64,000 nt of DNA from Cepaea nemoralis (taxonomy: Eukaryota > Mollusca > Gastropoda > Stylommatophora > Helicidae), in the NCBI GenBank assembly GCA_014155875.1, contig JACEFZ010027103.1:298501-362500 (forward strand), in the 5' to 3' direction. Positions within the stretch are counted from its first letter, which is position 1. Every line of letters starts with the position of its first letter. Below the pieces are notes generated by a model. That model was not told the origin of the DNA, searched no databases, and worked only from the letters and a program-made list of their open reading frames with translations. This document shows positions 1-64,000 of this stretch, piece after piece. The translations under genes were made by a program, and so were the position numbers.

Positions 1-232
1 CTGAAGTTTCCTGTTGAACCACAAGAAAAAGGATTCACCTGGGTTGTTTCCGTTCCCAAGAGGCGTTGAGAAGTACAAAATTTTCTGTTCAGTATACTGA
101 GCTTGAGAAACAATGTATAATGGTCTTCCGTTGATGAAATGTCATGAGTTGCTTCAAGTTTATACATAATACTGTTCAGCACAGTTGACGAATATGCACC
201 CTGAATACCACTGGGTGAGATAATCTTGCCAT
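1..232 (-). CDS. Possible host exon, cut by window edge
   Basis: On the minus strand one frame stays open for about 76 codons from position 232 to the window edge. It reads through KIISPSGIQGAYSS, a YTLFLKL strand-like stretch and two cysteines (FCTSQ, FSCGS). Composition looks protein-like and no transposon motif is visible. It lies downstream, in minus-strand order, of the Ig-like exon at 10333-10730, so it could be a later exon of the same secreted protein gene. No strong acceptor is visible at its upstream side. A chance open frame of this length is possible. The family is not identified. Confidence 0.28.
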
Positions 233-1740
233 AATGGTTATGTGCATTTTCAATCAATCCGTGATTTCATAGAGAAAATCACAATCATGTCATTTCATTG
301 GTACAGTGACAATTGTCATTCTATCTGTTACAAAGGTCATCTAATATATGATGACGAGAGTTATATTTGTACTTGACAGTCAGCATTAATCAATGCGAGC
401 AGGAAGCTCTCTGTGTGAAACGATATGTATCCTGATTTGATCGCACTGACTGTTATTTCCGAGAAATAAACGATGATGATTAATAAACTGAAGACACAAT
501 ACGAACAACGAGGATGCGCCAACTGGTCTCCAGCACACTAGACCGGCATTATCCTCACAAACATAGATGTGTTGCGTATTAGTGCATGCGTGACTGTGTG
601 TTCTGTATTCATTCCTTATGATGAGAATATGACCGTTATAATGTCATTCAATCCTGTCTCCATAGTCTGATATTCACTCGGCTTCCAATTATTAATAGGT
701 TTGCAGCCAGTGTCTCAAACAGAATTACTGCGTCAACCAAAGATGAAATCAACTGATTATGTCTCTGTACCGTATCCGTACAATATTGACCTTGTGTCTA
801 TAACCGTTGTCCTTTACTCACTGACAACTTTACTGTGAACGATCCTTTGGTCCAAATCTCTGCAGACGATGCCCCCATGTCATGAGTTAAACGCTGATCC
901 CTGCTTCCTCTCATGATATTGACCTGACGTTTAACTGCTAGAGCTATATTGTACAATCACATAGTAGGACAGCCTCACTATGCTGACTCCAACATAAATC
1001 CAACAACAAAGTCATTCGAGTGAACTGAGATATAATTTATCGCAGGCAACTTCAACAGCAAACATGAGTGAGTGAGCACATCCAGACTTCAGTCTTTCGC
1101 ACCGCACTTTCGCTCTTGCTTCTCCGTCGCGATTCATCTCTCTAGACTGTGTGGATAGTTGGGCACCAAGCTGGCCACCTGCTATGAGAATGAATGCATA
1201 ACAAACGCCTACCTTCCACTGTCATATAGCGAATACCAGAGATGCCAGTGACCGTGGCATCAGTAGAGCCAGGAGTACCTGTAGTCAATTGACGGATACA
1301 CCTAGAACGACTTCATGTGGACACCGAGGACTGGCAGAATTATAACAGCCGGTATTCTGTGACTGGTGTTGAAGCACGTCCTAACCTGTCTTTGCTGGAT
1401 CCCAAACTAAAGCTTAAGCCGTTACGGTGTTAGGTGACGTCGTACCATGACGTCTAAATTGCGTTCAATGTTGGTGTCCCTATGTTCAACATTTGTGCCA
1501 CTCTTTATCTTCTTCTTTAAAGCGCTAACTCATCAATTGAATGTTGCATCACTGTCATTTGCCACATGACAGTGACATTGTGGCTATATATGGGTTAAGT
1601 AGGTAAGGAACCTACGTCTGGTCTAGCAAACCGGTAGGGAATTTACTTGATCCTAAAATTCTGCTGAAGACTTATGGAGAAAATTGGAGAAAAGGTGCTA
1701 GTCACGGCGCTGGAACTCCAATTAACCCTCCCCACGACGC
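233..1740. other. No recognised gene or repeat
   Basis: Apart from the small candidate exon at 822-934, this stretch shows no recognisable protein motif, RNA gene or repeat in either strand. It could be intron or intergenic DNA of the putative minus-strand host gene. Confidence 0.5.
822..934 (-). CDS. Possible small host exon (113 nt)
   Basis: On the minus strand a GCTCTAGCAG acceptor-like sequence precedes an open frame of 37 codons (KRQVNIMRGSRDQ... FTVKLS), which is followed directly by a GTGAGT donor. Size and signals fit an internal exon, phase 1 to phase 0. No domain is recognisable. It lies between the Ig-like exon near 10.3 kb and the open frame at the left edge. This is a weak candidate based only on splice signals and an open frame. 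Confidence 0.18.
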
Positions 1741-1752
1741 CTAACGGCATAA

Positions 1753-2595
1753 GTGGAAGAAACAACAACAACAACAACAAATAGTACCCATCCATACAGT
1801 CAGTGCCAGCATGCAAAGATCGAAAAGAACTTCAGGAGGCCTAACACTAACATAAAGTGCGGCAACCGCCTCGGAAACCACGGCGCCAGGTACCTCGGCT
1901 GCCCCTGCCACCAAGACAGCAAGGAAGCTATGAAGATCGCCATCAAGACTAACCTGCCCTATAAAGAGGCTAGGAGGCAGTACGAGGCCACCAATCAACT
2001 CACAAAAAGCGACAAAACGCAACTTGAAGGTCAACTGAAGGACCTGAGATCAAAGTTCAACAGCATGGAGGAAGGAAAAGGCAAGACACAAGAGACTCAG
2101 ATAACAGCCGCTTAACGCATCCTGGACGAAACAAAGCAAGTTCAACCGAAGATTGAGCAGGATGTTGCTCGAATGGCTGCTATGAAGGCCGAGATAGAAG
2201 AAAGGTTATCAAGCATGGTAGAAGAAAAAGACAAGAAGCAGGAAACAAAGATAACGGCCGTTCAGCGCATCCTGGACGAAATGAAGCGAGTTCAGCAGAG
2301 AATAGAGCAGGATCTCGATCGAATGACTGCCTTAAGGGATGAGAATGAAAAACAGCTAATAGCTAAACAAGATGTGAAACGAATGACAGAAGACACTTTT
2401 CATGAGATATTTGGCCTGGTCAAGACGCAGACAGCCACACCCGAACCAGAATATGCAAGAGCACAAACAGAAGAAGAAGCAACAGAGGAAGGACGTTATC
2501 GCTCACTACCAAGATCCGACTGGCGAACACCGAGAAGATTCGAAGCCAACCAACGACGGGGAAATAGGAGGAACACCAGAAGAGACGACAACTGA
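1753..2595 (+). pseudogene. Non-LTR retrotransposon ORF1 (gag-like) relic
   Basis: One frame runs about 281 codons with a single in-frame TAA at 2113. The N-terminal part has a nucleic-acid-binding zinc-knuckle remnant like those of Jockey/I-type ORF1 proteins (KCGNRLGNHGARYLGC, with the first Cys of the knuckle missing), then the typical A-rich helix after it (SKEAMKIAIKTN). From about residue 85 to 200 the protein is Lys/Glu-rich coiled coil, and it ends in a basic Arg-rich tail. The coiled coil contains a 50-residue tandem duplication (see the repeat entry). No ORF2 (endonuclease/RT) follows, so this is an orphan 5' fragment. Family assignment beyond Jockey/I-like is uncertain. Confidence 0.6.
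2060..2345 (+). repeat. 150-bp tandem duplication inside ORF1
   Basis: Two diverged copies offset by 150 bp start at AGCATGGAGG (about 2062) and AGCATGGTAG (about 2212). Each encodes about 50 coiled-coil residues (SMEEGKG.../SMVEEKD...). The unit is a multiple of three, so the frame is kept. The TAA at 2113 lies in the first copy where the second has CAG. Confidence 0.7.
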
Positions 2596-2849
2596 TAAAG
2601 CTCCCTGAAGGAAACAGCACCATAAGACGGGGTGGGACCACAATTACGCCGGGCCACAACAAGTGCTCGACTCTGTCCAGACATGAACAACCTAACGAGA
2701 AAGGAATGAACACAATCAACCCATCAGAAGCCGGGAAGCTGACAACAAGCAGCCCAAAGTACGAAAGACAAACTTCACGCTACACCATAAACACCCCTAC
2801 ATAGCTAAGTCGAAAATTCGAAGGTTGAAAGGGGGTTCTCGTACTTGGA

Positions 2850-3075
2850 ATTGGAAACAGACATATAAACAGACAGAGCTCGATCAACAGAGAGAGTGAC
2901 AGATAGTTATATCGAAAGACATCTAGATCGACAATGCGATAACAGACAGTTAGGTCGACAGTCAGACAGATATACAGACAGACAAACATATGGACAGCAA
3001 GACAGACGTACAGACAGACGGGCGGACGGACGGATGAATACACGAACAAACGAACAGAGATGCATATAAATAGAT
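2850..3075. repeat. ACAG/GACAGACAGAC low-complexity tract
   Basis: Degenerate (ACAG)n-like sequence with many GACAGAC and ACAGACAGA steps, ending in ACGAACAAACGAAC. No coding content. Confidence 0.7.
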
Positions 3076-3095
3076 GGAAGTCCCGTAAGTAGATA

Positions 3096-3360
3096 GGAAC
3101 GAACGAACGAACAAACTTTATTTTAAAAGGGTAACAAATTGGGCACGCAGGCCCGTCTTACATTCGGCCCTTTCGATCATTCATCTTTCATTCATCAAAT
3201 GTGCATGTTAAATTTACATAGTGAAAACAAAAAACATTGTCAAATGGATTTTGTAAGCATAAACAATGCATATTGCGCATGGTACATTCACATGGGGGGA
3301 AAACAAACATTGTCAAATGAAAGTTGTAAACATAAACAGTGCATATTGCAATGTTGTGAG
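3096..3360 (-). mobile_element. (GTTC)n-tailed retroposon, copy 1
   Basis: Read on the minus strand, the sequence ends in AATAAAG followed by a (GTTC)n tail, preceded by a conserved GGGCCTGCGTGCCCAATT block. The same block, AATAAA and (GTTC)n tail recur at 33512-33796. This fits a short non-coding retroposon (SINE-like) or the 3' end of a longer non-LTR element. Its upstream part contains a 73-bp near-duplication (ACATTGTCAAATG at 3234 and 3307). Confidence 0.6.
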
Positions 3361-4446
3361 ACACATCCCTCATCCACTCTCACACCACGCAGCCACCCAC
3401 ACATCCCTCAGACACCCACACATCCCCCACCCACCACAACCCCACCCACCCACACATACCTCCACGCACTCACACAGATTCAGGCAAACATACATGCCGC
3501 CACCCACTCACTGATCCCCCACCCACACACATTTCCTCACCCACACATACATCCCCCACCCATCCCATACCCGACTCGCACACATCCACCCACATATTCT
3601 CCACCACACACCCACACACCCGCAACAACCCAGCAAAACACACATCACAAAACCACACACACATACCGCACCTATGCACACATACATCCCGCATCCTCAC
3701 ACTCACAATTTTCCCCACACATCTACACACACATCAGCCAACCTACACCCACTCACCCACCCAATATCCACCCCCTCTCAACTACACATCACCCACCTAT
3801 ACACACATCCCCACCCACAAACACAAACCTGCCCACACAAATCCCCCACCCATAAACAACCAAAAAACACACACCTCCCACCCACACACACCCCACCACC
3901 CACATATACCCCACCCACACACATCCGCCGCTCACACACATCTTCTCACAAACACGCACATCCCCCAACCATACACTCATCTCTCACACACATCCACTCA
4001 CTCACGTACTTATCCATCAACCACTCACACCCACACATCTCCCACCCGCCCATCAACACATGTATCTATCATCTACCCTCCCAACCACACACACCCCAAC
4101 CACCCAGCCAAACACACATACCCCATCCTCACATACATCCATCATCCACCTGCACATCCCACACCTCCCCTACATCTCTCACATCTCCCCTCCCACACAA
4201 AACTCCACCCATAAACACATTCCCCCACACACACATCCCCCACATGCATTCCCCATACACATCCCTGCCCCCACATCTCTCACCCACTCACACATCTCCC
4301 CACCCACCCACACATCCCCCACCTACAAACATCCTCACCACCCACACATGCATCCTCCACCCACTCACATTTACCCCATCCACACTCACACACTCCCACC
4401 CACACAGACATATCCCATTCATAAACACCCGCCACACTCATCCCAA
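3352..4446 (+). repeat. CCCACACA-rich low-complexity tract (about 1.1 kb)
   Basis: Almost G-free on the plus strand, with irregular CACACATCCC, CCCACCCAC and ACACACA blocks. Long open frames across it (His/Pro/Thr-rich) follow from the absence of G and are not genes. Confidence 0.9.
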
Positions 4447-4469
4447 CTATAGTATATATTTAGTTTATA

Positions 4470-4516
4470 GTAGGTGGGTGGGTGGGTGGGTAGGTAGGTA
4501 GGTAGATAGACAGGTA
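4470..4516 (+). repeat. (GGTG)n/(GGTA)n microsatellite
   Basis: Four-base repeats GGTG then GGTA, grading into AGATAGACAGG. Confidence 0.85.
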
Positions 4517-4734
4517 AGAAGTTGGTTGTTATTTACTTGGTTGTTACTTAAACGGTATGTTGCTATATTGTTGGGTTGTTACACGGTAAGTTGGTTGTAA
4601 ATTAGATGGTTACTTTGATGGTAAGTTGTCACTTAGATACTTATTCGTTCGCAGTCTGTTACTGATGGGGTAGATTGATACGTAGCAGATTGTTACTGCG
4701 AGGGTGTGCTTTTATTTAGGTAGCAGATTGTTCC

Positions 4735-5552
4735 ATAGGGAACAGGCTGTAACATAGAGGATGAGCTGTTACTTAGATGGTGAATTGTTACTTAGATGGT
4801 GAATTGTTACTTAGATGGTGACTTGTTACTTGGATGGTGACTTGTTAAATAGATATATGGATATTATTACTTCTAAGTTATTACTTGGATTGTGACTTCT
4901 AACTCAGGTGGAGAGTTGTTACTTAGATGGTGGGTTGTTACTTAGATGGGAGGTTGTTAGTTAGATGGTGGGTGGTTAGTTAGATGGTGGGTTGTTAGTT
5001 AGATGGTGGGTTGTAAGTTAGATGGTGGGTTGTTTCTTATATGGTGGGTTGTTATTTAGATGGTGGGTTGTTTCTTAGATGATGGGTTGTTTCTTAGATG
5101 GTGGGTTGTTTCTTAGATGGTGGGTTGTTTCTTAGATGGTAGGTTGTTTCTTAGATGGTGGGTTGTTTCTTTGATGGTGGGTTGTTTCTTAGATGGTGGG
5201 TTGTTTCTTAGATGGTGGGTAGTTACTTAGATGGTGGGTAGTTACTTAGATGGTGGGTAGTTACTTAGATAGTAAGTTGTTACTTAGATGGGGGGGGGGG
5301 GGTTGTTTCTTAGATAGTGGGTTGTTTCTTTGATGGTGGGTTGTTTCTTAGATGGTGGGTTGTTTCTTAGATGGTGGGTTGTTTCTTAGATGGTGGGTTG
5401 TTTCATAGATGGTGGGTTGTTTCTTAGATGGTGGGTTGTTTCTTAGATAGTGGGTTGTTTCTTTGATGGTGGGTTGTTTCTTAGATGGTGGGTTGTTTCT
5501 TAGATGGTGGGTTGTTTCTTAGATGGTGGGTTATTTCTTAGATGGTGGGGTC
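4735..5552 (+). repeat. 19-bp minisatellite, left half
   Basis: Tandem units close to TTAGATGGTGGGTTGTTTC, clean from about 4900 and degenerate before that. There is a 13-base G run near 5291. The array continues at 8901 after the inserted element A. The last five bases, GGGTC (5548-5552), are the left copy of that element's target duplication. Confidence 0.9.
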
Positions 5553-8500
5553 TGTGACGAAACGCGTTTATCTGTCTTGGGTCGTGAAGATCCCGCACTA
5601 TTTTGGCGCGTCATCGGGGACTTTCCCAGCTAAAAATAGACTGAGGGAAGCCGATGGAGGACTTACTATCTAGAATCTTCTCGAAACACCGGAATTCGAG
5701 TAACCCGTGATGCTTGGTATCGCTCTAAATTCCCGTGCAGAGAGATCTAGAAACTCTAGGCGGGGAATGACGGTTTCCCGAGAAAGTATCTTTTCTCAAG
5801 AAGCACTCGCTTCTAGTGCGCAGTGAGTTGGCACGAAGCGGGAATGTGGCTAAACCAGTCATTCACTTACTTGTGTTCGACGAGAACAGACGCAGGCCTG
5901 ATGTGAGCCAGTTTTGTGTTGCGTCTCACCTCAACCATGATTCGGCTGACTGTTATGGAAAGGAAGCTGAGAAGCCCTTGAACAGTTCGGAAGCTGACTG
6001 GAGATCTGGTTTCTAGTCATTCAGGTAGATATTTGTTTAAATCATTTAACTTTGTACGTGTGTTCCACACGCCATTGTTCTAATCCTCATTACCTATGCG
6101 GATGTCCTTGCATACTAATTAGCAAACCGATCGATAACGCAGTTGACGGTTAATCATGGGTTTGTTTACCGTGTGCTCGCGAATCAGCTGTTAGAAACGC
6201 CGTAATGTGATGTGGGCGATTTGGGTTCCAAATATATGTACCATATATTGCCAATCGTTGCATATATTAGGTTGCTGTGTTAGAATAAAACATAGTTACT
6301 TGTGCCGGATGGAAACTTAGATTATGTCAGTCAGTTGCTGAAGCCAGAAGAACGGTTAGAAAACCAGGTAAGTTGGTAGGTGGAGATTCAGACAAAATTG
6401 TGCTTAGTTACTAAGTAAAGGAAGAACGTAGTTCTGTGCCACCAGGAATGATGTAACTATTGTGTAATAACTTAATAGTGAATTCATTGTGTGGAACAGC
6501 GGAGTTCTGTGGAAAGGTAAGTGGCTTTGGTGCTATAGCTATATATATATATATGATGTGACATTGTGTATATATATATTAGGTCATGGCATGTGATACT
6601 TCCTGGAGTAATTCCGAACGCCGAATAGCTCGACGCGTGATAACACTGAGTGCCGTCGCGATATAAATATGCGTTCTGAATTCTTGTCTGAGCTATCCTG
6701 TTTCTTTCATACTGGCGCTAGTGCGAGTGAATGCTAAGGTGCTGGAAGTATGGAAGGATGCAAGGAGGCGGTATGAGACTGGGGAAATATAGGATATGGG
6801 GGATGTGAAAGCAAGTTATGAAAGTATGAGTTGGTAGGCCACACCAACGATGAAGTTCAGTCCATGCCAAGGCTAAACCACTTGGGGAGGACAGAACTGG
6901 AACATTACCCTTGGAACATGTGGGGAACATGTATTTTCAAGAAGGCTTCTTGACTCTAAGGCAGAGTCTGATAAGAAGAGTTTGCTGTGGCGTGGGCAGG
7001 TGATCCCACCAGCAAACAGGCTTGTGTACATAGTGGATGTGATCATGTCCTATCCCTATATCCCGAGGGATGGTATATTGATCAAGATTATGTTTCTTAA
7101 AGTACATTGATGATGTTAGGAACGAGTCCAGGGACTCTTTACCTATTTGTTTAGTTCGATTAAATTAGAACAATAACAGCCTTGTATCACTACTGACGTT
7201 AGCGACGACTGGTAGATGATTAGGGATAGGTGAGACCTACGATCAGACTCGTCATTCTGATTTCTTGCTCTGTTTGACGGGCTGTTCTGTGAGGCCCGCT
7301 GACATTTGTGAACCCATGCTTTACTACTCTCCATATAGAGATAATGCTTTAGTTATATGCATAACTAAGTAGCATGACTGAGGGTTGAGTAGTTATTGGT
7401 AGGATGCATGTGGACTAATGTTTGGGCCAGTATACTCTCACCGGTCGCTCTTCCTTTTCAGGAGTTTGCCTGTTGAGGAACCCGTCAACTATAATTGTTG
7501 TTGGCAGGAAACCACTTCGTGTGACACAGCGAAGGGTTCAGTTCTTTACTTATCACGCCAGACTCAACCACACCAGGTACCCAATGTGATTCACCATGCG
7601 TGAAGTTTGCATCAAGAAATATACCTGTCCTGAAGGTGCACTTGTGGGAAGTGATGGTTTGTGATCGTTTTCAGCTAATAGAAAATACTCTGTTTTTGCC
7701 AGGAACATTTCAGCATTTTGAGTAATCATGCTCAACGAAAGGAAACACCGGTCCGTCTATTATGACGGGGGTTCTGCCTAAACGCAGAAGTAACTGATCT
7801 TCAGACACTTGAATGGTTCTTTGGACAGCTCTAGTGGCAAGTCTTGAGAAGAACTACACCAGTGATTGACTTGTGGCAAGTGTAACCCGGTGGAAGGGAC
7901 TATGGATTATAGTCCAACCTGAATTGTTTCCGTGAAATAGATGTCTGATTCTATTAATGTACTGTCTCAGTATGAAGATATAAACTGTGTTCGCGAAGGA
8001 CTCAGTAACATTTCAGTAGCCATATCTGCTTCTACAAGCAGTGTGACTGTAAGAGACCATTGAATTGGTCAGTGACATTTGTTCATCCATGTTCCTGTGA
8101 TGTGATGAAGGGACCATTGAATTGGTCAGTGACATTTGTTCATCCATGTTCCGGTGATGTGATGAAGGGACCATTGAATTGGTCAATGCCAGATCTGTTC
8201 TGCAGTGGGATTGTGCTATGAGTGACAGACCATTCGATTGGTCAGTGACTATTTGAGTTCATCGAAGTAACGACTACTTGGAGTCAAGTCCAGGAGGATT
8301 GTCTCCCAACCGGTATTGTTCGAGAACTGTATTAACAGTGACTCCGTGGGAGGGATATAGATGCAGTTGGTCCAGTGAAGTGTGGTCCAGCAGTGACTCT
8401 ATTGTTGTGGATCCACGCTCGGGAGACGGAGTGGTCTCCAAGGTTCTAGTCATCTCACTGGAAGGAAGCCGGGTGAGTGGCGGACCGACTGGACGGGACA

Positions 8501-8900
8501 TCTGCATCCAGTCTACTTCTCAACTCGATGAAGACACCTACATCTCTGATTCTGTCTCTACTCTATCTTCTATTTGTGTAAATAGATTCTTCTATCAGGA
8601 TGTTCATTTCAGTTCTATATTCTTAAGGGTAGAATAAACTTTATGTAAGTTGACTTGCTCTTTGTATAATGATTGAGTGTGGTCTCGGACGATGCCTAAG
8701 TGTTCATTGTTCCACAGGTGTAGGTAGTTAGTGGGGGTCTAGAATCTGGAGGGGCTTGTAGACGTAATTAACTAATATGAGAACAACCACAGAGTAAAAA
8801 TGTGTATCTGCTCGTCCAACCCCTGGGGCTAGAATACACGGGAGTGCCAGAGACACCTCGGGTGTGGTTCACTCTCAATACCCCAGGTGAACTCGTCACA
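5553..8900 (+). mobile_element. Element A: 3.35 kb TGTGACGA-ended element without long ORF
   Basis: It begins TGTGACGAAACGCG and ends GAACTCGTCACA, giving an 8-bp perfect terminal inverted repeat (TGTGACGA/TCGTCACA). It is flanked by a 5-bp duplication GGGTC (5548-5552, 8901-8905) inside the 19-bp minisatellite. No ORF above about 120 codons and no transposase, RT or integrase motif is visible. It has a promoter-like CCAAT (6251) and CATATATTA (6261), two AG|GTAAGT donors (6368, 6518), a pyrimidine-rich TTCCTTTTCAG acceptor (to 7461) and AATAAA (8633), 262 bp before the end. Element B (40586-44262) has the same ends and order of signals. It could be a very long solo LTR, or a non-autonomous element of an LTR or Ginger-like class. 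Orientation is inferred from these signals. Confidence 0.7.
8055..8250 (+). repeat. 57-bp tandem repeat inside element A
   Basis: Units start at 8055, 8112 and 8169, with a diverged fourth at 8228. Each starts with GACCATTGAATTGGTC, which has a 5-bp GACCA/TGGTC stem, followed by AGTGACATTTG. The unit lies in the putative 3' exon of the element. Confidence 0.8.
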
Positions 8901-9405
8901 GGGTCTTACTTAGATAGTAAGTTGTTACTAAGATGGTGGGTTGTTAGTTAGATGGTGGGTTGTTTCTTAGATGGTGGGTTGTTAGTTAGATGGTGGGTTG
9001 TTAGGTAGATGGTGGGTTGTTTCTTAGATGGTGGGTTGTTAGTTAGATGGTGGCTTGTTAGTTAGATGGTGGGTTGTTTCTTAGATAGTAAGTTGTTACT
9101 TAGATGGTGGGTCTTACTTAGATAGTAAGTTGTTACTTAGATGGTGTGGTCTTACATAGATAGTAAGTTGTTACTTAGATGGTGGATTGTTAGTTAGATG
9201 GTGGGTTGTTTCTTAGATGGTGGGTTGTTAGTTTGATGGTGGGTTGTTTCTTAGAAGGTGGGTTGTTAGTTAGATGGTGGGTTGTTTCTTAGATAGTAAG
9301 TTGTTACTTAGATGGTGGGGTCTTACTTAGTTAGTAAGTTGTTACTTAGATGGTGGGTTGTTAGTTAGATGGTGAGTTGTTGCATAGATGGTGGGTTGTT
9401 ACTTA
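8901..9405 (+). repeat. 19-bp minisatellite, right half
   Basis: Continuation of the TTAGATGGTGGGTTGTTTC array interrupted by element A. Variants include TTAGATAGTAAGTTGTTAC. Confidence 0.88.
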
Positions 9406-10330
9406 ACAACTATCCGACATATTGTGCTTCTAGGAGGAGGGGGGATGAGTTGTGCCAAAAGGAAATCCTGAAATGATGGGGCGTTATCTCCAGAATGTAA
9501 CCTATTCAGTTGTTTAGCCACCAATACACCACTCCAGTGTTGCTGTCGAAGATCTCCTGGCTGTCCGATGTTCAGGTGGTGACTGAGGGCCCTGGACGCA
9601 GCCAAGTTGTGGAGTTGGAAGGTTGGGGTCAGTTTGGTTCTGTTGGGAGTGAAATGATATTTGGTTGGAAATACTTCTGCTCGGGAGATGAGTGGTATTT
9701 TTCTGTGAGATTCTATGGGAATTGATTCAGATGAAGTTAATGTTAATGTCCTTACGGGACGTCACAGTCAACACCGGCATTCTTTGCTGTTGTGATCTCT
9801 TGGCAAGTTTATGTTCTGTAGTTTGTTATTGCTTTCAGATGAAGACCGACTCTTAAAAGATATAGAAGCTCGTGGGCTTTGCTTGTAAAATCGAAGTTGT
9901 TTCGATATAGCGGAGCGTCGCTTCCGTAAACCAATAAACAGTTAGTTGGTAATTTAACTTTTTAGTTATGCATACAGTTATTTCTTTAGTTAAATGGTCA
10001 GACCAGCTATATGCCGCCAAAACGATAACAAAGAGGAAATGTTTCGTACATTATATTCAACTAAGAATGAACTATTGCTCAAATATACCGAGGCTTTAAT
10101 AAATAAATGGTTCCACAACTTTTGTGCGGACAGAAAGATTTAGTCTTAAGTTTGTTATAAAATGTTTCACATTAGATCATGTTTTGCGACTGTAAGTTGT
10201 AACTATTTCAGCCATAATATAATCCATGTATGAACTGTATATGATATATGGCTCTACAGTATTTACCTGTCTTTAACTACTGTGTTAAATTAGGCAGGTA
10301 CTTACTTCGGTTAGTCAGCTGGGTGCACTT
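9406..10330. other. No gene recognised; contains a dispersed-repeat fragment
   Basis: No convincing coding region. Sequence at about 9750-9850 (GACGTCACAG... CTTGGCAAGTTT... GTAGTTTGTTATT) resembles 12675-12780 (GACGTAGCAG... CTGAGCAAGTTTT... GTTGTTTGTTCT), so it is probably a degenerate copy of an unnamed dispersed repeat. Confidence 0.4.
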
Positions 10331-10332
10331 AC

Positions 10333-10730
10333 CTGTGATAATATAGGTGCATAAATGGGCACTACTTTCAAAGTCACAAACGTGTGGTTGGAGTCATCGC
10401 TGCTCACCTGAGCCTTGTTGCTGTATCTCCCGTTAACCGCGCAGTAATACTCCACCATGGTTGGGGACAGTTCTAGATTGGAGTTACAGACTCGTGTGTT
10501 AGGTCTGTTAAGTGTGTAGTTCTGTGAATGTTTTTTTTTTCATTCTATTAAGTTTGTAGTTCTGTGAAGTTTACAATTCTGTGAGGCTTCTTAGTTCTGT
10601 GAAGTTTGTTAGTGCCATTGACGAATAGAGGTGACTAAAGCTCACACTCTTATCACTGTTGAAAAGGCAGATTGCTGTGTGCGAGAAGCACGCTTTCCAA
10701 CGGCTCCAGAAGAGAAAGGCCTCTCCTAAA
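10333..10730 (-). pseudogene. Immunoglobulin-like domain exon, probably broken
   Basis: On the minus strand the 3' part reads CNSNLELSPTMVEYYC then AVNGRYSN... and FVTLKVVP: the YYC of an Ig F strand followed by a G-strand-like segment. It ends in CAG directly followed by a GTAAGT donor (10327-10332). Further upstream in another frame is WFICLGEAFLFWSRWKAC, with a Trp/Cys pattern that could be the front of the same Ig domain. Between them a short ACTTCACAGAACTA repeat introduces a stop. Secreted FREPs of gastropods carry Ig domains like this behind a signal-peptide exon. The family match is from memory and unproven. A matching signal exon lies upstream at 23172. Confidence 0.45.
10500..10612 (-). 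repeat. Short tandem repeat within the Ig-like exon
   Basis: Three or four imperfect copies of a roughly 15-bp motif (minus strand ACTTCACAGAACTA), with a run of ten T on the plus strand. The repeat carries the stop and frame changes that interrupt the Ig-like reading frame. Confidence 0.6.
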
Positions 10731-10739
10731 CAGATAAAC

Positions 10740-11205
10740 CAGAGGATGACCGTGGTCGAAGTTAGACCAAGTCAGACTCTTTGTGGGCTATGACCAATGC
10801 GTAGAGTACCTCCATATATATCATTGTTTCAGTTACAGTTAATAACATGTGTTTTAACAGAGATTATATGAAACATTGTAAAAGTGTCTGTGCGATAATA
10901 TAAGATTTAAAACTACGCGGCTCATGTTACTTTTCTGCAATTAATGTGTCACGCTGTGATTCTGGAATTACAGATGGAAGAATGTGACAGCTAAAAACCA
11001 GAACAGTCTCATAACTCATACCAATGTCAAGTGTTGCATCTGACAACGCAAAGTACTGTTTAACAACGAGTCAAATTGTACTCACGACAGCTTGAGGACA
11101 CATCTTGTCAGCTCTGTATCATGCCTGAACCCATATAACGGGACACGACACTTCCAATGTCAAAGAGATACTTCTAACATCTTAAAGTAGTGTTAACTAC
11201 AGCTA
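10740..11205. other. No feature recognised
   Basis: No coding or repeat signal apart from a CATATATATC TATA-like stretch near 10812. Confidence 0.5.
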
Positions 11206-11210
11206 ACTCA

Positions 11211-11382
11211 TTGTTGGGTGGTTGGTTGGTTGGTTGGTTGGTTGGTTGGTTGGTTGGTTGGGTGGCTGGCTGGCTGGCTGGCTGGCTGGTTGGCTGGCTG
11301 GCTGGCTGGCTGGTTGGTTGGTTGGTTGGTTGGCTGGTTGGTTGGTTGGTTGGTTGGTTGGTTGGTTGGTTGGTTGGTTAGA
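11211..11382 (-). repeat. (CCAA)n array, probable retrotransposon tail
   Basis: About 170 bp of TTGG/TGGC repeats on the plus strand, or CCAA on the minus strand. It lies about 45 bp beyond the stop of the minus-strand I-like element ending at 11423, and the intervening CTAACTAACC grades into it. It is best read as the expanded 3' tail of that element. Confidence 0.75.
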
Positions 11383-11422
11383 TGGTTAGTTAGTCGACAG
11401 ATCATCCTCACTGCACATCGAA

Positions 11423-12150
11423 TCATTCACTCCATAAGTGCTTGGATCGCCTACTCAGTAAATTCAGCAGCATGAAGCGGCTAACGACACCAGTTCTGTT
11501 ATGATTTATTAATCTTCTTTGGCTTCCTGTGTAGTGTTCTTGTTTAGCCAAACCTCTTTTAATATGCTGTTCTTGCATCCTGACCATTGTTGTAGATTCA
11601 CGGTCATCACTGTCCTGGGCAACAGGTCCCTTCAAGGTCCTGGCTAACGTGGTAGGATCGCTGATTCTTCCGAAGTAGGAGAGTATCTGCCTGCACGGCG
11701 AGGAACCACCAGTCTGCACACCAATAAGACAGACATGGGACAACGGATACTCACGCAAACCTCAGGTTCGGTATGACATCACACCGATGTTGGACAACAG
11801 GATGTCTTCATCCGACATACAGGACTTCACGATGGAGTTCACAGCCAGTGAACGCAAGCAAGCAAGCAAGCACAGAAATCACTTGGTTCTCGCAAAAGTC
11901 TTACTTCTCTTAAAGCATTCAGAATGTCAACCTGGTCCATGCCTCGTCCGCCCTCCGCAATAGCCCTACCTGCAAGCATGTCAGCCCGCTCATTTACTCG
12001 TACACCCGCAAACACTGGCACAAAAATGAAACTAATCTTTGCCAGCCGAGACCGCTCCAGAGTCAACAACCACTCTCTTCTCGCTGTAATTTCGTAATCG
12101 TTTTCGAAAGTTGTTCTCAAGAAACCACGAAAGGCATGTGGTGGATGAAA
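11423..12150 (-). pseudogene. I-like non-LTR element: RNase H and C-terminal relic
   Basis: Minus-strand pieces in order: REWLLTLERSRLAKISF, then FAGVRVNERADMLAG, the RNase H signature of I-type elements (usual form HAGVRGNERADxLAG), then MDQVDILNALREV. After a frame change near 11830 come a degraded Cys-poor segment and HIKRGLAKQEHYTGSQRR... LINHNRTGVVS, a typical C-terminal region of these polyproteins. RT and endonuclease are absent, so the copy is 5' truncated. A related fragment lies at 60946-61403. Confidence 0.65.
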
Positions 12151-12355
12151 TTTTGAGGGCAGCCGGCAGATAGTTGTTGGTTATAGTCACAAATTTCGCG
12201 ACGGTAGGCAGTAGATCTCTTTAACGGAATAAAGGCTACGGTCACCGGCAATTATGGTCACGCCAGGAAAGAAAGCAACGGCAAACTACCTTTTTTAAGT
12301 TGCCTAGTTTAATATGATTCGCCTAATTACAGATCATCACAATAAAAGGAAAGGG
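12151..12355. other. No feature recognised
   Basis: No coding or repeat signal seen between the I-like relic and the E3 endonuclease relic. Confidence 0.4.
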
Positions 12356-12660
12356 ACATTGAAATTAGCAACATAGAAAGTTCAGACGTTAAGCGACGAC
12401 AGAAAATTAGATAACATCAAACAAGAAATGGAGAGAGAGAGAGAGAAGATCAATATATTAGGAATGTGTGAGACGAGATAGAAAACGGCAGAGATTAAGA
12501 CAGGGGAGGATTCTAAGATTATTTATTCTGAAGGAGACGAATGGCAAAGAGGTGTAGCAATTATCTGGGATAGGCAAATATCAAAATCTGTTAAATGATA
12601 TTGGGCTGTATCAGACAAGGTTCTATTAGTAAAATTAATAGACAGACCTTTTAGCATATT
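12356..12660 (+). pseudogene. E3 non-LTR element: endonuclease fragment
   Basis: Plus-strand frames give INILGMCETRWKTAEIK... IIYSGGDEWQRGVAIIWD, the N-terminal apurinic-type endonuclease of Nimb/RTE-like elements, with stops and a (GA)n stretch at 12430. It ends at a poly-T run at 12660. The next 225 bp carry an unrelated dispersed repeat, and the RT part resumes at 12885. Confidence 0.6.
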
Positions 12661-12884
12661 TTTTTTTTTTAATTTAGTTGTCACAGGACGTAGCAGTTAA
12701 CCTTAGCATTTTGGCTGTTCTTGATTCCTGAGCAAGTTTTACGTTCAGTTGTTTGTTCTATCTAGACCAACAAGCAGCGGTTACAACAGATGGCGAGACA
12801 TCAGATTGGGTTGACATCAAGCAATGAGTCCGTTAGGGCTGTGTGATGTCATTATATTTGTTTAACCTGCACGCCTAAAATATA
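12661..12884. repeat. Unnamed dispersed repeat inside E3
   Basis: Starts at a ten-base T run and resembles the sequence near 9750-9850. It separates the endonuclease and RT parts of E3, so it either inserted there or marks a deletion. Confidence 0.4.
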
Positions 12885-13244
12885 ATGAGAAATATAAGAG
12901 ATGATATAAACAGGGAGCTATATGATACCCTAAATATCGGTGGTCATGACGTACCAGAGATTCGGATTGCTGATGATACAGTATTGCTATCCACAACAAA
13001 GACTGCTATAGAAAACTTAATAGCCTCAAACCAATTGAATAGTGAAAATCACATCTTATATCTAAACATAGCAAAAACGAAGATAATGCATACAGATAAA
13101 ACCACAATGGAGAAAGACATATATGTTAATAAGGAAAAATTGGAGGTGGTGGAAAATTTTGTATATCTTGGGTCATTGATTACCAACAGCGGTGACACAA
13201 TGAAAGAAATTAAACGGCGACTATCAATTGCTCTTCAAAGACTC
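12885..13244 (+). pseudogene. E3 non-LTR element: RT fragment
   Basis: MRNIRDDINRELYDTLNIGG... PEIRIADDTVLL contains the RT catalytic YADD-type motif as IADD, followed by LEVVENFVYLGSLITNSGD and IKRRLSIALQ. It stops at 13244, where a minus-strand E1 element inserted. The continuation (RILRACIFPIATYAF...) is found at about 16495, over 3.2 kb away. Confidence 0.75.
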
Positions 13245-13262
13245 AATCAATCAATCAATCAA
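13244..13262 (-). repeat. (TTGA)n tail of the E1 copy
   Basis: AATCAATCAATC on the plus strand, immediately after the E1 stop codon when read on the minus strand. Confidence 0.85.
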
Positions 13263-14575
13263 TCATGTGCCATGCTGGAAAGCGTGGGCGGTAATGACTC
13301 GCCATTTCACTCGATCATTAGAGTCGTGGATCAGCTCAGTGTTCCTGTCTCGTCCATGCCATGTGGCCAAGCCATCCAGGTATTTTCCTCTCGTTCTTCT
13401 TCTTGGTCTGTTCCCTTCGATCTTGCCAGTTGTCACAAAGATCTCCAATCCATTTCTTCTCATAACATGTCCAAAACAATTTGACTGTCTACGTCTAATT
13501 TCTCTAATCAATTTACGATTGTCATTTGTCTCCTGTAGTACTTGGTCATTGTGTTTTTCTGTCTGTCCATGGTATTCTTTGCATTTTCCTCAGAAACCAC
13601 ATTTCTGCAGCCATCAGATGTTTTTCAGCTTGACTGCTCATTGTCCAAGTTTCACATCCATACAAAAGAACAGGCTCTATGTATCCCCACAACACTCTTT
13701 TCCTCGTTTCAATTGACATCTTTCTGTTGGTCAGAATGTTTTTCATCTTGCTAAAGGCTGCTTTCGTTATGGCGATTCTTGTTCTAATCTCTTCAAGGCA
13801 TCTCCCATCAGATGTTATGACGGTTCCGAGATAATTGTACCGATTCACTTGTTGAAGAATATTCCCATTTACTTGTATATTACATTGTGGTACTTTCTTC
13901 TTCCTAGTGACGACCATAACCTGTGTCTTTTTACAATTAAATTCTAACCCCAGTTGCTCACTGTGTACAACAACCGCATCCTCTAATTGTTGCAAATCTT
14001 GTGCATTGTCTGCAATCAATACTGTATCATCTGCATATCTAATGTTATTGATGTTTCGTCCTCCAATACTGATTCTATTTATATCTTCTACATTTCTGAA
14101 AATATTTTCACTGTATGGGTAAAAATGATGTGGAGACATTACACATCCCTGCCTAACACCTCTCTTAATAGGTTGATATTGTCCCAATTCATTATCAATC
14201 CTTATGGCAGCTTGTTGTTTCCAATATATGTTTTTTATAAGTCTAATGTCTTTCCCATCAATTTGTAGATCTGCAAGCATATCCACCATTTTGACATGTC
14301 TAACTCTATCAAAAGCCTTTGTGTAGTCAATAAAGCAAAGATGTATATCCTTGTTTACTTCTATGGACCTCCAATAGCTGCTCGCAGCATATACACAGCA
14401 TTTACTGTACCCTTTCCTCCTACAAACCCACATTGTTCTTCCCCTATTTCAGGTTGTATTTTCTTCCTCACTCTTTGCATGATAATTCGTAGCAAATTCT
14501 TTGTGATGTGACTCATTATACTAATTGTTCTATGCTGATCACATTCCAAGGCTCCTGATTGACAAAAACAACTGA
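13263..14575 (-). pseudogene. E1 non-LTR element, 5'-truncated RT copy
   Basis: This is the best-preserved E1 copy. From 14575 downward it reads SIMSHITKN, QPEIGEEQCG, FIDYTKAFDRV, GVRQGCVMSP, RYADDTVLIAD, PVLLYGCETWT, HVMRRNGLE and the terminal FQHGT-stop. Motifs A, B and C of the reverse transcriptase are intact, but frame changes occur near 14433 and 13540. Endonuclease is missing. The TGA stop at 13263-13265 runs directly into a (TTGA)n tail (13244-13262). The copy is inserted into E3. Relatives are the 'Nimb/craniofacial-like' RT family of invertebrates. Confidence 0.85.
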
Positions 14576-14594
14576 ATAACTTATGAAATGGGAC

Positions 14595-16490
14595 AGACTT
14601 CTTCTTCTTCAGCGTCCCGAGCCATTGAGGTTCTTTGCTGCAGATACAATCCGTCTCCATTCGTCTCTCTGGTGGACCTTCTCTTGCCAGTCGTTGATTC
14701 CAATTGCTTGTAGGTCTGTATATGTATTATCTCTCCACCGCCTTCTTGGTCTACCTCGGGGTCTACGGTCATTTATTTCCTGAGTGTAAGCGAGTTTTGT
14801 TTCCCTATTATCTTCCATTCTTTCTATATGCCCCAGCCATTGTAGTCTATTAGCCTTCATGATACCAGTGATTAGCGGGGACTTAAACAGATCATAAATG
14901 TCTTTGTTACTTCTTCTTTTCCACTCTCCACTTTGTGTATCCTTAATGGGTTCAAAGATGCGTCTTAAAATTTTGTTCTCAAAGGTTTGTAACAAGGCTT
15001 CGTCTCCTTTCGTTGTACTCCAGGTTTCAGAGCCCTACAGCACAACTGGTCTGATCATTGTTTTGCATATTGTGATTTTGATGTTACGAGATAGCGCCTT
15101 TGATTTTAGTAGATGTTGTAGTGCATAGTATATCTTATTTCCAGAGTTGATTCTAGTTTGTATTTCTTCCCTTATAATGTTGGAGCAGTTGAAGATTGTA
15201 CCCAGGTATTTGTATGTTTCCGTTCTTTTAATGGTCATATTATCTATTTGTATGTGGCCAGAGTTTTTAGCCATTCCGTCTCTTGAACTTACCATATATT
15301 CTGTCTTATCTTGGTTGATAACCAGCCCCGTCTGTTGAGCCTTTTCCTTTAAGTGAGTCAATATTTCAAATGTCTTTTGTTCACTTTGCCCTATAATATC
15401 TATATCATCTGCATAACCAAGCAGCTTGGATGTTCCTCCAATATCACATTCCTCCTTTACCTTCCTTACAACTTTCTCTAGATCCAGATTGAAGAGTAGC
15501 GGCGATAGTGCATCACCCTGTTTCAAGCCAGATGTTATTTGGAAGGGGTCTGATTTCCTGCCTTTATATGTTACTATATTATAATTATCTTCCATGCATA
15601 GTCTGGTCATGTTGATTAACTTCCTTGGTATTCCAAATTCCTGCATAGCATTCCATAGACTATTCCTATAAGCCTTTTTAAAATCCATAAAAATGTTATG
15701 GAGATCTCTTTTATATTCCCAATTTTTTTTGGCTAGTTGTCGTAAGATAAATATCTGATCTATTGTTGATCTGTTTTGTCTAAAACCCGCCTGGTAGTCA
15801 CCTAATATGTCTTCTGAATATGGTTTTAGTCTATTTAGTAATACTGCGGATAGTATCTTATAGCTTGTGGACAGTAGTGATATTCCTCTATAATTTCCAC
15901 ATTGGAACTTGTCTCCTTTCTTAAAGATAGATATCAATAGTGACTCTTTCCAGTCATGGGGTAATTCTTCTGTCCTCCAGATTTTTATTATTAGTTCGTA
16001 TAGCTTTAGATGTAATGCATGGCCACCTGTCTTTTTAAATTCAGCAGCAATTCCATCAGTCCCAGTTGCTTTATTGTTTTTAAGTCGTGTGATTACATAT
16101 AGGATTTCTTCAAATGTAGGTTCTTTAATTTGTGGTTCGCATATTAGAACCTCTTCCTGTGGGAAAATGTTACTTGGAGCTTCACAATTTAGTAATTCAA
16201 CAAAATATTCTTTCCATGTGTTGCACATTTCCTTATTGGTATTTATCATATTCCCATTTTTGTCTTTTAAACCATATGTGTTTTGTTAGTGCCCTCGTTT
16301 CATTGACTTCAGTTCTTTAAACAAATTTCTGGATTAATTTTTCTGGTGATCAGTTTCCATATCTTTGATTATATTACTCATATATTCTCGCTTCTGCTGT
16401 CGGACTATTTTTGTAGCCTCTTTACATTCATTTCTATAATGCTCTTCCTTTTGGATGTTGACGATGTCATTTAACCATAAATGTCTGGCA
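14595..16490 (-). pseudogene. E2 non-LTR element, 5'-truncated RT copy
   Basis: From 16490 downward: a linker (HYRNECKEATKIVRQQKREY), then a long RT frame at 16249-15035 with DGIAAEFKK, NYRGISLLSTSYKIL, YQAGFRQNRSTIDQIF, FMDFKKAYR, GLKQGDALSPLLF, GYADDIDIIG and YKYLGTIF. A stop near 15035 is followed by the C-terminal region (RLQWLGHIERM, RPRGRPRRRWRDN) at 14995-14609. RT motifs A to C are present; endonuclease is absent. The frame ends NLNGSGR-stop, with the TGA fused to a short (GAA)n tail. It is adjacent to E1 and inserted with it in E3. Confidence 0.85.
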
Positions 16491-16494
16491 ATCT

Positions 16495-16905
16495 TTTTCC
16501 TAATGGGACAGACAGAACTACAAAAATTAGAATTTTAAGAGCATGCATCTTTCCCATTGCAACATACGCCTTTAAGACAAGGGCACTTACTAAACAAAAG
16601 AACAAATGCATCCATACTTCAAGGGCTGAATATTGAAGAGGGTTGGCTATTAAAGACGATAAATCAAAGAAAATTGAAATATTTTGGTCACTTGAAACGT
16701 CACGAAAGTTTGGAGAGAACAATAATGGAAGGGTATATGTCTGGGAAGAGAGGAAGAGGAAGGTCAAAGAGAAGATGGGTGCAGGGTGTGGCGGATAATC
16801 TCCAGATGGATGTATCGGATGCGAGACATCATGCTTATGATCGAGAGGTTTTCCGGAAGATTGTTATGTGAGCGAGGTTCTGCAAAGGACATGCTACTGA
16901 ATGAA
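16495..16905 (+). pseudogene. E3 non-LTR element: 3' end
   Basis: It resumes E3 after the 3.2 kb insertion: RTTKIRILRACIFPIATYAF (one frame), then in the next frame LKYFGHLKRHESLERTIMEG, GKRGRGRSKRRWVQGV and HAYDREVFRKIVM-stop. This is the standard C-terminal region after RT in these elements. A (TGAA)n-like tail (CTGAATGAATGAG) ends the element at about 16905. Confidence 0.8.
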
Positions 16906-17045
16906 TGAGTTTTCCATTGCTTTCTGAACGACCGGCACCTATAGCTTTTTCGAAAGAAAAAAAAACCAGCAACGCTGTGTTTCGAACCTGGGTATACGGG
17001 ATTACGAATCGCGTCCGTAAATCCTTAGCTACGGAGACCGGTACA
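16906..17045 (-). mobile_element. tRNA-derived SINE
   Basis: On the minus strand the sequence has a Pol III A-box-like TAGCTAAGGAT (about 17022) and a B-box-like GGTTCGAAAC (about 16980), spaced as in a tRNA head. An A/T-rich segment follows, and it ends near a CATTCATTC tail shared with the E3 end. It separates E3 from the following E1 copy. No intact tRNA cloverleaf is claimed. Confidence 0.55.
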
Positions 17046-18656
17046 TAAACGTCATTCCAATATATGCCCCAACAGAGAATGCAATGAAGATAGTATAGAA
17101 GGATTTTATAATGACATGGAGTCTGCTTTGAAGAAAAGTAAATATTTAGAAATAAATGTCAAAAGGGGTGACTTCAGTACAACAGCAGGAAATCAAGGCG
17201 ACGGATGCACAGTAGGAAACCTTAGTTTGGGAGAGCGAAACGAAAGAGAATACAGATTTGTAGAGTGGGCATAAGATCAGGAAATGATTGTAGGAAACAC
17301 CTGGTTTAAACACCATCCTAGAAGATTATGGACATGGATGAGTCCTGACAGCAGGATTAGAAACCAGATTGATTACATCCTGATTAGCAGAAGGTCGCAA
17401 AACCAGCTCTCAATGCTAACTGGTAGAGTGATAACAGATTAATTGCAGGCATATTAAGGAAAAAGTTAAAGAAAGTAAAGTATACAACACGAAACACTAA
17501 ATATGATCTGTGTATTGAAAAAATGACAAGGACATACAAGACAACTTTAACAAAGAAGTAAAGAACAGATTCAATTTAGTGTCGGATCTAGAGATCCTAA
17601 TTCAAGATGTGGATGATCAATGGGAAGTGTGGAAGATTTCAATCAGCTTGGCTGCAGAAACAACAATTCCCAAATTAAAGAAAGTGGGTCGTAAGAAATG
17701 GATGACTGAAAAGATTTTTTAAAACTAATGGACACAAGAAACACAACAAAATTAATCCAGTCAAATATGAAGAATATGTCAATTCACAACACAGTCAGAA
17801 CATTATGTAAAGAGGCTAGAGAAGCTTGAGAAAGATTGCACTGAAATTGGAAAACCATACAACAGTAAACATACAAAATTAATGCTCAAAAGAATTCAGG
17901 AGCTTACTTATAAGAGAACGCATACATCAGCAGGCTGCCTAGAAACAAAAGATGGGAAAATCATTATAGAAACAGGTACGATGTTACGTGATGGTCAGAT
18001 CGTGTGAAATACCTTTATGATGATAACAGAGAAGAACAGTACGATATTCTAAAAAATAATTAATGACCATCAATTATAAAGATGGGGGGGGGGGGGGGGG
18101 GGGGGGTTCAGAATGCTCTTAACCAAATGAAAACTGGCAAGACCCTGGGTCCAGACAACATCACAACATAAATTATCAATGACTTAGAAGAATATGGAAA
18201 AGACCAGGTCACCAGACTATTGAAGACAATGTATGATACTGAAGATATACCTCATGAATTACGTAATTCTGTAATTACTGCAATCTCAAAGGAATCAGTA
18301 GCCTTGGAATGTAATCATCATCGAACATTTAGTATAATGAGTCACATCACAAAGATGTTGCTAAAACCTAGCATGAAAAAAATTAAGACGAAAATACAAC
18401 CTGAAATAGGAGAAGAACAATGTGGGGTTTAGAAGGCAAGGGTACATTAAATGCTGTGTATATGCTGAGAATAGTAATTGAATGTTCTATAGAAGCAAAC
18501 ACAGATCTATATCTTTGCTTTATTGACTACACAAAGGCTGTTCATACAGTAAAACATGTCAACATGATAAAGATGCTAGAAGATCTACAAATTGATGAAA
18601 AAGACCTTAGACTTGCAAAAAACATATATTGGAAAGACCAAGCTGCCATAAAATGT
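17046..18656 (+). pseudogene. E1 copy: endonuclease and first half of RT, decayed
   Basis: Frames give VIPIYAPTENA, MESALKKSKYLEINV, then GNTWFKHHPRRLWTWMSPD and RNQIDYILI (endonuclease C-terminal half), a linker, DIPHELRNSVITAI, SIMSHITKMLL, QPEIGEEQCG and LCFIDYTKAVHTVKHVNM (RT up to motif A). Multiple stops and shifts, and a 22-base G run near 18085, show an old copy. It is interrupted at 18656 by two short inserted 3' ends and continues at 18909. Confidence 0.75.
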
Positions 18657-18841
18657 AGAGTTGAGTTGAGTTGAGTTAAGAACCGACATCACTGCACTCA
18701 GGACATTCCCATACGTGCTCCGTCCCCTCGTTCAACAGCCAGTGAAGAGTCAAACTATTAATCGTTCCCACCACTTTCTGATTAAAAGTTCTCCTGGTTG
18801 CCATAACATTTTATAATGAAGTAGGTCAATCCATCCATCCA
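18657..18841 (-). mobile_element. I-like element 3' end with (CTCAA)n tail
   Basis: On the minus strand it reads LTLHWLLNEGTEHVWECP then ECSDVGS-stop, followed directly by CTCAACTCAACTCAACTC. The same WECPECSD terminus and CTCAA-type tail occur at the end of the plus-strand copy at 60946-61403, which defines a family. Heavily 5' truncated. Confidence 0.65.
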
Positions 18842-18908
18842 TCATGTGCCATGCCGGTAAGTGTGGGCGGTCATGTTCTGCCATCTCTCTCGATCACCAG
18901 AGTCGTTG
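18842..18908 (-). mobile_element. E1 3' end, 67-bp fragment
   Basis: The last codons of E1 (GGTCATG... GGCATGGCACATGA on the minus strand), with a GGAT-type tail (CCATCCATCCATC on the plus strand, 18829-18841). Together with the I-like end it interrupts the plus-strand E1 copy. Confidence 0.7.
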
Positions 18909-19167
18909 TCAATATCAGCCTATTAAGAGAGGTGTGAGAAAGGGATGTGTAATGTCTCCTGATCTCTTTTTCCTGTACTGTGAACATATTTTCAGAAATG
19001 TAGAAGATATGAAAGGAATTCTCATTGGGGGACACCACATAAATATTACATATGCAGATGTTACAGTATTGATTGCAGACAATGAACAGGATCTGCCACA
19101 TTTAGTAGATGCGGTTGTTACGCACAGTGAACAACTAGGGTTAGAATTGATTTGTAAGAAGACACAG
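18909..19167 (+). pseudogene. E1 copy continued: RT motifs B and C
   Basis: QYQPIKRGVRKGCVMSP, then FRNVEDMKGILIGG, TYADVTVLIADN (YADD changed to YADV, a lost catalytic Asp) and HSEQLGLELICKKTQ. The frame is cut at 19167 by the 607-bp inverted-repeat element and resumes at 19780. Confidence 0.8.
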
Positions 19168-19774
19168 TATCAACGTCCATAGCGAGTTCAGAAGGCAGAT
19201 GGTGCGAGTACAGATGAGGCGTGAAAACATAAATGTGATATATCATATTATTTAATTGTCATACATCATTAACACTATCATAAATATCACAGAATTATTT
19301 GCACAATTCCAAATACCCTCTGGCACAGCTTTCAGAAAATACTCTTGCGCAACTATCAAGAAAATGCGCGCTCGCGTTTTCGCCAAGCAAACCAACACAC
19401 GTTAAGTAGCGGTCACATTCACTCGCACTGAAGTCTAAGCATTAGTCCAATCTGTCTCTCCACTCAGTCACACATCCTCTCTCATCCGTGTCCGAGTCTC
19501 GTCTGTCCATTCCTACTCAGTCCGGTGGTCACGAGGTACTTGACCCTCGTGAAGTCCGTGGGAGGTCGTGCTGTCACATCTGTCCCGCACTCGCCTGTTG
19601 AGTCAGGCGTACTGCGTCATTCCGTCCAAGGTGAACCTGACTCGTCACTCAAGGGCACAGTCCTGTCTCTAACCTACCGTCCTAGGCGTCTGCACCGTAC
19701 TTCTAACCCCGTACCCTTCCCATGTCCTATGTCTGTCCTCTGTCCTCAGTTATGCTATCTCTAGGATCTTGATA
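19168..19774. mobile_element. 607-bp element with TATCAA ends and CACAG duplication
   Basis: Starts TATCAACGTCC and ends GGATCTTGATA (11-bp inverted ends with two mismatches). It is flanked by CACAG on both sides (19163-19167, 19775-19779). Excising it restores the E1 reading KKTQ-IMVxTR, so the boundaries are firm. No coding capacity. It could be a MITE of a class making 5-bp duplications, or a solo LTR with unusual ends. The LTR element at 49944-57091 also has TAT...ATA termini. Confidence 0.7.
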
Positions 19775-19779
19775 CACAG

Positions 19780-20040
19780 ATTATGGTGGACACTAGGAAC
19801 AAGGAAATACCACAATGTAATATACAAGTAAATGGAAATACTCTTAAACACGTGAATCCGTACAATTATCTCAGAGCAGTCATAACATCTGATGGGAGAT
19901 GTCTTGAAATGATTAGAACAAGAATTGCCATTGCGATCGTAGCCATTTCCAAGATGAAAAAACATACTGACCAATAAAATTATGTCAATTATTGCAACGA
20001 GAAAAAGAGGGTTGGGGTGCTACATAGAACCTGTATTTTT
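19780..20040 (+). pseudogene. E1 copy continued: post-RT region
   Basis: VDTRNKEIPQCNIQVNGN, YNYLRAVITSDGRCLEMI and RIAIAIVAISKMKK match the region after the RT fingers in the 13-14 kb E1 copy. The frame decays after 19977 and is lost near 20040. Confidence 0.75.
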
Positions 20041-20059
20041 GTATGAACGTGTCTTTCAC

Positions 20060-21528
20060 ATAATCTGACCACGCATGTGTGTGTTCATTTGTTAGTGATG
20101 CCATTAATTCTTTTGTGCATTAATTTGGTATTCCGAGTGTTGTGATGGTTTTCAATTTCCCTTCACACTTCCTCAAGCCATGCTTCTTTCTCCTCTCTGC
20201 ATAGTTTCCTAATATTCCTTTTTATCTCTTCATAGTTTTCATGGTTATTTGTGTTATTTATTCTTATTCCCATTCTTTTCTTTAGTTTTGGGATGGTTGT
20301 TTCTCCGGCTTGGTTGACTGATTTCTTTAATATTTCCCGCCGCTGATATCTTGAAATAATATTTCCATATCGGGCAATGCTTCAAGTCCGTTCTTTGCCT
20401 CTACGTTGAATTTATATTTTATCTCCTCACTCGTCAGTGCCCGTAGATCAAATATTGTGTTTATTTTTGTATATTTGACTTTCTTTAATAGTATATGTAA
20501 ATTGCTTATGATTAATCTATGGTCGCCGTAGCAGTCTGCGCTTGGTATAGTTTTTGCGACTTTTAAGGCATTTCGAAATCTTGTGTTAATTAGAATGTAA
20601 TCAATCTGATTTCTGATCTTATGATCAGGACTCCTCCATGTCCACAATCTTCTTGTGTGATGCTGATATCAGGTGTTTCCAATAATCATATCATTCTATT
20701 TTGCCCACTGTACAAGTCTGCAACCTCTTTCATTCTGTTTCCCTAGTCCATACTTGCCTACTATGCATCAGTCATGTTGATTTCCCACTTTAGCATTCTA
20801 GTAATCCATTATACAATTTAATTCGGAATTCTTGTATTTCTTAAAGGCATTCTCTAAATCATTATAAAATTCATCAATGCTGTCATCACTGCTATTTGCT
20901 GTTGGTACATGAACTTGTATGATGTCAAAAGGTCTTCCACTCAATTTCACCAGTAACACTCTGTCTGATACGGGTCCAATATCTATTGATCGATTTTGAT
21001 CTTTCTATAATCATTGTAATTGCTACTCCTCGCTGTTTATTCTCTCCACCAGAACGGATTATGCTATATTTCTCGGATGTTATAATGTCCATTCCTTCCC
21101 ATGTGGTCTCACATATACCTAACATGTTAATATTTAGTCTTCTCATTTCATTATTAGTTAGTTAGTTAGTTAGTCTTTCCTCTTGAGCCTAAGGCGGCGC
21201 ATAGGGCAGAAGTCCTGTCTCTCCATGCCTGGCGGTTCGCTGCTATCTGTTGTAGATCTTGGATACCTACTTGGCCATTGAATGAGCCTTCTCTAATGAT
21301 GGTTCTACGCAGATTTCATTATTAATGTTATCAAATTGTCAATCCCTATTCATAGTTCTTACATTCCAAGTTCCCACTTTCAATGTTGATACTCTTGTGC
21401 ACTCAGTCGACTGCTGACGGTCTGGAGTCACCTGGTGCACATGACTACCCCTCCCTGGCGAGGCTGATCCTCTCGAGCACCCTTTTACGCCGTTTATCTG
21501 ATTTTCTATGAGGGTGCGAAACCTGTAT
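20060..21528 (-). pseudogene. E1-type element: 5' region and endonuclease
   Basis: Minus-strand order from 21528: a leader with VTPDRQQSTECTRVS, then LKVGTWNVRTMNRD (endonuclease start), and after an insertion INMLGICETTWEGMDIIT, GGENKQRGVAITM, and at 20647-20327 RNQIDYILINTRFRNAL... SADCYGDHRLIISN (the catalytic GDH block). A linker follows and the copy fades at about 20060. Stops are numerous between 20650 and 20925. It is interrupted by the 157-bp insertion at 21157-21313. Confidence 0.7.
21157..21313 (-). mobile_element. 157-bp non-LTR 3' end with (CTAA)n tail
   Basis: On the minus strand it encodes GQVGIQDLQQIAANRQAW, WRDRTSALCAALGSRG and KTN, with the stop codon TAA formed by the (CTAA)n tail itself. 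It is flanked by an 11-bp target duplication TTTCATTATTA (21146-21156, 21314-21324). It belongs to another RTE/Nimb-like family, strongly 5' truncated. Confidence 0.8.
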
Positions 21529-22090
21529 ATTACATTGTGGTATTTCCGTCTTCCTAGTGACGACAATAATCTGTGTCTTCTTACAATTTAATTCTAGACT
21601 AGTAGTTCACTGTGGGCAACAATGGTATCTACTAAATGTTGCAGATCCTGTTTATTGTCTGCAATCAATAATATATCATCAGCATATCTAATGTTATTAA
21701 TGTTATGTTCCCCAATTATGATTCCTCTCATATCTTTTACATGTCTATAAATGTTCACTGTATAGGGAAAAACGATCTGGAGTCATACCCATCCCTGTTG
21801 CACACCTCACTTATTAGACTGATATTGATTTACTTCATTATCAATCATTTTGGCAGCTTGTCTTTTCCCTATATATGTATGGATGTTCGTCCATCACGAA
21901 TAATGAGGACCATTCATTCATTGCATCTTTTGATTTGATGAAGAACGAATGACTTGCGCTGTAGTTTGGATTATAGTGAGGAAGTGGTTGCGCAACTCCG
22001 TCGACCTCACTCTCTCGCCTGCGTCCATCTGGTTCCAGTGGCGAGCATTGCAAGACGACTGGAGACGGACACAGATGCAGTGGACGTTAG

Positions 22091-22118
22091 GCTGCCACAG
22101 GCCAGTTATCCCTGTATA
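22091..22118 (-). pseudogene. 28S rRNA-like fragment
   Basis: On the minus strand ACAGGGATAACTGGC then CTGTGGCAGCC matches, from memory, the strongly conserved 28S peptidyl-transferase-region sequence (about 25 of 26 bases). The flanks do not match 28S. Confidence 0.5.
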
Positions 22119-22164
22119 TATTGGCTCTCAAATACAAATGGTAGCCTAGAGCCTCGTGCAAACG

Positions 22165-22200
22165 GCCCTTCCGTCAATTCCTTTAATTTTCAGCTTTAAG
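22165..22200 (-). pseudogene. 18S rRNA-like fragment
   Basis: On the minus strand AAAGCTGAAAATTAAAGG then AATTGACGGAAGGGC matches the universal 18S sequence around the GAATTGACGG site with one mismatch over about 32 bases. The flanks diverge. It lies about 50 bp from the 28S-like fragment in the same orientation. Confidence 0.55.
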
Positions 22201-22325
22201 ACAAGGGTAGTGACAAGCGACAATCTCTCCCATCGATTTGTAGATCTGCAAGCATCTTCTTCATGTTAACATGTCATACTTTATCGAAAGTCTGTTTGTA
22301 GTCAATAAAGCAAACATTTAGGTCT

Positions 22326-22868
22326 CTATTGACTACCCGAGGTGCCGCGAGTTACATTAGTATACCCGAGGTGCCGCTAGTTACATGAGATTACCCACTT
22401 CTAGGCAGACATGGCCACATAACCAAGGTGCTGCAATAAGTCATCATCAATAACTGTCTGAAAGAGCCGACCACAGAGGCAAACGTTGAGTGAAGACGCT
22501 GGCTACTGGCAGTCGGACACAGGGCCGTGACATTTGTGGCAGGTCACGTGGCATCGGTCACGTGATTTTGGCCTCCCTGAGGGCGGGATAGTCTATGGAT
22601 TGGGCAGGTACACGGCGTGTGTGTGGGGTCAGTGCAAACAACGACTAGAGCGTTTCAACAATGGAAGAAAGGTTGCCAAAACACCACAGAAGAACGGCAG
22701 CCGGAGTCGTGACCTGGTTGGGCCGGCCCTTGGAAAGGGTTAAGGAGGTAAAGGTGCCGAAACATTCGGGAATTACTTCTGTTGATCGGACAGCTCCTGA
22801 CGTGCTAGCATCGCGGCACAGCTGTTGTGACTGAAGTCTACAATCAGGGCACCAGGCTGGAGATGACG
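22326..22868. other. Non-coding stretch with a 29-bp duplication
   Basis: Two copies of TACCCGAGGTGCCGC(G/T)AGTTACAT lie at about 22337 and 22366. The rest of the stretch shows no gene. A 70-codon open frame at 22534-22743 has no recognisable motif. Confidence 0.5.
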
Positions 22869-23114
22869 AGATGCATTACACGAGATGCATGTAATGCATC
22901 GCCTTCACGAGTTCACTCGTAGAGATGAACAAGAGTTGACAGCGGGTTAGAGGTACCAGCCTACCTACCTCATACTCACGTCCAACACCTTTCCCCAGCG
23001 CTTCGTGTGTCTCTGACATGCCGTTTGCATAATTACAGTGGACGCCTAGAATTGTGCGTGTCTGCATGTCTGTCTTCATAGCTGTACATGTTAAACTCAC
23101 GTCTTTTAACTCAC

Positions 23115-23172
23115 CATAACATCTGAGTACAGCTATGAAGGCCAGAAATACACCAAGTCTGAGAGGCTGCAT
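23115..23172 (-). CDS. Signal-peptide first exon of a secreted protein gene, copy 1
   Basis: The 58-nt minus-strand coding exon reads MQPLRLGVFLAFIAVLRCYG: a basic start, a hydrophobic core and a small-residue end typical of a cleavable signal peptide. It ends in TATG followed by a GTGAGT donor (phase 1). The same exon with 17 of 19 complete residues identical, the same length and the same donor occurs at 60152-60209. Similarity runs upstream through the 5' UTR and stops at the donor, which is the pattern of a paralogous exon. Reading past the donor would add ELKDVSLTCTAM..., which copy 2 does not share. A phase-1 signal exon before Ig domains fits FREP-like secreted proteins (inference). The Ig-like exon at 10333-10730 lies downstream. 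Confidence 0.65.
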
Positions 23173-23265
23173 GGTGTCCTGTCTTCTCATAGAATGAGGC
23201 AAACATCAACGGGAGACGGCTGATAAATAGACCAACCAGCCATGGGTGTAATTATATATTCATGG
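23173..23265 (-). promoter_or_regulatory. Putative 5' UTR and core promoter of copy 1
   Basis: Minus strand. The stretch GGTCTATTTATC (about 23225-23236) upstream of the ATG matches GGTCTAATTATC upstream of the second copy, and the intervening 5' UTR is also conserved. A TATATAATTA lies further up near 23251. TATA-box assignment is inference. Confidence 0.4.
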
Positions 23266-23395
23266 CTTCTGTACATCAAAGCAGTCTCTAAAATTGTTTG
23301 ATCATGTGCAAGTGCTTCTCTAAATGCATGAGATGAAAATTGCAAACGGCGTATAAAGCTCCAAAGATCGTTTGATGTAATCTTAATGAAAACGG

Positions 23396-24080
23396 TACAA
23401 TCATCATCATCATCAAGTGCCGTGCCGGCTGGCGTAGGCGTTCATGGCTCTCCATAGATCTCGGTCTTTGGTTTTCTGGATCAACTCTGCTGCTGATATT
23501 CCTCCATGCCACCGTCTCAATCCATCCAGCATCACTTCTCTTGCTCTACCTCTGCCTCTCTTCCCCTCGATCTTTCCAGTTGTTACGATGTTCTCCAATG
23601 CCTCTCTTCTCATCACATGACCGAGGAAAGCTGTTTGTCTCTGTCTTATTGTTGTATATAATGTTCTAGTTTCATTAGCCTGTTTCAGGCAGTCGTCGTT
23701 AGTTACTCTTGCAGTCCAAGGAATTCGCAACATTCGTCTCAGGAACCACATCTCTGTTGCTTCTAATTTCTTCTTAATTTGTTCATTTACATTCCAAGAT
23801 TCACTGCCATACAGCAAAACTGGTTCTACATAGCATTACAGCACTCTCTTTCTTACATTCAGTGATAGTGACTTATTGCATAAGATACACTTCATTTTCT
23901 GAAATGCAGCTTTTGCCTGCCCTATTCTGCTCCTAATCTCTGTTGTACATCTTCCATCTGATGGTATAAATGCCCCTAGGTATCTAAAATTATCAACTTG
24001 GTTAAGGAGTTTCCCTTCTATTTCTATGTCACATTTTAGTGTCACCATTTTCTTTGATATTACCATTGTTACTGTTTTCT
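23396..24080 (-). pseudogene. E1-related non-LTR 3' end with (TGA)n tail
   Basis: Minus strand: VTMVISKKMVTLKCDIEIEG, VDNFRYLGAFIPSDGRC and RSRIGQAKAAFQKMK (to 23836), a one-frame break, then PVLLYGSESWNVNEQ, EMWFLRRMLRIPWTARV, HVMRREALENIVTTGKIEG, and the end ASRHGT-stop. It is a subfamily distinct from E1, truncated just after the RT core. The TGA stop is the first unit of a (TGA)n tail at 23396-23412. Confidence 0.82.
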
Positions 24081-24158
24081 TGATATTGCTGTATGTATTT
24101 TTGCAGTCATAAGGAAACGCGAAGTAGACGATCGCCAACATGCAAGTATTGTATAGCA

Positions 24159-24559
24159 CAGTGATTCTCAACCTTTTTTGACCCGTGCCCCCCTTCACCA
24201 TATTTTCAGAACGTCATTCCCCCCTCCCCCCCCCCCCCCTTTCATATTTCCTATCTAAATATCCCCCCACCCCTACACAGTATACGTAAAAATGGAAGGT
24301 AAATTTAATATCACATACTAAAACAAGTCTAGACATCCACATAAAACATGATTTGGGGGTCTACTTACTTTATAAAATGAATTTTAGAAAGATGAGAGGT
24401 GCATAACTGTAAAGTATGAAGGGAAAAACAATATCAAGTAATCGGTTCTTGTATTAACGCCATCTTGAAATGGTCTTCATCCCCCCCCCCCCCCGGAATC
24501 CCTAAAATTCCCCCCTGGGTAGGGGGGGGGGGGAATTCTCCACCGGTTGAGAACCACTG
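24159..24559. mobile_element. hAT-type MITE, 401 bp
   Basis: Terminal inverted repeats CAGTGATTCTCAACC and GGTTGAGAACCACTG (one mismatch), the well-known CAGTGGTTCTCAACC ends of hAT elements. It is flanked by a perfect 8-bp duplication GTATAGCA (24151-24158, 24560-24567). The inside is non-coding, with C and G homopolymers next to each end. Confidence 0.92.
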
Positions 24560-24805
24560 GTATAGCAGCATAGTGACAGCTGTCAAGTGTTTACAGAAGC
24601 TGTGACTTGAGTCATAGCAACGATAACCAAGCGAAACTCCTACAAAACATGAACTGTTAACTGACTTATTATACATTTGAATACATATATGATCAACGTT
24701 TGCCTTGTCTATGATGTATAAATGAGTTCGTGTGGGATGGTATCACTCAGGATACCAGCTGACCACGCTATCATTATCTTGACCAGACTGCTTCATGTTT
24801 ACTAC

Positions 24806-25316
24806 GTGCAGAGTAAACAGGTGGAGGAGACTATTCCTCGTGCAAAATTAGCAGGTTTCGGAGTCTATTCCACGTAGAGTAAGCAGGTGGCGGAGACTAT
24901 TCCACGTGCAGAGTAAATACGTCGGGGAGAATATTCCACGTGCAAAGTAAACATGTGTAGGAGACTATATCGCGTGCAGAGCAAACAGATGGAGGATACT
25001 ATACAGCGTGCAGAGCAAACAGATGGAGGATACTATACAGCGTGCAGAGTAAACAGATGGAGGAGACTTTTCCATGTGCAAAGTAAACATGTGGAGAGTT
25101 AATATGTGGAGGAAATTATTACACGTACAGAGTAAACAGATGGAGGACACTATTTCACATGCAGTATAAACAGGCGGAAGAGACTATTCCATATGCAGAG
25201 TAAATATGTGGAGGAAATTATTACACGTATAGAGTAAACAGGTTTAGGACACGATCCACATGCAGAGTAAACAGGTGGAGGAGATTATACCTCGTGCAGA
25301 GTAAACATGTTGTGGA
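24806..25316 (+). repeat. 34-bp minisatellite
   Basis: Tandem units close to CGTGCAGAGTAAACAG followed by GTGGAGGAGACTATTCCA. Two perfect-period units start at 24973 and 25007. Several unit junctions create CACGTG. About 14 diverged units. Confidence 0.85.
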
Positions 25317-25444
25317 GAAGTAAATACCTGGATGGCTTGGCAGCGTGGCATGGCCGAGACAGGAACACTGAGCTGATCCACGACTCTGCTGCTCGAGTGA
25401 GATGGCAAAACATGACCGCCAACGCTTATGGGCATGGCACATGA
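25317..25444 (+). mobile_element. E1 3' end, 128-bp fragment
   Basis: KYLDGLAAWHGRDRNTELIH then DSAARVRWQNMTANAYGHGT-stop, the E1 terminus in plus orientation. It is truncated exactly at the minisatellite edge. The TGA stop is followed by TGGGTGCATGGG rather than a clean tail. Confidence 0.75.
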
Positions 25445-25523
25445 TGGGTGCATGGGTAAAGAAGTAAGGGTTCACGAAACTCAGATTATTGGAAAGACAT
25501 TTTGTTTCCATCCCTTGTGAACG

Positions 25524-25809
25524 AGAATGCACCAAGGGGTTCTGGGGTGGGAGATTTGGGAGTTTTGGCGTAGATTGTCAACAAGAAGAATTTGGCGTTG
25601 TTGACAAAAAGCAGTTTTGGTTAAGTCTCCATTATGGACAGAAGTATCGTTTGGATATAGAGACATAGTGGTTAATATTAGGAAGAGGAACTCTAATTCA
25701 CACCGTATGCGACAAGAATGCACCAAGGGGTTCTGGGGTGGGAGATTTGGGAGTTTTGGCGTAGATTGTCAACATGAAGAATTTGGCGTTGTTGACAAAA
25801 AACAGTTTT
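25524..25809 (+). repeat. 191-bp direct repeat, first copy and part of second
   Basis: GAATGCACCAAGGGGTTCTG at 25525 recurs at 25716. The remainder of the second copy lies beyond the E4 element at 28450-28558. The tandem pair was therefore present before E4 inserted. Confidence 0.8.
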
Positions 25810-25867
25810 TTACTGCTCGTAGAAAAACTAAGAAGTATAAACGGACTTCTACGAAGACATACATGAT

Positions 25868-26308
25868 GTGCTAAATAAAATAGATAAGCAGGACAACATC
25901 ATAGTTATGGGAGACTTCAATGCAAGACTAGGACATAACAGAGTGGGCATAGAAAAACACCTGGGAGCATTTGGAGATCAGCAAAATGAAAGGAATGATA
26001 ACGGAAGTAGACTGATAGAGCTTTGCAGCCAACACGACCTCTATATAACAAACACATTCTATAAACATAAAGATTCGCAAGTATACACCTGGTATAAATG
26101 GAACAAGCTAGATACTAAAAGCCAAATTGATTTTATATTAACAAGAAATAACAGAAAGAGAAATATATTAGATGCAAGAGCAGTGCCCAATTTCAGTATA
26201 AACACAGATCATAAAGCAGTCGTTGCCACAATAAGAACCATTAGAAGAAGAAAACAAAGAGCAGGAAAATACATGCCATACGAATCAGTAAACTTAAAAA
26301 AACCTTAA
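25868..26308 (+). pseudogene. E4 endonuclease domain, C-terminal half
   Basis: In frame, DKQDNIIVMGDFNARLG carries the GDFN catalytic motif, followed by NTFYKHKDSQVYTWY, SQIDFILTRNNRKR and the terminal catalytic block NTDHKAVVATI. The N-terminal half (the WNVR/ET segments) is missing through 5' truncation. The frame ends at 26308, and a linker with further shifts joins it to the RT frame. Confidence 0.8.
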
Positions 26309-26699
26309 AGACGAGGCAGTAAGGGAAAATTATGAGAAAGAACTAACTGAACTCTTTGTAAAATTACCTACGGAAAGAAAACCAGTGGAAGAAGAATGGG
26401 AGATGTTCAAATCAAGCATTTTAAATACTGCAAAAATAACATGCGGAACCACGAAAAAACGCACAACACGGATAAAGAAAATAACAAGTTGGTGGAACGC
26501 AGAAGTAAAGAAAGCGGTAAAAGAAAAAAAAAGGAAAAATATAAAAAGTGGTTGAAGAGCAAACAGGAATATGATTACAGAGAATACAGAATAGCGAGAA
26601 GACATGTGAGTAGAATAGTAAAGAGGGAAAAACAGAAAGACTGGGAAGAGTATGGAGAAACCCTAAATAAAAACTACAAGGAGGCAACCAGAAACTTTA

Positions 26700-28431
26700 C
26701 AAAAAGATAAGTGCAATGCGAACCAGAGGACAACCCTTTGACCCAACTGAAATAATTAACAGCTAAAATGGAGAACGAATAAGTGAACAAAAACAGATCC
26801 TAATAAGATGGAAGCAGTATTTCGAACAACTTCTCAACATCCCATCAGATGTCACAGGAATTCAAGAGACCTACACAGATGTCACCGAGGAACTAGAACC
26901 AGACATACTAAAAGAAGAAATTATAGAAGCCATGAGATTAGCCCCATTGAACAAATCACCAGGACAGGATGAAATACCAAATGAACTAATTAAAGCAGCA
27001 AGGGAAGTAGGAACAGCTTGGCTACATAGACTATTCAACCATGTTTGGGTAGAACAACAGACACCACGAGAATGGGGAAACGCCATAATTATCCCAATTT
27101 GGAAAAACAAAGGCAGCAAAAGAGATTGCACACAATACAGAGGCATTTCACTGTTGAGTCATACTGGGAAAATATTTTGCAAAATTCTTGAAAAAAGATT
27201 ACAAACTACTTTAGAACCCCAGCTAAGCGAAACGCAGCTTGGATTTAGGAAAAACAAAGGATGCACAGACGCCATTTTTGCTCTTAGACAACTTATAGAA
27301 AAATCAATTGAATTCAATGAAACACTCTACTTAGCCTTTGTTGACCAAGAAAAGGCATTTGATAGGGTAGATAGAAACAAGCTGTGGGAAATCCTTAAAC
27401 AATATGGAGTGAGTACACATCTAACAAACCTATGTAGAAGTTTATACAACAACAGTGAATGCATAGTGAGAGCAACTGGAGGACACTCAGAACCTTTCAC
27501 CATAAGATCTGGAGTACGACAAGGTTGTGTCCTGTCCCCTCTCTTGTTCATAAAATATATAGACAATATATGTAAAGAAACAAGCCAAGCAGAGACAGCA
27601 AGAATACCGCATGACGAGAACACAGACGAAGAACCATCTGCAAATCTAACCATTAGAGAACTCCTGTTTGCGGACGACCAAGCACTAATAGCAAAATCAG
27701 AAGCTGAATTACAAGACCACATGAATAGTCTAAACGAAATGTGTAGGGAACATAACATGAAAATTAGCACAAGCAAAACAGAGGTAATGACTATAACTAA
27801 AGAAGAACAAACAGCAACAATTCACCTAAACGAACATCTCTTGAAACAAGTAAAGAGCTTCAAGTACCTAGGAAGTATAATAACATCAAATGGCAGATCA
27901 GAAGACGAGATCGAAAATAGGTGCAATAAGGCAAATCAACTCATTGGACAAATGGCACCAATACTAAAGAACAAACATGTACCAGTAACTACTACGAAAG
28001 CACTTTACAACACAATCTTCCTACCAACTCTGTGCTACCAATGCCAAACCTGGACAATGACAGAAAAAGAGAAAAGAAAAATCACAACAACAGAAATGAG
28101 GTTCCTGAGAAGAATACTCAACGTATCAAGAAGAGATAAGATCAGAAATGAAGAAATCAGGACTAAAGTGGGGGTTAAAGCTGCTCTAGATTTTATTAGA
28201 AAGCAGCAAGTCAAATGGTTTGGCCATGCAAGTAGGCTACCAGTCAACAGCATGCCACAACAAGCAATGATGTACAGACCAGATGGAAACAGAGGAAGAG
28301 GCCGACCACGTAAACGTTGGACGGAGGGAATAACAGAATCCATGGGAATGTCGATATACGAAGCCCATAACCGGGCACTCTCACGAAGTTTATACTTCAC
28401 CTCGACACCGCAAGGTACAAGAGGAACATGA
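26700..28431 (+). CDS. E4 reverse transcriptase
   Basis: The frame is open from about 26770 and has its first internal Met at 26932. It contains SPGQDEIPNELIK, QYRGISLLSHTGKIF, LGFRKNKGCTDAIF, AFVDQEKAFDRVDR (motif A), GVRQGCVLSPLLF (motif B), LLFADDQALIAK (motif C), FKYLGSIITSNGRSEDEI, then the C-terminal MRFLRRILNVSRRDK, WFGHASRL and GRGRPRKRWTEG. The end GTRGT-stop overlaps the tail. All catalytic Asp residues are present, so the RT domain looks intact. The element cannot be autonomous because its endonuclease is incomplete. It belongs to the RTE/Nimb-like group of non-LTR elements. Confidence 0.88.
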
Positions 28432-28449
28432 TGAGATGAGATGAGATGA

Positions 28450-28558
28450 GACAAAAAGCAGTTTTGGTTAAGTCTCCATCATGGACAGAAGTATCGTTTG
28501 GATATAGAGACATAGTGGTTAACATTAGGAAGAGGAACTCTAATTCACACCGTATAAT
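28450..28558 (+). repeat. 191-bp direct repeat, remainder of second copy
   Basis: Matches 25605-25712 (CAGTTTTGGTTAAGTCTCC, GAACTCTAATTCACACCGTA) with two or three differences. Confidence 0.85.
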
Positions 28559-28688
28559 GTCCATTTGAAGAGGTTGAATAATGCGCAATTGTTGTATTTT
28601 ATATTATGCCATTGGCTCTCCGTGATCTCGCCGGTTTCAAGCATGAAATAAATATTCTCTGGTAGGATATTCTTTATTCGATATTCTT

Positions 28689-28832
28689 TGGTCACATACA
28701 ACATTAGAACACGTGATCGCTGGTCACATACAACATTAGAGCATTGATCCCTAGTCACATTCAACATTAGAACACTTGATCCCTGATCACATACATCATT
28801 AGAACACGTAATACCTGGTCACATACAACATA
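28689..28832 (+). repeat. 31-32-bp minisatellite
   Basis: Four to five units of TGGTCACATACAACATTAGA plus ACACGTGATCGC. Some units keep CACGTG, as in the 34-bp array at 24.8-25.3 kb. Confidence 0.8.
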
Positions 28833-28839
28833 GGTGATT

Positions 28840-29334
28840 AGACCATGTGTCTATAATCTCAGGGCTAGAAGGCCAGTCATTGCGCCGCCACGCCTTGTTT
28901 GAGGCGTACTTTCTTAGTGAGCTGTATAATTAAAGTGTAGCCTGGGAGGGGAAAACCTAGATTAGATGTAGATAGAATTATTAATTTTAGACAGTCACCT
29001 TTTATTATTTATGGTAACCAACTGGGTATAGTAGGGAAAATTTAAGCACACGCTAGGGCGTCTTGGGTGCGGGTTAGTTGGGATTGATTTCCTTGTTTAA
29101 GGTATTCACTCACAGCAAGAGACTAAAAGAGATTAGATTAACCTTAATTCTCCCCTGGCAGGTAAGTCCTTTGGAAACACACATGGCAGCCAACCCTTTG
29201 GAACATAGGGCATTTCCTTGAGGCATAATTCACTTTCGAGTGAAACAAATGAATGGGGTATTGTTTCCTTATATCATTGGCACCTTGCCGTCTTGACAGA
29301 CGATAGTTTGTGCTTTAAAAAGGCATAATAACTT
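28840..29334 (-). other. Probable 3' UTR of the E5 element
   Basis: There is no coding signal. The stretch follows the E5 stop on the minus strand and includes GGCGGCGCAATGACTGG near 28900. The true 3' end of E5 is not certain and no clear tail was seen. Confidence 0.35.
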
Positions 29335-31400
29335 TTAACTATGGCGGTAGCGAGTGTGACTGATAAGGCCAATTTGCGCTGTAAATGTCCGTTCACAGTG
29401 GGTGCATGTGAACACGTGGTCATTTCCACCATCATCCACCATCTTACGTCTCAAACGCTTGGTGTGTGACTTTTCTGCAATAATTTTCTCCTTTGACTTT
29501 ATTCCATTTCTGATATTTGCCCTCCATGCAACACGTTCAGCGGCGACTTGCTCCCAATGTGCATTATCAATGCCTGTATCAATCATGTCCCGCTTACACA
29601 CATCTTTGTATCGTAGTAGAGGCCGACCCTGAGATCTCTTACCCATCTGTAATTCACCAAAAAAGATATCCTTTGGTATTCTACCATCATCCATCCTCCT
29701 AAGATGTCCTATCCATCTAAGTCTACGAAGACTGAGCATGGAATAAACTGTCACACAACCTGATCTTTCCAATACTTCAGTATTTGTGATTTTGTCTTGC
29801 CACTTAATACCAAGAATTCTTCGCAGACACCGCATATGAAAGCTGTTTAAGTTGTTCTCTTGGCGTGAGTAAGTTGTCCAGGTGTCACTGCCATAGAGAA
29901 GAGTACTAAGGACACAGGCTTGATAGACAAGGACTTTTGTTTTGGCAGTAAGCTTCCTGTTCTCCCAGACGCTTTTTCTTAACCTGTTCATTGATGTTGC
30001 TGCCTTACCAATCCGGATGTTGATTTCTTGATCTAGGGATAATTTGCTATTTACCACTGATCCTAGATATGTAAAATGGTCTACTATCTCTAGTTCGGCG
30101 TCGTCAATAAAGATTGATGGTACCCCATGTGCACCTTGTGACATAATCTGTGTCTTCTTTTTGCTAATTGTTAAACCAAATTCAGAACAAGCATTGGAGA
30201 ATGCAGATAGTAGACATTGCAATTCTTCCTCAGAGTGGGTCGTAACTGCAGCATCATCTGCAAAAAGCAACTCTCTGATCAGTACCCTCCTAATTTTGGT
30301 CTTAGCCTTCAATCTCTGAGCATTGTAGAGGCCGCCATCTGAGCGTGAGTGAATGTATATACCACCATCCTGATCATGAAATGCATATTTCAGTAGAAGT
30401 GAAAAGTATATTCCAAAGAGGGTGGGAGCTAGTACACAACCTTGCTTAACTCCACTCTTGATTTCAAATTCTTCAGAAGTTGCACCATCAAACTTGATTA
30501 TACCCTTCATGCCTGTGTGGAACGATTCCACAATGGACAGAAGAGTTGGTGGGCAGCCAATCTTCTTTAGTGCCTTGAACAGACCCTCACGACTGACCAA
30601 ATCAAATGCCTTTGTGAGGTCGATGAAGGCAATAAACAGTGGTTGATTCTGTTCACGGCATTTTTCTTGCATTTGCCGCAATGAGAATATCATATCAGTG
30701 GTAGACCGGTTCTGTCGAAAGCCACACTGTGATTCGGGGTAGACTTGATCTCCTAGGACTTGAAGTCTGCGCAGAACAATTCTGGCAAATACTTTTCCAA
30801 CATTACACAGAAGTGAGATACCCCTATAGTTGTTGCAGTCGCTCCGATCGCCCTTGTTCTTGTACAGTGTTATGATGCTTGAATCTTTGAAATCCTGTGG
30901 GACTTGTCCTTCACGCCAGCATAGCTCTATTAGCTGGTGGATCTGTATAGTGAGTGTGTCTTGCCCACTTCTGATAACCTCTATTGGAATCCCATCCTTA
31001 CCTGGAGCCTTGCCAGATGCAAGTTCATTTATAGCACACTTAACTTCTGTTATGGTGGGAAGTGTGTCCAGGTGGTCAAGAGTTGGTAGAGCCTCTATGG
31101 CGTTGAGGGCATCATCCGCTAGTTTGGTCTCACTTGAGTAAAGCTCCAAATAGTGCTCTACCCATCTGTCCATCTGCTGTTTCTTATCAGTGATGATTTC
31201 TCCAGTCAAGGTTTTCAATGGTGCACTTCTTTTGATCACTGGACCGCAGGCTTTCTTTATTCCTTCATACATGCTTCTTAGGTCTCCCTTATCACTTGCG
31301 ATTTGAATAGACTCACATAACTTGATCCAATAATCATTTGCACACTGCCTGGCAGCCTTTTGCACATCCTTCCTAGCTTGCCTAAGCTCACTCAGAGTGT
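29335..31400 (-). CDS. E5 reverse transcriptase with C-terminal C2H2 finger
   Basis: A 676-codon open frame begins with a linker (MQKAARQCANDYWIKL), then GKAPGKDGIPIEVIR, NNYRGISLLCNVGKVF, CGFRQNRSTTDMIF, AFIDLTKAFDLV (motif A), SGVKQGCVLAPTLF (motif B), LLFADDAAVTTHS (motif C), FTYLGSVVNSKLSLDQEI, TLLYGSDTWT and RLRWIGHLRRMDDGRIPKD. The last 25 residues form a single zinc finger, CTHCERTF...HTRYRH, spaced C-x2-C-x12-H-x4-H, as in other full-length elements of this group. All RT catalytic residues are present. The frame joins the upstream endonuclease frame through one frameshift near 31395. This is the most complete coding unit in the window. Confidence 0.9.
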
Positions 31401-32520
31401 TACGCGTTGGTCTTTCCTTGTTTTCTTCTTCTTATCAATCAAGGGCTGCAGAGTCTCGCTGTTGGCCGCAAACCAGTCCTGCCTCTTATGATCCACAGTG
31501 CCGTAAACCCCTACGGCAGTTTTATAAAGAGTTTCCTTAATTTGACCCCACTTTTCATTTACTGTACAATTTTCTGGTGTATCAGTGAAAGCGTCTTCAA
31601 GTTGCTGTTGAAACTGAAAGCACTTTTCAGGATCATGAGTGTTAATAATATTAATCCCGAGGCTAGATTTGTGTTTAGCTGTGTAGATTCTCCTTGGTCT
31701 CAGTCTAACCCTTGCAACAACCAAAGAATGATCCGTATCACAGTCAGCACTGTGGTAACTACGAGTCAATGATATATGGTTCAGATGTTGTCTCCGTGTG
31801 ATGATGAAGTCCAGCTGGTGCCAATGGCCGGATCTTGGATGTTTCCATGTGACCTTATGCATCTCTTTTGTTTTAAAAAAGGTGTTTGTAATACATAGGT
31901 CATTACTGGTGCAATGCTCCAGCAGCCGTTGCCCATTTTCATTCATGCGACCGATGTTGTATTTTTCAAGGCACACTGGCCATGAACTCGAGTCCTTGCC
32001 CACACGAGCATTGAAATCACCGAGCATATAAATGTAGTCAGATTTTGGAACTGCCTTGATCACGGAGTCTAACTCCTCATAGAACGAATCCTTCACATCA
32101 TCATAGGAATCAAGTGTCGGTGCATATGCAGTAATAATGGTGGCAAACCCACAAGAGGTTACCAAGCGCAGGGATATTAGTCTTTCATTTCCTCCTGCTG
32201 GAATTTCAATCATTCCCAGTAGCGAATTCTTCACTGCAAAGCCCACACCGTGTTGCCTTTTTTCTGCCTGCCCTCTACCCTTCCAGAAAAAGGTGTAGTT
32301 GTTTTCCCTGAGTGACCCTTCCTCAGCGAGGCGAGTCTCCTGCAGGCCAGCAATATCAATGTTTAGACGATTGAGTTCGGCATCAATCATAGCCGTTTTT
32401 CTCACATCGTCAATATTGGTCAATTCAGTGGAAAATCCTGGACACATGATTCTCACGTTCCAGGTTGCAAGCCGTAGCTTGAGGTTTCTATTTTTATTTT
32501 TGTTTGTACCTGGTGCATTG
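31392..32520 (-). pseudogene. E5 endonuclease
   Basis: From about 32490 the frame reads LKLRLATWNVRIMCPG (WNVR start block), IAGLQETRLAEEG, RQHGVGFAVKNSLLG, AYAPTLDSYDDVKDSFY, YMLGDFNARVGKD, NTFFKTKEMHKVTW, QLDFIITRRQHL and CDTDHSLVVARV. All blocks of an apurinic-type endonuclease are intact. It ends at 31392 with RVTL-stop, but the adjacent frame continues SELRQARKDVQKAARQC into the RT, so a single shift separates the two. A stop precedes IAGCKT near 32530 and no Met lies before the WNVR block, so the initiator is lost or non-canonical. Confidence 0.85.
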
Positions 32521-33250
32521 GTTTTACAGCCTGCGATTCAGATTTTGTCCTAGCCTCAAGCACCCATTGAAGCAGGCAGGCTGTGGCGGATCAGCACCCA
32601 ATTGGCTGGGGGCTGCCCAGCTTGAGGCGGGCGGTAGCTGATCAGTGACACCTATAGGTGTCTCCCACCGTCAGAGGCAACGCGTGGCGCCCCATGTCTA
32701 CGCCAACTGACAAGGACTTATAACCCGTAACAGTTGCCTCTCGCTTTGATTCAGAGACCAGTTAAGACCAGGGATGGAGTTATTGCCTCTCCATAGCACA
32801 AAGCCTGGGCTAAAATATAGAGATCATGTGTTGCCCATGCAGCATGATCCCTCTCTCGGCCTGCCTAGTTCACTTCAGAGGAAAGGTAACACCCCTACAT
32901 CTGGAACAAGACAAGCTGCAGAAGCTGCCGGATCAGCAAAGCAATGCTCTAACTGTCTGCCTGTCGGAGCTTCGATCCTAGACCAGTCGCCAACCAAGGC
33001 TTAGGGCCTGGTCTGCCCTGCCATGACATTTTATCTTTAGCTTGCATTTCCTCGCACCAGGGTAAGGCTTGTACCCTCCCAATTGCGCTCTTCCGCCCGA
33101 AGCCGTTGGCACAATGTGGGGTGTCGGGTTTGGTAAGCGCCGCCCAACGTTCAGCGCTAACAGAAACCAGGTAGTACCGTCTACTGTTATACGGTAGCTC
33201 AGTCATATCTGACTAAGACCTGACACTATTTCCTTATATAGCCTGTTTAA
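32521..33250 (-). other. Probable 5' UTR of E5
   Basis: Non-coding, GC-richer than its surroundings, lying directly upstream of the E5 endonuclease on the minus strand. Its outer limit near 33250 is where a plus-strand E5-like RT fragment starts. No target duplication was confirmed. Confidence 0.4.
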
Positions 33251-33289
33251 AAACAAATTGCTATGAAGGTTCCGAAGTAGACCACGATA

Positions 33290-33511
33290 AATAGAAAGAC
33301 TTTGGGCTCGCCATCAGTCTAAATAAAACACAGATGATAGAGCAAGATGCTGGTGCGGCTCCATCAATCAAAATTTCGAATTTCGAATTGAAGATTGTCC
33401 ATGAGTTTGAGTATTTGGGGTCGACAATATCAGATAATCGCTCATTAGAGACAGAAATCGACAGTCGCATTGGAAAGGCAGCCACAACACTTTCCAGACT
33501 AACTAATAACG
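33290..33511 (+). pseudogene. E5-like RT fragment, first part
   Basis: GLAISLNKTQMIEQDAG, IVHEFEYLGSTISDNRSL and EIDSRIGKAATTLSRLT are the region after RT motif C of E5-type elements, in plus orientation. It is cut by a (GTTC)n-tailed retroposon and continues at 33797. Confidence 0.8.
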
Positions 33512-33796
33512 GACGAAAGAACGAACGAACGAACGAACAATCTTTATTTTCAAAGGGTTAAGAATTGGGCATGCAGGCCCCTCTGACATTCTGCCCTTCT
33601 TCTCTATTTCCTATAATACATTCTTTCATTCAACATCTCTTATGAAGCTAATCTTTGACAACAAAAGAACAATAAGCATTAAAACGCATGAAAAATAATC
33701 AATAATACATGACTCACTGAGGCAGTATTTAACATGGGTATTATAAATACCTAAGGAAAGTGTAACGTGCCTCCTTACATGTGGCATTGTGTATTC
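33512..33796 (-). mobile_element. (GTTC)n-tailed retroposon, copy 2
   Basis: On the minus strand it ends with GGGCCTGCATGCCCAATTC, then AATAAAG and (GTTC)n, as in the copy at 3096-3360. It starts near CATGTAAGGAGGCACG. It interrupts the E5-like RT fragment (SRLT | KRVWENNG), so it is a true insertion. A target duplication of about ATAA is possible but not certain. Confidence 0.7.
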
Positions 33797-34303
<507 letters not shown>

Positions 34304-34307
34304 ATAT

Positions 34308-34472
34308 ATTCTTCTTCTTCTTCGGCGTTCCGAGCCATTGAGGTTCTTTGCTGCAGATACAATCCGTCTCCATTCGTCTCTCTGGTTGACCTTCTCTTGC
34401 CAGTCGTTGATTCCAAGTGCTTGTAGGTCTGTATATGTATTATCTCTCCACCGCCTTCTTGGTCTACCTCGG

Positions 34473-34477
<5 letters not shown>
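34308..34477 (-). mobile_element. E2 3' fragment in TA array
   Basis: Minus strand: RWRDNTYTDLQALGINDWQE-type sequence, ending at RDEWRRI... NLNGSE with the (GAA)n tail TTCTTCTTCTTC (plus strand) directly against TATATATAT. TA sequence lies on both sides. The normal stop codon is lost in this copy. Confidence 0.8.

Positions 34478-34547
<70 letters not shown>
34478..34547. repeat. (TA)n array
   Basis: About 70 bp of TA between the E2 fragment and the Gypsy 5' LTR. Confidence 0.95.
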
Positions 34548-34548
<1 letters not shown>

Positions 34549-34551
<3 letters not shown>

Positions 34552-35062
34552 CAGAGTCTCACAGTCATAGTACAAGGGAAACAATACACGGAAAGAACAC
34601 GGGAAGAAGGGAGATAAGAACGACCCGAACGTTCGAAGTCTCGAACGTTCGATAACATAGGGGTTGAATTGCCTACTGCGCAATAGACCCAGGCGGAGTT
34701 CGCCTAAAGCGTGAAAAGCAACACTCACGAGGTGTGCGAGACACGCCGTGTCCACCGGACACAAGTCGAGGGGCAGACGGCAACTGGACAGCGGACTGAA
34801 AGGAAGGTTTAGCTTCTAGGGACAGAACATATAGATATTGGTTTAGAGTCTAGAGATTGTTGTTAATAGACTAATGCTGTGATGTATAAATTATATGATG
34901 CTTTGTCGATGTGTATGTAAGATATCATGAAAGAAAGTGCTAGATGACTGTTCATTAAATCTACCTGATATTAAAGTAGAATTGATAATGTTGCACGTGG
35001 AGTTATGTTAGATCTTTGATCCCCTGTCTGAACCCGAGTCTTCTATCCCCTAGACGTTGACA
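34549..35062 (+). mobile_element. Gypsy-1 5' LTR (514 bp)
   Basis: Begins TGTCAGAGTCTCAC and ends GACGTTGACA (TGTCA/TGACA ends). The same sequence recurs as the split 3' LTR at 40466-40585 plus 44263-44530, and in diverged form at 59476-59800. It contains GAACCCGAGTCTTC near the 3' end, shared with the Gypsy-2 LTR. Confidence 0.88.
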
Positions 35063-35633
35063 GGTTTACTTGGGGGAATCGTGCCGTTTTGGCAAGCCCA
35101 AGACAATTTAAACTAATAGATTGACGGCTCTTTGCTTTGCCAAGTAAAAACGATAAATATACACGACAAAGTTTAGTCATATTACAGCTATTATTCTTCT
35201 GAAAATCTGCTCTATCTGTCCCTCTGTAGAAGTATAACATAACAATGTTTACTCTCCAGTAACATGATATTGACTTGACGACAAATAACTGTGACAAATT
35301 ACTGATGTTTCCTCTCCAACAAAAGAGTAAGCTAAGAGAAGTTTTTCGATGTAAAATTGTCTCCTGCAGAAGTGAAAAATAACGGAGAACCAAACAGCGA
35401 TAGTACAGCAAAGACTTCAGTAAACCAGATAAGTCCCATATACTTCTTACATATTGTAATTTTTCGTATGTATTGAGATATATTGTACTCATATGCAAAT
35501 TTTTTTGTCTGAGTAAAACATACTTGTGTGAGTACTAGAAGTAAATAATGAAGGGACATAACCAAAAGGTGTACATCAAAATTTTTCTAAGGGAATTAAT
35601 TTCTAAAAATTTAATAGAACTTAAAAGTAGACA
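35063..35633 (+). other. Gypsy-1 leader
   Basis: Non-coding sequence between the LTR and gag. A primer-binding site is expected directly after 35062 (GGTTTACTTGGGGGAATCG), but no tRNA match could be assigned by eye. Confidence 0.5.
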
Positions 35634-36565
35634 ATGTCAACACTAGAAAGGGGCATTGAGCTAGGGCTGAAGCTAGGCTATACAGCAGATAAACTAGCAG
35701 AATGGAGTCAGAAAACTCCAGAAAATCTAGTAAAGGAAGAAAAAGAACATGAAAGACAGGAACGTGCAGCAGAACGAAAACAAAAGAAACTTGAAATCGA
35801 CGCCGCCAACAAAAAGGCAGAAGCGGCTAACAAAAAGGCAGAAATTGAAGCGACTACCAGAAAGGCAGAATTAGACGCAGAAACCAAAAAACAAGAAATA
35901 GAAGCAGCGATTAAACAGAAAGAAATTGAGCCACAGACACAATTAAAAGTTAAACAATTGGAGATTGACTCAAATATGGAAATCCCAGTTAACAAATTAA
36001 AAAGCAAAGAAGAAGAACAGAAGTATAACAAGTATAAATGAATCATCAAACCCTTCTGTTCTGGCGATTCGGTCAGTGCAAGGTCTCAGAACTTTGAGTA
36101 TTTAATGGCCTACCATAAAATTCCGAAAGAGGCTTGGCCGATGATATACATGAGACATTTGGCATTAGAGCCATTCAAAAGTTATTTGAAACTATCCCGC
36201 AGGACATGAGAAAATACTACGATTACATCAAACGTAGAATCATGCAGCATTTTTCTTTAGATACAGCAGGATACCAACTGCAACTCTCAAAACTATGTCC
36301 CGAACCTAACCAAACGTTTATAGATTACGTTTCGATCGTTCAGGATATATTTAATAAATGGATCTCATCAGCTAAAGTCAACAATAGCTTCGAAAACTTG
36401 AGAGATCTCATGATAATAAATAAAATCATAACATCAGTACCAACAGCATTCTCTAAATATTTACAGCAGAACGATTGCCAAACTATCGAAGAAGTCGAAA
36501 ACAAAGGGGCTGCATTCTATACAGCAAACCGTGACATCTTTCTTCTAAACACTATTCAAAACTAG
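35634..36565 (+). pseudogene. Gypsy-1 gag, frameshifted
   Basis: Residues 1-50 form a globular start (MSTLERGIELGLKLGYTADK), followed by about 80 residues of Ala/Glu/Lys coiled coil with repeated ANKKAE/TRKAE heptads. After a stop at 36041 another frame carries SVSARSQNFEYLMAYHKIPK-EAW, the start of a retrotransposon gag (capsid) domain. A further shift near 36150 leads to the frame 36134-36565 with RKYYDYIKRRIMQHF and QLSKLCPEPNQTFIDYVS. So gag is present over its full length but broken twice. Confidence 0.75.
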
Positions 36566-36631
36566 GTAGCAGCTGTCACAAACACAAACAGGTTTAAACC
36601 ACCTGAAAATAAATATAGATCAAAACCAAAG

Positions 36632-38057
36632 TTGACACCTTGCCAGTACTGTAAATTAAGACACGAACAGTATGCTATTTGTGATAAAACACCGAATTAC
36701 AAACACCACCTAAAAATGATGTTGGAGAAGCAGAAAACCAAACGAGATAACTTTAGAAGAGCTGTTAAATGTTACTTCTGTAAAAGTTATGGCCACTATT
36801 CAGCTGTTTGTGAAGGACGTGAAATGATGAAGCAAGCGAATGCAGTACTAGTTGACACCTTCAGTGATGATGAACTAGAAAGTGCAAATCAGTATGAAAG
36901 TAGAAATCAGAGTGAAAGTGAAGTAGTGAATGTCCTAGAAGTCATTGACATGTTTGATTATGATGGTTGTAACATATGTAAAAAGTTTCAACTGGACACA
37001 GCCCTTGAATGCGGCCATACAGTACTCATAGCAAATGAAATGGCCAATGCCGCCTTGTCATCAAAAGGCAAACTTCAGTTTGTAAAGGTGTTTGTAAATA
37101 ACCAAGCATGTAAAGTAATGTGTGACAGCGGCTCGACCCTGGTTGGGGTAAGGAAGATACTAGTGAAAGACAGTGACTATACAAATGACTATGTAACATG
37201 TAGAACATTTGCAGGCACCATTGAGAGGTACCCCTTAGCAATGACCGAAATTCGAACACCATTCGTGTCAGGACACGTGCTATGTGCCGTGTTGCATAAT
37301 CTATGTGCTGATGTGATTGTTGGGAATCTCCCCAACGTAAAAGCATGCTCAGAAAAAGAAATTCAAAAATGGGAACAAGAAAATTGCAAAAATGAAACAA
37401 GCAATAACCACATAACACCTGAACAAAGTGTCGCTTCTCCAACTGCCAAAAGCATAAGGGAGACCACCAATGACAAAATTCGTAAAGAATTTAATGAGGT
37501 GTAAGAAACCCCTGAATCAACCAACAATGATTTCCGGCGAGATAAAAATCAAAAACCAGAAATACCAAAATTTCCATGGGACACTATAATTGACAAAGTA
37601 TTACTAAAAACAAACAAGTGTCATCATACGTGTTCCACTCCAATCCATCATTTTTCAACGACACATAAAAGAGAAACCAATCTAATAAACAAATCTGCTG
37701 AAAGTGTTACAAGTACCAAAGTAACATCACCACACATCTATCATGCAGACAAACAGTATGCAAATAAGACCACACAAACAATTAACTATACACAGAATCA
37801 AAATACTAAACGACCGCATACGAACAAACTGCTTTATCGCATAAACAGAAACAACAAACGATGGTTCTCAACACCCATCGACACGGAAATAATCAGCAAA
37901 GTTGAAACAAAGTCACCATCTATCAGCCTGACAAACAAACACAGCAATTTCTCTAAAACATACAACACAACCAATAGAACAAAACACCCACATTCACCGA
38001 ATAGTAGAACTGACATAGGAAAACTACTGACACTTTTGCTACTTTTGCTATCGACAT
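36632..38057 (+). pseudogene. Gypsy-1 nucleocapsid and protease region
   Basis: The frame starts with a Cys-rich PCQYCKLRHEQYAIC segment, then a canonical CCHC knuckle CYFCKSYGHYSAVC (about residues 47-60). After an acidic linker the retropepsin-like domain follows, with active-site MCDSGSTLVGVRKIL (DSG) and later HNLCADVIVGN. The stop at 37502 is followed in the same frame by 180 codons of Asn/Thr/Lys-rich sequence ending TLLLLLLST at 38057. No RT motifs follow: the RT domain is missing in this copy. Confidence 0.78.
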
Positions 38058-38329
38058 AACTCGCAACAACACTGCTTATCTATCAAAATATATCTTTGTT
38101 CACAATCTTCAAAACAAACCAACTATCTATCATGATCACCATCTTACTCATGTATCAGTCAACATTGCGCCAGATTGAAATTGAAAACACCCTAATACAG
38201 TTCATTGATTCCTATTGGTACAAAAATGCTGATATATTTCTGATATATAGCTATTGTAAATTCATATCCACTCTTACATTGTTTAGGACTATTATTACAT
38301 CTATAATCATACAATGGTATATTATTTGC

Positions 38330-38830
38330 ATTTGTAAGAGCATCAGTTTAGAAGATGCAATTTGTAAATTGAAATCCAGTTTTTCTAATCCACCCATCCT
38401 GCGGTTACTAAATTTATAATCTCAATTTATATTAAAAACAGATACCAGTATTATCGTCATTGGAGGCTGCCTAATGCAGAGGTATGAAGGAGTAGATCAT
38501 CCTATCCTGTATGTGAGTCGTAAGCTGAAACCAGCTGAGACAAAATACTCGACAGCTGAATTCGAAGCATTAAGTCTGGTTTATTGTGTTCTGAAACTAT
38601 AGAAATTCCTACGAGGCAGCTACTTCCTAGTCCAGACAGATAATATCGCCATTGCTGGTCATCAAAGAGGGTAGACCGAAGAATAACAGAATCGCCTGCT
38701 GGTCTCATATTTTGCAAGATTTTAGTTTTGAGATCCCCATATTAAGGGCTCTAATAATGTTATACCTGATATTTTATCAAGACTACCGAACACACCAGCT
38801 GAGTAACGTCAACTACTCAACCAGTATGCC
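38330..38830 (+). pseudogene. Gypsy-1 RNase H remnant
   Basis: The frames SISLEDAICKLKSSFSNPPIL, then KEGRPKNNRIACW... LILYQDYRT align with the intact RNase H of Gypsy-2 at 57345-57821 (SISLEDTICKLKS, IKDGKPRNNRLARW). Many stops. RT is absent between 38058 and 38330. Confidence 0.75.
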
Positions 38831-38846
38831 ATATTATAAGCTATGA

Positions 38847-40465
38847 TAGTGTTTTTAGTAGGACTCATAACAGTCAGTGTATCGATACACTCACCAGAAT
38901 ACTGCAGCTTATGTACCTACAGCAGATCCGAAATTATTATACTGTTTCAAACGAAAGGACTTCGAAGCTAAGTTTATTCACTACTGAAGGAACCACCAAT
39001 CAGTTACATCCAACAGACATAGAGAACATTGCTATTACTTAATATGAACTCATCACCAACTATAGAATGAAACAGGACAGTGGACATGATTCGATCTACA
39101 CGTCACTATTCATGCGACATAGTTGAAACAACCACACTAACTTTGACAGATTTACTTCTATGTATTAACTGGGACAGGACCATCTACACACGTCGGTAAA
39201 GAACGACAAAACGAGGATCATCGATGGAATTAGTTAGTTTAATTAGTTAAATTCTAAATAAATGCATATATTATTACCTGTTTAAAATTTATTAACATAT
39301 ACATTTTTCGGTCAATTTTTTTTTTCAATTATATATATTTCACATAAAATACGTTGAACAGGATATCAACGGAAAAGTTCTATATAAAGATTTCGTTTAA
39401 ACCATTAACTTTTTTCTAAATCACGTTAAACCATTGCATAAAACAATGCAGTATTGCCGGTACAATCAGTACCCATTTGTCATACTATATTTTCAAACTT
39501 CGCCAAATTTTTCGAAGGGCGACAACCTGTACCTTAACTTAACTTGTCAATTGTAACGAATAAGAATGCTTGAATGAAATACGAATGAAACAGAGCGTGA
39601 ATGAAATAAATGAAGGAATGATGTACATAGCGTACAATTGTACGCACAACTAGTTAATTATCATTTGTTTGCGTCTGATGTAAAATGTAACACTTGTCTA
39701 AAGATTTTTATACATGTTTAGGTAAACTACAAGATAGGTAACAGGGTTAGTTTAAGAATCACTGCTCGGATATCCAAGTCATGAAGTACACATATTGGGT
39801 AACTCAGGACAACGGAAATTCAAGCTCGTAACGCTTAGAAAAATATTAAACACCACAAACAACACACACACGTACCACACACATTAAACACATCAATTTA
39901 CAAACACATTCACAATACTTTACAAAAACAGTTAACTTACATACACATTTATAGACTAACAAAAGGGAGATTAGTAAACACTAATAGGACAACGGGGACG
40001 CTAGCAATTAGTCGATGAAAACAAAGTATTCAGATATTAGGCACCACATGCAACATACGGAAGTAAAAGTGTATATAAGTACACATGAAGGGGAAAGGGT
40101 TTGCATTCATTCTTAAAGAGGCCAAGGCAATTTGCCTTGATGTAACTCTGTAAAAGGAGTACATTATCCTGGGTATCATATTGGATACTTGAGAAGGGCG
40201 TAGTGTGGAAACACATGAATCGTCAGGATACTTCGGTCTGGGTAGCTAGAATTTAAGAATAGGAAGAGAAGTGAGGCTCTGTAGCAACCACCCTAAATCG
40301 CAGTACTAAAGATGCATGAGTTGCCAATGTTATAATACAAATAACTGACTTCCCATAAACTATTTTACTATCTCAAAGAAAAGATTTATTCCTCTTATCC
40401 CTTGACAGAATTAGTTCAGACTAATTAAAACATCCAAACCTATAAGAGAGGAGGAAGAGAGACCC
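38847..40465 (+). other. Gypsy-1 conserved non-coding region and polypurine tract
   Basis: About 1.6 kb without ORF, where integrase would normally be encoded. Blocks are shared with 57822-59475, for example AGGGCGACAAC, GATGTAAAATGTAACACTTG and AGAATCACTGCTCG. The purine tract AGAGAGGAGGAAGAGAGA (about 40446-40463) precedes the 3' LTR. Confidence 0.7.
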
Positions 40466-40585
40466 TGTCAGAGTCTCACAGTCATTAGTACAAGGAAAAC
40501 AATACACGGAAAGAATCAGCGTCCAAAGAAGGGAGATAAGAACGACCCGAACGTTCGAAGTCTCGAATGTTCGATAACATAGGGG
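40466..40585 (+). mobile_element. Gypsy-1 3' LTR, first part
   Basis: TGTCAGAGTCTCACAGTCAT... ATAACATAGGGG matches the 5' LTR start. It is interrupted after AGGGG by element B and resumes at 44263. Confidence 0.9.
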
Positions 40586-43500
40586 TGTGACGAAACGGAC
40601 TTATACAGTCCGTTCTCTCTATTATATCCCTTTGAAGGGACGGCGACAAGTTGGTATCCCTTGATTTGGTATTGAGAAATTAGGGGATTTCCCCGTCGAA
40701 AGTAGTGCGTGACGTCACTATTCTGGTTACTTTTAGAAATATCTAGAATTTCCCCAGTGAAGTGCGTACGTGGTTTGGGATCACGAAGGACGTAAAATTG
40801 CCTCATGGAACACGGGGGTGTGGAATTATCCGTGACACAGGATTTCTCCGTGGCCCATGGAATTCACTCGGCCCGTGAAGGCATTGTGAAGACGCACTTA
40901 GGTGGGCAAGATCAGTCGCACGTCGGACATCGTCGAGAGCAGACCACAGAAAGTCACTGCTAGAAGATGTCGATAATCGCCGCCATGCGGACATCGGCAG
41001 TGAAAGATTGTGATTCTGAATCACATGTATGTTGAATACTTTAGCTATTGGTTAACTGTGGTCCATATATATATATCGCGCCTACAGTTCCGAGATAATG
41101 AATTGCCGGCCGAGATAATCTCCGCGAAGCACGTAGACTGTCTGCATTTTTAATTAGCTATTATCGATTGGCTAGGTAATGTGTTTGACAGACGCGTGCA
41201 GAAGCCGCCAACAGCTGGGAGTGTGTATATCCAAAAGACCTGAACGTGTGTTCTTTCTGATAATGGTGTAAATCTCATGTTTGTAGATGTGAAAGGATGA
41301 TTAACTGTTAGTTTACAAATGATTTGCATTATTAGTGATATGAATGTTATTATCACTGCTTTGTGCAAGGAAGATTCAGGTAGTGTACCAGGTGTGTAGG
41401 AAATGTTACTTAAGTAGTGGAGTGATTACACACTCAGGGCAGGATGTTTGTCAGTCATTACATAGAGAGGCTAGACGGGGTTAATAATGATAAGTTAGGG
41501 CTTATTATTATGGTTGTGTAATTTGCTTCGCTAGATTAGGATTGTAACTTAGGTTTAGATCAGTGGTGGTGATTATTCTATGAACCAAGGTGTCATTTCA
41601 TTGGAAGGATAGGCAGGTAAGTACTTGCTGTGTGATGATACCAGTGTTATTCCAAGTAGGCAGAATTGTGTTATATTTAGTGGATAGCAGTTGATAGGAA
41701 GTGGTTAGGATACCTAGTGTCACTGCTTGGTTACATGTCCGTCCGCTAGAGTGACCATGCGTGTTCAATCTGACGTATGTTTACCCAACCGACTGGGTAG
41801 TAGGCCGGTCCGCCCGATCCGTTGGGTTGCCGATCCGACCCAAAGCTATCGTGCGTAAGCGATGGTTGAACATACCCGACGGAGAGCGATGCGGCGCTCT
41901 GTAATCGAGTCCTTGCGTCTAGGTAGATGCGAAATGTGAACCGACTCTGGTCTATCTCTATTATTCTACTCTTCCAGAAATCTGACTATGTTCAAGGCGT
42001 AATTGAGTTACTACAGTGAAGTAGTAGTAGTATGATGGAGGTAATGGTCCCCCAAATGGAGGAGCTGGAGGTTGAGGAGAGGGGGGATGGAGGCCTTGCT
42101 AAAGTGGATGACGTGCCCTAATTCGTCACGGGACAAGATGCACTGGGCCCACAGTAGCTGTGGGAAAGTGTATTGGTGGGTGGCCACCAAAGCTTTGCTC
42201 GACTGGCACAGAAATGACCGACCTGAATGAAGGTCGGTTAATAAAAGGCAACCCATGTTCTGGGACAGGGATCCCAGGACTGAAACTATGGCTGTGTTAT
42301 GAGTTGGTTATTTAAGTTTAACAATTCATGAGTTATCCTTGGTTAACACTAAAGTAATGAATTATAAGGAGTATAATTTGTTATGGTCAAATAGTTTTTA
42401 AGGTGTAGTTGATCGATCCATGGGTGAAGGGATTGATTAATTGGTGAGTATGTATGGAAGGAGGATATGTCCGGCTGGGCACCTCCAAGATAAAGTAATC
42501 ACTACACTGAAAGGGAAGTAGGTGTATTTGTTGATTGATAGTTGAAGATGAAACAGGAGTGGACTAGCACCAGGCGAAGGATGCTTTGACAGAGTCATAC
42601 AGTCGACTCTGGTGCTAGGGGGCTATCGGTGGCCCAGACGAGTTACTTGACTATGCACTTGTGTACTATCGCTTTCTGTTACAGCCTCATGCCGATACAT
42701 TATAGTTAAGAGTGGATCTAGAATGTGATGATCTCATACATATAAGCATATTGTATTATGTATAACTGAGAGGCATGTGTAATGGTGGAGATGCAGTATA
42801 GTCCTTGTTGTAGTTGAGTGCTCACACCAACCTCTCCGTGTTTCAGGATCTGTTATAGATATATCCTAAGGAGATTCCTGAGTTTAACCATGAGCTTAAA
42901 GGGACCGGCTCGTTCCAGTGCCGATCAAGATGATGGTTAAGGTATTACTGGGAGCGGTCATCGGAATCTGCCGAAATCAACGTTTGAAAGATCTGAGTAA
43001 AGAATCAGGTGGTAGGTCTATGCTGAGACCGCCGCACAGAGTCCGACGATTGTCTTTAGATCCAGGTAGGGTCCACGACTGAAACGTCTATTGATTCTGG
43101 CCAGTGAAGCACTGGTGTAATTCGAACTCAGTGAGGACCTTGATAATTTAAGGGCACGGAATTTCAAAGTTGATATGAGTGAACTCTGTTACCAGTCACC
43201 ATGGCCAGTTTGTTATGCTTCCGGCCCGGCTGGGTCGTCATGGGACACCTTGTATATTAACATACTTATGTGGTGTGATTCTACAAAGGTTCACTTTATT
43301 GAAGCCTAAACTTGGTCCAGTGACCGAAAACATTGTATTACTTGTTGGTGTGAACACCGGAGTGACATACTTGATAGGGTATGGATCTACCCATTCCTAG
43401 GTGTTGAACATAGACAGTGTATATTGTGAAGTGAGGGATATCCATTGAACAGGGTAGTGACTTGTGCTTATGTGAATATAGTATACTCCTAGGAACAGGT

Positions 43501-44262
43501 GAATAGGTGAAGTGTTGCATTCACATGTTAGACTTTGCAAGTGACATTGTGTTAATGTGGAGCGAACGCTAAGGTTATAGGTGACTTATTAGTGTGTCGG
43601 TCACTTACGAGACAAAAGAGCAACCAGGCTCTTGTACATAGTGTACGGTGCTACACGTACTTTTCTGCAGTTGGAAGACAGCTAGTATTCTAGGGTCGGC
43701 CTAGACTTTATCAGTAGAGTGTGACGGGTGAGATAGTACGACATTGAGGGAGGACCCTTGATCACCGGTGCAGTGTCTGTCAGGCAGTGGTAATACGCTT
43801 GACCAGCCCGAGTTATTGCTTACAGTGGGAAGGGAGAACTGTGGAAAGGAGGCAGACCTTGAAGTTCCTGTCCCCTGGAGGTTCCTGGGTGAGTCGTAAC
43901 CACGACAGGACAACCGCACGAACTGTAGTCGCAGTCTCCATGATGAGGAAGAATCATCTGTAGATCTTCTCTTGTAAATAGTGTCTTCTCGTCCGGCTTT
44001 CAGCCATCCTTCTCTGTGTTGCAGTTGACGTAGTGATAAATTAAATTTTGTTGTGTTAGCTATGACTTTGTGTATTGATATGACTGGTGTTTTGTCCGAG
44101 CCACCTGTGGGTGGGAAACCCTAGGTGGGGGAGGGGGAGGTTCAGCTGTCCCGGCTTGTGTGGGGCCTGGTAGATGTAGAGTTCTATTGAGGTGGTCGGA
44201 GCAAAGGCTGAGGATATTATCTATAGTGGCAAACCCGTCCAAGCCCCGGGGGTCTTGTCACA
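40586..44262 (+). mobile_element. Element B: 3.7 kb TGTGAC-ended element without long ORF
   Basis: Begins TGTGACGAAACGGAC and ends GGTCTTGTCACA, flanked by AGGGG (40581-40585, 44263-44267). The host LTR sequence reads continuously when it is removed. The longest open frame is about 80 codons with no recognised motif. Signals in order: reverse CCAAT (ATTGG 41046), TATATATATA (41066), AG|GTAAGT donor (41617), CTCTCCGTGTTTCAG acceptor (to 42846) and ATTAAA (44040), 217 bp before the end. The putative last exon is 1416 bp against 1439 bp in element A. The interiors are diverged. The same mobile class as element A is inferred from ends, duplication size and layout. Confidence 0.75.
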
Positions 44263-44530
44263 AGGGGTCGAATTGCCTACTGCGCAATAGACCCAGGCGG
44301 AGTTCGCCTAAAGCGTGAAAAGCAACTCTCACGAATTGTGCGAGACACGCCGTGTACACCGGACACAAATCGAGGGGCAGACGGCAACTGGACAGCGGAC
44401 TGAAAGGAGGGTTTAGCTTCCAGGGACAGAACATATAGATGTTGGTGTAGAGTCTAGAGATTGTTGTTAATAGACTAATGCTGTGATGTATAAATTATAT
44501 GATGCTTTGTCAATGTGTATTTTAGATACT
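44263..44530 (+). mobile_element. Gypsy-1 3' LTR, second part
   Basis: GGTCGAATTGCCTACTGCGC and onward follows the 5' LTR to ATGCTTTGTCAATGTGTAT, then diverges near 44530. The last 150 bp of the LTR are missing, apparently lost at the junction with the CR1/L2-like element. Confidence 0.88.
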
Positions 44531-44871
44531 ATGAGGAGAGTGAAGACGTGTTTTCGTATCTCTTACTTCTCGGATTATTATTACTGCAAGCGGAATCACC
44601 TATCATGGATTTTTATATCAATGTGCTCGTTGTGATTCTGTGGATGTGGTTAAATAGTTTTTAGATTAATACAAGTGTTGATTATCGCAAAAATGTGTGT
44701 TATATATAATATTCATTTCAAGTGATAGTTGAACACTATTAAACTTTAACCAATCAAGTGCACGAGGCTTGTCAGAAACAACCACGGGACCTCAAATTGC
44801 CCGCGGCGTGGCTAGATAACAATGCGATTGCTGCGTTCATCAAGTTTAGTTATTCGTAATATTATGCAATA
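44531..44871 (+). other. 5' region of the CR1/L2-like element
   Basis: Non-coding sequence between the broken LTR and the first ATG of the element's ORF1. No promoter motif is claimed. Confidence 0.4.
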
Positions 44872-46665
44872 ATGTCAGGGGAAGGAGAGTGCTCCGTATT
44901 GGAAGTGAATGGTGAAAGGAGTCGCTCAGGTTTACGATCGGCTGTCAATAAAACTTGCACACTAAACAAATAGAGGGCCGTGAAGAATAAGCTATCCAAA
45001 TGCATAAATCCCAACGGCCTAGTCGTCAAACACACCAACTCAGGACAGTGTGTTACTTTTTCCGTCAACAACACACTCCATTATGAGGCATTCCGAACTT
45101 GCCTACTCAACTACTACAGGCTTGAACTAATTGAACACAGGCAAGATAAGCGTGGGGCCCACGTTGAGGATCTGATTACCACGCCAGTGATTACGATACA
45201 TCTGTACCACAGTAAAAATAAACTCGTGACACAGAGCAGTAATGAAAACATTAATTCCTGGCTAAAAGTAGCTTTTGTTGAACTTGAAAACTCGACACAG
45301 GCATTCACCGAATCTACGCAGCCCACAGCTACAGCTGTCGACAGCACACCAGCTAACAATGTTCGTCAATTAACTCATACGATAAGTGTACATGACAACA
45401 TCAACACGAGGCCTGTCAACCCACCAGTGCTCTTGGCCATTGAATACCCAATGGAGCGTAGCCAAAACAACATAGAACCCAATGTTGACATTGTTGAAGA
45501 AGTACCTGCCTCAGATAACAATAGCATCTTAACTATCAATGGACATTCGTGCGACTGTAAACGGCGCATTGAGGAACTAGAACAATAACAAAAGGCGCCC
45601 ATTGTCACTGTTTCAACCAACATTGAAGCAAACAACAAGATAAGCAGTGATTACAATGCTCTCAAGACAGAAGTCGCACTCCTGCGAGATGAAAATTTGC
45701 TGCTGAGAAATACAGTTCAAATCTTACAGAATGTGTCCTCTACCAACCAAACCGAAGAAGTATGTAATTCTCAAGCACCCCGCTTCATCCTTAGGAAATC
45801 TTGGGGAAGCTCAATCCCACCCAGAACAGATAAGCGCTATGAAAACACCTCAACGAGCAGAGGAAGATAAACAACAATAAACACCTCAATGCGCAGACGA
45901 AGATAAACAACAACAAGCAGTCTACCCCATTGACGTCAAAATAAGCAATAGGTTCGAAGTACTTCAAGATAAGTCACCAGAAAACCTACAGTGCTCTAAC
46001 ATGCTGCCAACGGGCAAGACAAGCCTACAAGATACATCGGGAGAACCACATGGAGACATAAAGACTGCTCATAATCGGAAATGGATGAAACAACGGGCTG
46101 ACTGTACACATATTATACTAGGCGATTTCTTAAAGAAAGGTTTATACAGCGACAGGATGACAAAGACATTTCTTCAATAATCCCACTGCCTGGGGCTGGT
46201 GTAGACCGGCTAACAGACAAGATTAGCAGGTTGGCTGTTTATCATAGCGTTAGAAGGGCAAGCGTACATATTGGTATCACCGACACCATGAACAACCAAC
46301 AAATCACAGGGTCTCAACTGCTGGCACTCTTGAACGGATTACGTCACACTTTTCCTAACTCATCCATTTTCTTCTCCTCCATCATATCACCATGTTATCG
46401 ACAGCAGTGCCGTCTAGCTGATATAAATAACAACATTTTGCATAAGTCCTGTTCTCAAAACATGATACAATTCATCAACACCACAGCATCATTCACTTCA
46501 CAGGCTGGTGCACCAAAAAAGAGTCTTTATCAGGATCAAATACATTTGTCTACATTGGGCACCATTTTGCTCGCCAAGAATATCAAAAATCCTGAACGAA
46601 TATACCATACATCCAATATGGGATCGCGCCGGACACTTTTAGCTACTCCTGAAACTCAAGCATGA
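44872..46665 (+). pseudogene. CR1/L2-like ORF1 with C-terminal esterase domain
   Basis: The ATG at 44872 opens a frame (MSGEGECSVLEVNG) with a stop at 44971, then continues to 45588 and beyond to about 45867. It includes a Cys-containing INGHSCDCKRRIEELEQ and a coiled coil (ALKTEVALLRDENLLLRN). The adjacent frame carries QAVYPIDVKISNRFEVL to 46180. The first frame then returns with an SGNH/GDSL-type esterase: HIGITD block, PNSSIFFSSIISPCY, and the catalytic DQIHLSTLGT (Asp-x-x-His) near the end. Esterase-bearing ORF1 proteins are known from CR1/L2-type elements. At least two stops and two shifts make it non-functional. Confidence 0.75.
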
Positions 46666-47109
46666 CGACATACTCCCGTCACATCAAGTACCAATAGGAC
46701 AGAAGTGTGCAGACCACTCATAACCACTGTACCTGAAATCCAAGCCAGACGGGATATTACCACTACACCAAGTCCGTTAAGTACGTCGTCTTTCACACAG
46801 GAGGGTAATAATTATGAAGATATCTTTCCTATTCTCCCCAGAAAGGAACCACCTCTCAGCAACAACGATGTGCATAACAGTTGGTTACTTAGCTTGTGAA
46901 GTAGTTTTTTCAGGTTAATTATTTGTTGTATGTTCTTTAAATCGTTTTGTTCCGTGTTTGCATTATATTCGTTGGTCTAATTAATTATATCGTTATAATA
47001 TTGTCATTTACATATCGATTTGTATTACTGATATTTTGTAAGTTAATGTAATTGTGATTTTTTATGATCTTGAATTTTTGCTTAACTTTAACTAATTTAC
47101 ACTTTCTTC
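46666..47109 (+). other. Inter-ORF region of the CR1/L2-like element
   Basis: Contains a degraded coding-like stretch (46705-46899, ending LSNNDVHNSWLLSL) and then AT-rich non-coding DNA before the ORF2 start at 47110. Confidence 0.5.
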
Positions 47110-49534
47110 ATGGATGAAATATCTGAGAAGTGGCAACACTGGCTCAATAAGTCAGGAATACGCCTTGGACACTTAAACATTTGCAGCTTATTTAACACGC
47201 TACCAAAGTTATCTTCTATTCTTAATCAAAATTTTCATTTATTCGGCCTTGGTGAAAGTAGACTTAATGATAACATTTCAGATGAGGACATCTCTATTAA
47301 AGGGTACAAAGTTTTTAGAAGGGATCCCTGTAGGAAACCAGAGACAGGCATAGTAACCTATGTTTCTAATTTACTAAATGCTCACCGTAGGCTAGACTTT
47401 GAAACTTGCGAAATAGAATGTATTTTGTTAGAGCTAAAACTTCAAAACCGCACACCCCTGATAATTGGCTACCTCTATCGAAATCCCAGTGCTGGACACG
47501 TCTGGTACGAACACTTCACTACCATGATGGATGTGGTTTTCGCTTCCGGGAAGGAAATTATACTACTCGGAGACTTTAACATTGACACCAACAAATCCAA
47601 CATAATATTGGGAAATATAATTGCATCATACAATTTCCAACAAATAGTACAACAGGCTACTAGAGTAACAAAGTCATTTTCAACAGTCATAGATCACATT
47701 TATGTAACTTGCTCAGACAACATCATAGAATGCGCTGTACCCAATTGTGCAATGAGCAATCACTACCCAATATGCTGCACGTGGTCTAAACAAGGAATTA
47801 AAACTCCTAAGCATAAACACATAAATGTAAAATATAGAAGTTACAAACATTTCAACCAAAACGCATTTTTACAGGACTTGCTCATTTCACCTCTAGACAA
47901 TGTTTATCAGCTTCCTGACCCGGATGATGCTCTGGAATTCTGGATGAAAACATTTATTGATGTTTTTGATAAACATGTGCCAATCAAGGAAGTTCGAACA
48001 CCACGTCAAGCCAACTTGGATCACCCAGGAAATACTTGAAATTATGAGAGACAGAGATAAAGCACATAAAAAGCGGGATCTCAGCGCATACCGTACTCTG
48101 AGAAACAAAAGTTCAATATACCATACGACGGGAAAAGAAAAATTACTTTAAGAACTTAGTAATGGATAAAACAAATAGTAAGGATATGTGGAAGGCAATT
48201 AACACCTTGACAAACAAGTATAACTTCCGAAATTCTTTACCATCAAATCATATTACATGTGACCAATTCAGTAATTTCTTTTCAAACTGACATAGACCAG
48301 TTGAAGGCTTCAATACCCAATTCTCCTTGCAACTTATCTTTACTGTCATCGTTTTGCGAGAATAGATTCTCCGGCGATATTATTTCCGACATACCGCTAA
48401 TGACAATCACTGAAGTATTCACTTACCTCAGTAACCTAAAAAACACAACCTCATCTGGGTTAGATGGAATCAGCAACCAGGTTCTCCGTTGTGCTGCGCC
48501 AATGATCTGTATATCACTAACCTATGTATATAATCAGTGTCTCACCAAAGGCCACTTTCCATCAGCTCTCAAAATCGCTAAAGTGTACCCTCTTCTTAAA
48601 TCTGGTTCATTAGACAATGGTCTCCCGAACAATTACAGACCCATTTCCTTACTATCATCACTATCTAAGCCACTAAAAAAAACACACCCATAAAGTAACA
48701 TTACAGTATTTAGTTCGCAACAAGCTTATTGTTGACAGCCAATCTGGATTTCGACCAAAATATTCTTGCCATACGGCCCTAACAAACATGATAGAAAATT
48801 GGCACCAGAATATAAATAACAACAGTCTATGTGGAACTGTGCTTATTGATTTTAAGAAAGCATTTGATATGATAGACCATGTTATTTTAATTTAAAAACT
48901 TGAGACAATGAAAATTGGCCCTAATGTAGTCACTCTAATATCATATTTTCTATCAAACAGAAAGCAAGTAGTATCACATAATAAATGTCTGTCTCATACC
49001 ACTACCTTCAATATTGGAGTACCGTAAGGCTCTATTCTTGGCCCTCTATTATTTGCCATATATATTAACGTTCTACCTTTGCATTTTTCGTCGTCCTGCG
49101 ATCTATTTGCAGACGACTGTACAGTGTACACAAATGCTGAAAACTGTATTTTATTGGAGTCGTCTTTACAACAAGAATTAAATAATGTAGTTAGGTGGAG
49201 CTATTCAAACCGTATGCAAATTAACATCACTAAAACAAAATCAATATTACTAACAACCAGACAAAGACTTCAAACTCTAAGCTCACACACATCACTTCAA
49301 CTTCACATCGATAACATGCCAGTAGAAAGTGTAATTGAGCACAAAACATTAGGCATAATCATTGATAGAAACCTAACCTTTAATTCCCACGTTCAAGCGC
49401 TTATTAAACAAACAGCGAAAAAAGTCTACCAACTCGCCAAAATTAAAAACTTCCTTGATGAGGACACAAGGAAACTATTCTATACTTCTCATATACAGAC
49501 ACACTTTGACTACTGCTCTACAATCTGGGATGGT
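47110..49534 (+). pseudogene. CR1/L2-like ORF2: endonuclease and reverse transcriptase
   Basis: The endonuclease frame 47110-48039 has LGHLNICSLFNTLPKL, FGLGESRLND, GGIVTYV-like TGIVTYVSN, LLGDFNID and VIDHIYVT. The last catalytic block is SNHYPICC where the family has SDH, so the Asp is lost. After frame changes near 47990 and 48120 the RT follows: SSGLDGISNQVL, NNYRPISLLSSLSK, DSQSGFRPKYSC, LIDFKKAFDMIDH, a motif B GVP-stop-GSILGPLLF, and CDLFADDCTVY (FADD intact). The C-terminal part ends at FDYCSTIWDGCS near 49530, where a (GAA)n-tailed minus-strand fragment joins. Confidence 0.85.
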
Positions 49535-49940
49535 TGTTCTAATTCTTCTTCTTCTTCTTCTTCTTTTCGTTCATCCGGAGTGTTTTTTCAGATGCTGTGT
49601 GTCTGTTATGCGCCCTTGGGCCGAAACCCGTAGGCCAACACATCCGACTACAGCGTGCATTTTTGACCAGGTAGCATTCCTGGGAGACTCACATTTGTGG
49701 TGCCATCTACAATACAGCTGGCCAAGGTTGAACGGTCGAAGACAACGGTCATCCCTCAAAGGAAGGCAGGGACAGTCCATAGCATTTTCCGCCATCCAAG
49801 ACTGCTGCGCATTCATTAACTAATGGGGAAATAAAATTAGTGAACGCGTGAGCACGAAGGGGTTTAGGTATCCAGGGGTGGCTCACGCGTCACTTGGGAT
49901 TCGGCTAGGAGAACAACAAACATGTCTGTATTTTACATCT
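49535..49940 (-). mobile_element. Unassigned fragment with (GAA)n tail
   Basis: On the minus strand an open frame of 81 codons ends TDTQHLKKHSG-stop and is followed by ACGAAAAGAAGAAGAAGAAG. The tail type matches E2 and other non-LTR ends, and it abuts the truncated CR1/L2-like ORF2. No RT motif is included, so class is unproven. Confidence 0.4.
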
Positions 49941-49943
49941 TTA

Positions 49944-50060
49944 GCAGGAAAATGTATTGAAGATTAAATAACCCTTTTATACTCTACAACGCGGAGTTTG
50001 TCATCTATATTGATGTAAGCCACTAACGATTCACAGCCAGGCCATGTTCACACTGTGATA
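49944..50060 (+). mobile_element. LTR element C: truncated 5' LTR
   Basis: 117 bp matching the last 117 bp of the 3' LTR at 56908-57091 with about five differences (GCAGGAAAATGTATTGAAG to CACACTGTGATA). The first 67 bp or so of the LTR are missing here. Confidence 0.82.
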
Positions 50061-50085
50061 TGACCTGATTTGGCGCCGAGTAAAC
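50061..50085 (+). promoter_or_regulatory. Putative primer-binding site of LTR element C
   Basis: TGACCTGATTTGGCGCCGAG follows the LTR end. TGGCGCC is the first part of several retroelement primer-binding sites. The cognate tRNA cannot be assigned by eye. Confidence 0.5.
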
Positions 50086-50504
50086 CAGGATTTCTGAATC
50101 GTGCTGTCGCGGCCACCACTGATCATAGAGGTCAGCATAAAATGAATCAAATTGGAATATAGAAGTCAACAGAAGTCATGGAAGGTTGTGTTGAAGTCTT
50201 GCACCCTGGAGGAATAACTTCTGACGTATTTTCAAGTCTTTGTGATGGGGTTGATGGTTATTAAAGCCGCCACACAACACATAATGTTCCGAGTGGTGAA
50301 ACAGAGCAGCCATCGTCATTATTGAATCCTGTGTTGACCTGCTCGTTCTTTTCGAAACATATGGATGTTCCAGATATGCTGCCGTGAAATCTGGTCTTGC
50401 TGGAACTGTCGATTAACTGTTATCGTCTGAAGTACACTGAAGGTGACCTTGGTTGTCTGAAGATAAAGTCCGGAGTCGTTGGTCAACGCTTATAGTGAGC
50501 CGAC

Positions 50505-50522
50505 TCAATCAATCAAATCAAT

Positions 50523-50553
<31 letters not shown>
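50505..50553 (+). repeat. (TCAA)n microsatellite
   Basis: About 48 bp of AATC/TCAA repeats within the leader of LTR element C. Confidence 0.9.
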
Positions 50554-50810
50554 TCGATTATTGTCTCGATCGTTGTCATTTAAAATCCAGACGGGCACAA
50601 TCAGCGGCATGAAGACGACTAGAAGGGCCATTTATCGGTGAAAGTAAGTCAGAAGGCACCGACTACGATTGAAGCGAGGAACCTAGCAAATACGCTCGTT
50701 TTTCTGTTTGTCTACAATCAGCGGCATGAAGAATATCGATTGAAGTGAGGAATCCAGAGGCTTTTCCTTTTCTTTTCCTGCGAGAGAAGAAGACAACAAC
50801 CGTCAAATAA

Positions 50811-51055
50811 TTGTCGATTGGTCGGCATACTCCTTCATTCTTTTTTTCGATTGGACAACAACCGTCACTTTGTCGATTGGAACATCTTCCGTCATTTTGT
50901 CGATTGGATCATCTTCCGTCACTTTGTCGATTGGAACATCTTCCGTCACTTTGTCGATTGGAACATCTTCCGTCACTTTGTCGATTGGAACATCTTCCGT
51001 CATTTTGTCGATTGGATCATCTTCCATTCCCTTGTCGATTGGATCATACTTCAAT
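50811..51055 (+). repeat. 27-bp minisatellite in LTR element C leader
   Basis: About eight units of GTCACTTTGTCGATTGG plus AACATCTTCC, differing at a few fixed positions. Because the unit is 27 bp and lacks stops, several frames on both strands stay open and encode 9-residue repeats. These are not taken as genes. Confidence 0.88.
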
Positions 51056-51600
51056 TTCACCCATAGACCCAGGACAAACAACAGAGCAGTATAGGTAATG
51101 GAGGATCTACAGCAAGTATAATCATAAATTTTGATTAATAATAATTTCAGATTAATTAACAACATACCCAATTGAACAGAGTATTTCTTGCTGCTTGCTT
51201 TAAGATAATATTGTGTTAAAATATTAGTATACTATATTGGTTAGTACTTCCCATTACAGATTTTTTTTTAGAATGGAAGCCTAAGATCTTTCACAAGTTA
51301 GACTGGAGCGGGCATAGTGATAGATAGAATTAACACAATCATAAAACAACAGGGCTTAATAGCATAAACGCGTGGTGAGTTATTATGGAAGTCTTTTATA
51401 GGAAGTTAGGACGTGTGACAGAGTTGATGGGTGACTTAAAAATGGACGTAGACAGAATTTCGTCCATGATAAAAGTAATAAAGAGACAGACGCTTGAACG
51501 AACGGAACACAAGACAGGTATGAGACGTTCTTAGGTAAACAACTCCAATAGAAATGATAACCAGTCTGGTTGCAATTTTAAAGTTATCAACCATATACAT

Positions 51601-52573
51601 ATGAAAGCAGATAAAAGTGAGACACAGAGACATATAAGAATTAGTAATGGTCAGAAAAGGAAACGGTGGTCGTGGCCTTCAAAGAGTGAAAATGCAAAAG
51701 CCTTGCGAGAGAACTGGTTTCAGATCAGACAGTTGCGATATTCGGTAGCAAAGTTGAGTAACGGAGAAAGAAAAACAGATAAGATTTTGAGTAGTCAGGA
51801 AGTATCTTCAGTCTTTTGTGTCAGACAAGAAAGAGAGACACAGACGCAAACAGGCAATAGTCTGGAAAAGAGTACTCAGACGTCGATTGATAAAGTGACA
51901 AGGAGAGACACTGGTACAGAGCTTGAACAACCCAAGACAGAAGACAAGCAGACAAGTACCAAAGATGTTAAAAGTACAGGTGAGGAAAAGTATTAGAGAA
52001 AGAAACAGTCTGATAGTCAGTAAAGGTACGACGACTGGTATGTCAAGTTCCTCAGGTATAGACAGTAAAGTAATCCCTAAATGGTGTAGGAATGTTAGGT
52101 GTGAGAGTTCAGGTTATGGAGAGAATATTTCAGACAAAGATATGGGAGTTCGACATAACCAGAGTATGAAGAATAGAGGTAAGAAGAAAGCCAGATGTTC
52201 TAAAGCTAACTATGGGAATAGGATTGACGTGTCTGCAGTAAATTACTATGAGTCTGATGAGGGAACTATTATCAGTGTGTCATCCGAAGACGAAATGGGG
52301 AAATATAAACGTGATGTAAGGTATACAGGAAACAGTGAGCAAACCGACACAAATAAAGGAAACAGAAAGAAAGCACTTAAGAAGAAGAATAGACAAAATT
52401 ATTCAACTACGGAAAGTGACTTAAGAAAAATCCAAGAATATATGACCTTAAGACCTGAGTTCTTTAACAACGGATTAACAACGGATAGTGAAGATGACAT
52501 AATTGAAGAGAGAAGCACATCAGTACTAAGAGACAATGAAATATTTGGCTTAGATGCGCTTTATGGCTGTTAA
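51601..52573 (+). CDS. LTR element C: two overlapping ORFs of unknown function
   Basis: ORFa (51601-51996, 131 codons) is basic: KADKSETQRHIRISNGQKRK near the start, then Gln/Thr-rich. ORFb (51923-52573, 216 codons) overlaps it by 74 bp in the next frame. It has a Lys/Arg-rich middle (KKKARCSKANYGN) and two acidic Ser patches (ISVSSEDEMG, TTDSEDDIIEE), and ends NEIFGLDALYGC. Position in an LTR element suggests a gag-like role, but there is no CCHC knuckle, no capsid signature and no protease. The overlap could be programmed frameshifting or one mutation. ORF starts are the first ATGs. I do not recognise the family. Confidence 0.5.
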
Positions 52574-54732
52574 AATTCCTTGGGTGAGGAAGGACATATG
52601 GAATTGTTTTAGCTTATGAGAGGAGTTGCGGTTTGAGCATATACATATGAACTGTCTAAAATAGGCAGATGAATTTTTTTGGTGTAGCATCACATGGTAC
52701 AGGGTAGACAATAGTGTTGTTGAGCATAGGGAGGCACGGCAACTGATAGAATATTCGACGTGGATACGTTATAGAGAATATCTTGTGTTTGGTTGCGGTA
52801 TGGGGAGAGTAAACAAGAAATTGAAATGTCCCTTGTCCGGACTGGCTAGATAAAGAGAGTTGATCACGTTGAGTGATGTATAACTGGTGTGATTTAAGTA
52901 GAGTAGATTCAGCACATAATTAGTAGAGAGAGAGACATAAACTAATTATGAATGCTCGTACTAGAGTGGATGGTTCGACTCAGAGCTATGACGTGATGTC
53001 TGAGATAGGTTTGCTTGCTGGTTTGAGAAGTAAGTATAGTATTGTTTACAGGTGAACCGAGAGTGTCTGATGAGGAAATATAGATTGAGGAGAAATTGAG
53101 TATCATGTGTAAAATAGCCAGTTGAACGCGAGAGTGTTAAGAGTAAAAGACTGTAGAAACTGATGCTTGAAGAATACGAGTTCTTGGTGAGGGGGATGAA
53201 GTAATTACGCCATGATTGCGAAGAAAGAAGAGGTGATTAAATCTGAGAAAGTGGTTGTGTGGAGAAGTTTGGAATGATAGTTACGAAGTTAGAGACTCGT
53301 CGGAGTGAGTTTTGTTCTGAGAGATCGTTGATAGTACTGCTTAGTGTGTAAAAGAGATATAATTTGCGAGATATAATGTATAGGTCCTGACCTTTGAAAA
53401 GGAGTGAATGATTGAGAAAAGTAGAAATAAGAAAGCAGTGAATTGTGGAAGTCCTGTTGAGTATTTCGTCAGGTTATGCGTTGTCCGTACATGAGTATAA
53501 CTGTAGACAAACATCAGTTCGTCTCAATGAGTGAAGTAGGAGTAAGGTTTTGAGACGCCGTCTAAGTGAAGTACATGGATAAAATGTAATAGTTGCGTGT
53601 TTGATATATCTTGTGTCAAGGTGTGTGGAGGAGATTGACACGCTTAGACTGTGGTGAGTGATTGCTGGAATGTTGAATTGGCGTCTAAATTGTTTGGACA
53701 CGTCAGGTTGTCGCGATGCGAGAGTAGTCGTGAGATGAGAGCGAGGTTGCGTATCACTGTCTGAGCAAACATAAAATATGAATACCGTGTGAATATGCGA
53801 AGAGTGACTAATGACTGAAAGGAATGATGTCTTTTGTGTGGAATGTCTGAAGTTAGACATAATTAATGAAAATTGTATGACAGACTGACGGAAAGAGAGT
53901 TAACGTTTTGAATGATGTTTCAAGAAACAGATTTAGTAGTGTTGGAAGAGAAAGACATATCGAAGCAAGAATGTTTGATACAGAGAATTGACAGAATATG
54001 GTTTGCTCAATCAGAATGTGGTCTGTCGTTAGTAATATGTGGTGTTGTTTGCTGTTTCTGAAAGAGTCCCGATAAATAGGAGGAAGAGTGAAAGATAGTG
54101 AGGTAAACAAGATTAGATAAATGAACGTCGGGGTATTATATATAGAGCACTATAGAAGGTGTTCCAATAAGTGTGACTGGTTTGACTATCGTCACGATGT
54201 GAGAATGCTAGGAGAGACTTGAGGATAGCTTAGAGTAGTTGTGGTGAGATATAGAAAGTACTGATACAGGAGAATGAAATGTTAGTTGCGTCGGTTAGAC
54301 GAGAGACTTAAAAGTAGAATTAGCATGGGTGAGGTCTATAGTAAATAGACAAGTTTTTTGCTGGTGATAACATGGTGGAGATACCGTAGGTAACGGTAAT
54401 GATTAAGAAGTGGTGGTATTTCTTGGTGAAAATCTAGGGGAAACAATTGGTGTGCCGAGCCACAGGTTCTATTGGTAGATAGATGACTGCTGGTACATTG
54501 AGGTAACATTGAGATAGTCGCCACATTAATACTAGGTGAAGTGAGTTGACCTGTGGTTTACAATGGTTGTTTAGGGTGATATTCCAGATATTGTGATGTG
54601 TTAGGAGTTAGTCTGGTAAAAGATATAAAATTGTGAGGGGAGAGAATCAATGATTGACGGTCATTTATTAATTAATGACTTTTGTGGAGAGAACAGATAT
54701 TGTTCTAAGTTAGGAATTGGTCTGTAGGTAAC

Positions 54733-54851
<119 letters not shown>

Positions 54852-55094
54852 TAGATAGATGTATTTTGGGGTTAATACTTAACATTGAGTTATTTTTTTT
54901 CTCTGTTATGAGAATAACGGAATAGGCATGACTTGTGTGAATAGATATGTATTTCATTGGTTAGTATAAGAGACCAATGTGGATTGAATATGTATGGTAT
55001 GTTATATTATTTTTGCTTGATTTGGTCGTGTAAAATGATTGTCACTATTTGATTTTAAAATAGGATTATTGTGTTTTTAGTCTTTTGCGTACAA

Positions 55095-55123
55095 ACTACT
55101 GGTCCGTAAAAGAGACCAGTAGT
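55095..55123 (+). other. Perfect 10-bp hairpin
   Basis: ACTACTGGTC and GACCAGTAGT are exact reverse complements around the 9-base loop CGTAAAAGA. A similar smaller hairpin lies at 54956-54980. Confidence 0.7.
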
Positions 55124-56892
55124 GTTAGGTAACATTAGATATTTTCTGTTAATTTAAATTGATGTATGTTTTTTTGTTGCGGATAAACAGTTCAAAACCT
55201 GGGGGGTATGACATTCTGTTATTTTATTTTGGTTGACTCATATTTTAACTTGAATTGTCATGTATGTTGAATAAGAATTGCCTTGTTTATAAATATGTTA
55301 GAAATTAGTTAAGTTAAGTTTAATTTACAAACAGTTATGGTTTTGGCTAGAATAAAGGCAATACAGGGGGCTTTATTTAAGAACCTTCGTTCAGAAAAGA
55401 GTTAATAAACTACTGAAAACTAGTAGAGAGACACATTCTCTTTGTGAATAATAAGTTCATGAGCATATTCTGTTGGTGGGATTGCTGTGATAGTCAGCGT
55501 TGAGAGATTAATGATATAGGGGCTGCAAAGTTGTGGAAACATATGCAATAAGTGACGGAGTTACTACACAGGTAAAATGGTTATGGGGAAGTTAAAGATG
55601 GGAGTTGCATTGAGTGAGCATTGATTGAATATATATATGGATTGGACGCCATATTAGGGAAGAAAAGATTAATGTGAATAACGTATATAGCAGTGAGGTA
55701 AATGAGGGGAAAGTTTTGAACATAGTTTCCATGGGGTCAGAAGAGCCATAAGAGACACGAGATTGCTGGCTTATAGAAGAAGAAGTGTATAACGTGCTAC
55801 GCCAGACAGTCTGAAGACAAATAGTAAAACATGAATTGAATCCATGTTTTTATATATTATGGATACAATAGAAAAGGAGGGTAAGTACGCTAGTCAGGGT
55901 AGAGTGCGGTGGTCACAGAGAACATAGATTAAATGACATGGGGGTCCGTGTTATATGGACTGTGATAGAATAACGTTGATTGCAAGCAGTCACAGACATG
56001 AGTTCAAGGGCAGTATATTGTTGCTGTTGATAACGGCATAAGTAGAAGTTTTAGTAGATATGCCCATAATAAATAGACATTAGTGGGTCGCTGAAGTTTT
56101 CGGCAAAATTAAGAGGGAATTCTGAGTGAGGTATAGAAGATTAGTTATGTGAGGTGATGTGGGTCTTGAGGGATGATGGACCTTTTTGATTTGTGGAGTG
56201 AATAACATTTTTGATGGTTGGTGCTTGATGCTGTAGATAGCAGCATAAACCGTTACCATAATAAGTGGTACTGTAGAAGATATAATTGTTTTAGACTTTA
56301 TTACATAAAGTCTCAGATGACATGATATAGGGGGGTAAAGGTGTGTGATTTAGGTGAATGTGGGTTTTTTTTTATGAGAGAGAGAGTTCTACTTCTTTGA
56401 ATCTCCGGTGCGCACCGATTCCTTGTCTTCCTATCATGTGCGAGTGTTCTCAGGTTGATTGAAAGTGGAGAATTAGTAATGTTGGTGATGACAATAGGGA
56501 GTTAGTATCACAAGAGTACGGCGTTTTGAAATTTTGAGATCGTGATAAGAGGGTTTAAGCGGATTGCTTATGAAGAGAAGAAGAAGAAGTATTTCAAAAA
56601 GGTACCCATATGTGTTATGATGGTTGTATATAGGTGTTAAATGTTATTGAGGTATAATAGATACCTATACGAGAGTTATTGTGGTGATAGGATATATGTA
56701 AATAATATATGCTATGAAGGGTCAGAAACGAAGAAGTTAATAATGGTTTGCTATGAGGGAGAGTCACAAATAGAATTATGAAATATATGTTGAGGGATTG
56801 TTGGGCAGATTTGGTATAGAAGAAGAAATATTTCAGTATTGAGTTAAGTGTTTAAGGGTTGGGGTTGACTTTTCCAGGGAAAAAGTCTTGTT

Positions 56893-56907
56893 GTAAAAGG
56901 GAGGTAT
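56893..56907 (+). promoter_or_regulatory. Polypurine tract of LTR element C
   Basis: GTAAAAGGGAGG directly upstream of the 3' LTR start fits a plus-strand primer site. Confidence 0.6.
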
Positions 56908-57091
56908 TATAACAGTATCTCTGTTATGGGATTTAGGTTAGCTAGAAAGTAGTCAGAGAGTTAATGAATGCTGCGCAGGAAAATGTATTGAAGATTAAAT
57001 AAACCTTTTATAATCTACAACGCGGAGTTTGTCATCTATATTGATGTAAGCCACTAACGATTCACAGCCAGACCATGTTCACACTGTGATA
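56908..57091 (+). mobile_element. LTR element C: 3' LTR (184 bp)
   Basis: Starts TATAACAGTATC and ends CACACTGTGATA. The ends are imperfect inverted repeats (TATAACAG/TATCACAG). It is immediately followed by Gypsy-2 pol sequence, so the element sits inside, or at the broken edge of, Gypsy-2. Confidence 0.75.
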
Positions 57092-57092
57092 C

Positions 57093-57821
57093 TAACTGTC
57101 AAACCTTCTAAGGTTGAAATAGCTTACAGACAGATTGACTTCTTAGGTCATAGAATTTCAGAAGGGAAACTACTCACTGTTGACAAAATTGTGTCAAAAA
57201 TCCTGAACCTGAATGTACCAACAACGAAAAAACAGGTCAGGAGTCTTTTAGGTCTCGTGAATTATTATGCCAAATTTATCCCAAACTGGGCAGAATTCAC
57301 GTCAGTTTTTTTCAAATTTGTTGACCAAAAGTCAACCAAATAAACTATGTAAGAGTATCAGTTTAGAAGATACAATTTGCAAACTGAAATCTATTTTTTC
57401 CAATCCACCCATCCTCAAATTACCAAATATAAATTTACAATTTATATTAACCACAGATTCAAGTGCTATCGCGATCGGAGGATGTCTAATGCAGGAATAT
57501 GATGGGGTGAAACATCCAGTCCTGTATGTAAGTCGGAAGTTGAAAGCAGCTGAGACCAGATACTCCACAGCTGAATTGGAGGCCTTAAGTTTGGTTTTCT
57601 GTGTTCTTCGATTACGTAAGTTCCTCCTTGGCGCCCACTTCGTTGTCCTTACAGATAATTCGCCATTGCTGGTCATTAAAGATGGAAAACCCAGGAATAA
57701 CAGATTGGCCAGATGGTGTCTTCTATTGCGAGATTTTGATTTTGAAATTCACCATATCAGAGGCACAGATAATTTACTTCCTGATATTTTATCAAGATTA
57801 CCAAATGCACCAGCAGAGTGA
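57093..57821 (+). pseudogene. Gypsy-2 pol: RT C-terminus and RNase H
   Basis: LTVKPSKVEIAYRQIDFLGH and KKQVRSLLGLVNYYAKFIPN are the end of a Ty3/Gypsy RT. One frameshift near 57340 leads to the RNase H: FILTTDSSAIAIGGCLMQ (first Asp), YSTAELEALSLVFC (Glu), FVVLTDNSPLLVI (Asp) and IRGTDNLLPDILSRLP, all intact. The frame stops at 57821 after NAPAE, exactly at the end of RNase H. No integrase follows. The upstream RT, protease and gag are not in the window. Confidence 0.88.
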
Positions 57822-59475
57822 CACTATCCACTCTAATATTTTGCCATATTGCAAACTGTGATATTTTAATCCGATGCATGGAAGTCAGTGTATCTCTACA
57901 CTCACCGTAGAACTGCATGAATACCGACAGCAAACGCTAAATATTAGATTATTCAAAGCAAAGGACCACTAACGATATATCATGCCACATTGGTAACTAA
58001 CGATGCAGTATGAACATCCTGAACTTTGCCTACTAAAGAATGTGAATTTACTTCACCAACTGCAGAAATTAACAACTAATGATACAATGTAAACATTCTG
58101 AACTTTGCCTACTAGTGAAGGTGAATTGACTTCACCAACTAACGGAACAGAACATCAGACATACCCACACCTATATGTCACTACTATTACGACATGTGCG
58201 AACAACCACACGAAACTGTGACAGCAACACGTTACCTATCAACTGTAACAGCATCATAGACACACACGGACAAGGAACGACAACACACGGATCGTCGATG
58301 GATTTAATTAGTTCATTATTAATTAGATATTTAATAAATTATTGTATTATTATATGCATAAAATATGTGAACATGTCAATTTTTCATTTTTTCTATCATA
58401 TATGTCATAAACATTATCGTCCAAGTTCAAAATTTTCTTTCTAGAACTATTTCAATTTAAATTATAAACCATTCTGTTATCACCAGTACAGGTAGTACTT
58501 GGTGTTTCAACATAATATATCGCCGAATTCTTTTTTTCTAAGGGCGACAACACTTACCTTAACTTAACTTGTATATTTTAACAAGAAAACTATGTTGAAT
58601 GAAAGATGTACGAATCAGAGCGTAAATGAATTAAATGATGGAGCGATATACTTAGCGGACAAATTGTACGCAAAAATTAGTCAGTTTTAATTTGTCTGCG
58701 TTTGATGTAAAATGTAACACTTGTCTAAATATTGTATACATGTTTAGTGTTAGATATAATAGAATTATTCTAAGAATCACTGCTCGAATATCCAATTCAT
58801 GCTTTACACAAATAGCGTAATTCACGATAAAGGAGATTCCAGCTCGTGACGCTTAGAAAGATATTACACACCACAGGCACACACGTAGCACACATTATAT
58901 ACATTAGGTAAAAGATACATTCACAAAACTAAACACCAACAGGTAAAGCACATACACTTTGCTACAGCAAGTAAAGAGGGAGTAGACACACTAACAGGCA
59001 AACAAGGACATGAGTAGTTACTGGGTGAAAACAAAAGTGATCATATATTGGGCACTATATAAAACATACGGAAGTAAAAGTGTATCAAAATACACATACA
59101 GGGAAAAGATGTGCATGTGTTCCTAAATAAGCCAAGACAATTCGTCTTGATGTAACTCTCTAATAAAGAGTTCATTGTCCTGGTATCATATTGGATACTT
59201 GAGAAGGGCGCAGTTGTAAATGCAACAGGAAGCGTCAGGGAACTTCGGTCGGATAGCAGGTTTGGGAATATGGAAGAGAGTTGGGCTCTTCAGCAATCAC
59301 CCTGGATTGTTGTACTGGGAAATACATGAGTTCATAGTGCAAGGATACAGATTACTAAGTTCCCATGCACTAAACTACAACCACAAATTGTCATGGATTT
59401 ATGTGATCCCTTGACAGAATTAGTTCAGACTAATTAACGTATAGTAACCCAAAAGGATGGAGGGCAGGGGAACCC
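57822..59475 (+). other. Gypsy-2 conserved non-coding region and polypurine tract
   Basis: About 1.65 kb without integrase motifs (no HHCC finger, no D,D-35-E region found in any forward frame). It shares blocks with Gypsy-1 at 38847-40465 (AGGGCGACAAC at about 58540; GATGTAAAATGTAACACTTG at about 58705; AGAATCACTGCTCG at about 58773). It has a short duplication of GAACTTTGCCTACTA (58020, 58099). It ends with the purine tract AAAAGGATGGAGGGCAGGGG. Confidence 0.7.
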
Positions 59476-59800
59476 TGTCAGAGTCTCACTTGAATGGTAT
59501 ATATACAGAAATATATAGGGGATATATAAGGGATGCAACACAGAGACAGAAACCCTAAGAAGGGAATTAATTTACGACGGCTCGAGTGTCCGAGCAATCT
59601 CGAGCATTCGATAACAGAGGGGTCAGTTTGCCTACTACGGCGTTGACACAAATGACTTGTTAATGTACCTATTAGATACTGTGATATTGTGATTAACTTC
59701 GAAATCATTATTCGCCAGATTAACGATAATAAATTAGATTATCAATATACAGCATGGAGTTTGTTGCCTGTCTGAACCCGAGTCTTGTTCCCTAGGTCTT
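59476..59800 (+). mobile_element. Gypsy-2 3' LTR
   Basis: TGTCAGAGTCTCAC start as in Gypsy-1, ...CATTCGATAACAGAGGGGTCAG and CCTGTCTGAACCCGAGTCTTG near the end. It is shorter than the Gypsy-1 LTR because of internal deletion. The exact 3' end near 59800 is uncertain. Confidence 0.8.
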
Positions 59801-59890
59801 TAAGAAGTTGAAAGTTAGCAGTACCCGAGACAGAAGGCTGTGGACAGACATGATCACCAACACCACACGGCACAGACTATATATAACAAG

Positions 59891-60027
<137 letters not shown>

Positions 60028-60151
60028 AATTGCGTGTTTCTCGTAATCAACTTCCAAGACTACAATCTGTGCGCCATTATTTAATTTTGTTTTTTCTTTT
60101 TTTTCTGTTTTGTGGCTGTTTAAAATTGTAAATCTACGTTCGTTCTCTCAC

Positions 60152-60209
60152 CATAGCATCTGAATACAGCAATGAAGGCTAGGAATACACAAAGTCTGAG
60201 AGGCTGCAT
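60152..60209 (-). CDS. Signal-peptide first exon of a secreted protein gene, copy 2
   Basis: The 58-nt minus-strand exon MQPLRLCVFLAFIAVFRCYG ends TATG followed by a GTGAGA donor. It differs from the exon at 23115-23172 at two residues (Gly/Cys at 7, Leu/Phe at 16). After the donor the two sequences differ (ERTNVDLQF-stop here), as expected for intron. The upstream 5' UTR remains similar for over 100 bp, including GGTCTAATTATC. No downstream exon of this copy is visible before 52 kb, only transposons. It could be a functional paralog with a long intron or an orphan exon. Confidence 0.6.
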
Positions 60210-60429
60210 GTTGTCCAGTGTTCTCTCCGAATACGACAAACAGCAACGAGAGACAAACGATAATTAGACCATCCCAGCCAGGGGATATGGTTTACATGCA
60301 TGGTTTATGTAGACCACCCACAATGGTCTCTAATTGGCCTCATCACATCCAAATGCGATTCTTAATCAATCTTATATAGTTAGGTATACGCATATTATAC
60401 TAATGATGTCATGTGTAAGCGACCAACTC

Positions 60430-60433
<4 letters not shown>

Positions 60434-60507
<74 letters not shown>
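60434..60507. repeat. (TA)n array
   Basis: About 74 bp of TA. Confidence 0.95.
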
Positions 60508-60510
<3 letters not shown>

Positions 60511-60641
60511 CAGCATTTGTCTCAGCTGGTGGGTGTTCACGTAAGCTCTAACTTGAAATATAGAAACGATATCAAAGCGTCAGTCCTAATGGAGATAGGC
60601 TGTTTATGTGACTTGTTAATATTAGTTTGTTAATTCATTTA

Positions 60642-60945
60642 TCATGTGCCATGCCGATAAGCATGGGCGGTCATGTTTCGCCATCTCACGCGATCACCAG
60701 AATCGTGGATAAGCTCAGTGTTCATGTCTCGACCATACCACGTATCCAAGCCATCCAGGTATTTACTTCTCTGCCTTCCCCTTGTTCACTTGTCCTCGAT
60801 CTTGCCAGTTGCCACCAAGTTCTCAATTGATCTCTTCTCAAAACGTGACCCAAAAATGTAGACTGTCGAAGTCTAATTTCTCTAATTAGTTTTATGATTT
60901 TCATTTGTTTCGTTTAGGACTTGGCCATTGGCTTTTCTGTCTCAA
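60642..60945 (-). pseudogene. E1 copy, 3' part
   Basis: Minus strand: KIIKLIREIRLRQSTFLGHV, a degraded GKIEG region, and the E1 terminus ending at the TGA at 60642-60644, followed by TAAATGAATTAAC. It is separated from its upstream part (61404-61695) by an I-like fragment. Confidence 0.8.
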
Positions 60946-61403
60946 GGAGTATGCTTTGTAAGGTGGAGAAAAGAATGTTTCGTGTGGAATGGCTCACCTT
61001 GCTTCAGAGGTCACAAATTATGAGAAATCAATGGATTTTTTGGGCTGGCATGCGGGAGTGCGGGGGAATGAACAAGCTGATAGGCTGGCAGGGAATGCAC
61101 CTCTTGGTGGTCGATTACCTATTGACAAGGGAGAAGTGGTTGTGAGCCTGTGGGACCTAGGTGGATAAAGTGGAGGAGCAGACTGAGAACCAGTATGTGG
61201 AAATAATGAGATTGCGAGGGATCGGCAGGCGTTCTGAAAGAATCTCAAAATTGAGAAGCAAGATCAGGAGAGTAGTATGACAATCAGATAGCGCTGGGAA
61301 AACTAGTAATATTACTCTTCGCTGGCTGTTGTGACGAGGGGACGGAGCGCATATGGGAATGTCCAGAGTGCAGTGATATCGGTTAATAGTTCAGCTCAAC
61401 TAT
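60946..61403 (+). pseudogene. I-like element: RNase H and C-terminus, inserted in E1
   Basis: FRVEWLTLLQRSQIMRN, then in the next frame SMDFLGWHAGVRGNEQADRL-AG, a well-preserved RNase H signature, LGGRLPIDKGEVVVSLWDLG, and the end ERIWECPECSDIG-stop near 61386, with a CTCAAC-rich tail. Homologous to the fragments at 11423-12150 and 18657-18841. The flanks TTTTCTGTCT and ACTCTGTCCATGG suggest a short TCTGTC duplication. Confidence 0.75.
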
Positions 61404-61695
61404 ACTCAACTCTGTCCATGGTATTCTTTGCAGTTTCACCACATTTCCACAGCCGTCAGATGCTTATCAGCTTGTCTGCTCATTGTCCACGCTTCACATC
61501 CATACAAAAGTACAGGTTCTATGTAGCACCTCAACACTCTTTTTCTCGTTGCATATGACATCTTTTTATTGGTCAGTATGTTGTCCATCATTGCAAAAGG
61601 CTACCTTCGCCTTGGCAATTCTTGTTCTAATCTCCTCAGGATATCTCAGATGTTTTGACTGTTCTGAGATAACTGTACCGATTCACTTGTTTTAA
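61404..61695 (-). pseudogene. E1 copy, upstream part
   Basis: The plus-strand wording (CATGGTATTCTTTGCAGTTT... CTTGTTCTAATCTCCTC) matches 13567-13860 of the best E1 copy closely. On the minus strand it covers RTRIAK... RKRVLR and PVLLYGCEAWT-like sequence. It ends at the 3' end of the Penelope-like element. Confidence 0.78.
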
Positions 61696-61696
61696 A

Positions 61697-63157
61697 ATTT
61701 GAATAACGAAGACACAAACAATAGATTGCACGATTTATTGCCTGGCATATTTCGCTGCATCTCGTCAGGTACATACTGCAGAAATCACACAACTTACGTG
61801 AATTAACTAGATAAATCCTTCAAGTTGAAATATACACATATTCGCACAGTAATGTCGACTTAGTCTACCACGGTAATTTTAAGCTGACTAACATGTCTTT
61901 CTGTTTACACAATTCTGGCTTGCGTTGATAGATCATAATTGCTTCTGCAAATTTTAACAAGCGAGTATTTTGTGTGTTAAACAACACGCGAAAGGAAGTG
62001 TTTCTGTTCACCACATGGCCACTGTCGACGATGTGCCTACCAATTGAAGACGCCGGGAGCTTCCGGTGTGTCGGCGCCACGAGGCTAGCATCTCCTGTGT
62101 GTTGTATCTTGTTGACCCATTGAGGTATGTGTTCTAACACCCGTTGGTAAGCTGTCTCTCTGTTCTACCATTGTAAACGGCCTGGCATCTACATGTGAAT
62201 TGGTAAATACAATTGTTTGTGGGGTACAGAGGAACAGGCTCTTTGACTGCTGGTGTAGGAATCGGTAAGGTTTTAAATCTAATGACTGGAGTTGCCGCAC
62301 AGAATGTTCGGCCTACTGCTGTAGTAAGCAGGTCTTGTAGACGTTGCATTACGTCATCCCCTCGAATGGTTTGCTGGATAAATACCTTGAGTTTAGGGAC
62401 TGTAGTTACGTCTGCTTTGAGTTTGGGCTGTTGGCAGTGGCGCTTTATAAATCCTGTGGAGTACCCATTCAGGTTTAAGACATTCTTCAGAGTTTCAAAT
62501 TCCTCTGTCAGTGTGTCCTGGGTGCATATCTTTCTAGCACGGTCAAACAAGGTCCGTACTAAGCCCCGTTTGTACTGGACAGGTGTGAAGCTCTGAAAAT
62601 TTAGGTATTGGCCAGTCCATGTTCCTTTGCGATACACCGATCTTTGAATTGTGCCGTCTGCTCTACGTCTCATTAGAATATCTAGGAACGGCAACGCTTC
62701 GTTGTGTTCGTGTTCCATAGATAGAGAGATGTTTTTATGCGTCTTGTTCATTGTGGCCTGAAACGATGTTGCTTATAGCTCGTCTGTGATGATAATTAGT
62801 ATATCGTCCACACAACGACGGTAAAAGGCCAAGTTGTTGATGTCTGAGGATCTCTTTTCTTCTAAATGTGCCATGAAGATGTCCGCTAGAATAGGACCAA
62901 GAGGACTCCCCATGGCCACTCCGTCAATTTGGCGGTATGACTTAGTTAGAAAATTGAATTGTATGTTGGCGGTACAAAGTAGTAGTAGCCTCTCCAGAAT
63001 AGGTGTTGGGATGCCTAATTTTAGTTGTTTGTCTTCAATGCGTTCCCTTATTATTTGCACTGTCTCCTCTAATGGAACGTTAGTGAATAGGGAGGCTATA
63101 TCCATGGATGCCATGTGTTTGTTATTTATGTCCATAGTATCCAATAATTCCTCAACA
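61697..63157 (-). pseudogene. Penelope-like element, 5'-truncated inverted copy
   Basis: Minus strand: NNKHMASMDIASLFTNVPLE, GVAMGSPLGPILADIFM (motif B-like), and the catalytic YRRCVDDILIII (VDD). An in-frame stop at 62773 is followed by HNEALPFLDILMRRRADG, GTWTGQYLNFQSF and the linker. Then comes a GIY-YIG endonuclease: NCIYQFTCRCQAVYNGRTER, a frameshift near 62134, EHIPQWVNK, SSIGRHIVDSGH and LLKFAEAIMIYQRKPE (the Glu position). RT followed by GIY-YIG is the hallmark of Penelope-like elements. AATAAA occurs near its 3' end (about 61735). Confidence 0.9.
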
Positions 63158-64000
63158 AATCACTGAGCACTGAAAAGGTAACAACGTCAGTACTAGACAA
63201 CACAGAGAAGTATGTGAGGAACTTATCGTCGTACGTACTCAACAACATTGAAACGGAGGCCCTTGCATACGGATTAAAATTCTGCATAAAGCCTAAACAT
63301 ATCAACCGTGTTGAGTGGCAAGCACAGTTTGAAATGTTGTTTGATCAAGTCTCCAAGTTATCACCTACTTCTGCTGAGTTGGTCGGGTGGCTGAAGGCCA
63401 AACTGGTAGATTTAGAACACCAGTATCGCACAACACCCTCTAAAAAGACATGTCCGCTGACCAACGAACACCTTACTGCCTAAAAAGCGTTAAAGGCTAA
63501 CAAAACCCTCGTCATACTGAAACCTGACAAAGGGAGCGGTACAGTACTGATGGACATGTCAGACTACCAGAGAAAAATGGATGAAATATTGTCAGATGAA
63601 TCCAAATTCAGGATAGATCAAAAAGTGAACAAGTCGGAGGACCTGGATGCTATAATGAGGAAAGAGATCCAGTCACTTGTGAATGCGGGACTCATCAGTG
63701 AGGCCACTGCAAAAACGCTCACACCACGTGGCTCACACACTCCTCAGATGTACGGTCTACCCAAACTTCACAAGCCCGGCATCCCGCTAAGACCTATCCT
63801 GTCCATGGTTAACTCTGCACAACACCGAATGGCGAGATGGCTGGCCGAAATGTTAAAGCCAGTACGACAGTCCTTCGATCCTAAAATACTCAGAGATACA
63901 TTCCAATTGATGGAATTATTGGATACTATGGACATAAATAACAAACACATGGCATCCATGGATATAGCCTCCCTATTCACTAACGTTCCATTAGAGGAGA
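63158..64000 (+). CDS. Penelope-like element, plus copy, cut by window edge
   Basis: The frame TTSVLDNTEKYVRNLSSYVL, RVEWQAQFEMLFDQVSKL and PLTNEHLTA is followed by an in-frame TAA at 63481. It continues in the same frame with LVILKPDKGSGTVLMDMSDY, GSHTPQMYGLPKLHKPGIPL-RPILS (the KPD and LPKLHKP blocks of Penelope RTs) and LMELLDTMDINNKHMASMD to the window end. It lies head to head with the minus copy. The shared stretch of about 88 bp (63913-64000 against the complement of 63066-63153) appears identical. Confidence 0.85.

Follow-up and report, generated by a model that had tools for sequence, protein, structure and literature searches.

Solo LTRs of giant-LTR, non-autonomous, probably Gmr1-like retrotransposons in Cepaea nemoralis

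Gmr1-like Ty3/Gypsy retrotransposons are associated with a SCAN-related capsid. Elements of the Gmr1 clade carry integrase upstream of RT, in the order PR-IN-RT-RH (PMC6238403). Very long LTRs are described for the giant Gypsy elements Ogre (1.9-6.5 kb) and Burro (PMC6431247), and non-autonomous LTR elements are described under the names TR-GAG, LARD and TRIM (PMC6022998) and Helenus/Ajax (PMC10886601). Two insertions, E1 and E2, were analyzed in a window of 64,000 nucleotides (the whole stretch of DNA under study), and we conclude with high confidence that they are solo LTRs of two sister giant-LTR, non-autonomous Gmr1-type Ty3/Gypsy families.

As in Gmr1, a complete relative in the same genome (F4) has the PR-IN-RT-RH order and a SCAN-type Gag, and the RT-less ORFs retain the protease followed by the integrase zinc domain. 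Unlike Gmr1, the E1, E2-like and F3 families are devoid of the integrase core and RT, and the E1 and E2 LTRs measure 3.3-3.7 kb. TR-GAG elements, as described in PMC6022998, are likewise non-autonomous, encoding Gag (and protease) between their LTRs while lacking RT; they are defined by Gag or Gag plus protease only, whereas the present elements are animal and Gmr1-type, retain the integrase N-terminal (H2C2) and C-terminal regions in the same frame, have giant LTRs in two families and share one internal gap among three diverged families. LARD, TRIM (PMC6022998) and Helenus/Ajax (PMC10886601) are also non-autonomous, but LARD and TRIM are defined there by the lack of any such domain and the present elements encode a polyprotein. 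Ogre and Burro share the very long LTRs but have much larger internal regions by the account of PMC6431247, whereas the E1-family LTR (3.35 kb) is longer than its internal region (2.96 kb).

Insertion sites and LTR ends

The ends and duplications reported in the earlier note were recovered at the same coordinates (Table 1), and both elements are real insertions, as that note had held, with empty sites that can be read within the window itself. Dropping one duplication copy restores the register of the 19-bp minisatellite at E1 and an uninterrupted LTR at E2, which sits in the 3' LTR of a Gypsy element whose 5' mate is 93% identical to the split LTR across the junction. Each element consists of a single LTR with TG...CA ends surrounded by a target-site duplication (TSD). 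The sequence TGTGACGAAACG was found at just two sites in the window, those of E1 and E2, even with one mismatch allowed (0.10 expected; 0/100 shuffles reach 2).

Table 1. Features of E1 and E2 in window coordinates. In the E1-family motif counts, the two LTRs of one element are scored separately.
Feature	Positions	Strand	Remarks
E1, solo LTR, 3348 bp	5553..8900	+	ends TGTGACGA...TCGTCACA; E1 family of RT-less Gmr1-like retrotransposons
E1 left TSD, GGGTC	5548..5552	.	5-bp target-site duplication
E1 right TSD, GGGTC	8901..8905	.	5-bp target-site duplication
E1 host site, 19-bp minisatellite	4767..9405	.	split by E1 into parts 4767-5549 and 8906-9405
Donor-like AGGTAAGT in E1	6366..6373	+	14/15 E1-family LTRs read
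Second donor-like AGGTAAGT in E1	6515..6522	+	15/15 LTRs; absent from the earlier note
Acceptor-like TTTTCAGG in E1	7455..7462	+	10/10 LTRs covering the site; TTTCAGG ends at 7462
57-bp tandem repeat in E1	8042..8185	+	overlapping alignment pieces and unequal lengths among LTR copies
Putative TATA-like box TGTAAATAG in E1	8577..8585	+	~30 bp upstream of initiator-like TCAGTT
Putative AATAAA poly(A) signal of E1	8633..8638	+	proposed R/U5 boundary region
5' LTR of unrelated Gypsy element	34549..34930	+	uninterrupted version of the E2 entry site
E2, solo LTR, 3677 bp	40586..44262	+	ends TGTGACGA...TTGTCACA; E2 family, sister to E1 family
E2 left TSD, AGGGG	40581..40585	.	5-bp target-site duplication
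E2 right TSD, AGGGG	44263..44267	.	5-bp target-site duplication
Donor-like AGGTAAGT in E2	41615..41622	+	6/8 E2-family copies; 4/4 diverged E2-clade LTRs
Acceptor-like TTTCAGG in E2	42841..42847	+	4/4 diverged E2-clade LTRs
Putative TATA-like box TGTAAATAG in E2	43973..43981	+	C25149 has TGTACATAT at the same place
Putative poly(A)-like signal ATTAAA in E2	44040..44045	+	

Paired-LTR elements and their proteins

The assembly that contains the window (3.47 Gb, 26,579 contigs) was searched for further copies. Same-strand E1 pairs on one contig numbered 6 among the 40 best-scored places and 10 among 40 in a second search, and 12 of these 16 were spaced 6.24-6.35 kb apart; the check proposed in the earlier note, a search for a larger element flanked by two copies of the sequence, thus gives a positive result for E1 and bears out giant solo LTRs, one of the two classes put forward there. 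Its layout is a 3.35-kb LTR, PBS, ~2.96 kb of internal sequence, PPT and LTR, with CTCCATACAGAG and the PBS following the 5' LTR and AAAGTGGGGGCCTA preceding the 3' LTR in the six paired contigs read, which represent five distinct insertions. LTR-LTR identity within an element was 98.9-99.6% (four elements, gaps excluded). Among the 17 distinct insertions considered, 11 have exact 5-bp duplications, four have no matching duplication, one has a 6-bp duplication and one lies in a G run. Left out of this count were C8279 and C16980, in which the LTR end was not located (C8279 also shares its upstream flank with C25602), C926, which occupies the site of C25602, C15285, C25731, C303 and C13382 (LTR truncated, rearranged or at a contig end), and C18609, C11070, C13950 and the 3' LTRs L004, L005 and L007 (one outer end read).

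The E1-family internal ORF encodes Gag, protease, the integrase zinc domain and the integrase C-terminus, with neither integrase core nor RT. Integrase_H2C2 was matched at E=2e-16, the protease and SCAN matches were sub-threshold, and its closest named relative comes from Candidula unifasciata, a land snail. Some observations weigh against the solo-LTR explanation: all 5 distinct full-length insertions read have the frame interrupted by a stop, a frameshift or a nested element, dN/dS is only 0.27-0.72 (4 copies, 6 pairs), and the best-scored places listed include no autonomous copy bearing an E1-type LTR.

The E2-family Gag is 60% identical to that of the E1 family over 230 residues, so the two are not unrelated families with chance-alike ends. 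On contig C232 a PBS-like sequence and Gag come after the E2 LTR; the 3' end of an E2-like LTR precedes Gag in 11/11 further loci read, 8 of them with the PBS pattern, and on C19867 the first LTR is followed at a distance of ~3.1 kb by a second, which matches E2 with 87% identity over positions 29-3677. A third family, F3, is built in the same way and lacks the same integrase-core segment; residues 646-674 and 680-878 of F4 are absent from the E1, E2-like and F3 ORFs alike. These three RT-less families are 43-55% identical in protein. First-look candidate counts for RT-less families (42,100 and 92,680) are word matches that mix families and not confirmed copies.

The same genome also has related families whose Gag-PR-IN-RT-RH frame is complete, among them F4 (locus L074), with the domain order SCAN, RVP, H2C2, rve, RVT_1 and RNase H. 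SCAN was scored above the curated cut-off in F4 (E=1.8e-7) and in the Candidula homologue (1.7e-6), and below it in the E1 ORF (0.0026) and F3 (1.1e-4); the E2-family Gag frame gave PNMA below cut-off (E=0.0014) and no SCAN. Because E1 and E2 have no RT, their assignment to Gmr1, with integrase upstream of RT, would follow from homology to F4. Since they have none, they probably borrow RT from elsewhere. RNA of the element would be made from the LTR promoter and packaged into particles of its own Gag, RT and integrase of a complete relative may then copy and integrate it in trans, and recombination of a copy's two LTRs with each other would delete the internal region and leave the solo LTR seen in the window.

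It is quite possible, if somewhat short of an even chance, that these families form a long-lived RT-less lineage, which began when an ancestor lost the integrase core and RT/RNase H in a single in-frame event and has since split into at least three families, each with a selected Gag-protease-integrase-ends polyprotein that borrows RT and integrase activity, and in which the E2 type gave rise to, or recombined with, a core-bearing form. A Gag-PR tree of 10 sequences joins E1, E2-like and F3 with support 0.97. F3 has a dN/dS of 0.24 (12 copies, 66 pairs), distributed as 0.20 in Gag-PR, 0.34 in the tail and 0.61 (weakly constrained) in the integrase-end part, and a likely relic of the RNase H end directly 5' of its 3' LTR. 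A search for the deletion-bearing region in another species gave no such species, its one match, P0121, being up to 99% identical to this genome's own copies. A single ancestral deletion is not accepted as proven fact despite the tree: contig C4496 carries Gag of the E2 type (90% identical) in a frame reported as 1455 aa, and a 301-base stretch from where an integrase core is expected encodes one with 77% identity to F4, so that recombination, or loss that recurred at one place, may account for the pattern instead.

Splice-like sites and competing readings

The splice-like motifs of the earlier note are present in E1 and E2, as are their diverged interiors and lack of long ORFs: no open frame of ≥150 aa was found within either LTR, no Rfam match at gathering score was found in the window, and a long ORF or RNA family within the LTRs is thereby rejected. 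AGGTAAGT is mildly enriched in the window (7 observed vs 2.3 expected; 2/100 shuffles reach 7). As DNA the interiors are nearly unalignable; two collinear matches rank best, a 55-bp block directly 5' of the acceptor (E=0.03) and the TATA-like/poly(A) block (E=0.003). Scored in sliding windows with shuffled sequence as control, the latter reached 63-64 against a control maximum of 54, and the acceptor windows reached 45-46, so that only the TATA-like/poly(A) block stands clear.

One reading of the sites, which we consider unlikely, is that the LTRs contain a regulated internal intron, spliced for mRNA only, such that the unspliced RNA is copied and the intron survives retrotransposition. Such an intron is compatible with the solo-LTR explanation. 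The donor CAGGTAAGT and the acceptor TTTCAGG are invariant in the 4/4 diverged E2-clade LTRs (E2, C25149, C303 and C19867; 79-94% identical, with C25149 and C303 the 94% pair, hence about three independent lines), where 8.6% of 9-mers and 14.1% of 7-mers are equally conserved (jointly ~0.012 if independent). A query of joined exon ends gave no intron-less LTR copy among 40 scored of 2013 candidates, for which a regulated intron would account. Against it, the TATA-like box, initiator and poly(A) signal cluster close to the end of the LTR, which points to a transcription start downstream of the "intron".

The proposal of the earlier note, a non-coding, possibly spliced mobile transcription unit, taken here to mean that an internal promoter, donor, acceptor and poly(A) signal yield a spliced RNA as functional product, is improbable. 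It draws on the same E2-clade conservation and on the weakly alignable acceptor block, but the mobile unit is an LTR-internal-LTR element, a coding retrotransposon of which E1 and E2 are the leftover LTRs, and the 40 candidates scored in the joined-exon search included no intron-less copy. The acceptor block does not exceed shuffled controls, and an off-diagonal match is nearly equal (E=0.075). The conservation of donor and acceptor held in the E2 clade but not beyond it: E1-family donor sites are conserved no better than about half of all 9-mers, and the one F3 LTR examined (1657 bp) has neither AGGTAAGT nor TTTCAGG, leaving the sites unsupported as an ancestral trait of the whole RT-less clade. 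Within the E2 family, the donor is lost in two contigs, and a third contig with the same insertion site keeps it. The conservation of these splice-like sites within the E2 clade is real, though modest as evidence, and splicing is unproven. Non-autonomous Ginger-like DNA transposons, the other class raised earlier, can be set aside with near certainty: the TGTNR pattern of Ginger1 5' ends is common to Gypsy LTRs, but Ginger is defined by 40-270 bp TIRs and 4-bp CCGG/CCGT duplications (PMC2836005), whereas E1 and E2 have ~8 bp of terminal inverted similarity and 5-bp duplications of varied sequence, and E1-family copies occur as LTR pairs that enclose a PBS and a PPT, which rules such transposons out.

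A mollusc survey of LTR elements ran LTRharvest with LTR lengths set to 80-1500 bp and then used BLASTx with a custom database (PMC6238403), and giant-LTR RT-less elements would escape common pipelines of this kind. The RT-less families may be large and could account for part of the unclassified repeats in large snail genomes. If giant LTRs do carry a conserved, selectively unspliced intron, an LTR would here contain an RNA-splicing switch like that of retroviruses. A shared deletion, with continued selection on Gag and protease, would provide a natural test of which retroelement proteins are needed in cis.

Insertions in the window and LTR pairs in the assembly

The two elements under study, E1 and E2, start with the 12-mer TGTGACGAAACG, which is present nowhere else in the window, even with one mismatch allowed (0.10 expected). 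The host site of E1 is a 19-bp minisatellite; when the flanks were joined with a single GGGTC, successive 19-bp spacings ran over the junction, and when both copies were kept a 24-bp step resulted. E2 interrupts a Gypsy 3' LTR. The 5' LTR of that Gypsy element continues through the E2 target site and matches the joined E2 flanks at 93% identity. Because of the minisatellite register and the uninterrupted Gypsy 5' LTR, both are genuine insertions with 5-bp duplications; the shared ends, duplications and coordinates described in the earlier note were confirmed.

Features located in the window
Feature	Position	Start	End	Flanking duplication	Remark
E1	5553-8900	TGTGACGAAACG	GTCACA	GGGTC	
E2	40586-44262	TGTGACGAAACG	GTCACA	AGGGG	
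Split-read position predicted for E1	6367/7462				Donor-like/acceptor-like sites
Split-read position predicted for E2	41616/42847				Donor-like/acceptor-like sites
CCCACAGTAGCTGTGGGAA	42148-42166				E2 LTR 1563-1581
Gypsy 5' LTR	34549-34930				
Gypsy-like stretches	57735-59489				71-82% identical to the E2-hit Gypsy element; apparently a second diverged copy
LINE-type reverse transcriptase frame	26767-28431				98% identity, across 77% of its length, with a public ENA protein

A search of the assembly to which the window belongs (G000, 3.47 Gb) with the first 248 bp of E1 gave matches of 98-100% identity at the best 40 of 1960 first-look candidates. Same-strand pairs on one contig numbered 6 in this search and 10 in a search with an exon-junction query (40 places scored in each), spaced at 6.24-6.35 kb (12 of the 16), 12.39 kb (two), 4.8 kb (one) and 14.6 kb (one); longer elements with the E1 sequence at both ends, a check suggested in the earlier note, therefore exist. 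In all six paired contigs fetched (C12934, C11070, C4273, C5096, C9547 and C13950), the first LTR was followed by CTCCATACAGAG and a primer-binding site (PBS; TGGGGGCTCGTCCGGGAT in two, TGGGGGCCCGTCCGGGAT in four, which we take to be of tRNA-Pro type), and AAAGTGGGGGCCTA stood before the second LTR. LTRs within an element were 98.9-99.6% identical (four E1-family elements, gaps left out). Since the same sequence is elsewhere paired, with a PBS and near-identical LTRs, E1 is an LTR standing alone, and the giant solo LTR, named earlier as a partly fitting class, is the right one for E1.

Contigs C9547 and C13950 appear to carry the same insertion, either as two haplotypes or as a duplication; they have a 5' flank in common and are 99.8% identical at a nested insert of ~6 kb in the E1-family internal region (L009, L014/L015), which has its own direct repeats of ~577 bp. 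On C7278 (L003, L049), an E1-type LTR is followed by exactly the 12 nt that normally lead up to the PBS, and TGATGA repeats of the host come next; a 3' boundary where the PBS should begin is odd.

The first 315 bp of E2 matched G000 at at least 90% identity in 20, and at 84-86% in the other 20, of the best 40 of 1506 candidates. An exact 5-bp duplication was read at 11 of 17 distinct insertions (E1, E2, C25602, C11579, C22394, C11706, C25197, C25149, C232, C12934 and, for the F3 family described below, C9450), with C926, the same site as C25602, counted once and further fetched places with a missing or rearranged end left out. C4273 had 6 bp, C5207 falls within a stretch of G, and no matching duplication flanked C5096, C9547, C23088 or C7278. 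C232 is a deleted element with a changed last LTR base, and its duplication boundary was read accordingly; its E2-type LTR is followed by a PBS-like sequence and by a Gag frame of 252 aa, which is 60% identical to E1-family Gag over 230 residues. C25602, C8279 and C926 (L021, L023 and L024) have a common 1.5 kb upstream flank (99.8-100% identical), and their E2-type LTRs match E2 at 96.6, 91.7 and 92.9% identity, respectively; these are possibly alleles of one insertion retaining different LTRs.

Encoded proteins and a complete relative

The internal frame of the E1 family (L012; 823 aa following an early stop) matched Integrase_H2C2 (E=2e-16), and SCAN and retroviral protease below curated cut-offs; the domain search gave no match to RT, RNase H or integrase core. 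A protein search with this frame returned three relatives: an ENA protein (P0121), one from the land snail Candidula unifasciata (P0122) and one from a shrimp (P0123). Through P0121 a third family, F3, was reached (best 74 of 92,680 candidates), with an LTR of 1657 bp, the duplication GTCGT and, at 7 of the 12 loci read, frames that stay open for 934-977 aa. Through P0122 F4 was reached (best 90 of 248,664), whose 1460-aa frame (L074) has the order SCAN, protease, H2C2, rve, integrase C-terminal domain, RVT_1 and RNase H. Integrase before RT, as in F4, is ascribed to the Gmr1 clade in PMC6238403. E1 and E2 themselves are without RT, and for them this gene order would follow from homology to F4.

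In alignment to F4, the E1, E2-like (C19867, read to residue 752 of 891 reported) and F3 frames are all missing residues 646-674 and 680-878, together with practically all of the RT-RNase H part; for C19867 the absence of RT is deduced from the start of the next LTR ~3.1 kb after the first. Among the three, pS was 0.72-0.81 (saturated) and pN 0.28-0.38. In a Gag-PR tree of 10 sequences, the families without RT grouped against F4, Candidula and shrimp (support 0.97). dN/dS was 0.24 within F3 (66 pairs; Gag-PR 0.20, integrase ends 0.61, tail 0.34) and 0.27-0.72 within the E1 family (6 pairs), values that point to clear selection on Gag-PR and to weak or uncertain selection on the integrase ends.

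A search with E2-type Gag gave many frames of 891-896 aa (best 150 of 42,100 candidates) and, on C4496, two copies with frames reported as 1455 aa; there, 301 bases at the position expected for it encode an integrase core with 77% identity to F4. E2-type Gag therefore also occurs alongside an integrase core, and the RT-less form may have either originated repeatedly at the same place or been spread or reversed by recombination.

Splice-like layout of the LTRs

The earlier note had read E1 and E2 as possibly spliced non-coding units. CAGGTAAGT and TTTCAGG are kept in all four E2-clade LTRs (79-94% identical over the first 2.5 kb), where 8.6% (donor) and 14.1% (acceptor) of windows are equally conserved, jointly ~1.2% if independent. 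Donor-like AGGTAAGT is present at the first site in 14/15 and at the second in 15/15 E1-family LTRs, and in 6/8 E2-family copies, but the copies are close, and equal conservation is reached by about half of the 9-mers in E1 and by a fifth of those in E2. The one F3 LTR examined has neither the donor-like nor the acceptor-like motif. Between the acceptor regions of E1 and E2 the only common trace was a 55-bp match (E=0.03), which in sliding windows did not exceed the shuffled control. No intron-less copy turned up among the best 40 of 2013 candidates: at all 40 scored places the query of joined exon ends matched on the exon-2 side alone.

At least as good an explanation is a short R, in which transcription would start near TGTAAATAG/TCAG. 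Both E1 and E2 contain a cluster of TGTAAATAG, an initiator-like TCAG ~30 bp on, and then AATAAA or ATTAAA, inside the sole internal E1-E2 block clear of the control. With a short R, the 'intron' would fall in U3. Inside the proposed intron of E2, CCCACAGTAGCTGTGGGAA, which contains a palindrome and may form an RNA hairpin, does not vary among the four E2-clade LTRs.

Known elements and a proposed mechanism

Gmr1-like elements, giant LTRs and RT-less TR-GAG elements are each already known. E1 and E2 resemble Ogre in their very long LTRs (1.9-6.5 kb for Ogre; PMC6431247), and E1, E2 and F3 have the lack of RT in common with TR-GAG elements (PMC6022998). No Gmr1-like element combining giant LTRs, absence of RT and retained integrase ends with one gap common to three families was found in the open-licence literature searched.

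The LTR pairs with their priming signals, the duplications and the coding content are observed directly, as is a complete relative in the same genome. In the mechanism we propose, RT and integrase for E1- and E2-type elements would be supplied in trans, particles would be built from the element's own Gag, and LTR-LTR recombination would leave solo LTRs. E2-type Gag units stand in regular rows at ~6.65 kb (C26271, C10851, C19122 and C13319), 6.35 kb (C22713) and 5.0 kb (C17003); this constant spacing suggests tandem LTR-internal units, as expected if LTR recombination builds tandem copies too.
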